Positions 1 through 64,000 of a stretch of DNA of 64,000 nt are shown in pieces. The position numbers and the translations under genes are program-made. Origin of the DNA: Cordylochernes scorpioides (lineage: Eukaryota; Arthropoda; Arachnida; Pseudoscorpiones; Chernetidae); assembly GCA_030710605.1 (NCBI GenBank), contig CP092880.1, forward strand, positions 10,118,016 to 10,182,015, read 5' to 3'. Under the pieces are notes generated by a model that did not search any database, was not told the origin of the DNA, and saw only the letters and a list, made by a program, of their open reading frames with translations. Position 1 is the first letter of the stretch; the number at the start of each line of letters is the position of its first letter.

Positions 1-690
1 TATCTTGGTCCATAGAATTTGGTTCCTTTTATTCAAAATGTTTCTAATTAGAATTTTTGGATAATTTGATTTTTTGTCAATTGGGGTTTGAATTATTTAA
101 GATCGACATGTATATATATAGAACGGAAAAATGTTCTTGTTCTTAATATACTTCTAGGTTACGTAAAAGTCTGGTATTTATAGACCCTTCAATCCTGATA
201 AAAATGCAAATGTACAATATGGCCGTGGTGGTAGGGAATAGATAAGCGAAGAGAATCTGTATATTTATTTTCAAACGAAGAAAATAGGTGAAGTTGTTTC
301 TCCAACGTAGAGAGCGACTAGCATTCCATAAATGTGATTGAGGTGGTTGGGAATGGACCATTTTCCATATTTTCTTTCCATTTTTGTTAGCATTTTAAAT
401 ATTTACTTCCAGACCACATATTAGCCTCTAATTTTGTGCACTCGCTTAATAGAGCTATATATAACAATACAAAAGTACTAAATATCAGTCTTCTAAGGTG
501 ACCGTAGAGGTCAGGTATAGAATATAATTGTATGCTTCCTTTTAAAGGTGTAAAATAGATGCAGAGACGTTTCTGTGGCGCAATGAGTAGCTGCCTACTA
601 TTATATAACGAATGTTCAACCTTCCAAGCAGATTTTTTCTATTCATTGCGCGACTAAAGCAATCCATATTTTTCCACTTATGCTTGATAA
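1..690. other. AT-rich DNA, no gene seen
   Basis: Only short open frames occur here and none resembles a known domain. No LTR matching the gypsy remnant that follows is visible. Confidence 0.5.
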
Positions 691-756
691 CGAAATAATT
701 AGGCCATCAAAATATCAGTGGGAATGCCCTTACCACATAGTTTTAAAAAAGACGTA

Positions 757-2767
757 ACTTATAGAGCAAGTGGAAACTATCGCAGACTCAATGCCTGCAC
801 ACTGCCAGATCGGTATCCCATTTCGAGGATCGATGATTTCCACCATATTCTACGTGGCAAGTCCATTTTCTAAAAAAAAATAGATCTTTTTAAAGTCTAC
901 TATCAGATCCTGGTCTTGGAAGAGGACAAACCAAAAACAGCCATTATCACCCCATTTAGACTTTGCGAAATCAATGTGAAGATCTTTGGCCTTCGAAACG
1001 CTCCATTCACATTTCAATGTTTCATAAATTAAGTACCGTTTGAACTTAAATTTGTTTTACCCTATATCGATGATATTATGATTGCCTCAAGTTCCGAAAA
1101 ATAACATAGACAACACTTCGAACTATTACTCGAAAGATAGACACATATGGTCTACGAATTAATATGTCCAAATTTGTTTGGCGCGAAGGAAATCCACTTC
1201 CTGGGTTACAGAATAACTCCAAAAGGCTCTACGCTACTACCGGAAAAAGTGCAAGCAATACAAGAGTATAAACTGTCTGAAACCATTCATGACCTTAGAA
1301 CATTTCTAGGTATGATAAATGTTTACAGGCGTTATTTAGAAAATGCTGCAGAGAACCGAGCAATTTTGCACAAATATTTTAGAGGCGCCAAGAAAAACGA
1401 TAAAAGTCGAATGGACAGAAAAGACAAATACAATGTTCGCGAAATGCAAACAAGACCTCGCTAAAGCAAAGCAACTGAGCTACCCCAATCCAAAATTGCC
1501 TCTGTCACTGTAAACAGATGCTTCGAATCGGGCGATTGGAGCAGTAATTCAACAATACGAAAAAAACTGGTTGGAAGCCACTAGCGTTTTATTTTTAAAA
1601 AAAGCTTAATGACACGCAAAGAGCATATAGCACCTACAATAGGAAACTGCTAGGTATTTACCTGGCTATTAGACATTTCAATCATGTGCTTGAAGGAAGA
1701 GAGTTTGTTATATACACTGATCACAAGCCAATAACCTATGCGTTTCTACAAAAGAACGAAAAGGCTTCCCCAGACAACTCAGACAGCTGCAGTATATATG
1801 ACAATTCTCAACTAGCATTCAGCATATCAACGGTAAAGATAACGTTGTTGCATATCTGTGATAAATTATGAGGAGATAGCAGATAAACAAATACACGATA
1901 AAGAATTGTCAGCACTAAAACAGGAGAACCAGAGTCTAAGGTTCAGGCAATACACACTTCCTTCTGGGAAATTCGTCTGGTGCGACGTGTCAACAAGCAA
2001 CATTCGTCCATATATCCCCCAGCAGTACAGGATGAGAATGTTCAAACAAATCCACGGCATCGCACATCCTGGCATAAAATCAAGTGTCAAGCAAATAACC
2101 GAAAAATTCATATGGACCAATATAAAGAAAGATGTGCAAACCTGGGCACGTGCCTGTATCAACTGCCAACTAAACAAAGTATCAAGACATACAAAATTGG
2201 AACGAGGTACATTTCAACAACCATACGAACGGTTTAGTGTCATCCATATAGACTGAATAGGTCCACTGTCACCGTCAAATGACTACATTTATTGTCTTAC
2301 CTGTATCGATCGGTATACAGAATGGATGGAAGGTTTCCCAATTAAATATATAAAAGCTGAATCTCTCGCCAGGGCACTATACGAAAATTGGATAGTTCAT
2401 TTTGGAGTTCCAACAACAATCATTACTGACTGTGCTAGGCAGTTCGACTCTTCAACCTTCAAACACCTTGGAATTATCTTCGGTGCTAAGATTCAACATA
2501 CGACCCCTTATCACCCGCAGAGCAATGGAAATATAGAGAGGCTCCACAGAACACTCAAGGTCGCAATCCAGGCCCACAATTCAATAAGATGGACAGAAAC
2601 ATTACAGTACTTCTCGGGCTGCGAGCTGCAGTTAAAGAAAACACCAATTGTCCATCGCGGAAATGATTTATGGGAAGAACATGAAACTTCCAGGAGAATT
2701 TTTCGTAGAATAAAAAAATCTCAATCCTACCAGATAGTCTTATAGCGAAATTTCAGGAAAAAAATGC
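757..2767 (+). pseudogene. gypsy-1 pol remnant, 5' part (RT, RNase H, integrase)
   Basis: Decayed Ty3/gypsy polyprotein gene broken by several stops and frameshifts. In order: a reverse transcriptase core (about 757-1140) with the catalytic box YIDD near 1065; the RT connection with FLGYRITPKG and LRTFLGMINVYRRYL (1190-1345); RNase H with YTDHKPITYAF (about 1713); the integrase HHCC finger with HGIAH and CINC (2053-2165); and the integrase DDE core, with IHID at about 2245, IITD at about 2430 and the glutamate in NIERLHR near 2535. A TGA follows IHID directly. Gag and the 5' LTR are not seen. The integrase C-terminus is at 6523-6946, beyond a copia insertion. Not functional. Confidence 0.85.
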
Positions 2768-2772
2768 AAGAC
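2768..2772. repeat. Target-site duplication of the copia element (left)
   Basis: AAGAC directly flanks the copia element here and again at 6518-6522, as expected for a 5-bp LTR-element target duplication. Confidence 0.75.
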
Positions 2773-3028
2773 TCTTGTAGGGGTGTAGACAAGGTACTTG
2801 GTTACACTTAGGACAAGAGCCTTGCACTAAATAATTTATTAAAGCATAGGTTATATAAAGATTAAAAAGGGAAAGAGAGGAAACAAAGAGGTTACATCCT
2901 CCGTAGTAGGTAAACAAACAACAACGTCGTTAGGCTAAACTTTACTCTGTCAGTTGGAGGGGGGGGGGTGCCGACGTCATCCTTCCGGTCACGTGTTATA
3001 CTTGAGTAGCGGCGCTCGGTGTCCAACA
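2773..3028 (-). repeat. copia 3' LTR
   Basis: Matches 6264-6517 almost base for base; the clearest difference is the length of a G run near 2957. In element orientation it starts TGTTGGACACC. The final three bases (AGA) after CCTACA are shared by both LTRs, and the flanking AAGAC duplication supports including them. Confidence 0.88.
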
Positions 3029-4976
3029 TATCCCCTCCCGGAAAAACTTCAGCTGGACGTTTATTCCGATAGTCCATCAGCGCTCTACAGTACTTTTCAT
3101 GCTGGCTTCTAGCAAGAGGCTTGGTAAGGAAGTCAGCAGGGTTCTCAGCACTCGGAGTGTAGAAAAGTTCGATTGCTTCTTCTGAGATCTTTTCTCGAAC
3201 AAAATGGTACTTTACGGCAAAATGTCTAGTTTTCGATTTGTCGATGTAATTTTCCGCATGGGAAATTGCAGCTTGGTTGTCGCAGAATACCTTTGTTTCT
3301 CCACAAATCAAACTTGACATTTTCAGCTGTTCCATCAGATTCCGTACCCATGTGATGTCCTTCACAGCTGATGACAGTGCAATGTATTCCGATTCCATAG
3401 TACTCAAAGCGGTAACTGTTTGTTTGGTGCTTCTCCAAATTATTGGTGCTCCAGCTAAAATGATGAGATGTCCAGATACTCCTTTTCGGTCTACAATGTC
3501 TGAGGCCCAACTTGCATCCGAAAAGGCAATCAAAGGTTTGCCAGTGGATCTGTAAGTTATGCCAAAGTCCTTGGTGCTCTTCAGATAACGCAGCACGCGT
3601 TTCCCAGCTTCCCAGTGTTTTCTTGTGTAGTTATCACAGTATCTGGATAGGATCCCGACTGCGTAGGCGATGTCGGGCCTGGTTCTCTGAGAAAGGTATG
3701 ACAGTCCTCCGATCAGTTCACGGTATGGAAACCGCTCATTGGAATTTCCATTTTTCCTTACACTCAGGTCAAGATTGGTTTCCATTGGAGTCGAGACACC
3801 TTTTGCATCCTGTAGTCTGAAACGTTGAAGCAGTTCTTCTATGTAGTTACTTTGAGAAAGAGTCATACTTCCATCTTCTGACTTCTTGAAGGATACTCCA
3901 AGCATATGAGAAATTGGTCCTAGATACTTCACTTCAAAACTGGAATTTAAGAGTTCTCTGCATTTGTTTCTCGCTGCTTGATTCTCTGAAATGGCAAAGA
4001 TGTCATCCACATAGATTGAGAGAATGATCCTTCCTTCTTCAAGTTCAACTTCGTAGATGCTCGGATCAATTGGGTTACATTGAAATCCTATTTCGTGAAG
4101 TTGTTTGTTTAAGAATTTATTCCAGCATCTTCCGCTCAGTTTTAATCCATAGATTGATTTCTTAAGCTTGCAGAACAAGTTTTCTTCTCCTGGTTTCTTG
4201 AAGCATTCAGGTTGTTCCATGTAAATAGTCTCATTGAGTGTCCCATGAAGATAAGCACTCTTCACGTCGAATTGGTCAATGAACCAGTCCTTTTCTGTTG
4301 CTATCGCCGTTAATAGCCTTATAGTTTCAAAACTGGAAACAGGAGTATAGACTTCGTTGTAGTCAATTCCTCTACGTTGAGTGAAGCCTTTGGCGACTAG
4401 ACGTGCTTTGTATCTAGTGGTACCATCCACTGCATTGATTTTCTTATTTAGTACCCATCTACATTTTAAAGGTTTGATACCTTTCGGCAATTCCTGCAGT
4501 TGCCATACATCATGTCTTTCGAGCGATTCCCTTTCTTCTTCAATGGCTTCTATCCAATTAACTACCTCAGGGCTGTTCATGGCTTCTTCATAAGTGGGGT
4601 TATTGTCCTCTGCACTTGTGGCATTTATCTGTCCACCACTATTATCCTCTTCCGGAGATTCTGCCGTCTTTCCATGACTTCGGAGTGTCATAGGATGGCT
4701 TCTCAGGTTCTCTGGGAGAGTCTCAGATAGCTGATCTATTCCACCTGTAGTTCCAATCAGTTCTTCAGTTTCTCGGTCTACTGGTTGATCTACATTACTT
4801 TCTTCTTGAAAGGAGGCCTCTTTCGAGGAGAAATGGACAGATGGTAGAGTATCCCTATCTCTTTTGGGCTGATTATAGAGGATTTCTTCTTTGAATACAC
4901 AATTTCTAGATTCCACCACTTGGCGTTTTTCAGGAATCCAGATTCTCCAACCTCGTCCCTGTAGAGAATAACCCAC
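2892..4976 (-). pseudogene. copia pol C-terminal half: reverse transcriptase and RNase H
   Basis: Open frame of about 690 codons. It begins in the post-integrase linker (VGYSLQGRGWRIW), then runs into the copia RT, with YKARLVAKGF, the catalytic YVDD in SIYVDDIFAIS, and LGVSF. RNase H follows, with WRSTKQTVTALSTMESEYIA and the acidic residue in FCDNQAA. The frame passes through the polypurine tract and stops inside the 3' LTR. The listed start is not a native initiator; the segment would normally be part of one Gag-Pol. Upstream it meets the protease frame out of phase at about 4980, where the integrase should be. RT and RNase H themselves look intact. Confidence 0.88.
3029..3040 (-). promoter_or_regulatory. 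Polypurine tract of the copia element
   Basis: On the minus strand GGGAGGGGATA lies immediately upstream of the 3' LTR start TGTTGG. This is the position of the plus-strand primer in LTR elements. Confidence 0.7.
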
Positions 4977-4986
4977 GAGAATTCCT

Positions 4987-5635
4987 TTAGTGCTTCTCTA
5001 GTAGCTTCTCTGCTCTGATCATCAAGCTATGATCATTGTCGTAGATATGACATCCCTTCTTGTCGAAGATAACCTCATGACCATTTTCCACAATTTGTAG
5101 AACAGAGAGTACACCATGTCTGATCCCAGGTACGAACATTGCATTCTGAGCAACTATGCTTCTAAGTTGTCCAGAATTGTTGATCAGATCTACTTGAGCA
5201 TTACCTCTTCCTATGTTTGAATGTGATGTACCATCAATGGTGGTCACTTGTCCTACATTCTCGTCATTCAACGTGGAAAAATACCTTCTGTTCGGAGTCA
5301 TATGATGCGTGGCACCTGAGTCAATTACCCACGTATCCTCTTCTGATACAACTGCTGTATTATACATCACATTCAAGTTCTTTGCTTCGTGATGTTGATG
5401 TATCGCTCCCTTTTCCTGTTGTTTACCGTTATTCTTTTTCAGTTTGAAACAGTCCCGTGCAATATGCCCTGTTTTCCCACATCCGAAACATTTTCTAACA
5501 GTTTTAGAACCTTGATGTTCATGAGGGAATTGTTTCTTGTTAGAGTTCCTGACTGACAGTGCACCCATCCCTTCATTTGTTGTAGCATACCGGCGCTCTG
5601 CCTCAGCTAACAATTTATGTCTGATGTTGGCATGG
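4987..5635 (-). pseudogene. copia CCHC knuckle and aspartic protease
   Basis: Contains the nucleocapsid knuckle CFGCGKTGHIARDC (C-X2-C-X4-H-X4-C), then the protease active-site motif DSGATHHMT. The frame continues to about IRAEKLLEKH and stops. Copia proteins normally go on with the GAG-pre-integrase HHCC region and the integrase core, but here the sequence jumps within a few codons to the post-integrase linker in another frame. The join with upstream gag at about 5636 is also out of phase by one base. Confidence 0.85.
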
Positions 5636-6164
5636 TGAACTCTGACTCTGGTAAGTTACACATTGTTGATATAACATTATCCCAGTCCTCGGGCATTCCA
5701 CAAAGAATTAGCATGCTTAGATCACCGTCTTCAATTTTATCCCCTACACCTGTGAGTTCACTCACTATTAGATTTATGCTTCCCAAATAGGCATTCATGT
5801 TCGCATGTTGACAGAATTTCTGGGAGTACAACTTTCGACGCAGTTGGAGAATTCTGTGTTTGCTATCCCTGGGTGCATAAAGTCTTTGTAATTCATCCAA
5901 AACTTCTTTGGGGGAATTTAGATGTCTGATATGGTTCTGCTGTTCCTCACCAATAGAGAGAGATATCTTTGCTAAAGCCTTATTCTGCCTCGTATTAAAT
6001 TTGTTGATTAGACCAACATCCCCTCCCTCGGGTTTGACTTCGCCTGGGTCAACAATTGACCATAAGTCATTGTCCATCAGAATGAGCTTAATTTGGAAGC
6101 TCCATGAGGAATAGATTAATCCATTTAGCTTGGTAATTTTCGTTAAACTTTCGTTAGCTTCCAT
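5607..6164 (-). CDS. gag: copia gag (capsid-like region)
   Basis: About 185 codons starting MEANESLTKITKLNG, with the usual copia gag pattern LNGLIYSSWSFQIKLIL and later RILQLRRKLYSQKF. It encodes the particle-forming capsid part of a copia polyprotein. The ATG is about 100 bases inside the 5' LTR on the minus strand, a normal leader distance. The frame ends prematurely near 5607 through a one-base slip, after which the CCHC region continues in another frame. Confidence 0.8.
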   Translation of the reverse strand: MEANESLTKITKLNGLIYSSWSFQIKLILMDNDLWSIVDPGEVKPEGGDVGLINKFNTRQNKALAKISLSIGEEQQNHIRHLNSPKEVLDELQRLYAPRDSKHRILQLRRKLYSQKFCQHANMNAYLGSINLIVSELTGVGDKIEDGDLSMLILCGMPEDWDNVISTMCNLPESEFTMPTSDINC

Positions 6165-6263
6165 TATAAGATGGCGTCCACTGAAGGGGGGGGGAGAGAG
6201 AACAAAAAAAAATAGGCTTACCGTTCAATGCTTCAGGCAGCTCCAATCAGTCTCATAATCTTT

Positions 6264-6517
6264 TCTTGTAGGGGTGTAGACAAGATACTTGGCTACACTT
6301 AGGACAAGAGCCTTGCACTAATTAATTTATTAAAGCATAGGTTATATAAAGATTAAAAAGGGAAAGAGAGGAAACAAAGAGGTTACATCCTCCGTAGAAG
6401 GTAAACAAACAACAACGTTGTTAGGCTAAACTTTACACTGTCAGTTGGAGGGGGCGGTGCCGACGTCATCCTTCCGGTCACGTGTTATACTTGAGTAGCG
6501 GCGCTCGGTGTCCAACA
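6264..6517 (-). repeat. copia 5' LTR
   Basis: Partner of 2773-3028. It carries the promoter side of the element on the minus strand. The right target duplication AAGAC follows at 6518-6522. Confidence 0.88.
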
Positions 6518-6522
6518 AAGAC

Positions 6523-6946
6523 CTACAACCAAAGAAAAAAAAGTCACGGTTAAAAAACAAAATATTTATTCACAAATAAACACATGCTTCCACGTGTCTC
6601 CGTGAAAATAGAATAAAGAAAATTCTCGAACCTCCATATTGTGGACCTTTTCATGTAAAGAAAAGATAGGATAAATATTCCCTCTACAAATCAACAGGAA
6701 AGATGTCAACATATGAATCGACAGATTGAAGCCAGCATATCTGCTGTGTAAGGAGGACCCTGAAACAACAAGAGTCAACCTGGACCTGAAGCCAATGTCA
6801 TCACCCAACCAGGACCCAAGCCTAATTAGAACAAGAACTGGGAGACCAGTTAAAAAACCTGGAAGATTTCAGGATGAAATAAACTACAGACATATTCCGC
6901 TGCGACAAAACAACAAAACGTAACTTGGTTACTGGTGAGGGAGTAA
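6523..6946 (+). pseudogene. gypsy-1 pol remnant, 3' end
   Basis: Continuation of gypsy-1 beyond the copia insertion. Recognisable are the integrase C-terminal patch (PPYCGPFHV-like, about 6632-6655), SIDRLKPAYLL near 6720 and the terminal RTGRPVKKPGRFQDE (about 6835-6876). The end of pol is followed by a purine-rich GTGAGGGAGTAA, a likely polypurine tract, directly before an LTR-like start at 6947. Many stops are present. Confidence 0.8.
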
Positions 6947-7345
6947 TGTCGCAGCTGGAAATAACTGTTATTATAAATAATTATTATAATCTAAATTATG
7001 GCATATATATTAATTTTTATTTAATTAAATAAAACTCAATTATTCTATGAATTGTAAATAAAACCAGAATAAAAATGTTTTGAATAGGAGTGATATTTAA
7101 TATGTTCTAGTGATGCGCTCCAGGAGCCCAGGTTACCTCTATTTTCTCTCTCTCTCTATGTTCTAGTGCTGGGTAATTGGCGCTCTGCGCTACAAGAACC
7201 TGGGTTATAAATATCTCTCTATGTTATAGCTTGCTATAAATATTTGCATGGTGCAACATCTTCGTACACATTTATTTTTAGCAAATCTTTATTGTCTTAA
7301 TAAAGTCTGATACAGCCTTTTATTGTTTATTTTCGGAACGCCAAA
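6947..7345 (+). repeat. gypsy-1 3' LTR (end approximate)
   Basis: Starts TGTCGCAGC right after the polypurine tract. It has TATA-like TATAAATATCTCTC (about 7203), AATAAAG signals near 7300 and a block GCGCTCTGCGCTACAAG also present, inverted, in the gypsy-3 LTR at 51286-51782. No second copy of this LTR is in the window, so the right end is a guess. Confidence 0.6.
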
Positions 7346-7464
7346 AAGTGACAAAAACAAATCAAAAAGGGATGATGATAACCTGCGTCTTGCAGATTAA
7401 CATTTTCATAGAAACATATATATATACATATTTATTGCTAGCTATATATCACCATCTTCTCTCT

Positions 7465-10005
7465 TCAAACACGAAATCTCACAGGCGGTCTCCTCGCTCG
7501 AGGTGGGTTCCGCCTTAGGACAGGACCCTCCTCTTTCAAGGCCTCTGGGTCCAGCGAGCGAAAAGGCTCCAATGACTTTCCATCGTCTGTATCACTCTGA
7601 ACCTCTGAATCTTGATCCGACCGCTGGCTAGTTAGTCCTGGCGACAGCGACTCCATATAACCTCTGTCTCGTACAACCTCCGAGATTATGGCACTGGGAC
7701 CTGCTCCTCTTGAGTGCTCGGGTTGACGCTCTCCATCTCCACTCTCATCTTCCTCACCATTCCTCCACCTTTTTCTAATTTTATCCCTGTGATAGGCCTT
7801 TACCTGTCCGTGGATCAAAATGGTGTAGACTCTAGTTCCCTTCTTGCCCACAATTTTTCCTGGGATCCATTTATCACCACCTCTAAAGTTTTTTACACCA
7901 CACTAAATCATCTATCTGGAATTCTTCCAAATGGGGTGGCCGATCATACTTCATTTGCCTGGCTTGCTGGTCCCTAACTCTAGATGCCAAGCTGGGATGT
8001 ATCAACGATACTCTGGTTCGAAGCGCACGCCCAATAAAGAGCTCTGATGGAGTCTTTCCCGTTGTCACATGCGGGGTGCTTCGATATGCCAGAAGAACTT
8101 TTGATAAGGTGTCTTGAATGGTGTATCCCCAATTTTCCTTTTATTTTTATCCAGGGCAGTCTTAATTGTTCTAACCGCTCTTTCAGCCAAGCCATTACTT
8201 TGCGGGTGGTACGCCGGGATCAATGTTTGTTTAATTCCATTTCCTTCCAGAAAACCTTTCATTTCACTACCAGTAAACTGAGGTCCATTATCAGATACAA
8301 GTTCCTCCGGTAGACCATAGGAAGAAAAAAGTCGCCGTAGTTGCTCAATGGTTTTGCGTGTGGTGGTCTCTCTCATTGGGATGGCTTCGATCCACTTCGA
8401 ATGACTATCTACTACTATTAATAAATTAATGTTTTCCTTATTTGCAAAATCAATGTGGATTCTTTGCCAAGGTCTGGTTGACCATCTCCAGGGTTGCCAT
8501 TTTCCTTTATTTGGCCCATCCTGGGATTGCTGACAGCTTCTGCACTTATTTACCAAAAACTCGATTTGGGTATCTAGATTTGGCCACCAAAAATGTGATC
8601 TTGCTACAGCCTTCATTTTGTTCATACCGGAATGAGTCTCATGAAGACAGTTCAACAATTTTATTCTGAGAGATGGTGGAATGACAACTCTCATTCCCCA
8701 AACCAAACACTCCCCATCTACAGTTAGCTCAAGTTTCCTTTGAAAATAAGGTCTGAGGTGATCAGCCACCTTTTCAGGCCAGCCTTGCTGAGTATAAAAT
8801 TTGGCCAATGAGAGCACTTCGTCTTTTTCAGTTTCCGTGGCAATTTCCTCTGCTGTGATCGGCAATTCTTCCACATAGGATAAAGCATAGACATTATTTA
8901 ATCTTGGAATTTCTTCACAGCCCACCGGAAAACGTGACAGAAGATCTGCATTCCCATGGTCTTGAGTTCTTCGAAATTTAATATCGTAAGTATAAGCTGA
9001 CAAAATAAGCGCCCAACGCTGCAATCTTGAAGTAGATAAGGTGGGGATTCCTGATCTTGAGCCCAAAATGGTCACTAATGGCTTATGGTCTGTAATAAGA
9101 ATAAATTTTCTTCCATAAATAAATTGATGAAACTTGGTAACTCCATAAATAATGGCTAGAGCCTCCTTCTCAATCTGAGAATAATTTTGTTCTGCTTCCG
9201 ATAAAGTCCGTGAGGCAAACATAATCGGTCTCTCCTGGCCTTCTATAATATGTGACAACACAGCGCCCACTCCAATCTGCGATGCATCAGTGGCCAAACA
9301 CAATGGCAAAGTCGCATCATACGGGACTAGCACCCTCTCAGAGGTAATGCTATTCTTGCACTTGTCAAAGGCCTCTCCACATTCCTTTGTCCAAACCCAA
9401 GGACGTTTTTTGTGAAGAAGCTCATGAAGAGGCTTCAAAAGCTCTGGCAAATTGGGTATGAACTTCCCATAAAAGTTTACCAAACCAAGAAATGACCTTA
9501 ATTCAGAGATATTCGTAGGCGTTTTGGCCTTCTGTATTGCTTGTACCTTATGATCTAAAGGTCTGATGCCCTCTTCCGTGACAAGATGTCCTAAATATTC
9601 AATTTCTTTTTGCAAAAATAGGCATTTTTCTTTCTTTAGTTTGATATTATACTTCGCCAAGCGAGCAAATATAGTCTTCAACAACGCCAGATGTTCTTCA
9701 ATTGATGCTGTGGCTATAAGGACATCATCAATATAACAAATTACGCCTCCTATACCCGACAAAACCCTATCCATTACAGATTGAAAATAACTGGGCGCAT
9801 TTGCCAATCCAAATGGCATTCTCTTAAACCTGAAAAGCCCTTTATGAGTATTTATCGTTAGTAACGGTCGGGTGCCTGGGTCCACCTCTAATTGCAGATA
9901 AGCGTTCCTCAAGTCCAATTTAGAAAAGTATTTTCCCTTGGCCAATGTGGAGAATAAATCTTGCTGTGTGGGAAGGGGATAGGCCGCAGTGTCCAAATAT
10001 TTATG
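7465..10005 (-). pseudogene. gypsy-2 pol remnant (RT, RNase H, integrase)
   Basis: A second, less decayed Ty3/gypsy pol. The long open part (8065-9996) starts inside the RT at YLDTAAYPLP, with the RT box YIDD in VICYIDDVLIA and LGHLVTEEGIRPL. RNase H has LATDASQIGVGAVL and TDHKPL. The integrase finger is HETHSGMNKMK...KCRSCQ. The DDE core shows HIDF, VSDNGPQFTG and the glutamate in GLAERAVRTIK. After about 8068 the frame shifts; KTPSELFIGRALRTR and DLVWCKKL lie at 7883-8045 and a C-terminal tail at 7465-7851. It is 5'-truncated at about 10005, so gag, protease and the first RT motifs are missing. Unlike gypsy-1 it lies on the minus strand, so it is a separate insertion. Confidence 0.88.
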
Positions 10006-10019
10006 GCTGTAAAAAATTT

Positions 10020-11215
10020 ACATGAATTAAAAAAATAAAAACATTTTCTTTCAATCTCAATGGTGGTAAATGAATTCTGATTACTGGATCCCTGATAACA
10101 TTTACATAACCATATCCCATATTAGTAATTGGAAATTCTGATTGGCTCTGGATAGTATTTATTATCTAGCCATGAGTGTTTGCTTCAATATTTTTACGTG
10201 CATCTACCCAGGACTATAGACAGATCTCAATATTTATCGTAATTTGGAGGTGTTTATATGCTAATTACAATTTAAAAACATTTTTTAGTGAGGATTCCGC
10301 TGATTTTTTTTATTTTTTTTTTACGACGCAAATTCTGTTATTATTATTCATTTGTACAGAACAACTATATTTTGATTACTTGTGTTTTGAAGGGTTACAT
10401 GAGATATAATATTATTTTTTTATATAAACCTTTTTTTTTTTTCGAGGTGACCATATCATATGGAGACGCATATAACTGGGTTGTGTAACACGCTAGACTT
10501 TGCCATTGGAAACCCTTAGTTTAATCATAGTTTAATTCAAGATATTATACTTTACTCTGTCTATAAGAATACTTTTATTTAGTCTAGAGTGGCATATGCA
10601 ATCCAATTATAAACATGTCTCCTTTCTTTATAAGTTTTAAAGTGTGGTGAAGATTGTGTATTAGTATAACTGTAGAGCTAGCTAGTGAAAGTCCAGCTCG
10701 AGAGAACTCATTAATAATCCCATTATAAAATTCTAAAATTGATTTTTTTTATATATCCCACCATCAACTATGCTTTAAAGCCTCCCTATTTTTAGATTAG
10801 GCCTTGTAATCTAGACGAATTATAAAAAAGAGAGTATATACTTGATATAAAGTTGATTTGAACTTATTGTAGTCACTTACAAGTGACATCTTGATCTGGG
10901 AATAGTTTGTTCCTGATGTAACGCCTCCATTGGATTGTCATGCCATTGTTTTAAGTGACCCAGATGACTCCAATCTAGGCTCTCAGCCAATGTTTTAAGG
11001 GGGTAAAGTGGGTGAGGCAAGACCTGTAGGATTCACACATCCTACACCAGTCTCGGTTCTCAGGTATCTAGGAAATGGAGGACTGTGGGTTGAGCCAGCA
11101 GATCCATTCTTATTTTTTTTTATCTAAAAGTCAACTCTACCCAATCATGAACTAGGTTGATCTTGGTGATCGGCACTTAATAAAATTATTTTAGACTGGA
11201 GCTGGAAACTGGTAG
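10020..11215. other. AT-rich stretch without recognised feature
   Basis: Homopolymer T tracts at about 10303-10321 and 10431-10442. Only short T-rich open frames occur and they look spurious. No element ends were recognised. Confidence 0.4.
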
Positions 11216-11420
11216 AGGTTCAGCATGCACCACGCTGACGAGGACGGTAGTCTGAAACGCATATGTGGTTGTCTTTTTATTTATCAAGAAATGGGTTGGC
11301 CAAATATTATGGTCTCAATCTACGTTTAGTTGATTTTTATTCCGCTAGATGGAGCTTAGAGCCCTATAATGCTCATGTAAGTGGTCAAAATATGTCCATT
11401 TTATGTTTAATATCACTCCC
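11215..11420 (+). repeat. Repeat R, diverged copy with hammerhead
   Basis: Shares with other R copies the block around TTATCAAGAAATGGGTTGGC (11280), TTTAGTTGATTTTTATTCCG (11324) and CTAGATGG. The hammerhead-like part is at 11229-11269. This is the most diverged copy. Confidence 0.6.
11229..11269 (+). ncRNA. Hammerhead-like ribozyme motif in repeat R
   Basis: Core CTGACGA at 11235-11241. Helix II GGAC/GTCT closes around GGTA, followed by GAAA. The outer ACCAC pairs with GTGGT to form helix I. Helix III is very short and imperfect (C opposite A). Both catalytic boxes are intact although the surrounding repeat has diverged. Activity is not known. Confidence 0.55.
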
Positions 11421-11994
11421 TGATCACTTATATTTTCTTGCTTTTCACACACATGTTCGTGTATATTATATAATAATTTTTACTTAACGTATGAGCGCTA
11501 ATATAAAATCGCAAAACTACCTAACAAAAATTTATAATTTTAAGCAAATAAATTATGCTACGATAAAGTCAATAATTTTCTTTTTGACCATAATATCATC
11601 ATTAAAGTTTTGTTGACAAATTTCCTCTGAGAAAAATACACCTTTTAAAATTCGGTTAGCCAAGTTCGAAATTTTATACCCTTTTTTCTGAGATTTTTTT
11701 ACAATATCTTCACTAAATATATGATGATACTCTGGAATATTTTAATATTGCAACTTTTTTTCGGTATATGCTTGGCAAATAAAAAAGGGGAAGTGTCAGT
11801 CGAAGAAGAGAAATATGGTGTCAAATACGCTTCACGTTGTGAAGGTACGTAAAAGTTCAATGTATGGATGTTAAAATCGAGATTCCTTTTGAATCGTCAA
11901 CAGTATAGAAGCAGTGAACAAATAATAGGATTAAAAATACCGCTTTATGTATTTAAATAAACCGCCATAAGATTACTGTACATACGCCATATTT

Positions 11995-12085
11995 GTGGAA
12001 TAACATATACTATATATATGTTAATAACATATACTAATGTATATGTAAATAACATATACTATATATAATATATGGAATATAATCT
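11995..12085. repeat. AT-rich tandem repeat
   Basis: Three near-copies of AATAACATATACTATATAT in a row. Confidence 0.7.
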
Positions 12086-12187
12086 TTTAAAGAGCTAGTT
12101 GTTTAAAAGTAATACATAGCCTTTCTGCTTATACACACCAATGCATGCCATTTAAAAAAAAAACCTTGGACAGTAGAATTGCTTATA

Positions 12188-12364
12188 CAGTTAAACCTGT
12201 CTATAGCGCCCTCTCTAAATAGCGCCTCCCTCTCTATAGCGCCCGATTTTAAATACGTAGTACGATGCGATTTACATTAAAAGTGACCTGTCTATAGCAC
12301 TCCCTCTTTATAACACCCTATTTTGGTGAGTCCCAAGAGGGGGCGCTATAGACAGGTTTAACTG
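12188..12364. mobile_element. Short TIR element of Tigger/pogo type
   Basis: Inverted ends CAGTTAAACCTGTCTATAGC and its complement at 12345-12364 flank 177 bp. TA dinucleotides at 12186-12187 and 12365-12366 are the target duplication. No coding capacity. CAGT termini with TA duplication are typical of the pogo/Tigger branch of Tc1/mariner. Confidence 0.8.
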
Positions 12365-12405
12365 TATATATATTTTTTTTTGAAAATAGAGCAATCCATA
12401 TTTAA

Positions 12406-12602
12406 TTCATTAGATAATAAAAAGGCATATATTGGATTTAATAAAAGATTTATTTTGCCAATATTTCAGCTGGCTGAACGCCAACCTTTATCGAGGCATT
12501 ACATGATGTAATGCCTCGATAAAGGTTGGCGTTCAGCCAGCTGAAATATTGGCAATATAAATCTTTTATTAAATCCAATATATGCCTTTTTATTATCTAA
12601 TA
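12406..12602. repeat. Near-perfect palindrome (about 98-bp arms, no spacer)
   Basis: The left arm from ATTAGATAATAAAAAGGC matches the complement of the right arm ending GCCTTTTTATTATCTAAT. The centre is GCATTACAT-G-ATGTAATGC near 12508, so the spacer is one base. Each arm contains a hairpin (GGTTGGC...GCCAGCT) followed by GAAA. The same arrangement is seen in the Penelope-like ends elsewhere in the window. Confidence 0.85.
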
Positions 12603-12699
12603 TATATATTTACCTAAAAAATAATAATATAAACCTATCTTACTCATTACATTTCTTTTTTTTTTTCTACATTATTTTTAGTTAAATATATATTAAAAA

Positions 12700-13075
12700 A
12701 TAAAAAGCATATCCTGACCAGGAGCATATGTGCATTTTAGATGGCAGAGTGCCATCTAGTGGAACAGAAATCAACTAAACATTGATTTAGCCTGTTCCCT
12801 GATATTACCAATTTCTTGGCTTCTCAAGAAGCCTATGGGACCAAAAATATTTTTGGTTACAATGGTACAGCCTGCTCCACGCTGACGAGCGCCAACAGCG
12901 CAAAACGCGTTCGTGGATGGCTTTTCTTGATTTATCAAGAAAATGGGTTGACCAAATATCAAGGAACAGGCTAAATCAATGTTTAGTTGATTTCTGTTCC
13001 ACTAGATGGCGCTCTGCCATTTAAAAAGCACATGCGCTCCTGGTCAGGATATTCCTTCTTTATTTTTAATATCAA
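12700..13075. repeat. Repeat R, inverted pair
   Basis: A plus-strand R copy (about 12840-13070) is preceded by an inverted copy of its own 3' part (about 12706-12805). The arms read CATATCCTGACCAGGAGCA and its complement TGCTCCTGGTCAGGATAT. Arms are about 105 bp. The plus copy carries the hammerhead-like motif at 12876-12917. Confidence 0.75.
12876..12917 (+). ncRNA. Hammerhead-like ribozyme motif in repeat R
   Basis: Helix I TCCACG (12876-12881) pairs perfectly with CGTGGA (12912-12917). CTGACGA is at 12882-12888. Helix II is GCGC-CAACA-GCGC. The next box is AAAA instead of GAAA, so the catalytic G12 is changed. CGCGTT follows, with the expected cleavage position after GTT. The short helix III ACGCGT is self-complementary. 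Probably inactive because of the G12 change. Confidence 0.65.
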
Positions 13076-13284
13076 CACCTGAGCTTTTTATTTTTTTCTA
13101 TTATTTTTTCACACACATATATATATATTATGAAAAAGAAAAAGGCATCTCCTTATCCAGCAATTGAAAGTTGCTGATGGCTTGCACCATCTATCGGAAT
13201 AAATATCAACTATTCTCATTAATTTTTAATTAGTTCCGAATTGGCCAAATACCTTTCTTCTTTCTTATCTCCACTCAATCATAT

Positions 13285-13860
13285 TAAGGTATCATAAGAC
13301 TTAAGTCTGGAAATCAAAGACTGTTGTTCTCTTGGGAGGACAGAACCGGTGTTTGCCTCTCCTGCTCTGTACCAGTCATGTGCAGCATTAGATTTCCATT
13401 CCTGCAGGCATTGGGCTTTGATGGTACGGAGAAGGTCTCTTTTGTCTAGTTGGGTGGTAGATTCCCTGGCCTCAGGGTGGCCAAGAGCTCCAGACTTTGC
13501 CAGAGAGTCTGCCAGCTCATTTCCAGGAATTCCAACGTGAGCTGGAAGCCATTGCACTGTGACCGAGCTATTGGCTGGGAGTCGGTTTACAGACTTAGCG
13601 ATGTTCTTAAGAAGAGGTTCTTGACTGGAGAAGGTTCTTGACTGTTCTTGAGTCAGAGTAGATTATTATTTTGCTTGGCGAGTTGATGTTGATGTCTTTT
13701 AGAGCCGTATCTATTGCAGAGAGTTCCGATTTATAAACTGAAAGGTGTCTAGGGTGGGAGAGGGAGATTTTTCCAGGATCTTATCTTTGTAGATAGCAAT
13801 TCCACTGCCAGACAGTCCAGTTTCAAGTTGGCTACCGTCAGTGTAAATTGTGATGTCGAA
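13285..13860 (-). pseudogene. LINE RNase H domain (broken)
   Basis: IYTDGSQLETGLSGSGIAIY (about 13845-13790) holds the first RNase H aspartate. Further on, VQWLPAHVGIPGNELADSLA (about 13560-13505) is the last RNase H block, with the catalytic His/Asp region. The parts are in different frames with a small insertion between them near 13640. It ends about 50 bases before the 3' tail shared with repeat E. Confidence 0.85.
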
Positions 13861-14296
13861 GAGGGAGCTATTTTCCTCAATGATTTGGAGGCCAAGAGCT
13901 TTAAGTAATTCTGGCTGAGTTTCATGTTTGTGGGGATTGGCTAGTAGATGAGGAAAACAGATGAGTCTGTTGCGAGTTCTGTGTGGGGGATAGGAAGTTC
14001 TGTGTTTGGGATTAATTGGGAAGTCTAAAAGATTAGAGTTGTGAGCCAGGTTGAGAGGAGTGGGGCGTTTTAATCTTTGGTTTGGGACCCAATTTCTAAT
14101 AAATTTTACTGTAAGATGTTCTTTTGGAGAGTTAATCTTTTTGGTTATAAATTTTGAAAAGCAGATTTTTCTCCTTAGGTGCAGGGGAAGAAGGTTGGAT
14201 TCGAGTTCAGCAATGCGATTTGGGCAGGATCCTCGAAGCCCGCTGATGATTTTCGCTGTGCTTGCTTGGATTCTGTCTATTTTGGATAGGTTAGTT

Positions 14297-15088
14297 TTAC
14301 TTGCATTGATCCAGGCTGGTGTAGCATATTCCAAAATAGGTCTTACGAGTGCAAGGTACGTTGTAAGATATTGGCATTTGCACCCCAGTTTGAGCTTGAT
14401 ATATTTTTTTCAGGAATCTGTGTCTATTTTCAGCTTTGTTTATCATGGTGTCGATATGTTTTTCAAAAGTGAGAGCAGGATCAAGTGTGAGACCAAGATA
14501 TCTTGGGGAATCTAAATATTGGATTATTGAGTTGTTCAATGAAATATTTGGGGTCCAGTGGCGAAGGTGGTTGTTGATGGTGAAGAAGCCGATTTCAGAT
14601 TTGCTGATGTTGATGGATAATTTCAGTTTCTGAGTTACCTTTTGCAGATTTTTCGTGGCTTTATTCAGAGAGTGTTCTGCATCGGAGAGGTTGTTTTTGG
14701 AGACCCAGGGGATTATATCATCTGCGTAAAGGGCAATTTTAGCTGGTGGTTTGATGAAAGTGTGTACATCATTTAGGTAAATATTGAAGAGAATAGGGCT
14801 TAGGATTGACCCTTGGGGTAGACCTTGGTAAATTAGGGTGGTTTTTGATTTGATGTTGTTGAAATTAACCTGTATGGTGCGTTTGGATAGAAAATTGCTG
14901 ATCCAACTCAGCCTACTTCCCTCTATTCCAAGTTCATTGAGTTTGAGAATTAGCTTTTCCTTCCAGACTCTGTTGAAGTCTTGGGAAAGGTCGATGAAGG
15001 TTGCTATAGTAGATTTTGTAGGTTTATGATGAAAGCTGTCCTGGATTTGTTGAACAAAGTAAATGATTGAATCCTCTGTGCTTGCCAA
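14297..15088 (-). pseudogene. LINE reverse transcriptase fragment
   Basis: Open frame of about 263 codons with RT landmarks in order: ATFIDLSQDFNRVW (first catalytic Asp region), QGLPQGSILSPILFNIYL, the catalytic YADD in IALYADDIIPWVS, and RYLGLTLD (thumb). The fingers domain and endonuclease are missing upstream. The frame is lost after about 14297, and the next part continues in another frame (SKTNLSKIDRIQASTAKIISG at about 14300-14245). Confidence 0.85.
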
Positions 15089-15393
15089 ATACCCATTCTT
15101 TATTAATCATGAAAAGCTAACCACGTACATGTTTTGGGCTATTTTTTATTTGGATTTGGTCTTATTGCCTTGTGTCATTCAATACATTAAAATTTCTACA
15201 GTAATTCTATTTGATCTATATGAGCTTGAAACTTCAGATCAATGAATAAGCTACAATTACAGTTTTGAAAAAGTTCAGACACAAAAGCCAACAACCTGTG
15301 TACCATGATTACAGGCAATGGCACTCATCATTAAGAGTAACTTCGATTTCATAAAGGATTTCAAGACGAGTTCTTAAATTAACTGAATTTTCC

Positions 15394-15719
15394 GGGGGGT
15401 CGGTGGAAGGCTGGTTAAACCGTTTGGTTTACGACCACTACGACCTGGGTTCGATCCCCGCATTGGACACTTTTTTCTGTTCAAAAAAAAAAAAAAAAAA
15501 TGCTCCAATGGCCCCCCGATTCTTGCAAAAGTCCAACCCCACCAGCGAGTGCAAGTAACCAAACGGGGCTCTGGCACATTTGTAAGTGCAAAGTCGAACT
15601 GCTTTCACATGTGTAGACATGTGGTGCGCTTACAGTAAAAAGCAGTCGCTAACTACCCACCATGATTATCATGGCCTGTACCACGTGTACTAGGGATAAG
15701 CAAAAAAAAAAAAAAAAAA
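15394..15719 (+). mobile_element. tRNA-headed SINE, full length
   Basis: Head begins GGGGGGTCGGTGGAAGGCTG and contains a perfect pol III B box GGTTCGATCC. The body follows (TGCTCCAATGGCC, AGTGCAAGTAACC, TACCACGTGTACTAGGGAT) and an A tail. The 10-bp target duplication TGAATTTTCC lies at 15384-15393 and 15721-15730. This copy defines the family, which I call SINE-S. Confidence 0.9.
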
Positions 15720-15870
15720 TTGAATTTTCCTAAACAGATGTTTAAGCTGGACATCATAAAAGTGCAGAAAGATGGTATTCATGTGAAAAAACTAGTATTT
15801 TTCATTGATATAAATTTGTATGCTCTGTGCAACAAAGATCAAATGAATGCATTTTTTAAAAGGAGAGGTA

Positions 15871-16048
15871 CAGTAAAACCTCCCTTTAGCGGACACCTCG
15901 CTAGAGGACACCTCTCCATAAAGGACAGTTTTTATTTACAAAATTACCATTTTTACAATTTAGAAACTTTCTGGTAAGAGGACACCTCTCCCTAAAGGAC
16001 ACCTTGGCTCTGTAATTAGGTGTTGTCCTTTACAGGGAGGTTCTACTG
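15871..16048. mobile_element. TIR element M1 (about 178 bp)
   Basis: Ends CAGTAAAACCTCCCTTTAGC and the complement-like CAGGGAGGTTCTACTG, flanked by TA. The interior has repeated GGACACCTCTCC motifs. Other M1 copies lie at 17533, 23871, 31223, 47724 and 50934. Confidence 0.8.
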
Positions 16049-16049
16049 T

Positions 16050-16960
16050 ATCTCTTTTTTTGCACATGTATACTATCCTCCCACACTTTTATACAATATA
16101 GTAAAATTCTCTTTAATTCAACGCAACCATCCTCTGCTGGTATTACCTGTGGAATTCTAGTTGGTTAAATTAGATAAATCATATTTCACTGCCCAACATA
16201 TACTAAATTGTATTGGAAAGGACAAGGGATCCCTGTACAGAGAACCAAGAATAGTTGTTGAACTTCCTTATGAGCACGACCTCCAAGATTTTGTCTAATT
16301 TAGACTAAAAGGATAAGTAAAATATATATATATATATGTTATAAAAACAAATGAGATTTGATTTTCTGCTTGATTTTTGATCATGTTGAGGATTATGGTA
16401 ATGTAATGCAGTCGTTAAATCTTGAAAGTATGATAATAAAAATAATTTTGATCAGTAATTTAATTGAACTAAAGGAATATATAAAATAACATAAATTGAT
16501 AAAAGTAATGCCTGGCTTAAGGCGAGTAGAATAAGGAAAACAAAATATTATTTACATAATGTACAAAAGTTTTGAGCCTGCCTTCGGGGAAGAACAACGA
16601 GTTTTTATAGGGGAAGAGTGACCTCTGGCGGTCGATTTGATAGAGTATTTGAATCTAATAATATAATTTTAAAATAAAATAATATATTTATATAACATAT
16701 ATATTTCACTGGATTTAAAAAGTAAATTAAGGAAAGTTTTGATATATAGTCAGTTGAATACTATACTGTGTACATTCGAATCTCATTATACCAATATCAC
16801 TTCGGGCCATGATTTTTACATTGTGTGATATACCTCTGTTAAACCATTTGGGACTCAAAATATAGGGTTATAAAATTATTTTAGAATCAATTACAGTTAT
16901 TATAAAGGATCCAGTTATAGCAAGATATGACTGAGTACATAATATATCAATTATTCAAAA
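16050..16960. other. AT-rich DNA with faint TIR remnants
   Basis: A degenerate CTTTAATTCAACGCAACC stretch near 16112 resembles Tigger-type ends, and CATTCGAATCTCATTATACC near 16774 may be another. Nothing else was recognised. Confidence 0.35.
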
Positions 16961-17250
16961 TAAAGGGTCGGTGGAAGGCTGGTTAAACCGTTTGGTTTTC
17001 GACCACTAGGACCCGGGTTCGATTCCCACATTGGACACTTTTTAAAAAAAAAAAATGCTCTAATGGCCCCCGATTCTTGCAAAAGTCCAACCCCACCAGC
17101 GAGTGCAAGTAACCAAATGGGGCTCTGGCACATTTGTAAGTGCAAAGTCGAACTGCTTTTCACTTGTGTAGACATGTAGTGCGCTTACAGTAAAAGCAGT
17201 CGCTAACTACCCACCATGATTATCATGGCCTGTACCACGTGTACTAGGGA

Positions 17251-17464
17251 TGGTTACAGCCTTCTCCACGCTGATGAGCGCCAACATCGCTAAACGCGTT
17301 CGTGGATGGCTTTTCTTGATTTATCAAAAAATTGGGTTGGCCAAATATCTCGGAGTAAGCTAAATAAACGTTTAGTTTATTTTTACTCCACTAGATGGCG
17401 CTCTGCCATCTAAAAAGCACATGTGCTTGTAGTCTGGAGATGCCTTCTTTATTTTTAATATCTA
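17251..17464 (+). mobile_element. Repeat R, single copy with 15-bp target duplication
   Basis: A 214-bp insertion starting TGGTTACAGCC and ending TTTATTTTTAATATCTA. The flanking 15-bp duplication shows staggered-cut, retroposon-like integration. It defines one insertion unit of R. The hammerhead-like motif starts 14 bases inside the left end. Confidence 0.82.
17265..17306 (+). ncRNA. Hammerhead-like ribozyme motif in repeat R
   Basis: Helix I TCCACG (17265-17270) with CGTGGA (17301-17306). CTGATGA is at 17271-17277. Helix II is GCG/CGC with one C/T mismatch at the loop side. The box is TAAA rather than GAAA, so G12 is altered. Helix III segment CGCGTT as in the 12.9-kb copy. Confidence 0.6.
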
Positions 17465-17532
17465 CACGTGTACTAGGGATAAGCAAAAAAATAATAATAA
17501 TAAAAAAATAAAAGTTATGGTAAATTCTAATA

Positions 17533-17707
17533 GAGTATAACTTTCCTGTAAAAGACACCTAATTACAGAGCCAAAGTGTTCTTTAGGGAGAGGTGTTCTC
17601 TTACCAGAGAGCTGCTAAATTGTAAAAATGGTAACTTTGCAAATGAAAACGGTCTTTTGTGGAGAGGTGTCTGCTAGTGGGGTGTCCGCTAAAGGGAAGT
17701 TCTACTG
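17533..17707. mobile_element. TIR element M1, inverted
   Basis: Opposite orientation to the 15.9-kb copy; the right end CTAAAGGGAAGTTCTACTG is followed by TA. The left end has decayed. Confidence 0.7.
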
Positions 17708-17981
17708 TATTTGTGTCTACAATAGATATTTCTTAAAATAGAAGTGCTTCTACTTGATCTGTCTTAAACAATTTTTCTTTAATCTTCTCAAACATTCCTT
17801 CTCTGTTAAGCAAATAATTTTGCAGGACCACAAATATTATTTTCTTTCCATATAGGATTTTTTGTGGGAGAATCCTAAAGTTGTGCTCAGTAACAAAACG
17901 ACAACTGTAACAATGCTCTAGGTGAGGTAGGTTAGTTTCAGATGGGTTAATTTAGATTAGGTTAGTTTAAATATAGAACAC

Positions 17982-18291
17982 GGGGGTCGGTGGAAGGATG
18001 GTCTAAATTGTTGGTTTTCGACCGCTACAACCCGGGTTTGATTTGCGCATTGGGCACTTTTTTATGATTTAAAAAAATGCTCCAAAGGCCTCAGAATCTT
18101 GCAAAAGTCCAAACCCACCAGCGAGTGCAAGTAACCATATGGGGACTCTGACACATTTGTGAGTGCAAGGTTGAACTACTTTTCACATGTGTAGACATAT
18201 GGTCTACTTACAATAAAAGCAGTCAGATACCTCTACCCACTATGATTATCATGGCCTGTACCATGTGTACTAGAGATAAGCAAAAAAAAAA
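17982..18291 (+). mobile_element. SINE-S copy
   Basis: Head GGGGGTCGGTGGAAGGATGG, a degraded B box (GGGTTTGATTTGC), body and A tail ending near 18291. More diverged than the 15.4-kb copy. Confidence 0.85.
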
Positions 18292-18329
18292 ATGGAACTA
18301 TTTTCATGGCAAATCAGGCACACAGTTCA

Positions 18330-18780
18330 TGATCTCCAATACAGAAGTTACCATCATGTAGTACTACCATCTCTGATATGAAAGTTAGTCATCAAGGAAC
18401 ACCATTTCACCTGTTCCGAGCAACTCTCTTCAATATCTACTAATTCCAGACCACTCTATTAGATTATCTAACCAATCCTTCCTCTCTTCTGTCTACTTCT
18501 CCCTTCATTCTTCAAGGTGTATCCCTCTAAAATGGTCAATAAAGAATCTGATGGTGATCTTAGGAGTAATGTTCAGAAAAACTTCCACCTTTTGATCACC
18601 TCAACTTTGTCATATCTGACCATTTCATAGTGAAGAATCTTCTAGCACACCAATCAAAGGAGTAGCCATCAAAGAAAGAGGTCACCATTGAACATCATTT
18701 CACCATTGAGTACGACAACTTCCCACAATGTGTATAAGTGAGAAAATATGGGTTTCTGATCAAAGTTTTTTTCTTTTAGA
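18330..18780 (-). pseudogene. LINE C-terminal fragment (RTE-like), diverged
   Basis: The complement matches the interspersed segment at 26690-27420, for example CACCATTTCACCTGTTCCGA and CTTCATTCTTCAAGGTG. That segment translates to a GHILW...GG pattern typical of the end of RTE-type ORF2. No open frame remains. Confidence 0.5.
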
Positions 18781-18786
18781 CAAGTT

Positions 18787-19094
18787 TTTTTTTTGCTTAT
18801 CCTTAGTATGCATGATACAAGCCATGGTGATCATGGTAGGTAGAAGTAGGCAACTGCTTTTACTGTAAGTGCACCACATGTCTACACATGTGAGAAGCAG
18901 TTCGACTTTGCACATACAAATGTATCAGAGCACCTTTTGGTTACTTGCACTCTCTGGTGGGGTTGAACTTTTGCAAGACTCAAAGGTCATTGGAGCACTT
19001 TTTTTTTATCAGAAAAAAGTGCCCAATGTGGGAATCGAACCCCTGGTCGAAGCTGTCAAAAACCAACGGTTTAGACTATCCTTCCACCGACCCC
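18787..19094 (-). mobile_element. SINE-S copy
   Basis: Minus orientation: T run then GCTTATCCTTAGTATGC at the left and the head complement CCTTCCACCGACCCC at the right. Confidence 0.85.
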
Positions 19095-19304
19095 TCTTTT
19101 AGACAAGTTGCTGATCAAGGCGGTTACAAAAAGCCCCATCTGGCCTAGATATCTGTCAGTTCCAACTGAGGAACTCCATCAGGCCCCGTGTCCTGCATAG
19201 CAGGTTAGGCAGTAAAATATTCAGATTGCTCAAAGTTTAAATGGTGGGCAAGCACCATCTAAAATGCTCATTTGAGTGGGCAAAATTGGCTTTTCAGTAA
19301 TATA

Positions 19305-19561
19305 CAACATGAAATGTAGAACGACGTTTGACAATTTTCCCTCAAATGTTTCTTTTGAACGAAAAATCGTAATTTATTTTAAGGAGAAATAATGACTATT
19401 TCTATCCTTAGGGATGAAGTATGAAAGGATGAATTGTGAAGAATAATGATAAATGGAAAAATAAAAGTGTCCAGGGATGGGAATCGAACCCACAGTGTTC
19501 CGCTTACCGGGCAGATGCCATGTTCACTAGGCTACCCTGGACATATTTTTCCGTTCATAAA
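19305..19561 (-). repeat. Repeat T: tRNA-like sequence with AT-rich body
   Basis: Minus-oriented unit: tRNA-like head (19470-19541), then a conserved body (CACTTTTATTTTTCC, TTCACAATTCATCCTTTCAT, AAATAATGACTATT). Related copies lie at 20620-20866 (+), 34470-34795 (-), 55485-55715 (+) and 59185-59415 (+). The right side is interrupted by a Helitron at 19562. Confidence 0.75.
19470..19541 (-). tRNA. tRNA-like sequence, anticodon GGT, within repeat T
   Basis: 72 nt that fold as a full cloverleaf: acceptor TCCAGGG/CCCTGGA (7 of 7), D stem GCC/GGC, anticodon stem TCTGC/GCGGA, T stem GTGGG/CCCAT with loop TTCGATT. The anticodon loop CCGGTAA gives anticodon GGT (Thr) but has C instead of U at position 33. 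GGT is an unusual anticodon for eukaryotic nuclear Thr tRNAs. It is repeat-borne, so probably a tRNA-derived promoter rather than a translating tRNA. A TTTTATTTTT stretch follows 3 bases downstream and could terminate pol III. Confidence 0.55.
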
Positions 19562-20595
19562 TCCCTATATATATAAAAGTCAGTGTATGTATGTGTGTTT
19601 GTTCCTATGTCGGCTTTACACGTCCACAATACGTAACTAATCTGACTGAAATTTTAACAGTATATAGAGTAGAATCTGGAAAAACTTATAGTGAAAATTT
19701 CAGGTCTCTATCCCAAATATTCGAGTTATTTGCAAATTGCGTTGCAAATTTACCTTTTCGCTCGCAAGCAGCGCCTCTAGCGGTGAAGATGGGAAGTAAT
19801 ATCAGCTGACCTAATGTACATGTAAAGCATGTTTTGACAGGACATAGAGAAAAATCTGGAAAAGATATTTATCGGATTTTTATCCAATAAAAAATAAAAT
19901 TGACAGGTTCTGGGCAAAATTAGTTTTTTTTTAGTCAGAAAATGATGACAATATTGCTGTATCACGTTTCTTCTTCTTCTTCTTCTTTCTTATCTCCACA
20001 CTGGGTGAAGTAGAATGCGTCTGCCTTTGTCATTAAGACTGGGAGCACTACTCAGTGGCAGGTCGACTTAGCTCCAAAAGAAATGGCCGCCTCTGACATG
20101 AGGAACAGACGCCATGTGCAGCCGCTCCTAACATGGAGTACAAACGCTGCTCATCCTTTATACCCGGATCAGGAGCCCTTACAGGGTACTATCAGCCGGG
20201 CCAGCTGAACCCAGGTTTTTTAGTGAGCTTGTTACTTCTCCCCCTCCTCCTTTTTCATCCGGGCTTGGGACCGGCAAAGGTGGAGTTTGTATCATGTTTG
20301 ATTATCAGATACAAAATTATATCGGGAAAAATTCCAAAAAGCTGAGACCACGGGTGAAGCCAGTTCATTTTTAGTGTGCAGGAACAAAATTCTAACAGAA
20401 AAACATTCATTCGAGCAGAAGACACAAAGCCAGATCATCTCTTTATAAAAATATCGCTTCTCTGACACAAAGTTTGGAGCGGGACGTTTCACAAGAGTGA
20501 CATCCACGGCGCCAATTTATAATTATAATGAATAGTATTTGAATAAAAACATTTAATCAGGTAAAACCTGGGCGTTGCCCGGGTCATTCGGCTAG
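19562..20595 (+). mobile_element. Helitron, non-autonomous
   Basis: The 5' end TCCCTATATATATAAAAGTC is typical of animal Helitrons. The 3' end has the hairpin ACCTGGGCGTTGCCCGGGT shortly before terminal CTAG, and the element lies between A and T. It interrupts repeat T. No Rep/helicase coding. It carries an internal repeat E insertion (19970-20288). Confidence 0.82.
19970..20288 (-). mobile_element. Repeat E copy inside the Helitron
   Basis: E in minus orientation: 3' tail TTCTTTCTTATCTCCAC at the left, 5' end CTTGGGACCGGCAAAGG at the right. The target duplication GTATCACGTTT / GTATCATGTTT (one mismatch) is at 19959-19969 and 20289-20299. Confidence 0.82.
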
Positions 20596-20619
20596 TATTA
20601 TATAAAGTTAATTTATAAT

Positions 20620-20866
20620 TCAATATAATGCGGCTTATGGTTGTAGGATCTGCCCAGTATGCAAAAAACTGTAGATTCGATTCCCATCCCTTGACACTTT
20701 TATTTTTCCATTTATCATTAATCTTCACAATTCATCCTTTCATACTTCATCCCTAAGGATAGAAATAGTCGTTATTTCTCCTTAAAATAAATTACGATTT
20801 TTCATTCGAAAGAAATATTTGCGGAAAAATTGTCATTCTTCAATCATAAGCCACATTATATTGTAA
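20620..20866 (+). repeat. Repeat T copy with terminal inverted repeats
   Basis: Left CAATATAATGCGGCTTATGG and right CAATCATAAGCCACATTATA are inverted. The tRNA-like head is degenerate (only TTCGATTCCCATCCCTTGA remains). Body as in the 19.3-kb copy. With the minus copy it forms an inverted pair that the Helitron split. Confidence 0.7.
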
Positions 20867-21185
20867 CATAAAGTGTGCATGCCTTCTCTATTTTTGGGAA
20901 TTTTCTATATAAAGATTCATTCAGCAAAAAGCTAAAAAAGATGCATCAGGATTATAAGAAAAAGTTTAGAGAGAGTAAAGAAAAAATTAACCAAAAATTT
21001 TATGAAAGAAAAAAAAAATTAATTGACATTCATTCTGATGGTGCAAGTCAACATTAGGATTATACTTTAGAAACATAAGGTAACAAGAGCAAATCAATAA
21101 ATGAGGTTTCAGTAAGATGTTGTTACAAACCATTTATTTTAATTTGGATTTGGTCTTTTGTTACCTTACATTTCTAAGCTGTTAC

Positions 21186-21499
21186 ATTTTTTTTTTTGTT
21201 TATCCCTAGTACACGTGGTACAGGCCATGATAATCATGGTGGGTAGAAGTAGGCGACTGCTTTTACTGTAAGTGCACCACATGACTACAAAAAAACAGTT
21301 CGACTTTGCACTCACAAATGTGTTAGAGCCCCGTTTTGTTACTTGCACTTGCTGGTGGGGTTGAACTTTTGCAAGAATCGGAGGCGATTGGAGCATTTTT
21401 TTTCTTTTTTTTAAATAAAAAAAAAAAGCCCAATTCAGGAATCTAATCCGGGTCGTAGCGGTCAAAAACCAACAGTTTAGACCATCCTTCCACCGACTG
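21186..21499 (-). mobile_element. SINE-S copy
   Basis: T run, TTTATCCCTAGTACACGTGG at the left and CCATCCTTCCACCGACTG at the right. The internal A-rich linker is expanded. Confidence 0.85.
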
Positions 21500-21847
21500 T
21501 TACATAAATGTGTATTATAGCATAGCAATATAGCATGGGTTGTTATCACAGCCTTCCTTATCTTATCTCTGGCCATGGTGGAAATGTGGAAAGACCCCAC
21601 TTCCTGAGACTGTAGCCACTTGCTTAGCTCTCCACTCCAGTATATTCTCAAATCTAAATGGAACGGGAGGAGCATGCAGTAGAAACATAATGTTCCCTTT
21701 CACTATCAAAAGTTTTGCTGATTTTTATATTTATTTACAGTATAGTATTTTTTACAGTATAACCACTTTCCAGAATGGTTGCAAGGTTTTCCCACTATGT
21801 ACTAAGTGAAATTCTCAACCTGCAACCCCAAAACACATTATTGACTG

Positions 21848-22115
21848 TTAAAAATAAAAAAAGGCATATCCCAACCAGGAGCACATGTGCTTTTCAGAAG
21901 GCAGCGCCATCTGGTGGAAAAGAAATCAACTAAACATTAATTTAGCCTGTTCCCTGATATTTGGCCAACCCAATTTCTTGATAAATCAAGAGAAGCCATC
22001 CATGAACACGTTTCACGCTGTTGGCACTCGTCAGCGTGGAGTAGGCTGTACCACTGCGACCAAAAAGATTTTTCCGTCCCAAAGGCTTCTTGAGAAACCA
22101 AGAAATGAGTGTTTA
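21848..22115 (-). repeat. Repeat R, minus copy
   Basis: Starts with GGCATATCCCAACCAGGAGC (complement of the R 3' end) and continues through the hammerhead motif and the ACCACTGCGACCAAAAAG block to about 22115. Confidence 0.75.
21999..22040 (-). ncRNA. Hammerhead-like ribozyme motif, core intact
   Basis: On the minus strand: helix I TCCACG pairs with CATGGA (one C/A mismatch), then CTGACGA, helix II GTGC-CAACA-GCGT (G-U tolerant), GAAA fully intact, then CGTGTT with a two-pair helix III and the expected cut after GTT. Among the five R copies it is the best candidate for a self-cleaving RNA. Confidence 0.65.
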
Positions 22116-22116
22116 A

Positions 22117-22258
22117 GGCCAAACTTACATAAATTATTGACTGTATTGACTCATCCATTGATGAGCTCTACTCATCCCCGGCAGACACCATCAACAAGCT
22201 CTACAAGCTTGATGCCCTAATATGATTTGAGTGGAGATAAGAAAGAAGAAGACAGTAT
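22117..22258 (+). repeat. Repeat E / LINE 3' tail variant
   Basis: Ends GCCCTAATATGATTTGAGTG then GAGATAAGAAAGAAGAAG, the E tail. The upstream part (GACACCATCAACAAGCTCTA) matches the variant at 54575-54634. Confidence 0.6.
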
Positions 22259-22334
22259 AACCTCTTTTTTTCAACCAACTATAATTCAACAGAAAATTCT
22301 GATTCCTTGGGATATTTGAATTAAAGTCAAAGCG

Positions 22335-23260
22335 GCAATGCTTGAAGATCAATGGGTTACCGTTCGGAAGCTCTGCGATTTGGTTCCTGATGTCAGTAAA
22401 ACCACCATCGACAAGATTTTGCGTGAAGATTTAGGGTATTCAAAGGTCTGCGCAAGATGGGTTCCGAAAATGCTGACTGGAGACCATAAACGGCAGCGGG
22501 TTGAAGCGGCCCAGAAATTTCTTGATTGCCACAAAACTGACGGAGAGGAATTCTTGGATTCGATCGTTACTGGTGATGAGACCTGGGTACACTACACCAC
22601 ACCGGAGACAAAGGTGCAATCCAAGCAGTGGAAGCACACTTCTTCGCCGAAACCTCTAAAGTTTAAACAAACGCTTTCTGTCAGGAAACTTAACTTATGG
22701 CTACCATCTTTTGGGACCGAAAGGGCCTATTGTTGTGCGAATTTATGCGTTGGGGTACAACAATCAATTCTGACCGGTACTGTGAGACCTTAAAACAACT
22801 TTGATGCGCGATTCAGAACAAGAGGAGAGGGATGTTAACCAAAGGGGTGCGTTTTCACCACGACAATGCTCGGCCGCACACCGCCCGTCAAACCACTGCC
22901 CTCATCGAAGAATTTGGATGGGAATTGGTGTCACACCCACCTTACAGCTCGGAGGTAGCTCATAGTGACTTTCATCTCTTCCCCGAGTTGAAGAAAAACC
23001 TGGGTGGAACCCAATTCCAGGACGATGACGAGTTGGAAGAAGAGGTTTTAGGCTATCTACACGGCCAGGCGGCAGAGTTACTTGACTCTGGGTTCCATAA
23101 GTGGGTGAACCGAATGCAAAAATGCGTTGAACAAAACAAGGAATATGTAGAAAAATGAAAAAAGTCTGATATTTTCAAAAATGTATAGTTCAGGGCAAAT
23201 AAACCTGTTTTTCTGTATGAAAAACCTCTGTGGAACTTATTTAACAGACAACCCTCATAA
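22335..23260 (+). pseudogene. mariner transposase, broken
   Basis: Encodes most of a mariner-family DDD transposase, the cut-and-paste enzyme acting at TA sites. Frame 1 (22338-22793): HTH remnant with VSKTTIDKILREDLGYSKVCARWVP, then the first catalytic Asp in IVTGDETWVHY. Frame 2 (22832-23158): second Asp in FHHDNARPHTA and third in SEVAHSDFHLFP, then a C-terminal LDSGFHKWVNRMQKCVEQNKEYVEK-type end (shown in part). A frameshift near 22690-22830 separates them and the N-terminal HTH is missing. The 3' inverted end runs through about 23260 (AACAGACAACCCTCA). Inactive. Confidence 0.88.
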
Positions 23261-23279
23261 CTATTAAAGGAATGGAAAT

Positions 23280-23870
23280 TAAATACAGTATTTTATTTGG
23301 AAAAGAAAAATTAGTATATGATTTTATTTCTTGTATATAGACATTATTGACTATTGCTCAAACTATTATCCCATCCTCGTCGTCATTTTTTTTCCTGCCT
23401 CCTGACCTCCACTGACCCAATCTGGCTTAACCTGCCTCTTCCCTGACGGAGATCCTGCCCCTAGCCTCCCCAGTCTGGTCATAGTGCTTTGTATATATTC
23501 CGCTTTATGTGGCCATTGGGGCTCAAAAATCATCCATTTTGGTTAGCAGCTCCGTAAATAAAGATATTTTCGCTCAAACTCTTACATATTTGATCTTGTT
23601 ATCTTGTGAAAACGTTCCATTCCACAGCCACAATTACTTACATCAATAGGACAATTTAAATGCTGTCCAAAGAGAGAACAATGGCAGCTACAAGTCATCC
23701 TTGCCGTGACATATTGTCTACTAATTTAGTACACCTCTCTTTAACTCCCATTTCAGGAGACCACACAAATTCTCCACTTTAGTAGATATTTAAATAATTA
23801 AAAAAAATGGCTTTAATGTTTCAGATCGCAGAAAAATGTAAATTATTGAAAATTGGCAATTATCAAAGTA
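23280..23870. other. Unassigned; possible solo LTR piece
   Basis: CTGCCTCCTGACCTCCACTG, then TTTGTATATATTCCGC and CCGTAAATAAAGATATTTTC (about 23550) look like an LTR promoter and poly(A) region. No partner LTR was found. Confidence 0.3.
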
Positions 23871-24053
23871 CAGTAGAACCTCCATGAGGGGACACTAACA
23901 CTAAAGGACACCTCTCTATACAAAGGACAGTTTTCATTTGCAAATTTACCATTTTTACTATTTAGCAACTCTCCAGTAAGAGGACACTTCTCTCTAAAGG
24001 ACACTTTGACTCTGCAATTAGGTGTTGTCCTTTACAAGGAGGTAGTTCTACTG
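23871..24053. mobile_element. TIR element M1
   Basis: CAGTAGAACCTCCATGAGGG at the left and GGAGGTAGTTCTACTG at the right, TA on both sides. Confidence 0.78.
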
Positions 24054-24473
24054 TATAAGTTAGAGAAGTATTTTTTGTAGTTTTATTCTCTTTTAAATGA
24101 TAATTATTGGATCTTATTTTGATTTAGAGCAACGGTTGTAAAACTTTTATAATGCAGTCTCTCTCTCTCTCTCTAACTTCTTCAATTCAACAACCCCCCT
24201 AATGGCCAGAATTTTTGGTTGAATTAAAGTCCTTATCAAATTATAGTTGGTTAAGATAATTATTAATTTTGAAAATCAAGTCCTGGGGGTGGCCATTAAA
24301 CTCTCCCTTCTTTCACTGTTATATCACCACTTGTTGCCATACAACCTACTCTAGATGAATATAGGACTTCTATTGGAATTTTATAGAAAACTTGGGTATT
24401 ACAATAATTGATTTTATTCTTCCTCTGTCATACATATGGTCAGTCAAGAGAGGGAAGGTAGAGAAGATTTCCA

Positions 24474-24950
24474 GTGGTTGTTGGTCGAGCTTGTGGGGGG
24501 CCAGGGACATTATTAGAGATGGTATTGAAGAGGATGGTCATGTCCAGTATCTCAGATTGTTGGTCCCTTTGAGCCAGCTTGTAGGAGGCCAGGTACATTA
24601 TTAGATATGGTATTGAAGAGGATGGCCATGTCTCAGATTGTTGGTCCCTTTGTAGCCAGCTTGTAGGATGCCAGGTACATTATTAGAGATGGTATTGAAG
24701 AGGATGGTCATTTCCAGTATCTCAGATTGTTGGTCCCTTTGAATCACTTTGTAGGAGAAAGATGCCAGGTAGAGTGGAATAGTATTGAAGAGCATGAAGG
24801 GAGAATCAGCTATTTCCAGTATCTTGGTCCCTTTGAAGCCAGCTTGTAGGAGGCCAGGTATATTGGGAAGATATTGAAGAGGATGAAGGGAGAGTATCTT
24901 AGGTTGTTGGTCCCATTGAATCACTTCTTGGGATGCCAGGATAAGAGAGA
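24474..24950. repeat. Minisatellite, about 85-90-bp units
   Basis: Repeats of TTGTTGGTCCCTTTGAA, CCAGCTTGTAGGAGGCCAGG and GGTATTGAAGAGGATGG. About five to six units with small deletions. The minus strand stays open over much of the array (24601-24924). Confidence 0.8.
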
Positions 24951-25305
24951 GGAGCAGGGGTCTTATGACAATAGAAAGATGATTTGGGGCTCAGATGGTT
25001 GAGTGTTGGTTCAAGAAATTCCATTTTAAATCCAAGAGGTATCTTGTGGACGTCAACAGACAGGATGTAAGAAATCTTCAGCTGGAGGATCACCGATATC
25101 AAGGGATTTATTCCAAGGGGCTTATTGATCAGAGCAAATGATAATGAGCTAATTGATATTCTCCATCATTAGTACAATTCCTTCTTGGGATTCCCCGCAG
25201 GAGATTTGAAGGTATCCAGCAGGCAGGGATAAGACTTCAGTTGTCAGAGGACTTCAAGGGACCCAAGGATGAGAGCCTGGCATCAGGGAGGGGACCATCC
25301 GAACT

Positions 25306-25960
25306 GTGTCGAGACGGACCAGTGAAAGAGATGGAATGCCCAAAAACGGTTTTTCTAGACCATGTCTAACTCATTTCAAAGCTGTAGTTCTGCCAAGTTA
25401 CTTAATGGTAGTGTACCCAACAATTATGCTTACTGCAACATTAGTTAACTCTGCTGTATTAGTAGTGCCTAGGGTCAGATCCTGTACCACTCTCTATTCC
25501 AGCAATCAAAATTATCTTGGAATATGCCACGTTTTATATTATAGGTTTGTCTCGTTCTGTATTGCCGGGCTTAGGGACCTGATAAAAAAATTTTGAATTG
25601 AAAATTGCCAATGCGAATAGAATTTTGATTAAAAAATGCCAATGCTTCCCTATAGCTTTAAGCCCTTAAAGGTCCCTTAGCCTGACAAAGCAAAATAACA
25701 CAATCCTATAAATGAAACGTGGATATCCAATATAATCTGAATATCTGAAATAGAAAATGGCACAAGGCCAAACCAGAGACACAACGGACACAACAGCTTT
25801 AACTATTGCTACGGGTAAACATAAAAGAGGGTACACTACCAAAAAGCAGCCTAACAGAACTACAACAGTGAAACAAGCTAGGCACAGCCTAGGAAAAACA
25901 CGCCTAAGGACATCCATCTCTGACACCAGTCAAATCTCAACTGCAACAATGGAACAATCC
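25306..25960. repeat. Inverted-repeat pair, each arm with a similar open frame
   Basis: The plus arm (25306-25596, 96 codons) and minus arm (25666-25926, 86 codons) encode related hydrophobic peptides. Shared landmarks are VVYP near the middle and a final LRDL. The arms are about 290 bp, meet near 25630, and are diverged copies. No known family recognised. The same pair is in segment B (42402-43021). Confidence 0.65.
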
Positions 25961-26512
25961 TTGGATACCATTTCTTAACTTTTTTTTAATCTAAATAATT
26001 TCAGAGTTACATTATTATGTGGAAAAGTGAAAAATATAGAAGAAATAGACTTACTGAAAACTCTTTGTTATTTAAAAGACATTACAGAGGAGGGAAGACA
26101 TGTCTTTTGAGAATAGATCAGCTGGAATGCAGGATTTCATTGTACAAAAACAGAGAGATATCCATAAAGGACTTCTTTAAAATATCTTCAGGATTCTTTT
26201 AAAATAAAATTTAAAATAAATTTTATTTTCCATATTTATTTACTTTTTATATATATAACTGCTACTATTCAATTAGATTAAAATTGTATGTATTGTAATA
26301 CTTATTATTATAAATATTGTAAAACTTAATATGTTTAAAAATATGTATTAATGCCATTTTGTCCTTGACACTGAAAGTCTTCTTCTTTCTTATCTCCACC
26401 CGATCATATCAGGGTATCAAGTTGCACTGAAAGTTAATTATGAAATAAAAAATAAATATAAAAAAGTACAAATGGTTTCAATTATTATTATAGATATTTA
26501 AGAGTGAATGCG

Positions 26513-26578
26513 GGGGTCGGTGGAAGGATGGTCTAAACCATTGGTTTTCAACCGCTACGACGATTACCGCATTGGGCA
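26513..26578 (+). mobile_element. SINE-S head only
   Basis: GGGGGTCGGTGGAAGGATGG to GCATTGGGCA. The body is missing. Segment B has the full SINE here, so A suffered a deletion that also removed the adjacent DNA. Confidence 0.75.
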
Positions 26579-26689
26579 ACCGAAAGATTTGATCCTTTGG
26601 GGTGTTGAATTAAAGAGGTTCGACTGTAAATGAAATCCTTTATCTTGGAAGCATCTTAAATGAAGAAAGAATTTTTTTTTTTTTTAAGA

Positions 26690-27407
26690 AAGAATGGAAT
26701 TAAAGAGGGCTATATGTTTTGTTTGATCATATTCCCTATAAGGATGTCAAGCTTTGGTAATGACCAAAGGACAGGGAGTCTAAAATTAATTATTTTGAAA
26801 TCTGTGTTATTAAAGAAAAATCCTCAAGATCACATGAACAGATAGGGCTACAAACAAAGAAGTTTAAAGTATAACCTTCTAAATTAAGTGATCAAAAGGA
26901 AATGGAAGTTTTCAGGACATATACTTTGGACATTTTCATCTAATGCCCATACTGGAGGGATGCACCTTGAAGAATAAAAGGAGAGGTAGACCTTAGGAAT
27001 AATTGGCTTAATAATCTTTTTTTTTTCTCTTATCCTTAGTACATGTGATACAGGCCATGATAATCATGGTAGGTAGAAGTAGGCGATTGCTTTTTACTGT
27101 AATTGCACCACATGTCTACACATGTGAAAAGCAGTTCAAATTGCACTTATAAATGTGCCAGAGCCCTGTTTGGTTACTTGCACTTGCTTGGTGGGGTTGA
27201 ACTTTTGCAAAAATCTGGGTTTTTTTTTTTTTTATCTGAAAAAAATGCCCAATGAGGGAATCGAAACCGGGTCGTAGCGGTCGAAAACCAACGGTTTTAT
27301 AGAATAGAATGATCTGGAATTAGAAGATATGAAGAGATTTGCTCAGAACAAGGTGAAATGATGTTTCATGATGGCCGACCACCATATTGATAACTAAATA
27401 TGATGAA
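26690..27407 (+). pseudogene. LINE ORF2 C-terminus (RTE-like), split by a SINE
   Basis: At 26880-26980 the translation includes VIKRKWKFSGHILW, like the RxWxxxGHVLR region at the end of RTE-type ORF2. It resumes at 27298-27407 with a pattern resembling the last block before the stop. A minus SINE-S (about 27010-27297) interrupts it. Segment B has the same arrangement at 44690-45450, and a diverged copy is at 18330-18780. Many stops. Confidence 0.55.
27010..27297 (-). mobile_element. SINE-S copy, head truncated
   Basis: T run and CTTATCCTTAGTACATGTG at the left; ends at ACCAACGGTTTTA, lacking the outermost head. The B counterpart (45016-45325) is complete, with a CTTAATAAT duplication on both sides. 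Confidence 0.82.
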
Positions 27408-27481
27408 ACTAAGAAGACCAACGATAAAGCACAATTTGGATTATTGATTATAATAAAAGAAAATAAGACCTAATCCAAATA

Positions 27482-28779
27482 CAGTAAAACCCCGCTATAA
27501 CGAACCCTGGATATAACGAACCTTCCCTTATAACGAACCCACGCCGATTCCCAATTCCATTCCATTGAAAATACCATCGTTATAACGAACTTTGCGATTT
27601 TTAGAATAACGAACTACCCCTATAACGAACCTATTTCGGGTCCCAAAATGATAAAATCTATTAAAAATACTATGCTTATAACGAACTTAGAATTGTAATT
27701 TAAAAAAAAAAATTAAACAAAATTTTGAGCATGTTTAAAGCTCGCGGATCGCGATTTCAAAACAATAAATTTAGCGGCATTGTTTGTTTGATTTTTGCAC
27801 TTTATTTTTGCTGTATGTTGTATAAATTTTTACGCATTATACTTTTTATTAATTAGAATATCTTTGCATCCATTAAATTTGAAATATAAAAAATGCAAAT
27901 GGCTTCCAAAATGAAGAAAACAAAGGCATTTTAAAAACAAAAGCATTATTTCATTTTTAAAAAAAGGCCATTTTCAGAACTTTTCAAAGTGAAACAACAT
28001 AGGCAAAATGTTAAGAACATATTAAAATAAGAGAATATAACTTTTCTATTATAAAAGATAAAATATAAAGTTATTAAAAATTGTTACAAAGAGGAATCAA
28101 CTTCAACTTTTGCCGCGATCGCGATCGTACGTTTTAGGGCTAAAAAAAAAAAAAAGTCCAAATAAACGGTCCCGTGATGAAACAAAAATTATTTTTATGC
28201 CATTAACTATGGTGATTTTAAAGTCAGCAATGTTTGCATGGCAGGTTAAAAAAAAAAAAAAAACGAAATCTAGACCTAGAAGAATATGGGGAAACATGAA
28301 ATGGAAGAAAAACACTAACTTTATTTGAATGGTGCAATGCTTGGAAGAATGCTTTGAAACAACAAGGTATTAGAGCCATTTTTTCAAGTAAAAATTGTAT
28401 TATATAATGTGATAATGATGTTTTAAAATCATTTTATATCTTTGAATATATATTTAATAAAACTTTGCCTAGGATTTGTCTTGATTTTTAACTTAGACAT
28501 AGAGGTACATGTATGTTAATCATAAGAAGAACCTATTATCTAATGATTTCTATTATTATTCAGTATTAATAAAAGGAAATTAGTCAATTAAGGGAATTAA
28601 AATAAAGTGACCACTATTAAGAGGCAGCCTCTTCTTGTGTGTATGGCTGTTTTTTAATTATTCAGTCTAAAATTTTTGAAAAGTAAAAAAAAATAGCCAA
28701 ACCGTGGCTATAGTGAACCGTGGCTATAGTGAACCAAAAGCTCTGTCCCATTGGGGTTCACTATAGAGGGGTTTTACTG
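27482..28779. mobile_element. Tigger/pogo-type element, non-autonomous (1.3 kb)
   Basis: Inverted ends CAGTAAAACCCCGCTATAAC and the complement at 28760-28779 with TA duplications (27480-27481, 28780-28781). Subterminal ATAACGAAC motifs repeat at the left end. Interior frames (28103-28328) are A-rich and not recognisable as transposase. A related inverted copy is at about 37140-38072. Confidence 0.82.
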
Positions 28780-28799
28780 TAATTTAATAGTTTGTGACG

Positions 28800-28880
28800 T
28801 TCCTGCAACAGCATTGTCACCATCATCAGACAAAAGAATAAAATCTGATGATGGTGACAATGCTGTTGCCGAAATGTCAC
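28800..28880. ncRNA. Two opposed hammerhead-core-like hairpins of a Penelope end
   Basis: Plus strand: CTGATGA at 28849 region, hairpin GGTGACAATGCTGTTGCC, then GAAATGTC. The minus strand carries the mirror motif with GCAACAGCATTGTCACC. Spacer only about 15 bases, so the two form a long foldback. The helix III segment is minimal. Confidence 0.5.
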
Positions 28881-29130
28881 ACACTAATAAATTATTTGGA
28901 TTAGGTCTTATTTTCTTTTACTAAGAAGACCAAGTAAAAAGGTGGGCAAAATTTAATCCTTTGGAATAAAATGTAAGGGTAACATGTTGAATACTAAAGA
29001 ACATTATGTAAACCACTCAGCTGTTCTGTCTGCAAGAAAATAATCCATTGTCCATATTGTTCCAACAATTCCATGGAGGATTTAGAAAGACAGATGGTTG
29101 TGGGGGCTTACATATTCAATAATTGTTTTT

Positions 29131-30028
29131 GAGGGCTGTTCAATAAGTAAGGTAAAAAATAATAAAGCTTGTTTTTTGAAAAGGTTTTATTTTTCAACAT
29201 AGTCCTCATTCAACTCCACACTCGTTGTTCTGCGTTGTTCTGATTTTTTATCCCTTCGAAAAAATATGGTGTTGGAGGTCCTCAAAGTATCTATTTACAT
29301 TGTCGATAACCTCTTCATTTGTAAAGAAAATGTCCTCCCTCAACTCCGCCTTTGCCGGTCCCAAGCCTGGATGAAAAAGGAGGAGGAGAGCAGTAAAAAG
29401 CTCGCTAAAAAACCTGGGCTCAGCTGGCCCGGCTGATAGTACCCTGTAAGGGTTCCTAATCCAGGGATACAGGATCAGCAGCGTTTGTACTCCATGTTAG
29501 GAGCGGCTGCACATGGCGTCTGTTCATGTCAGACGCGGCCATTTCTTTTGGAGTGAAGTCGGCCTGCCACTGAGTAGTGCTCCCGGTCCTACTTCACCCA
29601 GTCATGGTGGTTGTCAAACAGACACCATCAAGGGTCACAACTTGATACCCTAATATGATTGAGTGGAGATAATAAAGAAGATGTCCTCCCTCCAAGTCAT
29701 TATTTAGATTTTGAAGCTGAAGAAGTCACACAGGGCCAAATCTGGGGAATAAGGTGGATGAAAGACCAATTGGAAGCTTATCTCAAACATTTTGTCAACT
29801 GCTATATTCGACCTATGAAGTGGAGCATTATCATGGAGAAAAAGCACGAGTGAGCCAATCTAGGACGTTTGGTACGCAATTCTTCCTTTAATCGATCCAG
29901 AAATGTTGCATAATACTCTCCTGATATTGTTTTTCCATTTTCAAGTAGTCAATTAGAATTATTCCTTGGGAATCCCAAAAGACAGTGGAAATCACCTTTC
30001 TGGCTGGAATATTACTAGGAGGGGAGAG
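29131..30028 (-). pseudogene. mariner element remnant with repeat E insertion
   Basis: The end GAGGGCTGTTCAATAAGTAA at 29131 is a mariner inverted terminus. Minus-strand translation shows KVISTVFWDSQGIILIDYL at about 30005-29950, a catalytic HDNA-like block near 29840 and a C-terminal FFTNEEVIDNVNRYFEDL at about 29340-29285. Stops and frameshifts throughout. Repeat E (29342-29680) splits it. Confidence 0.8.
29342..29680 (+). mobile_element. Repeat E, near full-length copy
   Basis: 339 bp from AACTCCGCCTTTGCCGGTCC to the tail AGTGGAGATAATAAAGAAG, flanked by ATGTCCTCCCTC at 29330-29341 and 29681-29692. The duplication and A-rich tail indicate LINE-type retroposition. No coding frame. It is shared with segment B (45998-46367), so it is older than the segment duplication. 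Confidence 0.85.
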
Positions 30029-30029
30029 G

Positions 30030-30560
30030 TGTTGTGTCTTTGCATATTTGCTCTTTGCATATTTGTTCTTTGTTGCAGCACAATTTACATAGCTTAACTT
30101 ATTTGTGCTATAAATAGGACGTAAGGATTAAGTTAAGGAGTCGAGTCCAGTAGTCTTGTTACTTTAGATGTCTACTGTAGTCTTAGCTTGGCAATAAAGA
30201 ATATTTGTTCTCTTCTTCTTCTTCCTTATCTCCACTCAATCATATTAAGGTACTGAGTGAAGTAGAATGCCTTTGTCATTAAGACTGGGAGCACTACTCA
30301 GTGGCAGGCCGACTTAGCTCCAAAAGAAATTGCCGCCTCTGACATGAGGAAAAGACGCCATGTGCAGCCGCTCCTAACATGGAGTACAAACGCTGCTCAT
30401 CCTGTATCCTTGGATTAGGAGACCTTACAGGGTACTATCAGCCGGGCCAGCTGAACCCAGGTTTTTTAGTGAGCTTGTTACTGCTCCCCCTCCTCCTTTT
30501 TCATCCGGACTTGGGAATATTTGTTCAAGAGTGTGGTTTCGTGGCCCTAAGTGAGAAAAC
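30030..30560 (+). repeat. Solo LTR-like piece with repeat E insertion
   Basis: TGTTGTGTCTTTGC at the left, TATA-like CTATAAATAGGACG (about 30109), AATAAAG near 30193 and possible end GAGAAAACA near 30560. Repeat E (30211-30514, -) splits it with the duplication GAATATTTGTTC at 30199-30210 and 30515-30526. Confidence 0.6.
30211..30514 (-). mobile_element. Repeat E copy, 5'-truncated
   Basis: Minus orientation, tail CTTCTTCTTCCTTATCTCCA at left, stops in TTTTCATCCGGACTTGG. 12-bp target duplication GAATATTTGTTC. Shared with segment B (46908-47233). Confidence 0.85.
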
Positions 30561-30639
30561 AGTTTCTTTTCACATTTTTATCCTTATTGAGATATACAGT
30601 TACGAGCGTCATTCTTCATCTCCTAGTCATCTCTGTCAC

Positions 30640-30912
30640 CGTTTGCTTTTTTTTTTTTGAATGGCGCCCTCCTATACGTTGGCTACGATCACGCCACCTT
30701 TGCCCCCCCCCCATCATGCCTCCCCCACTCGCTTTTTCGTTTTTGTAACTATTGTGTTGGAGTGGGTCGCTCCTTAAATAAATGCATATATTAGTTAATA
30801 ACTAAATGGAATCCTCTCTTTTTCCCAGTATGAGACGCCTACGGAATCCAACAGTACATAGACAGATAAAGCACATAGGCTATAGTTATTAACTAATATA
30901 TGCATTTATTTA
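30640..30912. repeat. Palindrome-bearing repeat
   Basis: CATATATTAGTTAATAACTA (30786) and its complement (30876-30895) flank about 80 bases. Upstream are a C run and GTGGGTCGCTCCTTAAATAA. The same unit is inverted at 54735-55030 next to the N gap. Confidence 0.65.
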
Positions 30913-30913
30913 A

Positions 30914-31001
30914 GGCGCCAATTTATAATTGTAATAAATAGTATTTGAATAAAAACATTCAATCGGGTAAAACACGGTCGTTGCCCGGGTCATTCGGCTA
31001 G
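30914..31001 (+). mobile_element. Helitron 3' end fragment
   Basis: GGCGCCAATTTATAATTGTA to the terminal hairpin and CTAG, matching the last 90 bases of the 19.6-kb Helitron. Confidence 0.75.
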
Positions 31002-31222
31002 TTGAGATATATTCTTGAGTAGCTGTATCATATTTTATTTTTATATTTTCATTGACAAACTTCTTTTTGTTGAGAAATTCCTCTCTTTTAAAAAAGATTT
31101 TGCAGTTATTTGAATGGTTTATGATCAAGCTCTTCCTCACTGACCAAGTAGTTCATTAGAAACTTTTTACAGTAGAACCTCATTATAACAACATCATTTG
31201 AGACTGTGAAATAATGTTGGTA

Positions 31223-31717
31223 CAGTAGAACTACCTCCCTTTAGCCGACACCTCTCTACAAAGGACAGTTTTCATTTGTAAAATTACCATTTTAACTTTT
31301 TAGCAGAGAGGTCGGTGGAAGGATGGTTTAAACCATTGGTTTTCAACCGCTATGACCCAGGTTCGATACCTGCATTGGGCATTTTTTTCTGATTTAAAAA
31401 AAAAATGCTCCAATGGCCTTCAATTCTTGCAAAAGTCCAACCCCTCCAGCGAGTGCAAGTAACCAAAATGGGGCTCTGGCACATCTGTAAGTGCAAAGTC
31501 AAACTGCTTTTCACATGTGTGGACATGTGATGCACTTACAGTAAAAACAGTAGCCTACTTCTGCCCACCATAATTATCATGGCCTATACCATGTGTACTA
31601 GGGATAAGCAAAAACAAATTATAATTTAGCAACTCTCCGGTAAGAGGACACCTCTCCCTAAAAGACACTTTGGCTCTGTAATTAGGTGTTGTCCTTTACA
31701 GGGAGGTAGTTCTATTG
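31223..31717. mobile_element. TIR element M1 split by a SINE-S
   Basis: Left end CAGTAGAACTACCTCCC, right end GGAGGTAGTTCTATTG. SINE-S (+) occupies 31309-31613 with B box GGTTCGATACC. M1 itself sits in a TA of an older TIR-like sequence (31170-31220 / 31720-31750). Confidence 0.8.
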
Positions 31718-31869
31718 TATAACCATGTTGTTATAAAATAAACTTTTTGAAAACAATATGGACATTCTAGATCTCTTCTGGAGGTAACCATTTATCAGAG
31801 GTTAAAAGTCAGTTATGTTGCCAAAGTTAGTCAGGAAGGACAATTGACAATTAAAATCAATTTATTGAC

Positions 31870-32020
31870 ATAAGATAATAATACCAAATCCAAATAAATA
31901 AATAGTGTGGGACGTTTCGGTAACAACGCTATTACCGAAACGTCACACACTATTTATTTATTTGGATTTGGTCTTATTACGTTGTGTTTATAATTCAAAT
32001 TGTGCCTTATCAATTTATTG
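31870..32020. repeat. Penelope-like end, inverted pair (palindrome)
   Basis: Arms CCAAATCCAAATAAATAAAT and its complement meet around GGTAACAACGCTATTACC (31930-31947), flanked on both sides by GAAACGTC on opposing strands. The CTGATGA part is missing, so the inversion point is inside helix II. Confidence 0.72.
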
Positions 32021-32202
32021 ACATCTTAGCCAAATTTTACAAAAAAATCACAAAAAAAATAAGAAAGAGATAAATTATATACAAGAGCCAGGGAGTCTTT
32101 CCCAACACGCAAGAGTCCTCTGCCAGGCGATGACGGAGTCCTCGATACTGCCACTGAGACCAACCAGCACAAAGTGCTGGTATATTCGGGACTTTGCTGA
32201 CT

Positions 32203-32391
32203 AAAGAAAGGCCATCTCTTCGTCCTCGAAGCTAGTTCCGAAGATCCATGCCTGGAGGTCAGGGGGTCTCCTGACGATGTTGAAGGCCTCCCGGACTAGG
32301 GGCCTGATAGTCAGGAAGGTGATCATCAGATGAGTAGCTACAGCAGCAGCACTGAGATTGATAAGACAGAGGATATATTTCCATAGAATAA
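32203..32391 (-). CDS. Unrecognised C-terminal coding fragment
   Basis: On the minus strand an open stretch of about 62 codons ends at TAG (near 32203). It has a hydrophobic start (ILWKYILCLINLSAAAVATH), a basic middle (TIRPLVREAFNIVRRPPDL) and an acidic end (WIFGTSFEDEEMAFL). No ATG near the beginning and a TAA just upstream, so it would be a terminal exon or a truncated transposon end. It is more GC-rich than its surroundings (32085-32350). No family recognised; a membrane-associated tail is possible. Confidence 0.3.
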
Positions 32392-32469
32392 TTTATGTCA
32401 AGACATAGATTGTTGAAGGTATTCTTTTTCACTTCACTGATTAATAATTAAAATAGAGTCATCCACATA

Positions 32470-33637
32470 CAGTCGAACCTCTTTAATTCAACACCCCAAG
32501 GGATCAGAGCTTTCGGTTGAATTAAAGGAAGTGTTGAATTAAGGTTATATGATTAGGTAATCATCTAACTCGCTAAAATTATATATTTTTTAAATAGCTT
32601 TGTAATATAAATTAATGATATTAATTGAAACCATTGTGTGTTTTTATATTATTTTCATGATTAACTTTTAGTATCAGTGACAAAATGGCATTAATACATA
32701 TTTTAGAAACATAAATAATTGTAACAAATAAATTTATTGGCAATGTGTTTCTTTTCAGTAATATAATCAAATATTAACTCTACAGACATTAAAATATTAA
32801 ATATAATATATTAAATAATATTTTATTCTAATTGAAAAATATAGCAGTTGAAAGGAAATAAATATGGTAAATATATAAAAAGAAAATTTTGAAATATTAT
32901 TTTAAAATAATCATGAAGAGATCTTTTAAAAAATTCCTTCATAGATATCTGTTTTTGCACTGAAATCCTATTCAGGATGTATTCCAGATGGCATTTTGAA
33001 AAAACATGCATGCCTTTCTTCCTCTGAAATGTCTTTTAATAAATAAATTTTAATGTATTAAAGGCATCCCTGCTGCTGCAGGTGTTATTGATTTTGTGTT
33101 TAAATCTTTTATAATAACACAGAAATGGAATATTGAAATAAAATGTTATCATAATCATTGTTGGATCATTTTATAAAGATTTATTTATTTAAAAAGAAAT
33201 TATTTATAAATTTAAAAATAGCTAAAATATTTCAATGTTAAAAATAAAAAAATAAAAATTATTATTGGTTAGCACATGATGCCGAAATTCCCGCGTAAAA
33301 AAAAAACAACAATAACATCCGCGAAATTGCGCAACGGCACTGCAAAGTGAAACTTAAACTAACCAGAAACCAAAAGTGCGCAGGCGCAATCGTATCGGCG
33401 CCCGCTGATGCCGATCGTCGCCGCCGTAATACCGTTTAGCGGTAAAGTTGCATGTAAAATAACATTCAACTGTCGAAATTCGAATTTTAAAATGGTCGAA
33501 CTATCGGAACTGTCGTATTATCGATACTGTCGAATTACGGTTTGTTATTTGATAGGCCGGAGGTCGGGACATCGGAACATGGTCGAATTATCGCCGAGTG
33601 TCGAATTGGGGTGTGTCGAATTAACGAGGTTATACTG
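32470..33637. mobile_element. Tigger/pogo-type element (1.17 kb)
   Basis: Ends CAGTCGAACCTCTTTAATTC and the complement of TCGTTAATTCGACACACC, TA at 32468-32469 and 33638-33639. GTCGAATTA motifs repeat near the right end. The interior (32630-33010) is related, inverted, to 26030-26510 and 43130-43510 in segments A and B. No intact transposase. Confidence 0.78.
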
Positions 33638-33639
33638 TA

Positions 33640-34270
33640 TCTTCTAAAATAGTAAATATCATTTTTAAGTGAATTCAGAGCCTTAATTTCTAATTGGCCT
33701 ATAGTGATGCATTTGGGGATATGTTTTCAAAGATGACATTATTGACATTAATATAAATGGAAATCAAAGAATCATATCGACAGAGGATATAGTTATATTA
33801 GTTTAATCTCCAGAGATGTTCACTATAGTTCAGGATATTGCTGTAGAGTTTACTACATTCTATTCAAGCCATAGTTGTGGGTTCACCACATGTCTACACC
33901 CACAGTTTAATTTTTACATTTTGATGTAACGATCTCAAGGAAATATTGGACATATCTAGTGGTTGTAAACAATATATAGGTGTATGCGTGTATATGTGTG
34001 TATATATTTAAATTTAATGATGTAACTGTAAATAAAATTCAAAGAATATCTCTATATGTAAATAATATTTATGAATCTTTCTAAGTCGCTTTCTGTGTAT
34101 CTTTCCATGTTGAATATTTTCTTTGTTATATTTGTATGTACATTTAACGCAAGTGTCCCTAGGGGGACATAGCATTTTGAATTGAAATAAATAACTAAAT
34201 GTTTGACTTTTGCAGGAATCAAGGGTCATTGAAACGACAAACAAAATTAATAAATTCTATAAAATAATCC
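33640..34270. other. Unassigned AT-rich stretch
   Basis: No recognised element or coding region apart from a TGTGTATATG-type low-complexity patch near 33985. Confidence 0.35.
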
Positions 34271-34469
34271 CTTGTATTAATATTGAGTAAAATTAATCAT
34301 TCCTCCAGGGAAAAGTGACTTTTCAAAACATTTTTATTCTCTAGCTTTCGGGCATGGACGTCCTTCTACAGGAGAAAACCTGGTATAATAATTCTCCAAT
34401 AGAACACAAGTTTTCTCCTGTAGAAGGGCGTCTGTGCCTGAAAGCTAGAGATTAATAAAAATGTTTTAA

Positions 34470-34795
34470 GACGACACTTGAAGTTACACCGCATGAGTTT
34501 CTTTTAAACGAAAAATCAAAATTTTTTTATTTCAAGGTAAAATATTGACTATTTTTAACCCTTTTTGGATGAGGTATGAAAAGGTGAATTATGAAGAGTA
34601 ATGACGAACGGAAAAATAAAAGTGTCCAGGGATGGGAATCGAACCCACAATGTTCCGCTTACCGGGCAGATGCCATGTCCACTAGGCTACCCTGGACGTA
34701 TTTTTCCGTTCGTAAATGATACATAAAGTAACTTATAATACAATATACTACACTGCGGCCTGTGATTGTAAAACGACACTTGAAGTTACACCGCA
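34470..34795 (-). repeat. Repeat T copy
   Basis: Minus unit with body, intact tRNA-like head (34625-34696) and the linker TACACTGCGGCCTGTGATTG. ACGACACTTGAAGTTACACC occurs near both ends in the same orientation (34471 and 34773). Confidence 0.72.
34625..34696 (-). tRNA. tRNA-like sequence, anticodon GGT, second copy
   Basis: Same cloverleaf as 19470-19541. The few differences fall in loops and the variable region and all stems stay paired. C33 and anticodon GGT are kept. A TTTTATTTTT stretch follows downstream. Repeat-borne. Confidence 0.55.
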
Positions 34796-34997
34796 TGTTT
34801 TAATGTTTTAAAAAGAAACTTTTCCTTGGAGGCATGATTAATTTTACTCAAAATTAATAAAGTAGTGTGATGTCATGTCAGGCTAAGCCATGAGAAACTG
34901 ATCTCTGATGAGAAACTACCTCTAGGAGAGACTGCTTCAGCAATGTTTTTAGGCTATGGACTTTCTCTCTTGGGGGATGTTCCACTTATATATACTC

Positions 34998-35610
34998 AAC
35001 AACAACAAACAACAACAACAAAAGCCTTTATTCAGGGCATTCCGCCCCATACAGGATTCGCCGTATTTACACGTCAACAAGAGGAGAGGGAAGAGGAAAC
35101 ATTTACAACAAAATAAGGTTTGTCTCACATTCAGTTACCTATTTACAGATAGTTCATCCTCCAGTATCCTTTGCCCTGCATTCTTTCTCATGCGCCCAGC
35201 TTCTGTGCAGAACTTAAAGTATCTAACAATCAGTAATTCATCATTCAGAGCTGAAGAGAGAAGTTGACATATGCGATGGTATCTAAATTGACCAGAGTTA
35301 GGGCTTGGGAAAATTTCAGGACGTTTTTCTGTTAAGAGAGGGCATTGGAAGAAATAGTGATCCAAATTATCATCCATGAGATCCTTACAAAGTAAACAGT
35401 TCCGGCCATTTTCTTTCCAGAAGTCTTTTCTTTCTTCCCTGAAAAATTGCCATAAAACTCTATGTTGTGCAACTAGTTTTTTACTTATATATACTCTCTT
35501 TAGTGGATTCTTGATGAAAGTGTATCACTGTACTGTGACAAATTCCCGTAACTTCAGCACTTATTTTTGTGACTCCTATGGCTTCTTTCCATTCTGGTAG
35601 TTTTGGAAAT
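34998..35610 (-). pseudogene. LINE-2 family 3' end fragment
   Basis: The complement of AACAACAACAAAAGCCTTTA is the LINE-2 3' tail, with AATAAAGGC then a (TTG)n-type run. The C-terminal coding part (35135-35377) includes LDHYFFQCPLLTEKR, the conserved end of the ORF (compare LHYLFDCAALSEERR at 56.7 kb). 5'-truncated. Confidence 0.75.
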
Positions 35611-35674
35611 TACAAACATATGCTTTGAGGATAGTAGAAATACATATATTAGAAATGCCCATGTCAAGCCTTTT

Positions 35675-36308
35675 TTTTTTTTGCTTATCCCTAGTACATG
35701 TGGTACAGGGGGATCGGTGAAAGGCTGGTTAAACTGTTTGGTTTTCGACCACTAGGACTCGGGTTCGATTCCCGCATTGGACACTTTTTTCTGTTTAGAA
35801 AAAAAAAATGCTCCAATGGCCCCCGATTCTTGCAAAAGTCCAACCCCACCAGCGAGTGCAAGTAACCAAACGGGGCTCTGGCATTTGTAAGTGCAAAGTC
35901 GAACTGCTTTTCACATGTGTAGACATGTGGTGCACTTACAGTAAAAGCAGTCGCTAACTACCCACCGTGATTATCATGGCCTGTACCACGTGTACTAGGG
36001 ATAAGCAAAAAAAAAAAAACATGTGGTACAGGCCATGATAGTCATGGTGGGTAGAGGTTAACGACTGCTTTTACTCTAAGTGCACCGCATGTTTACACAT
36101 ATGAAAAGCAGTTTGACTTTGCACTTATAAATGTGCCAGAGCCCCATTTGGTTACTTGCACTCGCTGGTGGTGTTGGACTTTTGCAAGAATCAGGGGCCA
36201 TTGGAACATTTTTATTTTTTTTTATTAGAAAAAAGTACCTAATGCAGGAATTGAACCCGGGTCATAGCGGTAGAAAACCAATGGTTTAGACCATCCTTCC
36301 ACCGACCC
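35675..36308 (-). mobile_element. SINE-S copy split by another SINE-S
   Basis: Minus copy with its T run and CCCTAGTACATGTGG at 35672-35709. The rest (36019-36308) runs to the head complement CCTTCCACCGACCCCC. The plus copy at 35710-36018 interrupts it. Confidence 0.85.
35710..36018 (+). mobile_element. SINE-S copy inserted into SINE-S
   Basis: Complete head (B box GGTTCGATTCC), body and A tail. The 14-bp duplication ACATGTGGTACAGG is at 35696-35709 and 36019-36032. Confidence 0.88.
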
Positions 36309-36624
36309 CCTATGTCAGGCATTACTACTTCTACAAACAATTCAAATATACCATTTAGGCATAAATTTCACATAAGGTATTTGTATGCCTAATTAAACAT
36401 CTCAATTTGTATATATTCTTACATGGTTAATTTATTATGTGTAAGCCAAAGTATTCAATGCTGGGTTCCAACCTCCTGAACAACACAGTTATAGCAATTG
36501 TTGACTGTCAACTAACAAAATTGCTATTGAGCTTGGTGTTTTAAGGAAACCATGAGATAAATCTCTTTCTCAAATAGATGCCTTAATATTAAAAATAGGC
36601 TTAATAAATATCACAATTATATTA

Positions 36625-36775
36625 TGATGCATTAGCGCGCCATCTGTTATCAAAATTCGGAACTATTATAGACGAGTATGTTTCTTTTTTTTTTTTAATA
36701 AACAATTTCTACTGCCCTTACTGCAATGGATACAGATGGGGCGCTAATGCATCATAATATAATTGTTCTAATAAA
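36625..36775. mobile_element. Short TIR element with ATGATGCATTAGCGCG ends
   Basis: ATTATGATGCATTAGCGCGC at the left and GGGGCGCTAATGCATCATAA at the right. A related copy is at 56140-56290 and its tandem copy. Confidence 0.7.
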
Positions 36776-36834
36776 AAACACAAATTGATGTTTGCGGAAG
36801 AGCAATTGCTCGAAGCATATTATATATTTATAAT

Positions 36835-37065
36835 TGTATGTAATTCTGCTGTCCTCAAAGCTAATGTCCATAGTTCATCTAAAATTCCCATTCCAAGAGT
36901 CTAGCCTCAGTATCACTATAAAAGGAAGATTGAAAAATGCAATATAACAGCGGTATGGTAGATTAAACTGACGAAACCGCTGGGAGGGTTCACCATTGAT
37001 GAGCCAGGCCCTCCCATTAATTTTTCCATTGCAGTAAGAGCAGTGAAATTATTTATTAAAAAAAA
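36835..37065. repeat. Dispersed repeat (GGGAGGGTTCACC family)
   Basis: GTAATTCTGCTGTCCTCAAA to GGCCCTCCCATTAATTTTTC. Copies at 47235-47460 and, inverted, 57890-58130 and 61588-61828. No coding content. Confidence 0.65.
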
Positions 37066-37139
37066 AAAAAAAGTGTCATACGTGCCTATAATAGTTTCAA
37101 ATACGTATATTCAAAGATATATAATGATTTTAAAACATC

Positions 37140-37149
37140 TTTATCACAT

Positions 37150-37187
<38 letters not shown>

Positions 37188-38072
37188 CGTATGATACATT
37201 ATATAATACAATGTTTACTTGAAAAAATGGCTCTAATACCTTTTTGCTTCAAAGCACTCTTCAAGCATTGCTCATTTCAAATAAAGTTATTGTCTTTCTT
37301 CTATTTCATGTTTCCACATATTCTTCTTAAGTCTAGACTTCCTTTTGTTTTGAACCTCTTCATGCAAACCACTGCTGGCTTTAAAATCGCCATAGTTCAT
37401 GGCATATGTGAACTGGGCACTGTTTTTTTTTTTTTTTTCTTCTTCTTCCAATTCTAGTTTCCACATATTTTTCTGAAGTATATATTAAATTTTGTTTTTA
37501 ACCTGTTATTCAAACCATTTCTGGCTTTAAAATTATTTGGAAATATGTTTTAGCCTAGGTTAAACTTGATATAGAACGCTTCGAAAAAGGCATGCTGCCA
37601 CTGTTTTTTTTTTTAGAAAGCCATTCTTTGTTTCTTTTCTTTATTTTGGAAGCCATTTGCATTTTTTCTATTTCAAATTTGATGGTTGCAAAGATATTCT
37701 ATTTAATAAAAGTATAATGTGTAAAAATTTATTTCACATACAGCAAAAATAAAATGTAAATGAAAACAAACAATGCCGCTAAATTTATTGTTTTGATATC
37801 GCGATCCGCGAGCTGAAAAATGCGTAAAATTTTGTTTTATTATTATTTTTTTAATTACAATTTTAAGTTCGTTATAAGCATAGTATTTTAAATAGATTTT
37901 ATTATTTTGGGGCCTAAAATAGGTTCGTTATAGGGGTAGTTTGTTATATTAAAAATCGCAAAGTTCGTTATAACGATGGTATTTTCAATGGAATGGAATT
38001 GGGAATTGCTGTGAGTTCGTTATATGGGAAGGTTTGCTATATCCAGGGTTCATATTAGCGGGGTTTTATTTT
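37140..38072. mobile_element. Tigger/pogo-type element, inverted relative of 27.5 kb
   Basis: Right end GCGGGGTTTTATTTTA with repeated GTTCGTTATA motifs. The interior (GCTCTAATACC, CATGTTTCCACATATTC) is complementary to 28250-28400. The left end is blurred by an (AT)n run at 37154-37185. Confidence 0.7.
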
Positions 38073-38084
38073 AATATTATTTAG

Positions 38085-38185
38085 TGAGTTAGATGAGTAG
38101 CTAATCATCTGACTAATTCAACACTTCCTTTAATTCAACAGAAAGCTCTGATCCCTTGGGGTGTTGAATTAAAGAGGCTCGACTA
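38085..38185. repeat. Tigger-type terminal fragment
   Basis: TTCAACACTTCCTTTAATTC, then CTTGGGGTGTTGAATTAAAG and AGGCTCGACTACTG, matching the end of the 32.5-kb element. Confidence 0.6.
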
Positions 38186-38296
38186 CTGTTATCAAGTGTT
38201 TAAACAAGATCGCAGATAAGAAAAAGATGCTTTTCTAAAAACCCTAAAATATTATTCTTAGAATTAGAAGTGAAAAAAAACTTTTTTTTAGATATA

Positions 38297-40205
38297 CAAC
38301 AACAACAATAGCCTTTATTGGGCACACATGCCATACAGGATTCTCCCTGTAGAACAAAATAAATAAATAACAAATTAGCATCGTAGTTATATACAAATAT
38401 TGGGTATTGACCTCGCCCAATTATCGAGATGGATCCGGTGTCTGTGCTAAATATTTTGATTGAGCTGATTTCCAGTATTTATAAAAAGCGAATGCAAAGG
38501 GTCTGGATTTTACGACTTTTGCCATTAAAACATAAGGCGAATTGCTATTATAACCGGTCTCTTGACGAAGAATTTCTCTTTCTTCTTCCATTGCCGTACA
38601 GTAGAACATGTAGTGTGGAAAATCGAGACTAAATTAACCGTTGCATAAGGTGCATTTTATGGTCTTAGTTTTCAATAGTGAAACATGATTAATTCTCTGT
38701 ACTACAAAAAGGCTTCTTACTTGTACAATGATTCTCTTTAAGGTTAGGGGGATATTGTCGTTCAGATAGCATTCCATTGTAGGTGATGAATGAAAGTATT
38801 TATAGTGAGAGTAGAGTATTGATTTTCTTATTCTTACATAATCCAGCTGCAAGGACTGATCGGTTGCCGTTCTAATAATTAGGGGGATTATCTTTGTAGA
38901 ATATTGAAGTCTGTGCATCCAACAAGCCATGAGAAGCCGGTGTTATTAAGTAGCTCTGTTATACTTTTTACCAGTCCGATATTCTGTTTTGAAGAAATTG
39001 AAATGTCCCACAAATGTGCCAAACAAATTGAAGGTAGCCTGCCGCCGTCCATTTTCAGAATTCTAGTCCAGAATTTTAAAGTTAGTTTTTTCACTGTGAT
39101 ATCAAGAGAGTTTCTTCCTGTTTCGGCCCTCAAAATATAGCCCGGAGTATAGCTTGGAAGGCACAGAAAACGTCTGAGAAAGGTATCCTGGATTCTATCT
39201 AAGATTAAGGCTTGATCATGTGCCCAGATTGGAGCCGCATAGAGTAGGACTGTCAAGATCATAGAATCCAACAATCTCATACCTGCATGGAAGGATTTGA
39301 GCTTGGACTCCAAAATAATCTCCCCCACAGCACCCATCGCGGCCATGGTCCTGCCTCTATAATTTAAGGCAACTTGAGTGAAAGAAATCTAAGGGTTTAG
39401 CGGGTAGCCCAGGTACGTATATTTTGATGTAACACTTAAAGGACTTTGACCCCAATACCATCTTTCTGAACGCGCCACCTTTCCTCCATTACAGAAAACC
39501 ATTATTCTTGACTTGTTTTCGTTCAGAGTTAGTAAGTTAGTTTCTAGATAGGTTTTCAGTATATTGATTTTCAATTGAAGGTTTTTTAGAATCACCGATC
39601 AAAACAATATCGTCGGCATATAGGAGGAGGTGTATGTTTCCGAAATTGGGTAAGTATATTCCTGACAACCCCGAGTCATCAAAAATTTTAATCAAATCAT
39701 TAATAAAGAGTAGGAATAGGCATGGGGATAGTGGGTCACCTTGGAGCACCCCCGAACGAATTTCAATGAATTCAGTGATAGAATTGTCCCAACGAACCGC
39801 AGTGGTCATGTCTTCATAATAACATTTAATTAAGTTGACAAATCGGTGATTCAGTCCTATTTTGACTAGTTTTGTCCATAGCAATGCGCGAGGAACCGTA
39901 TCAAAAGCTTTTTTTAAGTCTACGAAGAAAGAGTAACATTTACCTCTTTTCTTCCTTAGGGCAAGTTGGATTACAGATGTCAATATGAAAATATGATCTT
40001 GACATGAGTGAGCAGATCTAAAGCCCGCTTGATTCTCTGGGATAATATCATTAGTTTCAATCCAATTGACTAGGCGGGACCTAAGTATTGCTATAAATAG
40101 TTTCGCGAAATTGCTCAGCAGTGAGATTCCGCGGTAGTTGGATGGATTATCAGAATCGCCATTTTTAAAAATCGGATGAATAAAAGAGATATACAAGCAT
40201 ATCTG
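38297..40205 (-). pseudogene. LINE-2 family RT and C-terminus, broken
   Basis: 5'-truncated non-LTR element. RT (39537-40208) shows NPSNYRGISLLSN, IIPENQAGFRSAHSCQDHI, DLKKAFDTVPR, SGVLQGDPLSPCLF and catalytic YADD in LLLYADDIVLIGDS. It continues in other frames: thumb with ENKSRIMVFCNGGK (about 39530), AAPIWAHDQALILDRIQDTF (about 39230) and the terminal region (38421-38930). The 3' tail complement ACAACAACAATAGCCTTTAT is at 38297. At the 5' side it abuts inverted Penelope sequence at 40208. Non-functional through frameshifts. Confidence 0.87.
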
Positions 40206-40207
40206 CA

Positions 40208-40435
40208 TATATTATTGATATTTCCTCTTTCTTCCATTCTGTTAATTGTAGCATATATTTTTTTAATGAAAAAGGCTTCTTTAAATTGTCTCTTAAAGTA
40301 ATTTTTCTCATATTCTATTATCTTTGTCTCTTTTAGATTGAAATTATTATGTCATGTAATTTTTCTATGTTCTACAAGTGCAGAATTCAAAATATTATCC
40401 TACATTTCAGAGCATATTAATGGTTTTTCATTCAC
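40208..40435 (-). pseudogene. Penelope-like fragment, inverted arm
   Basis: The complement repeats 40690-40890, e.g. TTCTACAAGTGCAGAATT against TTCTGCACTTGTAGAA, and CTGTTAATTGTAGCATAT against TGTGCTACAATTAACTGG. This head-to-head arrangement is common in Penelope-like elements. Confidence 0.7.
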
Positions 40436-41340
40436 CAAGAAGCCAAAACCATCACATTACCATTTATAAACCAAAGGTTTGCAAGAGAGATTTCACTGAT
40501 ATATTCAGAAAGTATGAAATAAATTGCATAGAAACCATGTAACCATATATATCAACAGCCACAAGAACACCCAATTACCAAAAAGAGTAGTTTGATTTTG
40601 TAGTAAAATGTGAAAAGTGTGACCAATGCTATGTAGGGCAAACATCCATAACTTTTAAAATAAAGAATGAAAAACCACGAATATGCTCTAAAATGGGATA
40701 AAATTCTGCACTTGTAGAACATAGAAAAATCACAGGGAATAATAATATTTCAATCTAAAAGAAGCAAAGATACTAGATTATGATAAAAATCACTTTGAGA
40801 CAATTTAAAGAAGCCTTTTTTCATTCAAAAGAAATGTGCTACAATTAACTGGATAGAAGAAAGATGAAATATCAATGATATTGTAACATAGTATTTATTA
40901 ATTTTTTTTTTTTTTTTTTAACAGAGTGGTCATTTTCATGTTTATATCTTGCGACTCTGTAAATTTCCCTCGTGGCTTATCTTTTGTTTATCATTCATAG
41001 TTTGTCCTTGCCTGAAATAAATTGTTGTCTCCTCCTGAAGTTTTTGTCTTCCCTAATTTTCCACGTGGCAATATTTTAATTATATTTTAAAAGATTTTTT
41101 TCTCCACTTCTAATTCTGAGAACAATATTTTAGGATTCTTTTAGAAAACTATCTTCTTCCTATCTGCCATCTTAGACTCTTGATAACAGCATGCTGTGAT
41201 ATATTTCTCATTCTGTTCTTTTGATTGATGATGGTAACAATGCTGTTACCAAAACATCACATTCTACTTATTTGGATATGGTCTTTTTATAATGTGTTTA
41301 TAATCTATAATCCAAATTGTGCCTTATCAAATAATATAAT
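40436..41340 (+). pseudogene. Penelope-like element 3' part: GIY-YIG endonuclease and end repeat
   Basis: Translation at 40600-40830 gives VVKCEKCDQCYVGQTS, then SALVEHRKITGNN and a FKEAFFHSKE block, matching the GIY-YIG endonuclease end of Penelope-like reverse transcriptases. Stops interrupt it. Downstream, 41228-41265 carries a decayed TGATGATGGTAACAATGCTG hairpin motif and then TTTGGATATGGTC and CCAAATTGTGCCTTATC, the end sequence that also occurs alone elsewhere. This links those solitary palindromes to Penelope-like elements. Confidence 0.75.
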
Positions 41341-41574
41341 ATATGGGATTATTGGAGCCTCTACCTCAAAGAAGATCACAAGTCCTGGGGGTGGCCATTA
41401 AGCTCTCCCTTCTTTCACTGTTATATCACCACTTGTTGCCATACAACCTACTCTAGGTGATTTCTACTGGAATTTTATAGAAAACTCTTATTACAATAAT
41501 TGATTTTATTCTTCCTCTGTCATACAAATGGTCAGTCAAGAGAGGGAAGGTAGAGAAGATTTCCAGTGGTTGTT

Positions 41575-42025
41575 GGTCGAGCTTGTGGGAGGCCAGGTAC
41601 ATTATTGGAGATGGTATTGAAGAAATGGCCATGTCTCAGGTTGTTGGTCCCTTTGAATCACTTTGTAGGAGAAAGATGCCAGGTAGAGTGGAGTGGTATT
41701 GAAGAACATGAAGGGAGAATCAGCTATTTCCAGTATCTTGGTCCCTTTGAAGCCAGCTTGTAGGAGGCCAGGTACATTATTAGAGATGGTATTGAAGAGG
41801 ATGGTCATTTCCAGTATCTCAGATTGTTGGTCCCATTGAATCACTTTGTAGGAGAAAGATGCCAGGTAGAGTGGAATGGTATTGAAGAGCATGAAGGGAG
41901 AATCAGCTATTTCCAGTATCTTGGTCCCTTTGAAGCCAGCTTGTAGGAGGCCAGGTATATTGGGAAGATATTGAAGAAGATGAAGGGAGAGTATCTCAGG
42001 TTGTTGGTCACATTGAATCACTTCT
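41575..42025. repeat. Minisatellite, partner of 24474-24950
   Basis: Same units, different arrangement. The minus strand is open for 139 codons (41602-42021), with FKGTKILEIADSPFM recurring. Confidence 0.8.
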
Positions 42026-42401
42026 TGGGATGCCAGGATAAGAGAGAGGAGCAGGGGTCTTATGACAATAGAAAGATGATTTGGGGCTCAGATGGTTGAG
42101 TGTTGGTTCAAGAAATTCCATTTTAAATCCAAGAGGTATCTTGTAGACGTCACCAGACAGGATGTAAGAAGTCTTCAGCTGGAGGTTCACCGATATCAAG
42201 GGATTTATTCCAAGGGGCTTATTGATCAGAGCAAATGATAATGAGAAAATTGATATTCTCCATCATTAGAACAATTCCTTCTTGAGATTCCCCGCAGGAG
42301 ATTTGATGGTTGGTTTCCAGCAGGCAGGACTTCAGTTGATCAGAGGACTTCAAGGGACCCAAGGATGAGAGCCTGGCATCAGGGAGGGGACCATCCGAAC
42401 T

Positions 42402-43021
42402 GTGTTGAGACGGACCAGTGAAAGAGATGGAATGCCCAAAGACGGTTTTTCTAGACCATGTCTAACTCATTTCAAAGCTGTAGTTCTGCCAAGTTACTTA
42501 ATGGTAGTGTACCCAACAATTATGCTTACTGCAACATTAGTTAACTCTGCTGTATTAGTAGTGCCTAGGGTCAGATCCTGTACCACTCTCTATTCCAGCA
42601 ATCAGAATTATATTGGAATATGCCACGTTTTATATTATAGGTTTGTCTCGTTCCGTATTGCCGGGCTTAGGGACCTGATTAAAAAATTTTGAATTGAAAA
42701 TGCCAATGGAAAAAGAATTTTGAGTAAAAAATGCCAATGCTTCCCTATAGCTTTAAGCCCTTAAAGGTCCCTTAGCCTGACAAAGCAAAATAAAACAATC
42801 CTATAAATGAAACGTGGATATCCAATATAATCTGAATATCTGAAATAGAAAATGGCACAAGGCCAAACCAGAGACACAACGGACACAACAGCTTTAACTA
42901 TTGCTACAGGTAAACATAAGAGAGGGTACACTACCAAGAAGCAGCCTAACAGAACTACAACAGTGAAACAAGCTAGGCACAGCCTAGGAAAAACACGCCT
43001 AAGGACATCCATCTCTGACAC
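42402..43021. repeat. Inverted-repeat pair with hydrophobic frames, partner of 25306-25960
   Basis: Plus frame 42402-42692 (96 codons) and minus frame 42761-43021 (86 codons). Both are kept open as in segment A, with few amino-acid differences. Confidence 0.65.
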
Positions 43022-43544
43022 CAGTCAAATCTCAACTACAACAATGGAACAATCCTTGGATACCATTTCTTTACTTTTTTTTTATCTAAATAATTTTAGA
43101 GTTACATTATTATGTGTGTGGAAAAACAAAAAATATAGAAGAAATAGACTTACTCAAAACTTTTTTTTATTTGTAAGACATTACAGAGGAGGGAAGACAT
43201 GTTTTTTGAGAATAGATCAGCTGGAATGTAGGATTTCATTGTACAAAAACAGAGAGACATCTATAAAGGAATTCTTTAAAAGATCTTCAGAATTATTTTT
43301 TAAAATAAAATTAAAATAATTTTCTTTTTATTTTCCATATTTATTTACTTTTCAACTGCTACTATTCAATTAGATTAAACTTTTATCTATATGTTATGTA
43401 CAGTATAATCATTTATATGTTTTGAAAATATGTATTAATGCCATTTTGTCCTTGACACTGAAAGTTAATCATGAAATAAAAAATAAATATAAAAAAGTAC
43501 AAATGGTTTCAATTATTATTATAGCTATTTAAGAGTGAATTCGA

Positions 43545-43856
43545 GGGTAGGTGGAAGGATGGTCTAAACTGTTGGTTTTCAACCGCTACGACCCAGGTTC
43601 GATTCCCGCATTGGGCACTTTTATGTTTAAAAAAAAAAATGCTCCAATGGCCCCCGATTCTTGCAAAAGTCCAACCCCACCAGCGAGTGCAAGTAACCAA
43701 ACGGGGCTCAAGCACATTTGTAAGTGCAAAGTCTAACTGCTTTTCACATGTGTAGACAATGTGGTGCACTTACAGTAAAAGCAGTGGCCTACTTCTACCC
43801 ACCATGATTATCATGGCCTGTACCACGTGTAATAGGGATAAGCAAAAAAAAAAAAA
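43545..43856 (+). mobile_element. SINE-S copy
   Basis: Head with GGTTCGATTCC B box near 43596, body and A tail. The A tail is directly followed by a DDE-type element. Confidence 0.85.
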
Positions 43857-44481
43857 AGAGTTAATTCATCACTAAATTCGTCACTTTTAAAAATGTGTTC
43901 GTCGCCGTTAAAAGAGTGCTACCTCGGCCACTCTTTTTGTTGAATTTTTACGTGAGCTTGATGAAATTGTAGCCACGCGATATAGATTTAATGTTTCTAT
44001 ATGGATAATACAAGAGCACACACATCCGCAGAAACATCTGTTAGTCTGCTAAGAAGCAGCGTGAAGTTTTTGTCACCATATTCATATATGCTGAATCCAA
44101 TTGAATTTTCATTTAGCAAAATTAAAACATTGGTCGCTGCTTCATCGACATCACGTTAGGTTATCACTGATACAATCAGTAGAATTACATCAGGAGACTG
44201 TGAAGGATGGTTTACTTGTATTCGCAAAAATTGTTTCCTGGCCACACAAGAACACCAGTTTATCCAGTAAAATCTGTTTATAATTTATTTCGTGGTTATT
44301 TGCCCCTATATTAGTGTTTTGGACTTAATGTCAAATGTATTTAATTAATCTTTATGATATTGTCTTTTTGATTTTTACAAATAACAATCTTATTTTTAAA
44401 GGCGAAGAACTAATTTTAAAAAGTGACGAATTTATTTTTATGAGGGATGAATTTATTTTTAAAAGTGATGAATTCACTCTT
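43857..44481 (+). mobile_element. IS630/Tc1-like DDE element remnant
   Basis: Inverted ends AAGAGTTAATTCATCAC and GTGATGAATTCACTCTT bound 625 bp, with further GTGACGAATTTA repeats. Translation at about 44070-44270 gives FLSPYSYMLNPIEFSFSKIK and GDCEGWFTCIRKNC, like the last catalytic block of DDE_3-type transposases, where the Glu of NPIE is the third acidic residue. Upstream catalytic blocks are not recognisable, so it is an internally deleted copy. Confidence 0.6.
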
Positions 44482-44516
44482 AAAATGCTATATAATTAAT
44501 TTAAAAAGAATACAAT

Positions 44517-44635
44517 ACTTTAGTGAGTTAGATGAGTAGCTAATCATCTGACTAACTTTAATTCAACACTTCCTTTAATTCAACACACAGCTTTGATCCT
44601 TTGGGGTGTTGAATTAAAGAGGTTCGACTCTAAGT
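44517..44635. repeat. Tigger-type terminal fragment
   Basis: AACACTTCCTTTAATTCAAC and GGGGTGTTGAATTAAAGAGG, as at 38085. In A only its last part remains (26580-26630). Confidence 0.6.
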
Positions 44636-44689
44636 GAAATCCTTTATCTTGGAAGCATCTTAAAAGAAGAAAGAATATTTTTTTTTTAA

Positions 44690-45450
44690 AGAAAGAATGA
44701 AATTAAAGGATGCCTAAATGTTTTGTTTGATCATATTTCCTATAAGGATGTCAAGCTTTGGTAATGAACAAATGACAGGGAGTCTAAAATTAATTATTTT
44801 GAAATCTGTGTTATTAAAGAAAAATCCTCAAGATCAAATGAACAGATACAAACAAAGAAGTTTAGAGAATAACCTTCTAAATGAAGTGATCAAAAGGAAA
44901 TGGAAGTTTTCAGGACATATACTCTGGACATAATCAACTAATGCCCATACTGGAGGGATGCACCTTGAAGAATGAAAGGAGAGGTAGATCTTAGAAATAA
45001 TTGGCTTAATAATCTTTTTTTTTTTCTCTTATCCTTAGTATATGTAATACAGGCCATAATAATCATGGTAGGTAGAAATAGGCAATTGCTTTTTACTGTA
45101 ATTGCACCACATGTCTACACATGTGAAAAGCAGTTCAACTTTGCACTTATAAATGTGCCAGAGCCCTGTTTTGTTACTTGCACTTGCTGGTGGGGTTGGA
45201 CTTTTGCAAGAATCAGGGGCACTTGAGCATTTTTTTAATCTGAAAAAAGTGCCCAATGAGGGAATTGAACCTGGGTCATAGTGGCGAAAACCAACGGTTC
45301 AGACCATCCTTCCACCAACCCCTGACTTAATAATGTAATAGAATGATAGGAATTTAGAAGAAATGAAGAGATTTGCTCAGAACAAGGTGAAATGATGTTT
45401 CATGATGACCAACCACCATATTGATAACTAAACATGATGAAACTATGAAG
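44690..45450 (+). pseudogene. LINE ORF2 C-terminus (RTE-like), partner of 26690-27407
   Basis: EVIKRKWKFSGHILW is readable at about 44885-44930. A complete minus SINE-S (45016-45325), flanked by CTTAATAAT, splits it. The end lies near 45450. Confidence 0.55.
45016..45325 (-). mobile_element. SINE-S copy
   Basis: T run with TATCCTTAGTATATG at left, head complement ATCCTTCCACCAACCCC at right. Confidence 0.82.
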
Positions 45451-45487
45451 ACCAAGTAAAAAGTAGACAAATATTTTATCCTTTGGA

Positions 45488-45612
45488 ATCTTCTTCTTCT
45501 TTCTTATATCCACTCAATCATATTAGGGTATCTAGCTTGTAGATCTTGAGATTTGACAACCATCATGACTAGATGAAGTAGAATGTGTCTGCCTTTGTCA
45601 TTAAGACTGGGA
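45488..45612 (-). mobile_element. Repeat E, 5'-truncated
   Basis: Tail TTCTTCTTTCTTATATCC at left. Stops after AAGACTGGGAGCAC. ATCCTTTGGA / ATCCTTTAGA flank it. Segment A has the uninterrupted site near 28955. Confidence 0.75.
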
Positions 45613-45789
45613 GCACATCCTTTAGAATAAAATGTAAGGGTAACATGTTGAATACTAAAGAACATTATGCAAACCACCCAGCTGTTCTGTCTGCAAGAAA
45701 ATAATCCATTGTCCATATTGTTCCAACAATTCCATGGAGGATTCAGAAAGACAGATGGTTGTGGGGGCTTACATATTCAATAATGAATT

Positions 45790-46708
45790 TTGAGGGCTGT
45801 TCAATAAGTAAGGTAAAAGATAAAGAAAGCTTGTTTTTTGAGAAGGTTTTATTTTTCAACATAGTCCTCATTCAACTCCACACTCCTGCGTTGTTCTAAT
45901 TTTTTATCCCCTCTAAAAAATATGGTGTTGGAGGTCCTCAAAGTATCTATTTACATTGTTGATAACCTCTTCATTTGTGAAGAAAATGTCCTCCCTCAAC
46001 TCTGCCTTTGCCGGTCCCAAGCCTGGATGAAAAAGGAGGAGGGGGAGCAGTAACAAGCTTGCTAAAAAACCTGAGTTCAGCAGGCCCGGCTGATAGTATC
46101 CTGTAAGGGCTCCTGATCCAGGGATACAGGATGAGCAGTGTTTGTACTCCCATGTTAGGAGCGGCTGCACATGGAGTCTGTTCCTCATGTCAGAGGCGGC
46201 CATTTCTTTTGGAGCTAAGTCGGCCTGCCACTGAGTAGTGCTCCCAGTCTTAATGACAAAGGCAGACGTATTCTACTTCAACCAGTCATGGTGGTTGTCA
46301 AACAGACACAAACAAGGGTCACAACTTGATATCCTAATATGATTGAGTGGAGATAATAAAGAAGAAGATGTCCTCCCTCCAAGTCATTATTTAGATTTTG
46401 AAGCCGAAGAAGTCACACAGGGCCAAATAAGGTGGATGAAAGACCAATTGGAAGCTTATCTCAAACATTTTGTCAACTGCTATATTCGACCTATGAAGTG
46501 GAGCATTATCATGGAGAAAAAGCACGAGTGAGCCAATCTAAGACGTTTGGCATGCAATTCTTCCTTTAATCAATCCAGAAATGTTGCATAATACTCTCCT
46601 GATATTGTTTTTCCATTTTCAAGTAGTCAATTAGAATTATTCCTTGTGGGAATCCCAAAAGACAGTGGAAATCACCTTTCTGGCTGGAATATTACTAGGA
46701 GGGGAGAG
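45790..46708 (-). pseudogene. mariner remnant with repeat E, partner of 29131-30028
   Basis: Terminus GAGGGCTGTTCAATAAGTAA near 45790 and FFTNEEVINNVNRYFEDLQ at about 45985-45925. Repeat E (45998-46367, flanked by ATGTCCTCCCTC) splits it. Confidence 0.8.
45998..46367 (+). mobile_element. Repeat E, longest copy
   Basis: Starts AACTCTGCCTTTGCCGGTCC and ends GAGATAATAAAGAAGAAG. It includes GACAAAGGCAGACGTATTCT, which the segment A copy lacks. Confidence 0.85.
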
Positions 46709-46907
46709 GTGTTGTGTCTTTGCATATTTGCTCTTTGCATATTTGTTCTTTGTTGTAGCATAATTTACATAGCTTAACTTATTTGTGCTATAAATAGGAC
46801 GTAAGGATTAAGTTGAGGAGTCCCGCCCAGTGTTAAGAGTCCAGTAGTCTTGTTACTTTAAATGTCTTTTTCTACTGTAGTCTTAGCTTGGCAATAAAGA
46901 ATATTTG
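46709..46907 (+). repeat. Solo LTR-like piece, partner of 30030-30210
   Basis: TGTTGTGTCTTTGC to AATAAAGAATATTTG with CTATAAATAGGACG. It carries about 20 extra bases (GTCCCGCCCAGTGTTAAGAG) relative to segment A. Confidence 0.6.
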
Positions 46908-47233
46908 TTTTCTTCTTTCTTATCTCCACTCAATCATATTAGGGTACTGAGTGAAGTAGAATGCATCTGTCTTTGTCATTAAGACTGGGAGCACTACTCA
47001 GTGGCAGGCCGACTTAGCTCCAAAAGAAATGGCTGCCTCTGACATGAGGAACAGACGCCATGTACAGCTGCTCCTAACATGGAGTACAAACGCTGCTCAT
47101 CCTGTATCCCTGGATTAGGAGCCCTTACAGGGTACTATCAGCCGGGCCAGCTGAGCCCAGGTTTTTTACCGAGCTTGTTATTGCTCCCCCTCCTCCTTTT
47201 TCATCTGGGCTTGGGACCGGCAAAGGCGGAGTT
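46908..47233 (-). mobile_element. Repeat E, partner of 30211-30514
   Basis: Shares with the A copy the odd AGGGTACTGAGTGAAG junction, so it is the same insertion. It reaches further to CAAAGGCGGAGTT, where homology with A ends and the GGGAGGGTTCACC-family repeat begins. Confidence 0.82.
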
Positions 47234-47234
47234 G

Positions 47235-47475
47235 TATGTAATTCTGCTGTCCTCAAAGATTATATCCATAGTTCATCTAAAATACCCATTCCAAGAGTCT
47301 AACATCAGTATCACTATAAAAGGAAGATCGAAAATGCAATATAACAGCGGTATGGGTAGATTAAACTGACGAAACCGTTGGGAGGGTTCACCACTGATGA
47401 GCCAGGCCCTCCCATTATTTTTTCCATTGCAATAAGGGCAGTAGAAATTGTTTATTAAAAAAAAAAAGAATCATA
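47235..47475. repeat. Dispersed repeat (GGGAGGGTTCACC family)
   Basis: GTATGTAATTCTGCTGTCCT to GGCCCTCCCATTATTTTTTC, parallel to 36835-37065. The following 47475-47720 is unassigned. Confidence 0.65.
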
Positions 47476-47723
47476 CGCGGCTATAATAGTTTCAAATATC
47501 ACAATCATAGACAAAACTTGGACTACACAAAGGAAGTGGAAAGTCTTTGCCGGTCATCTATTTTTTTTATGGAGAAAGAAGCAATTTTATTCACACTTGG
47601 TTATCTCTTGTCTTCAATAAAGGTCACTGTAATATCTTTCAAGAGTTTTTGTTTAAATACCAATTTTAATGCTAAAAGGTACGACTTCCTTAAGTTTGGT
47701 CCATGAGTATAAATAGATAAATA

Positions 47724-48027
47724 CAGTAGAACACCTCTCTCTCTAAAGGACACTTAGTTGCAGATCAAATATGTCCTTCAGAGAGATGTGTATTCTAATG
47801 CTGGAGAGTAGCTAATTGTTAAAATTTATCATTTTTTTCTATGATTTTTTTTTCTTCTTATGTCTGATGGTAACAATGCTGTTACAGAAATGTCACACAC
47901 TGATTATTTGGATTAGGTCTTATTTTCTTGTATCTATAATCCAAATTGTGCTTTATCATTTTATGAAAATTTTTCTTTGTAGAGAGGTTTCCTCTAGCAG
48001 GTGTCTCTTCTAATGGAGGCTCTACTG
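47724..48027. mobile_element. TIR element M1 with a Penelope-end insertion
   Basis: CAGTAGAACACCTCTCTC at left, AATGGAGGCTCTACTG at right. About 47855-47968 is Penelope-end sequence (GTCTGATGGTAACAATGC, then GAAATGTCACACACTG). Confidence 0.7.
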
Positions 48028-48194
48028 TATATAAAGGTGCAAAGCTTACTGACTGTTGACACATAGAGGACATTGTGATTTCTGTGATAGAGATGCATGG
48101 AGACATCTGAGGCTTTTCATTGGACACCACAACAACACCATGGAAAGATTATCTCTTTGATTGGTTGCCCCACTGTCCAATTATAATCACATTC

Positions 48195-48575
48195 AAGAAT
48201 GCAGCGTTTGTACTCCATGTTGGGAGCGGCTGCACATGACGTCTGTTCCCCATGTCAGAGGCGGCCATTTCTCTTCTTCTTCCTTATCTCCACTCAATCA
48301 TATTAGGGTATCAAGTTGTGACCCTTGATGGTGTCTGTTTGACAACCATCATGACTGGGTGAAGTATAATGCGTTTGCCTTTGTCATTTAAACTGGGAGC
48401 ACTACTCAGTGGCAGGCCGACTTAGCTCCAAAAGAAATGGCCGCCTCTGACATTCTTTTGGAGCTAAGTCGGCCTGCCACTGAGTAGTGCTCCTAGTCTT
48501 AATGACAAAGGCAGACGCATTCTACTTCAGCCAGTCATGATGGTTGTCGAGTCTAGAAAGAAGAAGACATACAAG
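48195..48575. repeat. Repeat E fragments as an inverted pair
   Basis: A minus E piece (48275-48464) is directly followed by a plus piece (48462-48560). They meet at CTCTGACATTCTTTTGGAGC. A short plus fragment (48200-48270) precedes them. Confidence 0.7.
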
Positions 48576-48615
48576 AGTACAGTCTACTGTCCAGCCCAAA
48601 TGACCCTTGTGCTAA

Positions 48616-48844
48616 GTCTCTGCCTTGAAAGAGCTTGAACTCCATTGTCGTCGCTGTATGTTGCCCACTTCTTCCATTGGTGATGATACACAGCCTGGTT
48701 TACAATACCTGAGTGGTGCAGTGTGCAAGCTGGTGGTACGTGAACTAGAGAACACACTCACTGAGACTGGAAAGTCCCATGATGTAGTGGTGACCGGATA
48801 TTCCCTGGATGCAGCACCGAAGAAAAAGACCAAATATGTCCATT
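48616..48844 (+). CDS. Possible host exon of an unknown protein
   Basis: About 74 open codons bounded by a pyrimidine-rich TCTCTGCCTTGAAAG (possible acceptor) and TTCGTAAGTC (strong donor-like GTAAGT at 48846). In-frame stops lie just upstream of the acceptor and at the donor itself. The peptide includes GLQYLSGAVCKLVVRELE, HDVVVTGYSLDAAPKKKTK and a CRRC pair. It is polar, non-repetitive and unlike the transposon proteins here, and has no other copy in the window. No family recognised. It could also be an old transposon fragment. Confidence 0.35.
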
Positions 48845-48920
48845 CGTAAGTCTTTGACCTACATATAACTTGTAGTATTTTAAATTTATGGCAGTGTATG
48901 ATTATTAACTTGCTTTATAT

Positions 48921-49215
48921 GTTTACAAATGTGTTTCAGGCTGTCGACCCTCATCAGCGTAGTGCAGGTTGTACTTCTAGGAGCCAAAATTTGGTTCTAG
49001 AGGCTTCTTTATAAATCAAAAATGGGAATTTAAGGCCCAATTTGCATAAATACGCTGTTCATGTGAAAAAAAATAGAAAAAAGGTAAGGTGTTGATATTA
49101 AAAACAAAAAAGGCATATCCTGACCAGCTCACATGAGTATATTCGATGGCAGAGCGCCTTCTAGTGGAAAAAAAATCATCTAAACATTAATTTAACTTAT
49201 TCCGTGATATTTAAA
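48921..49215 (-). repeat. Repeat R, minus copy
   Basis: Hammerhead-like part at 48923-48965, the GCCAAAATTTGGTTC and GGCTTCTTTATAAATC blocks, and a second inverted R end (GGCATATCCTGACCAGC) at about 49110-49215. Confidence 0.65.
48923..48965 (-). ncRNA. Hammerhead-like ribozyme motif in repeat R
   Basis: Minus strand: CTGATGA (48951-48957 complement), helix II GGG/CCT, intact GAAA (48934-48937 complement), and helix I TACG with TGTA. Helix III is weak. Both core boxes are intact. Confidence 0.5.
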
Positions 49216-49229
49216 TGATGTATAAAATT

Positions 49230-49670
49230 GCATTAACACATAAAAGAAAATAAGACCTAATCCAAATAATTTATTAGTGTGTGATCACAAGGTAATAAGA
49301 CCAAATCCAAATAAAAAAATAGTGTGTGACATTTCGGTAACAGCGTTGTTATCATCTTCAGACAAAAGTACTGAATGGTCTTTTCAGTACTTTTGTCTGA
49401 AGATGGTAACAATGCTGTTACCGAAACGTCACACACTATTTTTTTATTTGGATTTGGTCTTATTACCTTGTGTTTATAATCTATAATCCAAATTGTGCCT
49501 TATCAATTAGTGTGTGATGTTTAGGTAACAACGTTTTATTCTTTTGTCTGATGATGGTGACAATGTTGTTGCCGAAATTTGGATTAGGTGAATTATTTGG
49601 ATTAGGTCTTATTTTCTTTTATTATAATCTATAATCCAAATTGTGCTTTTGCATTAATACATGTTTGTGA
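49230..49670. repeat. Penelope-like ends, nested inverted pairs
   Basis: A palindrome with arms CCAAATCCAAATAAAAAAAT and its complement is centred near 49377 (AAAAGTACTGAATGG...CAGTACTTTTG). It holds opposing CTGAAGATGG-hairpin-GAAACGTC motifs (49320-49440). A second subfamily (TAATCCAAATAATTTATTAG, left; GATTAGGTCTTATTTTC, right) surrounds it with another CTGATGATGGTGACAATG motif near 49549. Confidence 0.72.
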
Positions 49671-49959
49671 ACAAAGAAAAAATTTCAAATATTATTTTAA
49701 TATAAGTGAATAAATGCAATGGTAAGAAAGGCGAATACATTTTGGAAATAATGAAAAGGCTCTAAGACATGTATTGTTTACATCGGTGTCAGCGGTGTTA
49801 GGCCTAAATTGTTGATTGTTGGTGCAGGTTTTGTGATTCATTTTAACACTTTTAAGTGCAGTGCGCATACACTAACTACAGCAACTGTGCCCTGCATGTC
49901 AAAGTAGTGGATTTTGCGCAATAAATTTGTATTTAAACAAGAATAATCTAATATGTTGA

Positions 49960-50138
49960 AATTTGATTTTTAAAAATCGGTCGAATTAATGAGTGTCAAA
50001 TTATCGTTTGGTTGAATTAACGTTCATTATTTGGTAGGCTTTGGGTTTGAACGTGAAAACCTAGTGGAGAGAGAGAGAGAGAGAATTATCTCAAGTGTCG
50101 AATTATAAGGTGTTGACTTAACGAGGTTATACTGTAGA
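49960..50138. repeat. Tigger-type end with GTCGAATTA motifs
   Basis: GGTCGAATTAATGAGTGTCA through AACGAGGTTATACTG, like the right end of the 32.5-kb element. A (GA)n run is at 50069-50085. Confidence 0.65.
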
Positions 50139-50184
50139 TAGAAATTCTACAACTGGTGATCCCTCTATACGACTGAAATCTCTA

Positions 50185-50690
50185 CAATGCTGAGCCATAA
50201 AGGGCTCTGGCACATTTGTAAGTGCAAAGTCGAACTGCTTTTCACATGTGTAGACATGTGGTGCACTTACAGTAACCGTACAGACCGCCTTTGCCGGTCC
50301 CAAGCCCGGATGAAAAAGGAGGAAGGGGGGTAGTAACAAGCTCACTAAAAAACCTGGGCTCAGCTGGCCCGCCTGATAGTATCCTGTAAGGGGTCCTAAT
50401 CCAGGGATACAGGATGAGCAGCGTTTGTACTCCATGTTAGGAGCGGCTGCACATGGCGTCTGTTCCTCATGTCAGAGGCGGCCATTTCTTTTGGAGCTAA
50501 GTCGGCCTGCCACTGAGTAGTGCTCCCAGTCTTAATGACAAAGGCAGACGCATTCTACTTCACCCAGTCATGATCTCAAGCTTTACAAGCTTGACACCCT
50601 GAAATGATTGAGTGGAGATAAGAAAGAAGAAGAAGAAGATGAATATCATGGCCTGTACCATGTGTACAAGGGATAAGCAAAAAAAAAAAT
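50185..50690 (+). mobile_element. SINE-S fragment interrupted by repeat E
   Basis: SINE body at 50197-50275 and its tail (ATCATGGCCTGTACCATG to the A run) at 50645-50689. Repeat E (+) at 50284-50640 ends in AAGAAAGAAGAAGAAG. Confidence 0.78.
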
Positions 50691-50933
50691 GCTGAGCCAT
50701 TGAGCAAGGAAACATTTGTGAGCCATCCAGGGAGAATTGCCTACAGTACCATAACTCCTCCCAAGGTATTGGAGATTACAAAATGTTTAGTAAGAGGAAA
50801 GTGTATTTATGTTGCTGCCATCATTGCTACCATTATAGTAAAAGGATTCTTTCTATCAAACCATGGATTTTAAAATTTATTTTTTTCATTGCCTAACTTT
50901 ATTTTTGTCTTTCTTTTCCTACGAACGCAAATA

Positions 50934-51093
50934 CAGTAGTACCTCCCTTTAGCAGATACCTCTCCACAAAGGACAGTTTTCATTTGCAAAATTACCATTT
51001 TTACAATTTAGCAACTCTATGGTAAGAAGACACCTCTCCCTAAAAGACACTTTGGCTCTTCAATTAGCTGTCCTTTACAGGGAGGTTTTACTG
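50934..51093. mobile_element. TIR element M1
   Basis: CAGTAGTACCTCCCTTTAGC at left, ACAGGGAGGTTTTACTG at right, with TA on both sides. Confidence 0.78.
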
Positions 51094-51285
51094 TACAGTA
51101 TTTCAAATTTTTAAAGCCCTTGTTCTCTGGTTGAGAAATTTTAGCATAAGATAACTTATATGCATGCATGTATCATATATGTAAATGATCATGTTTTCAT
51201 CCTTTTATTTACTTATTTTTTTGTTTTGTTCGTACTTATCATACAAATCTGAGACATTGTCCTAATTAGGTTTTCTTGTATTTAT

Positions 51286-51782
51286 TGTAGCGTAGTAGTG
51301 AATGACTACAGATAAATGATCAAGCAAAAGAATATTTATTTGTTATGTAAACACGACTCGATGACTACAATTATCTAAAATATTATCTACAGCTAGAGAG
51401 AGATATTTATAACCCAGGTTCCTGGAATGCTAAGCACCAGCTACCTGTGAGACCCAGCTCACTAGATATACCAGTGCAAAGCACTTGCATCCTGTTCTGA
51501 TTGCTGAGTTGAACCAGTTGGCCAGGGAGTTCCATGCTGACGTTGAGTGTGGAAGGCTGGCCATAGATGTAGGATTGAGGTGGGTCAATCCAAGCAGGAT
51601 CTACAGCTAGAGAGATATAGATATTTATAACCCAGGTTCCTCTCTGGAGCGCAGAGCGCCACAGCTAGAGGGAACATTGAACAAACAAGTTATGAAACGT
51701 GTGTGATGTTAAAAAATACATTGAGTTATATTCTTTTGCATTTTCATTGATAATAATTAAAATAAATCATTTCTTTGTTACA
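51286..51782 (-). repeat. gypsy-3 3' LTR
   Basis: In element orientation TGTAACAAAG to CTACGCTACA, with TATA-like GGTTATAAATATCT. Two internal near-copies of the GATATTTATAACCCAGGTTC block (51409 and 51629) suggest an internal duplication. Confidence 0.72.
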
Positions 51783-53500
51783 TATATAGCCTCCTCCTTA
51801 AAGAGCATCGACCCAATGCTCAGCAGGAGACTTTCATCATCCTCAGTTTTAAGGCTTGAGAACGAGTGATAGGGATCTCTTTGTTTGTCTGCAGTCATTG
51901 TCTTCTTCCAGTTGGGATGTCTTCTTCCCATTGGTTAGCCAGCACAAAGAGTGGTAGACTATAACAATAGTGAACAGCTGTCCAAAAATACATTGCCGGA
52001 TTTTATTTATAGCTCAAATTATGGCAAGACATTCCCTTTTTGTAGCTGAATATTTTTTTTCTGTCTTATTTGAAGTTCTAAATGCATAAGCAATGGCTCT
52101 TTCCATTCCATTTTGGATTGCACTTGGACTACTTCTATTCCACAATTAATTGCATCAGTATGTATCTCAAACGGGGAAGAGTAATCAAACTGTCAGGTTC
52201 AGAAATTAAAGCTGACTTGAGAGTTTCAAATGCATGTTGCTCTTATTAGTTCCAATTAAATGCTGAGTCATTCTTCAAAAGGTCATTCAAGGGTTGGGCT
52301 TTATGGACATAATTGGGTATGTAGTAGTGGTAGTAAGATGAAAGACCATGAAAACTTCTCACTTTTTTTTTCAATGACCTTGGCATAGCGAAGTCGCAGA
52401 CTGCTCGAATCTTTTGCAGATAGGGACAAATTTCATTTTCACTCACCTCATATCCAAGGACTAAGAGTTTTTGCACCAAACTTACATTTCTTGGAATTGA
52501 GACATAAACTGGATTTCTTAAGACAATTTAATGAGTTGAAGGCATCTTAGATGTTCTTCAAAATCATATAAAAATGATTATGTCATCAAGGTAACAAAAA
52601 CAAATGGTCCATTTAAGACCCTTCAGAAGATTGTCCATCATTTGTTTGAAGGTAGCTGGAGCATTACATAACCCAAATGGCATCACTTTGAACTCATACA
52701 GTCCTTCTGGAGTTATAAATACTGTGTTATCACGGTCCGATTCTTCTATGTCGATCTGCCAGTACCCTGATTGACCATGGAAGAATAAAACTAGCTCCCT
52801 TTAAGCAGTCTAAAGTATCGCTAATCCTTGGGAGAGTGTAGACATCCTTTTTTGTTATTTTGTTCAGGTAGCAGTAATCAAACGTAGAATCTCCAGCTTC
52901 CATCCTTTTTTCTGATCAAGACTACAGGTGAGGCTCCCTGGACTTTCAGAAGGCTGAATGATGTCAAGTTTTTCCATTTTGATTACCTCTCTCTCTCTCT
53001 CTCATCCTGAATAATTTGGCGTTCTGCTGGTGCAACTCAGTAAGGTCGTCTCGAGTGTTAATTCTGTACTTAACATTGATGTCCTTATATAGTAGTTTTC
53101 TTTTACTAAATTCAAAAATATCCATATAATTTTTAAACAAATATTGTATTTGAATTTTTCTTTTTAGATTCATTAAAGGAGTATCTGAAAAAATTCTGAT
53201 ATTTTTGGGTCTTCAGAATGTTTTGCCTATGTTACAACATGGTTACAATCAGCTAGATTACATAGTTGACTATTTTCAATGACAACACTATCGGCTATGG
53301 GCATCCCCTGTGGGATTAGCTTCAGATATGGACTTCAATTTATCACCCAAAGTTTACCTCAGTTACTGGAAAGTGAAATGACAGAGGATGGACCCAATAG
53401 ACATTTTTGACATTCTGCTACCACCATTGCATCTTTTGGAATGTCACGACTTGCTACTTCTATTAGCTGGATAATATAGAAATAGTTTTCCCTGCATGTG
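51286..53500 (-). mobile_element. gypsy-3: LTR plus integrase-less pol remnant
   Basis: 3' LTR at 51286-51782 (TG...CA, 497 bp), with the polypurine tract AAGGAGGAGGCTATATA immediately upstream on the minus strand. Pol pieces: RNase H with HTDA and YSATKRECLAII (about 52170-52010), RT connection LGYEVSENEICPYLQKIRAV (about 52460-52400), an RT core with DYCYLNKITKKDVYTLPRI (about 52890-52830), and protease-RT linker-like sequence to about 53500. No integrase lies between RNase H and the LTR, so it is an internal deletion. Heavily mutated. The LTR shares blocks with gypsy-1. Confidence 0.8.
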
Positions 53501-53579
53501 TAAAATAATTGCTGATTATATATATTATTTTTCTTTTGACAATACCAAAAACTTAGAGATTTCATTGTAAACAAAGAAT

Positions 53580-53700
53580 AATAAGGCACAATTTGGATTA
53601 TAGATTATAAACACAAGGTAATAAGACCAAGTCCAAATAATTTAGACTTGGTCTTATTACCTTGTGTTTGTAAACAAATAATATAATTTGGATCTTCCTT
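53580..53700. repeat. Penelope-like end fragments
   Basis: AAGGCACAATTTGGATTATA and CAAGGTAATAAGACCAAGTC followed by the inverted AGACTTGGTCTTATTACCTT, a short palindrome. Confidence 0.65.
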
Positions 53701-53869
53701 TTTGACCCATTAATTGAAGAGTTAGAAAATGGAGTGCAAGAAAAAGAGAAGAAAGTGAAGATACAACCATGAAGCCAATTTTATTTATAGAAGCCAAACA
53801 ACCACTTGGAAACTGCAAAATGCTATGCCATTCAGAAAATCAAAGTCAAACAAAGATTAATTTATTTTA

Positions 53870-53945
53870 ATATGATGGTGACAATGTTGTTGCCGAAACG
53901 TCACACACTAATAAATTATTTGGATTAGGTCTTATTTTCTTTAAT
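53870..53945 (+). repeat. Penelope-like end fragment with hairpin-GAAACGTC
   Basis: TGATGGTGACAATGTTGTTG then CCGAAACGTCACACAC and GGATTAGGTCTTATTTTC. Confidence 0.68.
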
Positions 53946-53959
53946 TATTTACAGCTAAA

Positions 53960-54290
53960 ATAATAGATATTATAATGGGATGAAATATTAATTTATAGAT
54001 AATCTGTAAGGGATATTGTTATATTGGGTTTGGAGGTCTATTTTTCTATTGATGCTATTTATTTTTGATGATACTAGTGCTTCCAGGAATAATTGTTGTT
54101 GCTTGCTTTTTATGTTGTGATAATGGGCTATTGCTTGTTTGAGATTGAATGCGTGTCCAGTGGTGCGGGTGTGTTGATATATTTAAGGATCTATTGTCTT
54201 TGTATCTAATGTTTCTCTCGTGTTCTGTTAGCCTGGTCTCTATTGCCTTACTGGTTTCTCCTAAATATAATATAAGAAAAAAAGGCACCT
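53960..54290 (-). pseudogene. Penelope-like GIY-YIG endonuclease fragment, second family
   Basis: Minus frame 54055-54288 has LYLGETSKAIETRLTEHERN, a GIY-YIG signature (YxG...R..EH), then NISTHPHHWTRIQ. Distinct in sequence from the 40.6-kb copy. RT and 5' parts absent. Confidence 0.7.
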
Positions 54291-54538
54291 CTTCATCCTA
54301 AAAGTTTCACAATCAAGAGATGCCTTTTTTCTCAATTTATCTACTTGATCTCAGTACAATTTCACTTTGGTACTATTTCTCACAAGGATATGTTAGAATA
54401 GTAAATAGATGTGATAGGCTCATAAATAATAATTTATTTTAACATATATAAAAAGTTACTCTTCGGTAAGAGGACAACTCTCCCCAATGGACACTTTGAC
54501 TCTGCAACAGAGAGGTTCTACTGAACCATATGTTCAAT

Positions 54539-54634
54539 ATCTTCTTCTTTCTTATCTCTACTCAATCATATTAGGATATCAAGCTTGTAGAGCTTGAGAC
54601 TTTTGATAATGTCTGCTGGGGAAGAGTAGAGCTC
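54539..54634 (-). repeat. Repeat E tail variant, cut by the gap
   Basis: CTTCTTTCTTATCTCTACTC then GAGCTTGAGACTTTTGATAA, as the variant at 22150-22255. It runs into the N block. Confidence 0.65.
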
Positions 54635-54734
54635 NNNNNNNNNNNNNNNNNNNNNNNNNNNNNNNNNNNNNNNNNNNNNNNNNNNNNNNNNNNNNNNNNN
54701 NNNNNNNNNNNNNNNNNNNNNNNNNNNNNNNNNN
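54635..54734. other. Assembly gap (100 N)
   Basis: Exactly 100 N, a conventional gap of unknown size. Confidence 0.99.
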
Positions 54735-55030
54735 TGCATATATTAGTTAATAACTATAGCCTATGTGCTTTATCTGTCTATGTACTGTTGGCTTCCGTAG
54801 GCGTCTCTTACTGGGAAAAAGAAAGAGAGAATTCCATTTGGTTATTAACTAATATATGCATTTATTTAAGGAGCGACCCGCTCCAACACAATAGTTACAG
54901 AAATGGGGGGGGGGGGGGGGGGGGGGGGGGGCAAAGGTGGCGTGATCGTAGCCGACCAATAGGAGGGCGCCATTCCAAAAAAAAAAAGCAAACCGTGACA
55001 GAGGCCACGCATGACGCTCGTAACTGTATA
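54735..55030. repeat. Palindrome-bearing repeat, inverted copy of 30640-30912
   Basis: TGCATATATTAGTTAATAAC at the gap edge and its complement near 54840-54860. Then GGAGCGACCCGCTCCAACAC, a run of 27 G (54905-54931) and GCGTGATCGTAGCC. Confidence 0.75.
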
Positions 55031-55484
55031 TAGAATCATATTACTATTAAGGTACTATTACTGTTATTACAGAATGTATCCTACATTTCTGCTTGGAGAA
55101 TCTGTATAAGACTAAAAGGTCTTAATAAAGCTTTTTTTTTTGTTTGTTGTTGTTGATTAACGTATCACTGAAAAGGCGAGTATGGAATCAGCCATGTTCT
55201 AGTCTCCGCTTTCCTCATCCAAATGGACCACGACCTTCTATTAATCTCCTCCGAACGGTGACTGCGATCCAACAAGTATATATAGAGCAAGGTAGTGTAC
55301 AAGCTATGTAGAGGCAGAGCAGTTCTATATATAGAATTGAAGGCCAGAGTTGTGTCTAGTGTCAAGTGACCGACCAAAGTGACAGACAGACAGTCCAGGT
55401 AATGGCGACAGTAACACTACCTTGGATTAACTCAGAGGTTTGGACTCATCAGAATCAAACGTAAATTACAAGAGCTCATAAACA

Positions 55485-55715
55485 TAAATAATATATAATA
55501 CAATATAATGCGGCTTATGATTGTAAAACGAAATTTGACAATTATACCGAAATTCCCGGACACTTTTATTTTTCCGTTTATCATTACTCTTCACAATTCA
55601 TTCTATCATACTTCATCCCTAAGGTTAGAAATAATCGTTATTTCTCCTTAAAATAAATTTCGATTTTTCGTTCAAAAGAAACATTTGCTGTATAATTGTC
55701 AAATTTCGTTCTATA
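55485..55715 (+). repeat. Repeat T copy lacking the tRNA-like head
   Basis: Outer ATACAATATAATGCGGCTTA, inner ACGAAATTTGACAATTATA and its inverted partner TATAATTGTCAAATTTCGT. The tRNA part is reduced to AAATTCCCGGACA. Confidence 0.7.
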
Positions 55716-55717
55716 AA

Positions 55718-56093
55718 TCTTCTATATATATATATATAAAAAAAAAAGAATGTTTTTTTGTATGTTTGTTTGTTTGTATGTCCGGTATACAAATTCGCAG
55801 TAGTTCACTAATTCAAACCAAAATTTCCACACATAGGTAAAAAAATACGGGGAAGACGATAGGCTATTTTAAAAAATACATAAATCAATTATTAAAACTA
55901 TATATTCAAATTATTCTACTTAGCTCACGAACAGCGCCCTCTATCAAAGATTAGATCAAATTATGTTGATGCAAACAAATAGATAATGCTAATAACAAAC
56001 AATTCTAAAAAAAATATCTTATATAAATATATATCACTCGGGTAGATATGCACACGGGTCAATCCCGGGGCGAAGCCCGGGTCACCCGTCTAG
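55718..56093 (+). mobile_element. Helitron, non-autonomous (376 bp)
   Basis: TCTTCTATATATATATATA at the 5' end. The 3' end is hairpin CCCGGGGCGAAGCCCGGG, then TCACCCGTCTAG before T. Duplicate at 59418-59791. Confidence 0.8.
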
Positions 56094-56139
56094 TAGTATA
56101 TAAAAATTATCTTATCTCTCTTTCTGCATTTATATTTGT

Positions 56140-56295
56140 ATTATGTTGCATTAGCACGCCATCTGGAAATTCGAAATTATAATAGACGCGTATGATTCTT
56201 TTAAAAATTAATTTTTCCATTTCAAAAAGGGCAGTAGAAATTGTTTAATTTTTAAAAGAATCATACGCGTCTACAATAGTTTCGAATTTTTCATA
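56140..56295. mobile_element. Short TIR element / foldback
   Basis: GTTGCATTAGCACGCCATCT at left, relative of 36625. Internal inverted arms AGACGCGTATGATTCTTTTA and its complement TAAAAGAATCATACGCGTCT lie 60 bases apart. Confidence 0.65.
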
Positions 56296-56519
56296 TATGT
56301 ATACAAAAATAATACTAATTTATACTCTTTAAGCGCTAAACAATCTAAAAAAACGACAATAAAAAGTTAATAGATTATTATTTTTTTTAAGAAAGCTTTT
56401 AGGGAGGACAAATTTTTGTCAAAGTGATCAACTTATCAATTTTCTGCTTGTATCTTTATTAACATATTGTAAGTCAACTTCCACTATGTGGCACTGGCAA
56501 GGAAAGTAAAAAATGATCT

Positions 56520-57724
56520 TATCAACAACAACAACAACAAAAAGCCTTTATTGGGGCCACTCGCCCCATACAGGATTCGCCAGTTCACAAGGGATAGGGA
56601 GAACACTGAGAGGCCTTTTTCCGGGATATAGTCTTGTGAAATCCAAATATCGCCAACGCTATATACCTATTCTTTGATATTTCATCAATCAGTGCCGGAA
56701 ATGAAGGACAAAGTTGCCCCGTTTTATCATTTAATTTTCGTCTTTCCTCAGACAGAGCAGCACAGTCAAATAAGTAATGCAACATCTCCGTTGTTATTCC
56801 TGATCCACAGAAAGTGCATTTCAGGTCTTCACGCCTCAATAAAATCAAATGGTGTTCTCTGAAAAAAATTGAGAGGGTTCTGAATTGTGCAATTAATCTG
56901 ATGATAGGAAAAGGGAGTTCAGTTAAGAAGTATTCTTCGGTGGTAAAGGCTGTATATATGTCTCTATAGTGGGAATATAACTTTGATTGGGTTATTCTTG
57001 TTAGGTCGTTTTGTATTGTTTGCTCTATCGCAGTTCTTAATATTCCAGGGATAGCATTCCTTAGTGAGTCAGGATCATTACAATAAGTAAGCCACGAGGA
57101 TCCGTTATTATTAAGTAAATTGCTTAATTGTTTTATAAAACCGATGGGCGCACCTGTAGCACAGGATAATTGCCTCATTCTAGTTAAACAAATTCGAGGC
57201 AGTCTATTTGTATCCATACTCAGCACCCTCAGCCAATATTTCAAGGTCAATTTCAGAGCTATTATTATTAATGAGACGCGGCCTGTTTCTGGTCTTATTA
57301 TATATCCTGGTGTATATCTAGGCAAATTCAAAAACCTACGTATAAATGTATCTTGTATATGGTCTAATAAATCTTTATACTCTGTTGCCCAAATTGGAGC
57401 AGCATACATCAAAACAGCCATCACAATTGAGTCAAACAGTTTCATTGCAGAGTTTAGTGAATTAATTTTTGATTTCGCCAATAATGGGGTTGTAGCATTT
57501 ATTGCCGCAAGTGCTTTTCCTTTGAAAAAGTTTGCGGCTTGAGTGGTTTTAGTTGTACTGACCAGAGGGTATCCCAAGTAGATATATCTTCCTGTTACCA
57601 TCAGAGGTTTACCATTCCAGTACCATCTATCTTCTCTTGAGGGTTTACCACCATTGCGAAATACCATAATCTTTGATTTGGACTCATTCAGTGTCATTTC
57701 GTTCACACCAAGATATTCCTTCAA
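56520..57724 (-). CDS. LINE-2 family ORF C-terminal part, intact frame
   Basis: An open frame of about 380 codons, the post-RT part of a non-LTR ORF2. TLNESKSKIMVFRNGGK (RT thumb side), YLGYPLVSTTKT, AAPIWATEYKDLLDHIQDTF, TPGYIIRPETGRVSL, and a terminal CTFCGSG...HYLFDC zinc-type motif followed by SEERRK. The catalytic YADD region is cut away upstream, so it is 5'-truncated and cannot work alone. The unbroken frame suggests a young insertion. The first codon is only a frame start. 3' tail complement ACAACAACAAAAAGCCTTTA at about 56525. Confidence 0.8.
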
Positions 57725-57889
57725 TAAATTAATAAAATGATCTTATCAGGAGTTCCACTTAATGAAAAATTTTATAGTGCACTTTTTTTTTGCATCAAAG
57801 TAAACCCTTTATTTAATAAATGTTTAGTATCAAAATAGTGTTATATAAAATGAAAGTATTTAAAAGCACGAAAGTTTCTTTTATACATA

Positions 57890-58130
57890 ATACAAACTTC
57901 TACTGCCCTTACTGCGATGAAAAAATATATTGGGAGGGCTTGGCTCATCAGCGGTGAACCCTCCCAGCGGTTTCGCCAATTTAATCCACCAGACCGCTTC
58001 TCAGAGCTCTAATACTGTATTGGACGATTCTGCTTATATACTCAGCACTGAAGGGTGGAATCTTAGAAATGGTTTTCAAGAAAACTATGGACATAAGCTT
58101 ATAGGACAGTAGAATTACATTCAAATAGTG
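57890..58130. repeat. Dispersed repeat (GGGAGGGTTCACC family), inverted
   Basis: GGGAGGGCTTGGCTCATCAG, GTGAACCCTCCCAGCGG and AAACTATGGACATAAGC match the complement of 36835-37065. Confidence 0.65.
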
Positions 58131-58309
58131 TTATAAACTTAGATATTTATTCTAATTAGTTAAAAAGTGAATTATGGAGAGAGAGAGATACCTTTTATTA
58201 GTGGATTTTATTTTTTTATTATAAAATCAGTAATATATATATAAAAAGACTGAAGTATATTTTAGCTTCCAAGTCCGACGTATGTCCAATGGCCTTAATA
58301 TAATGCAGA

Positions 58310-58311
<2 letters not shown>

Positions 58312-58370
<59 letters not shown>
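58312..58370. repeat. (CA)n microsatellite, about 59 bp
   Basis: Uninterrupted CA run ending copy C. In copy D the same tract is only about 20 bp. Confidence 0.95.
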
Positions 58371-58374
<4 letters not shown>

Positions 58375-58700
58375 CCTTTATTAAGACACACAGGTCTTAT
58401 AGAGGATTCTCCTTGGGGTTACAAGACGGAGAAACCTATGAAAGTGGGAAATAAAAAATGGAGAAAGATTATATACATATGGTAAATATATACAGATTAT
58501 AAGAAAGAATAAAAAATAAGAAAAAAAAAATTTGGAAATATGGATGGGAGAAGTGGAGAGCGAAAAGAGGAAAGAAAACAGGTATTTACATATGGAACAA
58601 GTCAATTTAAGCTCTTCTGCTAACACAGCACAATAATGCAGAATCTCAGTTTGCCATTCTGACCAAAGCTGATATTGTGGCATTGTCACCGACCTCAATC
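58371..58700 (-). pseudogene. LINE 3' end fragment
   Basis: AAAAGCCTTTATTAAGACAC at the left is the complement of a LINE-2-like 3' end. The minus frame 58600-58690 (YQLWSEWQTEILHYCAVLAE) may be its C-terminus. It starts exactly at the CA tract. Confidence 0.5.
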
Positions 58701-58719
58701 CGCTAGTTTGTAGAGACGG

Positions 58720-59176
58720 TCAATAGATGGCGCTCAGTTTTATCGTCTGTTTTGATAGGAGAGACGACTTTTATTTTTAACTATAAATTTCCTTCCGGCA
58801 AAATTTCCATCTATATTTTGGCCATAGATTCGTCCTAGCCACGTCCTAGTCACTAAAAATAGTGACTTTTGAGAGAAAATATAAAAAATGATAGGCAATT
58901 TTTTTTATATAAATTATCAAAATGAGATAAAACAATCACCTTTTGTTTTATGATCTACAAACATTAAAAAATAACAACTACAAAAATAAAAATGTTAAAA
59001 TAGATTATAGACAATTTCTGTCTCTCTATATATAAATTATATATAATCAAACGATAAAAATAACAAAAAATCATCTTTTGCTTTTATGATCTACAAAAAC
59101 GACCTATAAAATAATAAATATAAAAATTAAAAAAAAAGTCGTGTGACTGAAAATTTCTGATGGCTTAACATAAAAA
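58720..59176. other. AT-rich spacer between copies C and D
   Basis: GTCAATAGATGGCGCTCAGT near 58709, otherwise AT-rich with repeated AACAATCACCTTTTG / AAATCATCTTTTGC blocks. No gene seen. Confidence 0.45.
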
Positions 59177-60217
59177 CATAAACATAAATAATATATAATA
59201 CAATATAATGCGGCTTATGATTGTAAAACGAAATTTGACAATTATACCGAAATTCCCGGACACTTTTATTTTTCCGTTTATCATTACTCTTCACAATTCA
59301 TTCTATCATACTTCATCCCTAAGGTTAGAAATAATCGTTATTTCTCCTTAAAATAAATTTCGATTTTTCGTTCAAAAGAAACATTTGCTGTATAATTGTC
59401 AAATTTCGTTCTATAAATCTTCTATATATATATATAAAAAAAAAAGAATGTTTTTTTGTATGTTTGTTTGTTTGTATGTCCGGTATACAAATTCGCAGTA
59501 GTTCACTAATTCAAACCAAAATTTCCACACATAGGTAAAAAAATACGGGGAAGACGATAGGCTATTTTAAAAAATACATAAATCAATTATTAAAACTATA
59601 TATTCAAATTATTCTACTTAGCTCACGAACAGCGCCCTCTATCAAAGATTAGATCAAATTATGTTGATGCAAACAAATAGATAATGCTAATAACAAACAA
59701 TTCTAAAAAAAATATCTTATATAAATATATATCACTCGGGTAGATATGCACACGGGTCAATCCCGGGGCGAAGCCCGGGTCACCCGTCTAGTAGTATATA
59801 AAAATTATCTTATCTCTCTTTCTGCATTTATATTTGTATTATGTTGCATTAGCACGCCATCTGGAAATTCGAAATTATAATAGACGCGTATGATTCTTTT
59901 AAAAATTAATTTTTCCATTTCAAAAAGGGCAGTAGAAATTGTTTAATTTTTAAAAGAATCATACGCGTCTACAATAGTTTCGAATTTTTCATATATGTAT
60001 ACAAAAATAATACTAATTTATACTCTTTAAGCGCTAAACAATCTAAAAAAACGACAATAAAAAGTTAATAGATTATTATTTTTTTTAAGAAAGCTTTTAG
60101 GGAGGACAAATTTTTGTCAAAGTGATCAACTTATCAATTTTCTGCTTGTATCTTTATTAACATATTGTAAGTCAACTTCCACTATGTGGCACTGGCAAGG
60201 AAAGTAAAAAATGATCT

Positions 60218-61422
60218 TATCAACAACAACAACAACAAAAAGCCTTTATTGGGGCCACTCGCCCCATACAGGATTCGCCAGTTCACAAGGGATAGGGAGA
60301 ACACTGAGAGGCCTTTTTCCGGGATATAGTCTTGTGAAATCCAAATATCGCCAACGCTATATACCTATTCTTTGATATTTCATCAATCAGTGCCGGAAAT
60401 GAAGGACAAAGTTGCCCCGTTTTATCATTTAATTTTCGTCTTTCCTCAGACAGAGCAGCACAGTCAAATAAGTAATGCAACATCTCCGTTGTTATTCCTG
60501 ATCCACAGAAAGTGCATTTCAGGTCTTCACGCCTCAATAAAATCAAATGGTGTTCTCTGAAAAAAATTGAGAGGGTTCTGAATTGTGCAATTAATCTGAT
60601 GATAGGAAAAGGGAGTTCAGTTAAGAAGTATTCTTCGGTGGTAAAGGCTGTATATATGTCTCTATAGTGGGAATATAACTTTGATTGGGTTATTCTTGTT
60701 AGGTCGTTTTGTATTGTTTGCTCTATCGCAGTTCTTAATATTCCAGGGATAGCATTCCTTAGTGAGTCAGGATCATTACAATAAGTAAGCCACGAGGATC
60801 CGTTATTATTAAGTAAATTGCTTAATTGTTTTATAAAACCGATGGGCGCACCTGTAGCACAGGATAATTGCCTCATTCTAGTTAAACAAATTCGAGGCAG
60901 TCTATTTGTATCCATACTCAGCACCCTCAGCCAATATTTCAAGGTCAATTTCAGAGCTATTATTATTAATGAGACGCGGCCTGTTTCTGGTCTTATTATA
61001 TATCCTGGTGTATATCTAGGCAAATTCAAAAACCTACGTATAAATGTATCTTGTATATGGTCTAATAAATCTTTATACTCTGTTGCCCAAATTGGAGCAG
61101 CATACATCAAAACAGCCATCACAATTGAGTCAAACAGTTTCATTGCAGAGTTTAGTGAATTAATTTTTGATTTCGCCAATAATGGGGTTGTAGCATTTAT
61201 TGCCGCAAGTGCTTTTCCTTTGAAAAAGTTTGCGGCTTGAGTGGTTTTAGTTGTACTGACCAGAGGGTATCCCAAGTAGATATATCTTCCTGTTACCATC
61301 AGAGGTTTACCATTCCAGTACCATCTATCTTCTCTTGAGGGTTTACCACCATTGCGAAATACCATAATCTTTGATTTGGACTCATTCAGTGTCATTTCGT
61401 TCACACCAAGATATTCCTTCAA
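60218..61422 (-). CDS. LINE-2 ORF C-terminal part, duplicate
   Basis: Protein identical to that of 56585-57724, so no amino-acid change has accumulated since duplication. Same truncated start and same tail. Confidence 0.8.
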
Positions 61423-62009
61423 TAAATTAATAAAATGATCTTATCAGGAGTTCCACTTAATGAAAAATTTTATAGTGCACTTTTTTTTTGCATCAAAGTA
61501 AACCCTTTATTTAATAAATGTTTAGTATCAAAATAGTGTTATATAAAATGAAAGTATTTAAAAGCACGAAAGTTTCTTTTATACATAATACAAACTTCTA
61601 CTGCCCTTACTGCGATGAAAAAATATATTGGGAGGGCTTGGCTCATCAGCGGTGAACCCTCCCAGCGGTTTCGCCAATTTAATCCACCAGACCGCTTCTC
61701 AGAGCTCTAATACTGTATTGGACGATTCTGCTTATATACTCAGCACTGAAGGGTGGAATCTTAGAAATGGTTTTCAAGAAAACTATGGACATAAGCTTAT
61801 AGGACAGTAGAATTACATTCAAATAGTGTTATAAACTTAGATATTTATTCTAATTAGTTAAAAAGTGAATTATGGAGAGAGAGAGATACCTTTTATTAGT
61901 GGATTTTATTTTTTTATTATAAAATCAGTAATATATATATAAAAAGACTGAAGTATATTTTAGCTTCCAAGTCCGACGTATGTCCAATGGCCTTAATATA
62001 ATGCAGAAT

Positions 62010-62029
62010 ACACACACACACACACACAC
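62010..62029. repeat. (CA)n microsatellite, about 20 bp
   Basis: Shorter allele of the tract at 58312. Directly followed by GC-rich TCGGGCGTGCGGCCGCGC. Confidence 0.9.
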
Positions 62030-62238
62030 TCGGGCGTGCGGCCGCGCTTTTTCGAGCTCCGCCGTTTTCGCCCTTTAAGAGCCTAAATTTGTCGCTGGAA
62101 GCGACTAATTTGGTATGGGCGGACAGCCCATTCAACGCCGATGAATTACCTGCAAGGTACGGCCTAATACCACAAACCTCAGCAGAGTTATCTGCAAATA
62201 ACAATTTCCAGTTGCAAAACTCGGAAGAAACGCAAGAA
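62030..62238 (+). promoter_or_regulatory. Probable LINE 5' UTR
   Basis: GC-rich leader between the CA tract and the ORF1 ATG, likely carrying the internal promoter. No TATA seen. Confidence 0.4.
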
Positions 62239-63939
62239 ATGGCCAGCTATGCAAATTTGCCTATTGGCCAAAGACATGCAAATTCCGCCTCTACGCGCGA
62301 ATCTGCAACTACGTTGCCTTCATCTGGCGTATTTCTTGGTCAGCAGAACCGGGATAACTTACCTATGGATCTAAATCCTGTAACTGAAGGCGATTTTACC
62401 ATCGTTCAAAATAAAAGAAAACGCCGTGACACAACAGCACCGCGCGACATGACCGCACAGCCCAACAGTGCTGGATCGGCAGCCAGGCGACAAAGATCCT
62501 CGCCTGCACTCATTCCTCGAGTCCAAGAGATCAGGACCACGAGGACGCACATCGCGGAGGCCAGGGCTCGCCAGGCGAACTGCACCGAGGAGCAGTGCTT
62601 CTTCTTGGAGTACTGCCCTAGCTACGAGACTTACCAATACCTCAGGGCTATTGGAGGTATTATTGGAGGAACAAAAAACATCGTTCAATTCTCCAAAGTG
62701 AACGGCCAGTACCTGGTGGGCCTCACCAGCAGATCCATGGCGGAACAACTAATCCGTGAAGGCCTTGAAATTGAGGGAACCCTCCTGAGGACCTTCCCCT
62801 TCAGGAGAAGTGCAACCAGAATCACAATTGGGAACCTGCCCTTCTTTGTGCGGGACGCCGTTGTGATTGACGCCCTTGCACGCTTTGGGCGTGTGACCTC
62901 CATAGCCCCCAAACAACTTAAAGCGGGCGAATTCGAATTCACCGACGGCCGCCGGGAGGCCTTTATCCTCCTCCATGACGGCATAACCGTCGACAAGCTG
63001 CCCACCCGCTTCGAGATCAAGATCAAGGGTGAGGCCTGGCCCGCTTACATCTCATATGGCATCAAATGCTCAAGATGCCACGGACAGGGACACAGGAGAG
63101 CCAGCTGCCCTCTGCTCTATGGGCAGTCCACCACCTCCAGACGAGCCTCACCGCCCTCTACCACCGGCCTTCCACCATCGACCGCGCCTGGGCTGCCTAG
63201 GCAGTCTTCGGCCGCGCCTTCTGCGCCAGCGCCTCCCAGTCCAGCTCTCGGGCCTTCCGGCGCTCAACCAGATGCCCAAGCTGTGTCCCCACCATCTGCG
63301 GCGCCCCGGCCGACTGCACCAGCGCCTCCGGCCTCATCTGTGCACATGGCGGCTCCTGCCCCTCCACCAGAGGCCCCTACACCCGAGCACCCCGCGGGCC
63401 CTCGCTCGGCGACGACTGAGCCGACGCCTCCCGCCCGACCGGACTTCACTGCCCCGTGTGGCCCTCTGCCTGCGCAGGGGACCCTCGGACCTGCGACCCA
63501 CACACCGGATGTAGACATGACCACCACTGAGGAGCCCTCTGCTCCCCCACCATCCGCAGTTTCAACACCCCCACTGCCTACGCCTCAGCCTGCTAGGCCG
63601 ACGCCGCCTGTTCCCCACGGGAAAGAATCAGCCCCAACTAAAGTGGCCTCTCCGCCTGCACTGCCTGTCAAGACCGACGAAGACCGTAAAAGATGGCTCC
63701 TTGACACTTTCAAGGATCTGAATTACAGAGCCATCTTAAGACCCATAATGGTGTGGAGCGATGATAATACTCTCATTAACTCGGTCCTGTGCTACGAGAA
63801 GGCTTGGAACAGCTATCATAACGTACCGCGAGACCAAAGGAGGATTCTTTCGGGCTTCTTGGACAGCGTCATACGGCGCGCCCGGGGTGGCGACCAGACT
63901 ACTCTGGACGGACTGTTAAAATTCAAGTCAGCTCTGTAG
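62239..63939 (+). CDS. LINE ORF1, gag-like zinc-knuckle protein
   Basis: 566 codons from the first in-frame ATG (62239). The frame is open from 62089, but only a TTG lies there. Order (from the ATG): polar N-terminus with a basic NKRKRRD (about residues 59-65); a folded region (about 125-280) with YLRAIGGIIGG, QYLVGLTSRSMAEQLI and ITIGNLPFFVRDAVVIDALA, like the nucleic-acid-binding part of TX1/Tad-type LINE ORF1; the CCHC knuckle CSRCHGQGHRRASC (C-X2-C-X4-H-X4-C); a long Pro/Ala/Ser-rich linker; and a helical C-terminal block (DEDRKRWLLDTFKDLNYRAI). It would bind element RNA. GC-rich and codon-biased, unlike everything else here. ORF2 would lie beyond the window. Confidence 0.78.
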   Translation: MASYANLPIGQRHANSASTRESATTLPSSGVFLGQQNRDNLPMDLNPVTEGDFTIVQNKRKRRDTTAPRDMTAQPNSAGSAARRQRSSPALIPRVQEIRTTRTHIAEARARQANCTEEQCFFLEYCPSYETYQYLRAIGGIIGGTKNIVQFSKVNGQYLVGLTSRSMAEQLIREGLEIEGTLLRTFPFRRSATRITIGNLPFFVRDAVVIDALARFGRVTSIAPKQLKAGEFEFTDGRREAFILLHDGITVDKLPTRFEIKIKGEAWPAYISYGIKCSRCHGQGHRRASCPLLYGQSTTSRRASPPSTTGLPPSTAPGLPRQSSAAPSAPAPPSPALGPSGAQPDAQAVSPPSAAPRPTAPAPPASSVHMAAPAPPPEAPTPEHPAGPRSATTEPTPPARPDFTAPCGPLPAQGTLGPATHTPDVDMTTTEEPSAPPPSAVSTPPLPTPQPARPTPPVPHGKESAPTKVASPPALPVKTDEDRKRWLLDTFKDLNYRAILRPIMVWSDDNTLINSVLCYEKAWNSYHNVPRDQRRILSGFLDSVIRRARGGDQTTLDGLLKFKSAL

Positions 63940-64000
63940 CTACCGACTGGGACCAAAACGTCCCTTCGGGAACGGCTCCATACTTCCAAGATTACTGTAA

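What the first reader, a model, noticed from the sequence alone, without database searches (positions are those of the whole stretch)
11229..48965. Type-I hammerhead-like ribozyme fold kept in five copies of a short dispersed repeat (R)
Seen directly: at 11229, 12876, 17265 (plus) and 21999, 48923 (minus), R contains CTGAYGA, a hairpin, (G/N)AAA, a 2-bp helix III segment and an outer helix I. Helix II differs between copies by paired changes (GCGC/GCGC, GTGC/GCGT, GGAC/GTCT, GGG/CCT), so pairing rather than sequence is kept. Helix I (TCCACG/CGTGGA) is perfect in two copies. The self-complementary helix III (ACGCGT) fits minimal hammerheads that work as dimers. Hammerheads are known from Penelope-like elements and retrozymes (Cervera and de la Pena); assigning R to that group is inference.
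Basis: partly seen in the sequence, partly recalled or inferred. Interest (0 to 1): 0.85.

Follow-up and report, generated by a model that had tools for sequence, protein, structure and literature searches.

The report
Hammerhead retrozyme with Penelope-type insertion marks
The repeat is a short retrotransposon carrying a minimal self-cleaving hammerhead RNA, and the way its copies sit in the DNA suggests that it is copied, probably from circular RNA, by Penelope-type machinery, a link that has been proposed for such elements.

Summary
R is real. The five window copies belong to a family of ~335-350 bp repeats in this 2.62 Gb genome (eukaryotic, by inference). The family holds a minimal type I hammerhead (1-2 bp palindromic helix III): 6,319 exact 40-nt subfamily A ribozymes and 13,278 exact 29-nt subfamily B cores; reversed controls 0. 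None of the five window copies is intact by my strict rule; none reaches an Rfam gathering score.

The insertions explain the element. R3 and R4 have perfect 15- and 11-bp target duplications. Young insertions include arrays of near-identical units (L068: 5 cores, 4 complete units, 0-2 differences per 338 nt). Many are divergent pairs, 3' ends outward. Copies end at one of two sites, E1 or E2, about 28-51 nt apart: 12 of 12 readable pairs, chosen without regard to ends, have one of each (by eye). E1 lies in the loop of a covarying 7-bp stem. RT+GIY-YIG Penelope elements of this genome end alike, as does the published Anolis element (PMC11167929).

I read R as a metazoan retrozyme moved by Penelope-type machinery from circular (less likely multimeric) RNA. 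Cleavage, RNA and the partner are unproven.

The parts
11213..11447 (+). R1, old copy akin to subfamily B (ends approximate); hammerhead-like 11227-11269; tail-like sequence near its 3' end, by eye
12689..12805 (-). R2 inverted arm, 5'-truncated, outer 3' end of type E1 at 12689
12806..13111 (+). R2 forward arm; ends with the tail (E2) and then AT-rich flank
12874..12917 (+). R2 hammerhead motif, 74.3 bits, GAA core mutated to AAA
13042..13084 (+). R2 stem-loop around E1: GGTCAGG (13042-13048) with CCTGAGC (decayed CCTGACC, 13078-13084); E1-equivalent after 13071
17236..17250 (+). Left copy of the 15-bp target duplication CACGTGTACTAGGGA of R3; uninterrupted paralogous sites at 15682, 35987 (+) and 21217 (-)
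17251..17464 (+). R3, 5'-truncated single copy ending within about 4 nt of E1; hammerhead motif 17263-17306 (TAA in place of GAA)
17465..17479 (+). Right copy of the 15-bp target duplication of R3
21848..22132 (-). R4, 5'-truncated single copy ending at E1; hammerhead motif 21999-22042 (core intact, one helix I mismatch); 11-bp target duplication CAGTCAATAAT at 22133-22143 and 21837-21847
48922..49212 (-). R5, old fragment spanning the junction of two tandem units (3' half, then 5' half up to the hammerhead 48922-48965)

Best explanation
R is a non-autonomous retrotransposon of the metazoan retrozyme kind: a ~335-350 nt unit without a long ORF and with one minimal type I hammerhead. Its RNA serves as template for Penelope-type (RT plus GIY-YIG) machinery. 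Proposed cycle: tandem copies are transcribed; hammerheads, acting as dimers through the palindromic ACGCGU helix III, cut the RNA into units; a host ligase closes them into circles (inferred; the published in-vitro step used RtcB). The enzyme cuts DNA, often AT-rich, with an 11-15 bp stagger and starts reverse transcription inside the RNA at two neighbouring sites, E1 (in the loop of a 7-bp stem) and E2 (28-51 nt further), one on each DNA strand. Going round the circle gives head-to-tail near-identical units; two strands extended give divergent arms with 3' ends outward. Shown from DNA: tandem identity in young loci, divergent arms, E1/E2, stem covariation, target duplications, similar anatomy in Penelope elements. 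Inferred: cleavage, circles, the identity of the enzyme.
For: Target duplications: R3 15 bp with uninterrupted paralogous sites in the same window, R4 11 bp; L070 13-15, L083 11-12, L082 12 bp, the last in AT-rich DNA. Arrays: L068 has 5 cores at exact 338-bp spacing, its 4 complete units 0-2 differences apart. Units of one locus, both arms included, are on average more alike than between loci over 165 nt: A 96.3 vs 88.9% (22 segments, 11 loci), B 99.2 vs 96.9% (25 segments, 9 loci), 0 of 2,000 label shuffles each. Close pairs (<1 kb) among the first 100 listed exact hits: A 9 divergent, 0 convergent, 1 tandem; B 5, 1, 10. Ends: of 14 divergent pairs fetched without regard to ends, 12 have both ends readable and all 12 have one E1 and one E2, nine cleanly and three (L075, L077, L079) with altered ends; in the earlier, ranking-biased set 11 of 13. 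Stem around E1: 407 of 420 cells paired in 60 copies; pair 2 GC 32/AT 19, pair 4 CG 37/AT 20 (two of the seven pairs were fixed by the search pattern). Penelope elements here: RVT_1 and GIY-YIG in one ORF of L061, a minimal hammerhead, E1 in the loop of CTGGCCG/CGGCCAG, a 34-nt tail, one E1 and one E2 arm in 4 of 4 pairs. PMC11167929 (abstract and main text read) reports two internal RT start sites, a stem-loop, a 30-40 bp optional tail, AT-rich targets and extension of both strands.
Against: No RNA data and no cleavage test. The hammerhead lacks a stable helix III; the 44-nt consensus folds best into another hairpin and no better than shuffles (z -0.47). No Rfam hit above a curated cut-off. 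R's tail (A 28-51, median 45, 38 cases; B 49-51, 15 cases) is mostly longer than the published 30-40 bp and the 34 nt of L061, and E1 lies about 15 nt from the stem in B against 23 in A. The autonomous partner is not identified: apart from R insertions in L043 and L058, no R-like sequence beyond T-rich matches in 31 GIY-YIG loci, which hold only part of each element and are few of 146 matches and 17,015 candidates. Two pairs (L010, L030) have E2 on both arms; one listed pair is convergent (L084). Within-locus likeness is uneven: between-locus identity reaches 100% in both subfamilies, one L086 unit is no closer to its siblings than to others, and in a first version with segments crossing junctions the nearest neighbour was a sibling in only 12 of 23 (A) and 19 of 26 (B); in mostly older loci arms exceed all other loci only in L009, L018 and L058 of 13. 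Identical units could come from multimeric RNA of a homogeneous array. PMC11167929 saw no difference in start site between strands, and its hammerhead was not needed for insertion in vitro.
Confidence: 0.7

Rival explanations
1. Same element and enzyme, but the template is uncut multimeric RNA read from an existing tandem array, not a circle; the hammerhead is a passenger or acts later.
For: In the Anolis element hammerhead mutants insert normally in vitro and unprocessed RNA is suggested as the main substrate (PMC11167929). Tandem arrays exist to be transcribed. L026 units 2 and 3 share a mutated hammerhead yet form an array.
Against: L068 would need an RNA of more than five units to escape cleavage at five exact hammerhead cores. 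L068, L069 and L070 each have units 98.8-100% alike, in L069 and L070 on both arms, which asks for one unit-length or homogeneous source per insertion.
Confidence: 0.3
2. R is a SINE moved by a LINE, with inverted arms made by twin priming.
For: Target duplications of 11-15 bp also fit LINE insertion; an RT ORF of LINE-like look is in the window.
Against: No poly-A or LINE-like 3' end was seen in the copies read; both arms of a pair start at an RNA 3' site (E1 and E2), while LINE twin priming (recalled) puts only one arm at the RNA 3' end; tandem near-identical units; similar anatomy in RT+GIY-YIG elements here.
Confidence: 0.08
3. R is a non-autonomous DNA transposon (MITE) or satellite, and the hammerhead likeness is chance.
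For: Some loci, such as 12689-13111, look palindromic; no Rfam hit above cut-off.
Against: Inner ends of the arms vary while outer ends fall at two different recurrent sites, so there are no terminal inverted repeats; the chance expectation of the descriptor is 0.003 per 64 kb, thousands of copies keep the core exactly, and helix II is compensated between subfamilies.
Confidence: 0.03

Closest known systems
Metazoan non-LTR retrozymes (Cervera and de la Pena 2020, PMC7229834: abstract, parts 1-2 of 3 of the Results, and Discussion read)
   Same: 150-450 bp tandem repeats with one type I hammerhead; high copy number (126,247 motifs reported in axolotl); short helix III in amphibians, said there to work as a dimer; target duplications longer than 4 bp when present; co-occurrence with Penelope elements.
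   Different: Divergent arms and two recurrent 3' ends with a covarying stem-loop are not described in what I read; there Penelope elements are a 'strong candidate' for mobilisation. Circular RNA was shown there, not here.
Penelope-like elements, e.g. Poseidon of Anolis (PMC11167929, abstract and both parts of the main text read), and the RT+GIY-YIG elements of this genome
   Same: Minimal type I hammerhead, tandem or partial-tandem arrangement, AT-rich targets, two internal RT start sites near a stem-loop, optional tail, both strands extended.
   Different: R has no ORF over 49 codons (L068 units); its tail is mostly longer (median 45 against 30-40); its sequence is unlike the Penelope ends seen here apart from short motifs; E1 and E2 fall one per strand in R pairs.
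Axolotl retrozymes and amphibian satellite repeats (as described in PMC7229834)
   Same: Helix III with one pair and a palindromic tetraloop; ~330-350 bp unit; very high copy number.
   Different: Loop 1-loop 2 contacts kept there were not tested in R; the sequences were not compared.
Retrozymes of plants (PMC4918200; title and abstract start in the search listing only)
   Same: Hammerhead, non-autonomous, circular RNA life style.
   Different: Plant ones have LTRs and type III hammerheads (from PMC7229834); R has a type I hammerhead and no LTR was seen.

Membership tests
Hammerhead ribozyme, type I | Core CUGANGA ... GAA with helices I, II, III and N-U-H before the cut, helix I open | tested here: met
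   Met by the family consensus and by 13 of 46 segments (38 scored, 8 of other length not scored); met by 0 of 5 window copies; 6,319 exact 40-nt copies.
Hammerhead ribozyme, type I | Score above an Rfam hammerhead cut-off | tested here: not met
   Searches (window; L068, L070, L003, L061): best HH9 26.5 bits against 52. Claim kept as 'minimal hammerhead', not as an Rfam family member.
Hammerhead ribozyme, type I | Self-cleavage after NUH | not testable with these tools
   No wet work; imposing helices I and II on four units with an exact ribozyme costs 1.4-4.7 kcal/mol.
Metazoan retrozyme | Unit of about 150-450 bp with a type I hammerhead, found in tandem | tested here: met
   Units of 335-350 bp in L026, L029, L068, L069, L070, L086 and others.
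Metazoan retrozyme | Linear and circular RNA of unit length in tissue | not testable with these tools
   No RNA data; only indirect support from unit-identical arrays.
Metazoan retrozyme | Target duplications longer than 4 bp when present | tested here: met
   11-15 bp duplications in five loci; not clear in L069, not found in L078.
Penelope-like element (autonomous) | ORF with RT and GIY-YIG | tested here: not met
   No reading frame over 49 codons in two L068 units, six frames; R is therefore not an autonomous Penelope element itself.
Mobilised by Penelope-type machinery | Two neighbouring RT start sites with a tail between them, at a stem-loop, both strands extended | tested here: met
   12 of 12 readable pairs, stem, similar in 4 of 4 Penelope pairs; but the tail is mostly longer than 30-40 nt.
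Mobilised by Penelope-type machinery | Shared 3' end sequence with an autonomous partner | tested here: inconclusive
   None among 31 loci examined; most candidates not examined.

The most novel reading that the evidence does not exclude
A dimeric Penelope-type reverse transcriptase grips one circular hammerhead RNA at the E1/E2 stem-loop and copies it simultaneously from both strands of a staggered cut, E1 on one strand and E2 on the other, so that one circle yields two divergent head-to-tail arrays. R insertions would then be DNA records of circular-RNA retrotransposition in an animal-type genome and would name the enzyme class that moves metazoan retrozymes. L073, where R is fused to the 3' end of a second family (S), would be a template switch by the same enzyme.
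Probability: 0.45. Interest if true: 0.87.

Novelty: new variant of a known kind. Interest (0 to 1): 0.72.

Why it matters
Which enzyme moves metazoan retrozymes, and whether their circular RNAs are retrotransposition templates, are put forward as models, not settled, in the papers read (PMC7229834, passages of PMC7761336). This family holds thousands of intact ribozymes and young insertions with target duplications, two recurrent start sites and unit-identical arrays, so both questions can be tested by counting in one genome and by one in-vitro assay. The one-start-site-per-strand pattern is also a specific, testable statement about how Penelope-type enzymes work.

Tried and rejected
Rfam Hammerhead_1 in the whole genome: no hit, but only 74 of 285,298 candidates were scored and no control genome rang; uninformative. 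A 23-29 bp match between R and Penelope loci was T-rich low complexity and was dropped. MITE reading dropped once inner ends proved variable and outer ends proved to be E1 or E2. Arms starting at the hammerhead cut: only L029 unit 3 and L014 were seen to begin within about 2 nt of it; other inner ends vary, so no claim is made. Twin arms from one RNA: above all other loci in 3 of 13 pairs of the first set, clearer in young ones, a first version with segments crossing junctions, was replaced by 94 and is told above. Spider origin, my first guess from the window's ORFs, is not supported: no Spidroin_N hit (no control rang). The S stem-loop is weak (1,333 of 5,000 shuffles). A motif TGGCCRAARTATC shared by R and the Penelope elements is, by a hand estimate outside any call, expected about 0.4 times by chance and is not used. 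Genome-wide pattern counts of E1 and E2 did not complete and were given up. Classification of ends as E1 or E2 was by eye; L075's plus tail is shortened and was called E2; L077's minus tail is altered inside and was called E2 from its 3' half; L079's plus end is slightly changed and was called E1; L073 and L085 were left out of the 12 because one end was not readable as R; L014, L043 and a second pair in L002 were left out of the 13. Confidence was lowered from 0.72 to 0.70 after one search showed tails longer than the published range.
Full report
Where it lies. The window is G000:C18:10118016-10182015 of a genome of 2.62 Gb in 24 contigs. Three of four window ORFs scanned have reverse transcriptase domains (ORFs). 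I make no claim about the species.

Observation. A covariance model from 29 family segments, which include these copies, finds these five in the window at 43-74 bits; the only other hit is 17.7 bits. Rfam gives no hammerhead at its cut-offs; Hammerhead_HH9 reaches 23.0 and 21.0 bits (cut-off 52) in two copies, 26.5 bits in nine subfamily B copies of L068 and L070, and 19.6 in L003.

Chance and integrity. A strict descriptor finds no copy in the window; Markov resampling gives 17 hits in 6,061 windows. Of 46 ribozyme segments from 29 genome loci and the window, 38 were scored and 8 of other length were not; 13 are intact and 26 have an intact core. In the window none is intact. The consensus, however, is a complete minimal hammerhead: TCCACG-CUGACGA-GCGC(CAACA)GCGC-GAA-ACGCGU-U-CGUGGA. 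Its inner 40-mer occurs exactly 3,110 + 3,209 times in the genome (reversed control 0). A second subfamily, B, with helix II GGGC/GCCC, occurs as an exact 29-nt core 6,691 + 6,587 times (control 0), and all of the first 100 listed carry the compensating C. The window copies at 11227 and 48922 look like old relatives of B. Covariation inside the mixed alignment is modest: 91.6% of cells paired and score 0.189 against 0.131 (0 of 500 shuffles), but 4 pairs with changes on both sides against 3.0 expected (180 of 500).

Helix III. ACGCGU leaves one or two pairs in a monomer and could form six between two molecules. PMC7229834 (Results parts 1-2) describes a one-pair helix III in the axolotl, where dimers cleave far better than monomers. 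That R acts as a dimer is inference. The 44-nt consensus alone prefers another hairpin (z -0.47); in four units with an exact ribozyme, imposing helices I and II costs 1.4-4.7 kcal/mol over the best fold of -93 to -107.

The unit. R is not a lone motif. Copies stand head to tail at about 335-350 bp (L026, L029). The clearest case is L068: five exact cores at 338-bp spacing, the four complete units differing by 0-2 nt in each comparison, the array ending at E2 in AT repeats. L069 and L070 have units on both strands. Over 165 nt downstream of the core, units of one locus are 96.3% (A) and 99.2% (B) identical on average, against 88.9% and 96.9% between loci, 0 of 2,000 label shuffles reaching this. 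The pattern is uneven: between-locus identity reaches 100%, and one L086 unit is not closer to its siblings. A first version with segments running over junctions gave a sibling as nearest neighbour in 12 of 23 (A) and 19 of 26 (B). In the first set of loci, arms of one pair exceed every other locus in 3 of 13 pairs (L009, L018, L058). Two neighbouring L068 units have no reading frame over 49 codons.

Insertions. R3 (17251-17464) is flanked by CACGTGTACTAGGGA on both sides, and the same repeat without R stands at 15682, 35987 and 21217 of the window. R4 (21848-22132) is flanked by CAGTCAATAAT. L070, L083 and L082 have shared words of 13-15, 11-12 and 12 bp at their ends, the last AT-rich; L069 is unclear and L078 shows none.

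Two ends. Copies end at one of two places: E1, after GGATATGCCTTYTTTATTTTTAATA, or E2, after a further tail TCAACACCTGACC...TATTGTTTTTTCA, and then usually AT-rich DNA. The distance from E1 to the end of TTTTTCA is 28-51 nt (median 45, 38 cases, tandem units included) in A and 49-51 (15 cases) in B. Many insertions are two arms in opposite directions, 3' ends outward. Because the first loci were ranked by similarity to a query holding part of the tail, I repeated the test on all 19 close groups among the first 100 listed exact matches of each subfamily. These hold 14 divergent pairs, one convergent pair and four tandem-only groups. Both ends are readable in 12 divergent pairs; all 12 have one E1 and one E2, nine cleanly and three (L075, L077, L079) with altered ends. 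In the first set 11 of 13 did, the other two having E2 twice.

The stem-loop. E1 lies in a loop closed by seven pairs: GGTCAGG/CCTGACC in A and GATAAGG/CCTTATC in B. In 60 copies from 37 sources 407 of 420 cells pair, and two pairs change on both sides between A and B. The search pattern fixed the two inner pairs, so those do not count, and the change between A and B may be one event. A perfect stem of this length at this place occurs in 20 of 5,000 shuffles for one A copy. E1 lies about 23 nt from the stem in A and about 15 in B.

Similar anatomy in Penelope elements. GIY-YIG matches number 146 (150 of 17,015 candidates scored). L061 has one ORF with RVT_1 and GIY-YIG, inverted arms of 2.4 kb at 98.9% identity, a minimal hammerhead with palindromic ACGU helix III, then E1 in the loop of CTGGCCG/CGGCCAG (89 of 5,000 shuffles), then a 34-nt tail to E2. 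In four of four such pairs (L032, L034, L041, L061) one arm ends at or near E1 and the other at E2 (by eye). The published Anolis element starts reverse transcription at two adjacent internal sites, in a stem-loop, with the sequence between them forming the 30-40 bp tail of genomic copies, cuts AT-rich DNA and extends both strands (PMC11167929, main text). R resembles it in these points, with a mostly longer tail. R is not itself an autonomous Penelope element.

Reading. R is a retrozyme whose insertions carry Penelope-type marks. The most economical template is a circle: it gives identical tandem units, lets one molecule serve both arms, and avoids asking an RNA of more than five hammerheads to stay whole. 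Multimeric RNA remains possible, and the Anolis work, in which hammerhead mutants inserted normally, favours caution. The enzyme itself is inferred from anatomy; no Penelope element sharing R's end was found among 31 loci examined.

Known and new. PMC7229834 (Discussion) and PMC7761336 (passages) name Penelope elements as candidates to move metazoan retrozymes. In the listings (titles and abstract starts) of seven searches of the held library I saw none reporting insertion evidence for it; two key papers (PMC5785218, PMC4209133) are not held, so priority cannot be claimed.

Noticed in passing
window 20238-20292 (-), 45993-46044 (+), 29337-29391 (+), 47184-47238 (-), weaker 50269-50327 (+): Twister-P1-like ribozymes, E 1e-6 to 1e-4 (the last 0.1), all below the gathering score 67.2; the first four were read and are followed by similar sequence of about 110 bp. 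PMC7761336 mentions twister conserved at 5' ends of RTE retrotransposons.
   Followed up: partly
window about 12378-12602, and L062-L067, L019, L025, L041: A palindromic element (S) made of two short divergent arms that also seem to end at two sites about 35 nt apart in AT-rich DNA; 64 matches from 40 scored of 1,267 first-look candidates, up to 98% identical; no hammerhead core seen by eye.
   Followed up: partly
L073 150-300: An R arm is fused to the 5' part of S at GCACATGTGC, as if one reverse transcription had switched between the two RNAs; a single case.
   Followed up: no
L031 1402-3241: A GIY-YIG domain lies near the N-terminus of its ORF (residues 34-114 of 476), followed in another frame by sequence that I read by eye as RT-like and did not scan; unlike L061, where GIY-YIG is C-terminal. 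Recalled as the permuted Naiad type of Penelope element.
   Followed up: no
window 49324-49434: A long near-perfect hairpin (miRNA-family matches below cut-off on both strands), perhaps a palindromic transposon.
   Followed up: no
window 15625, 17180, 21276, 31531, 35931, 43765 and others: A dispersed repeat with an A-rich end, about 75 bp of it seen, one copy of which is the target of R3.
   Followed up: partly
window 19469-19541 and 34624-34696 (-): Two nearly identical tRNA-like sequences above the Rfam cut-off, perhaps tRNA-derived repeats.
   Followed up: no
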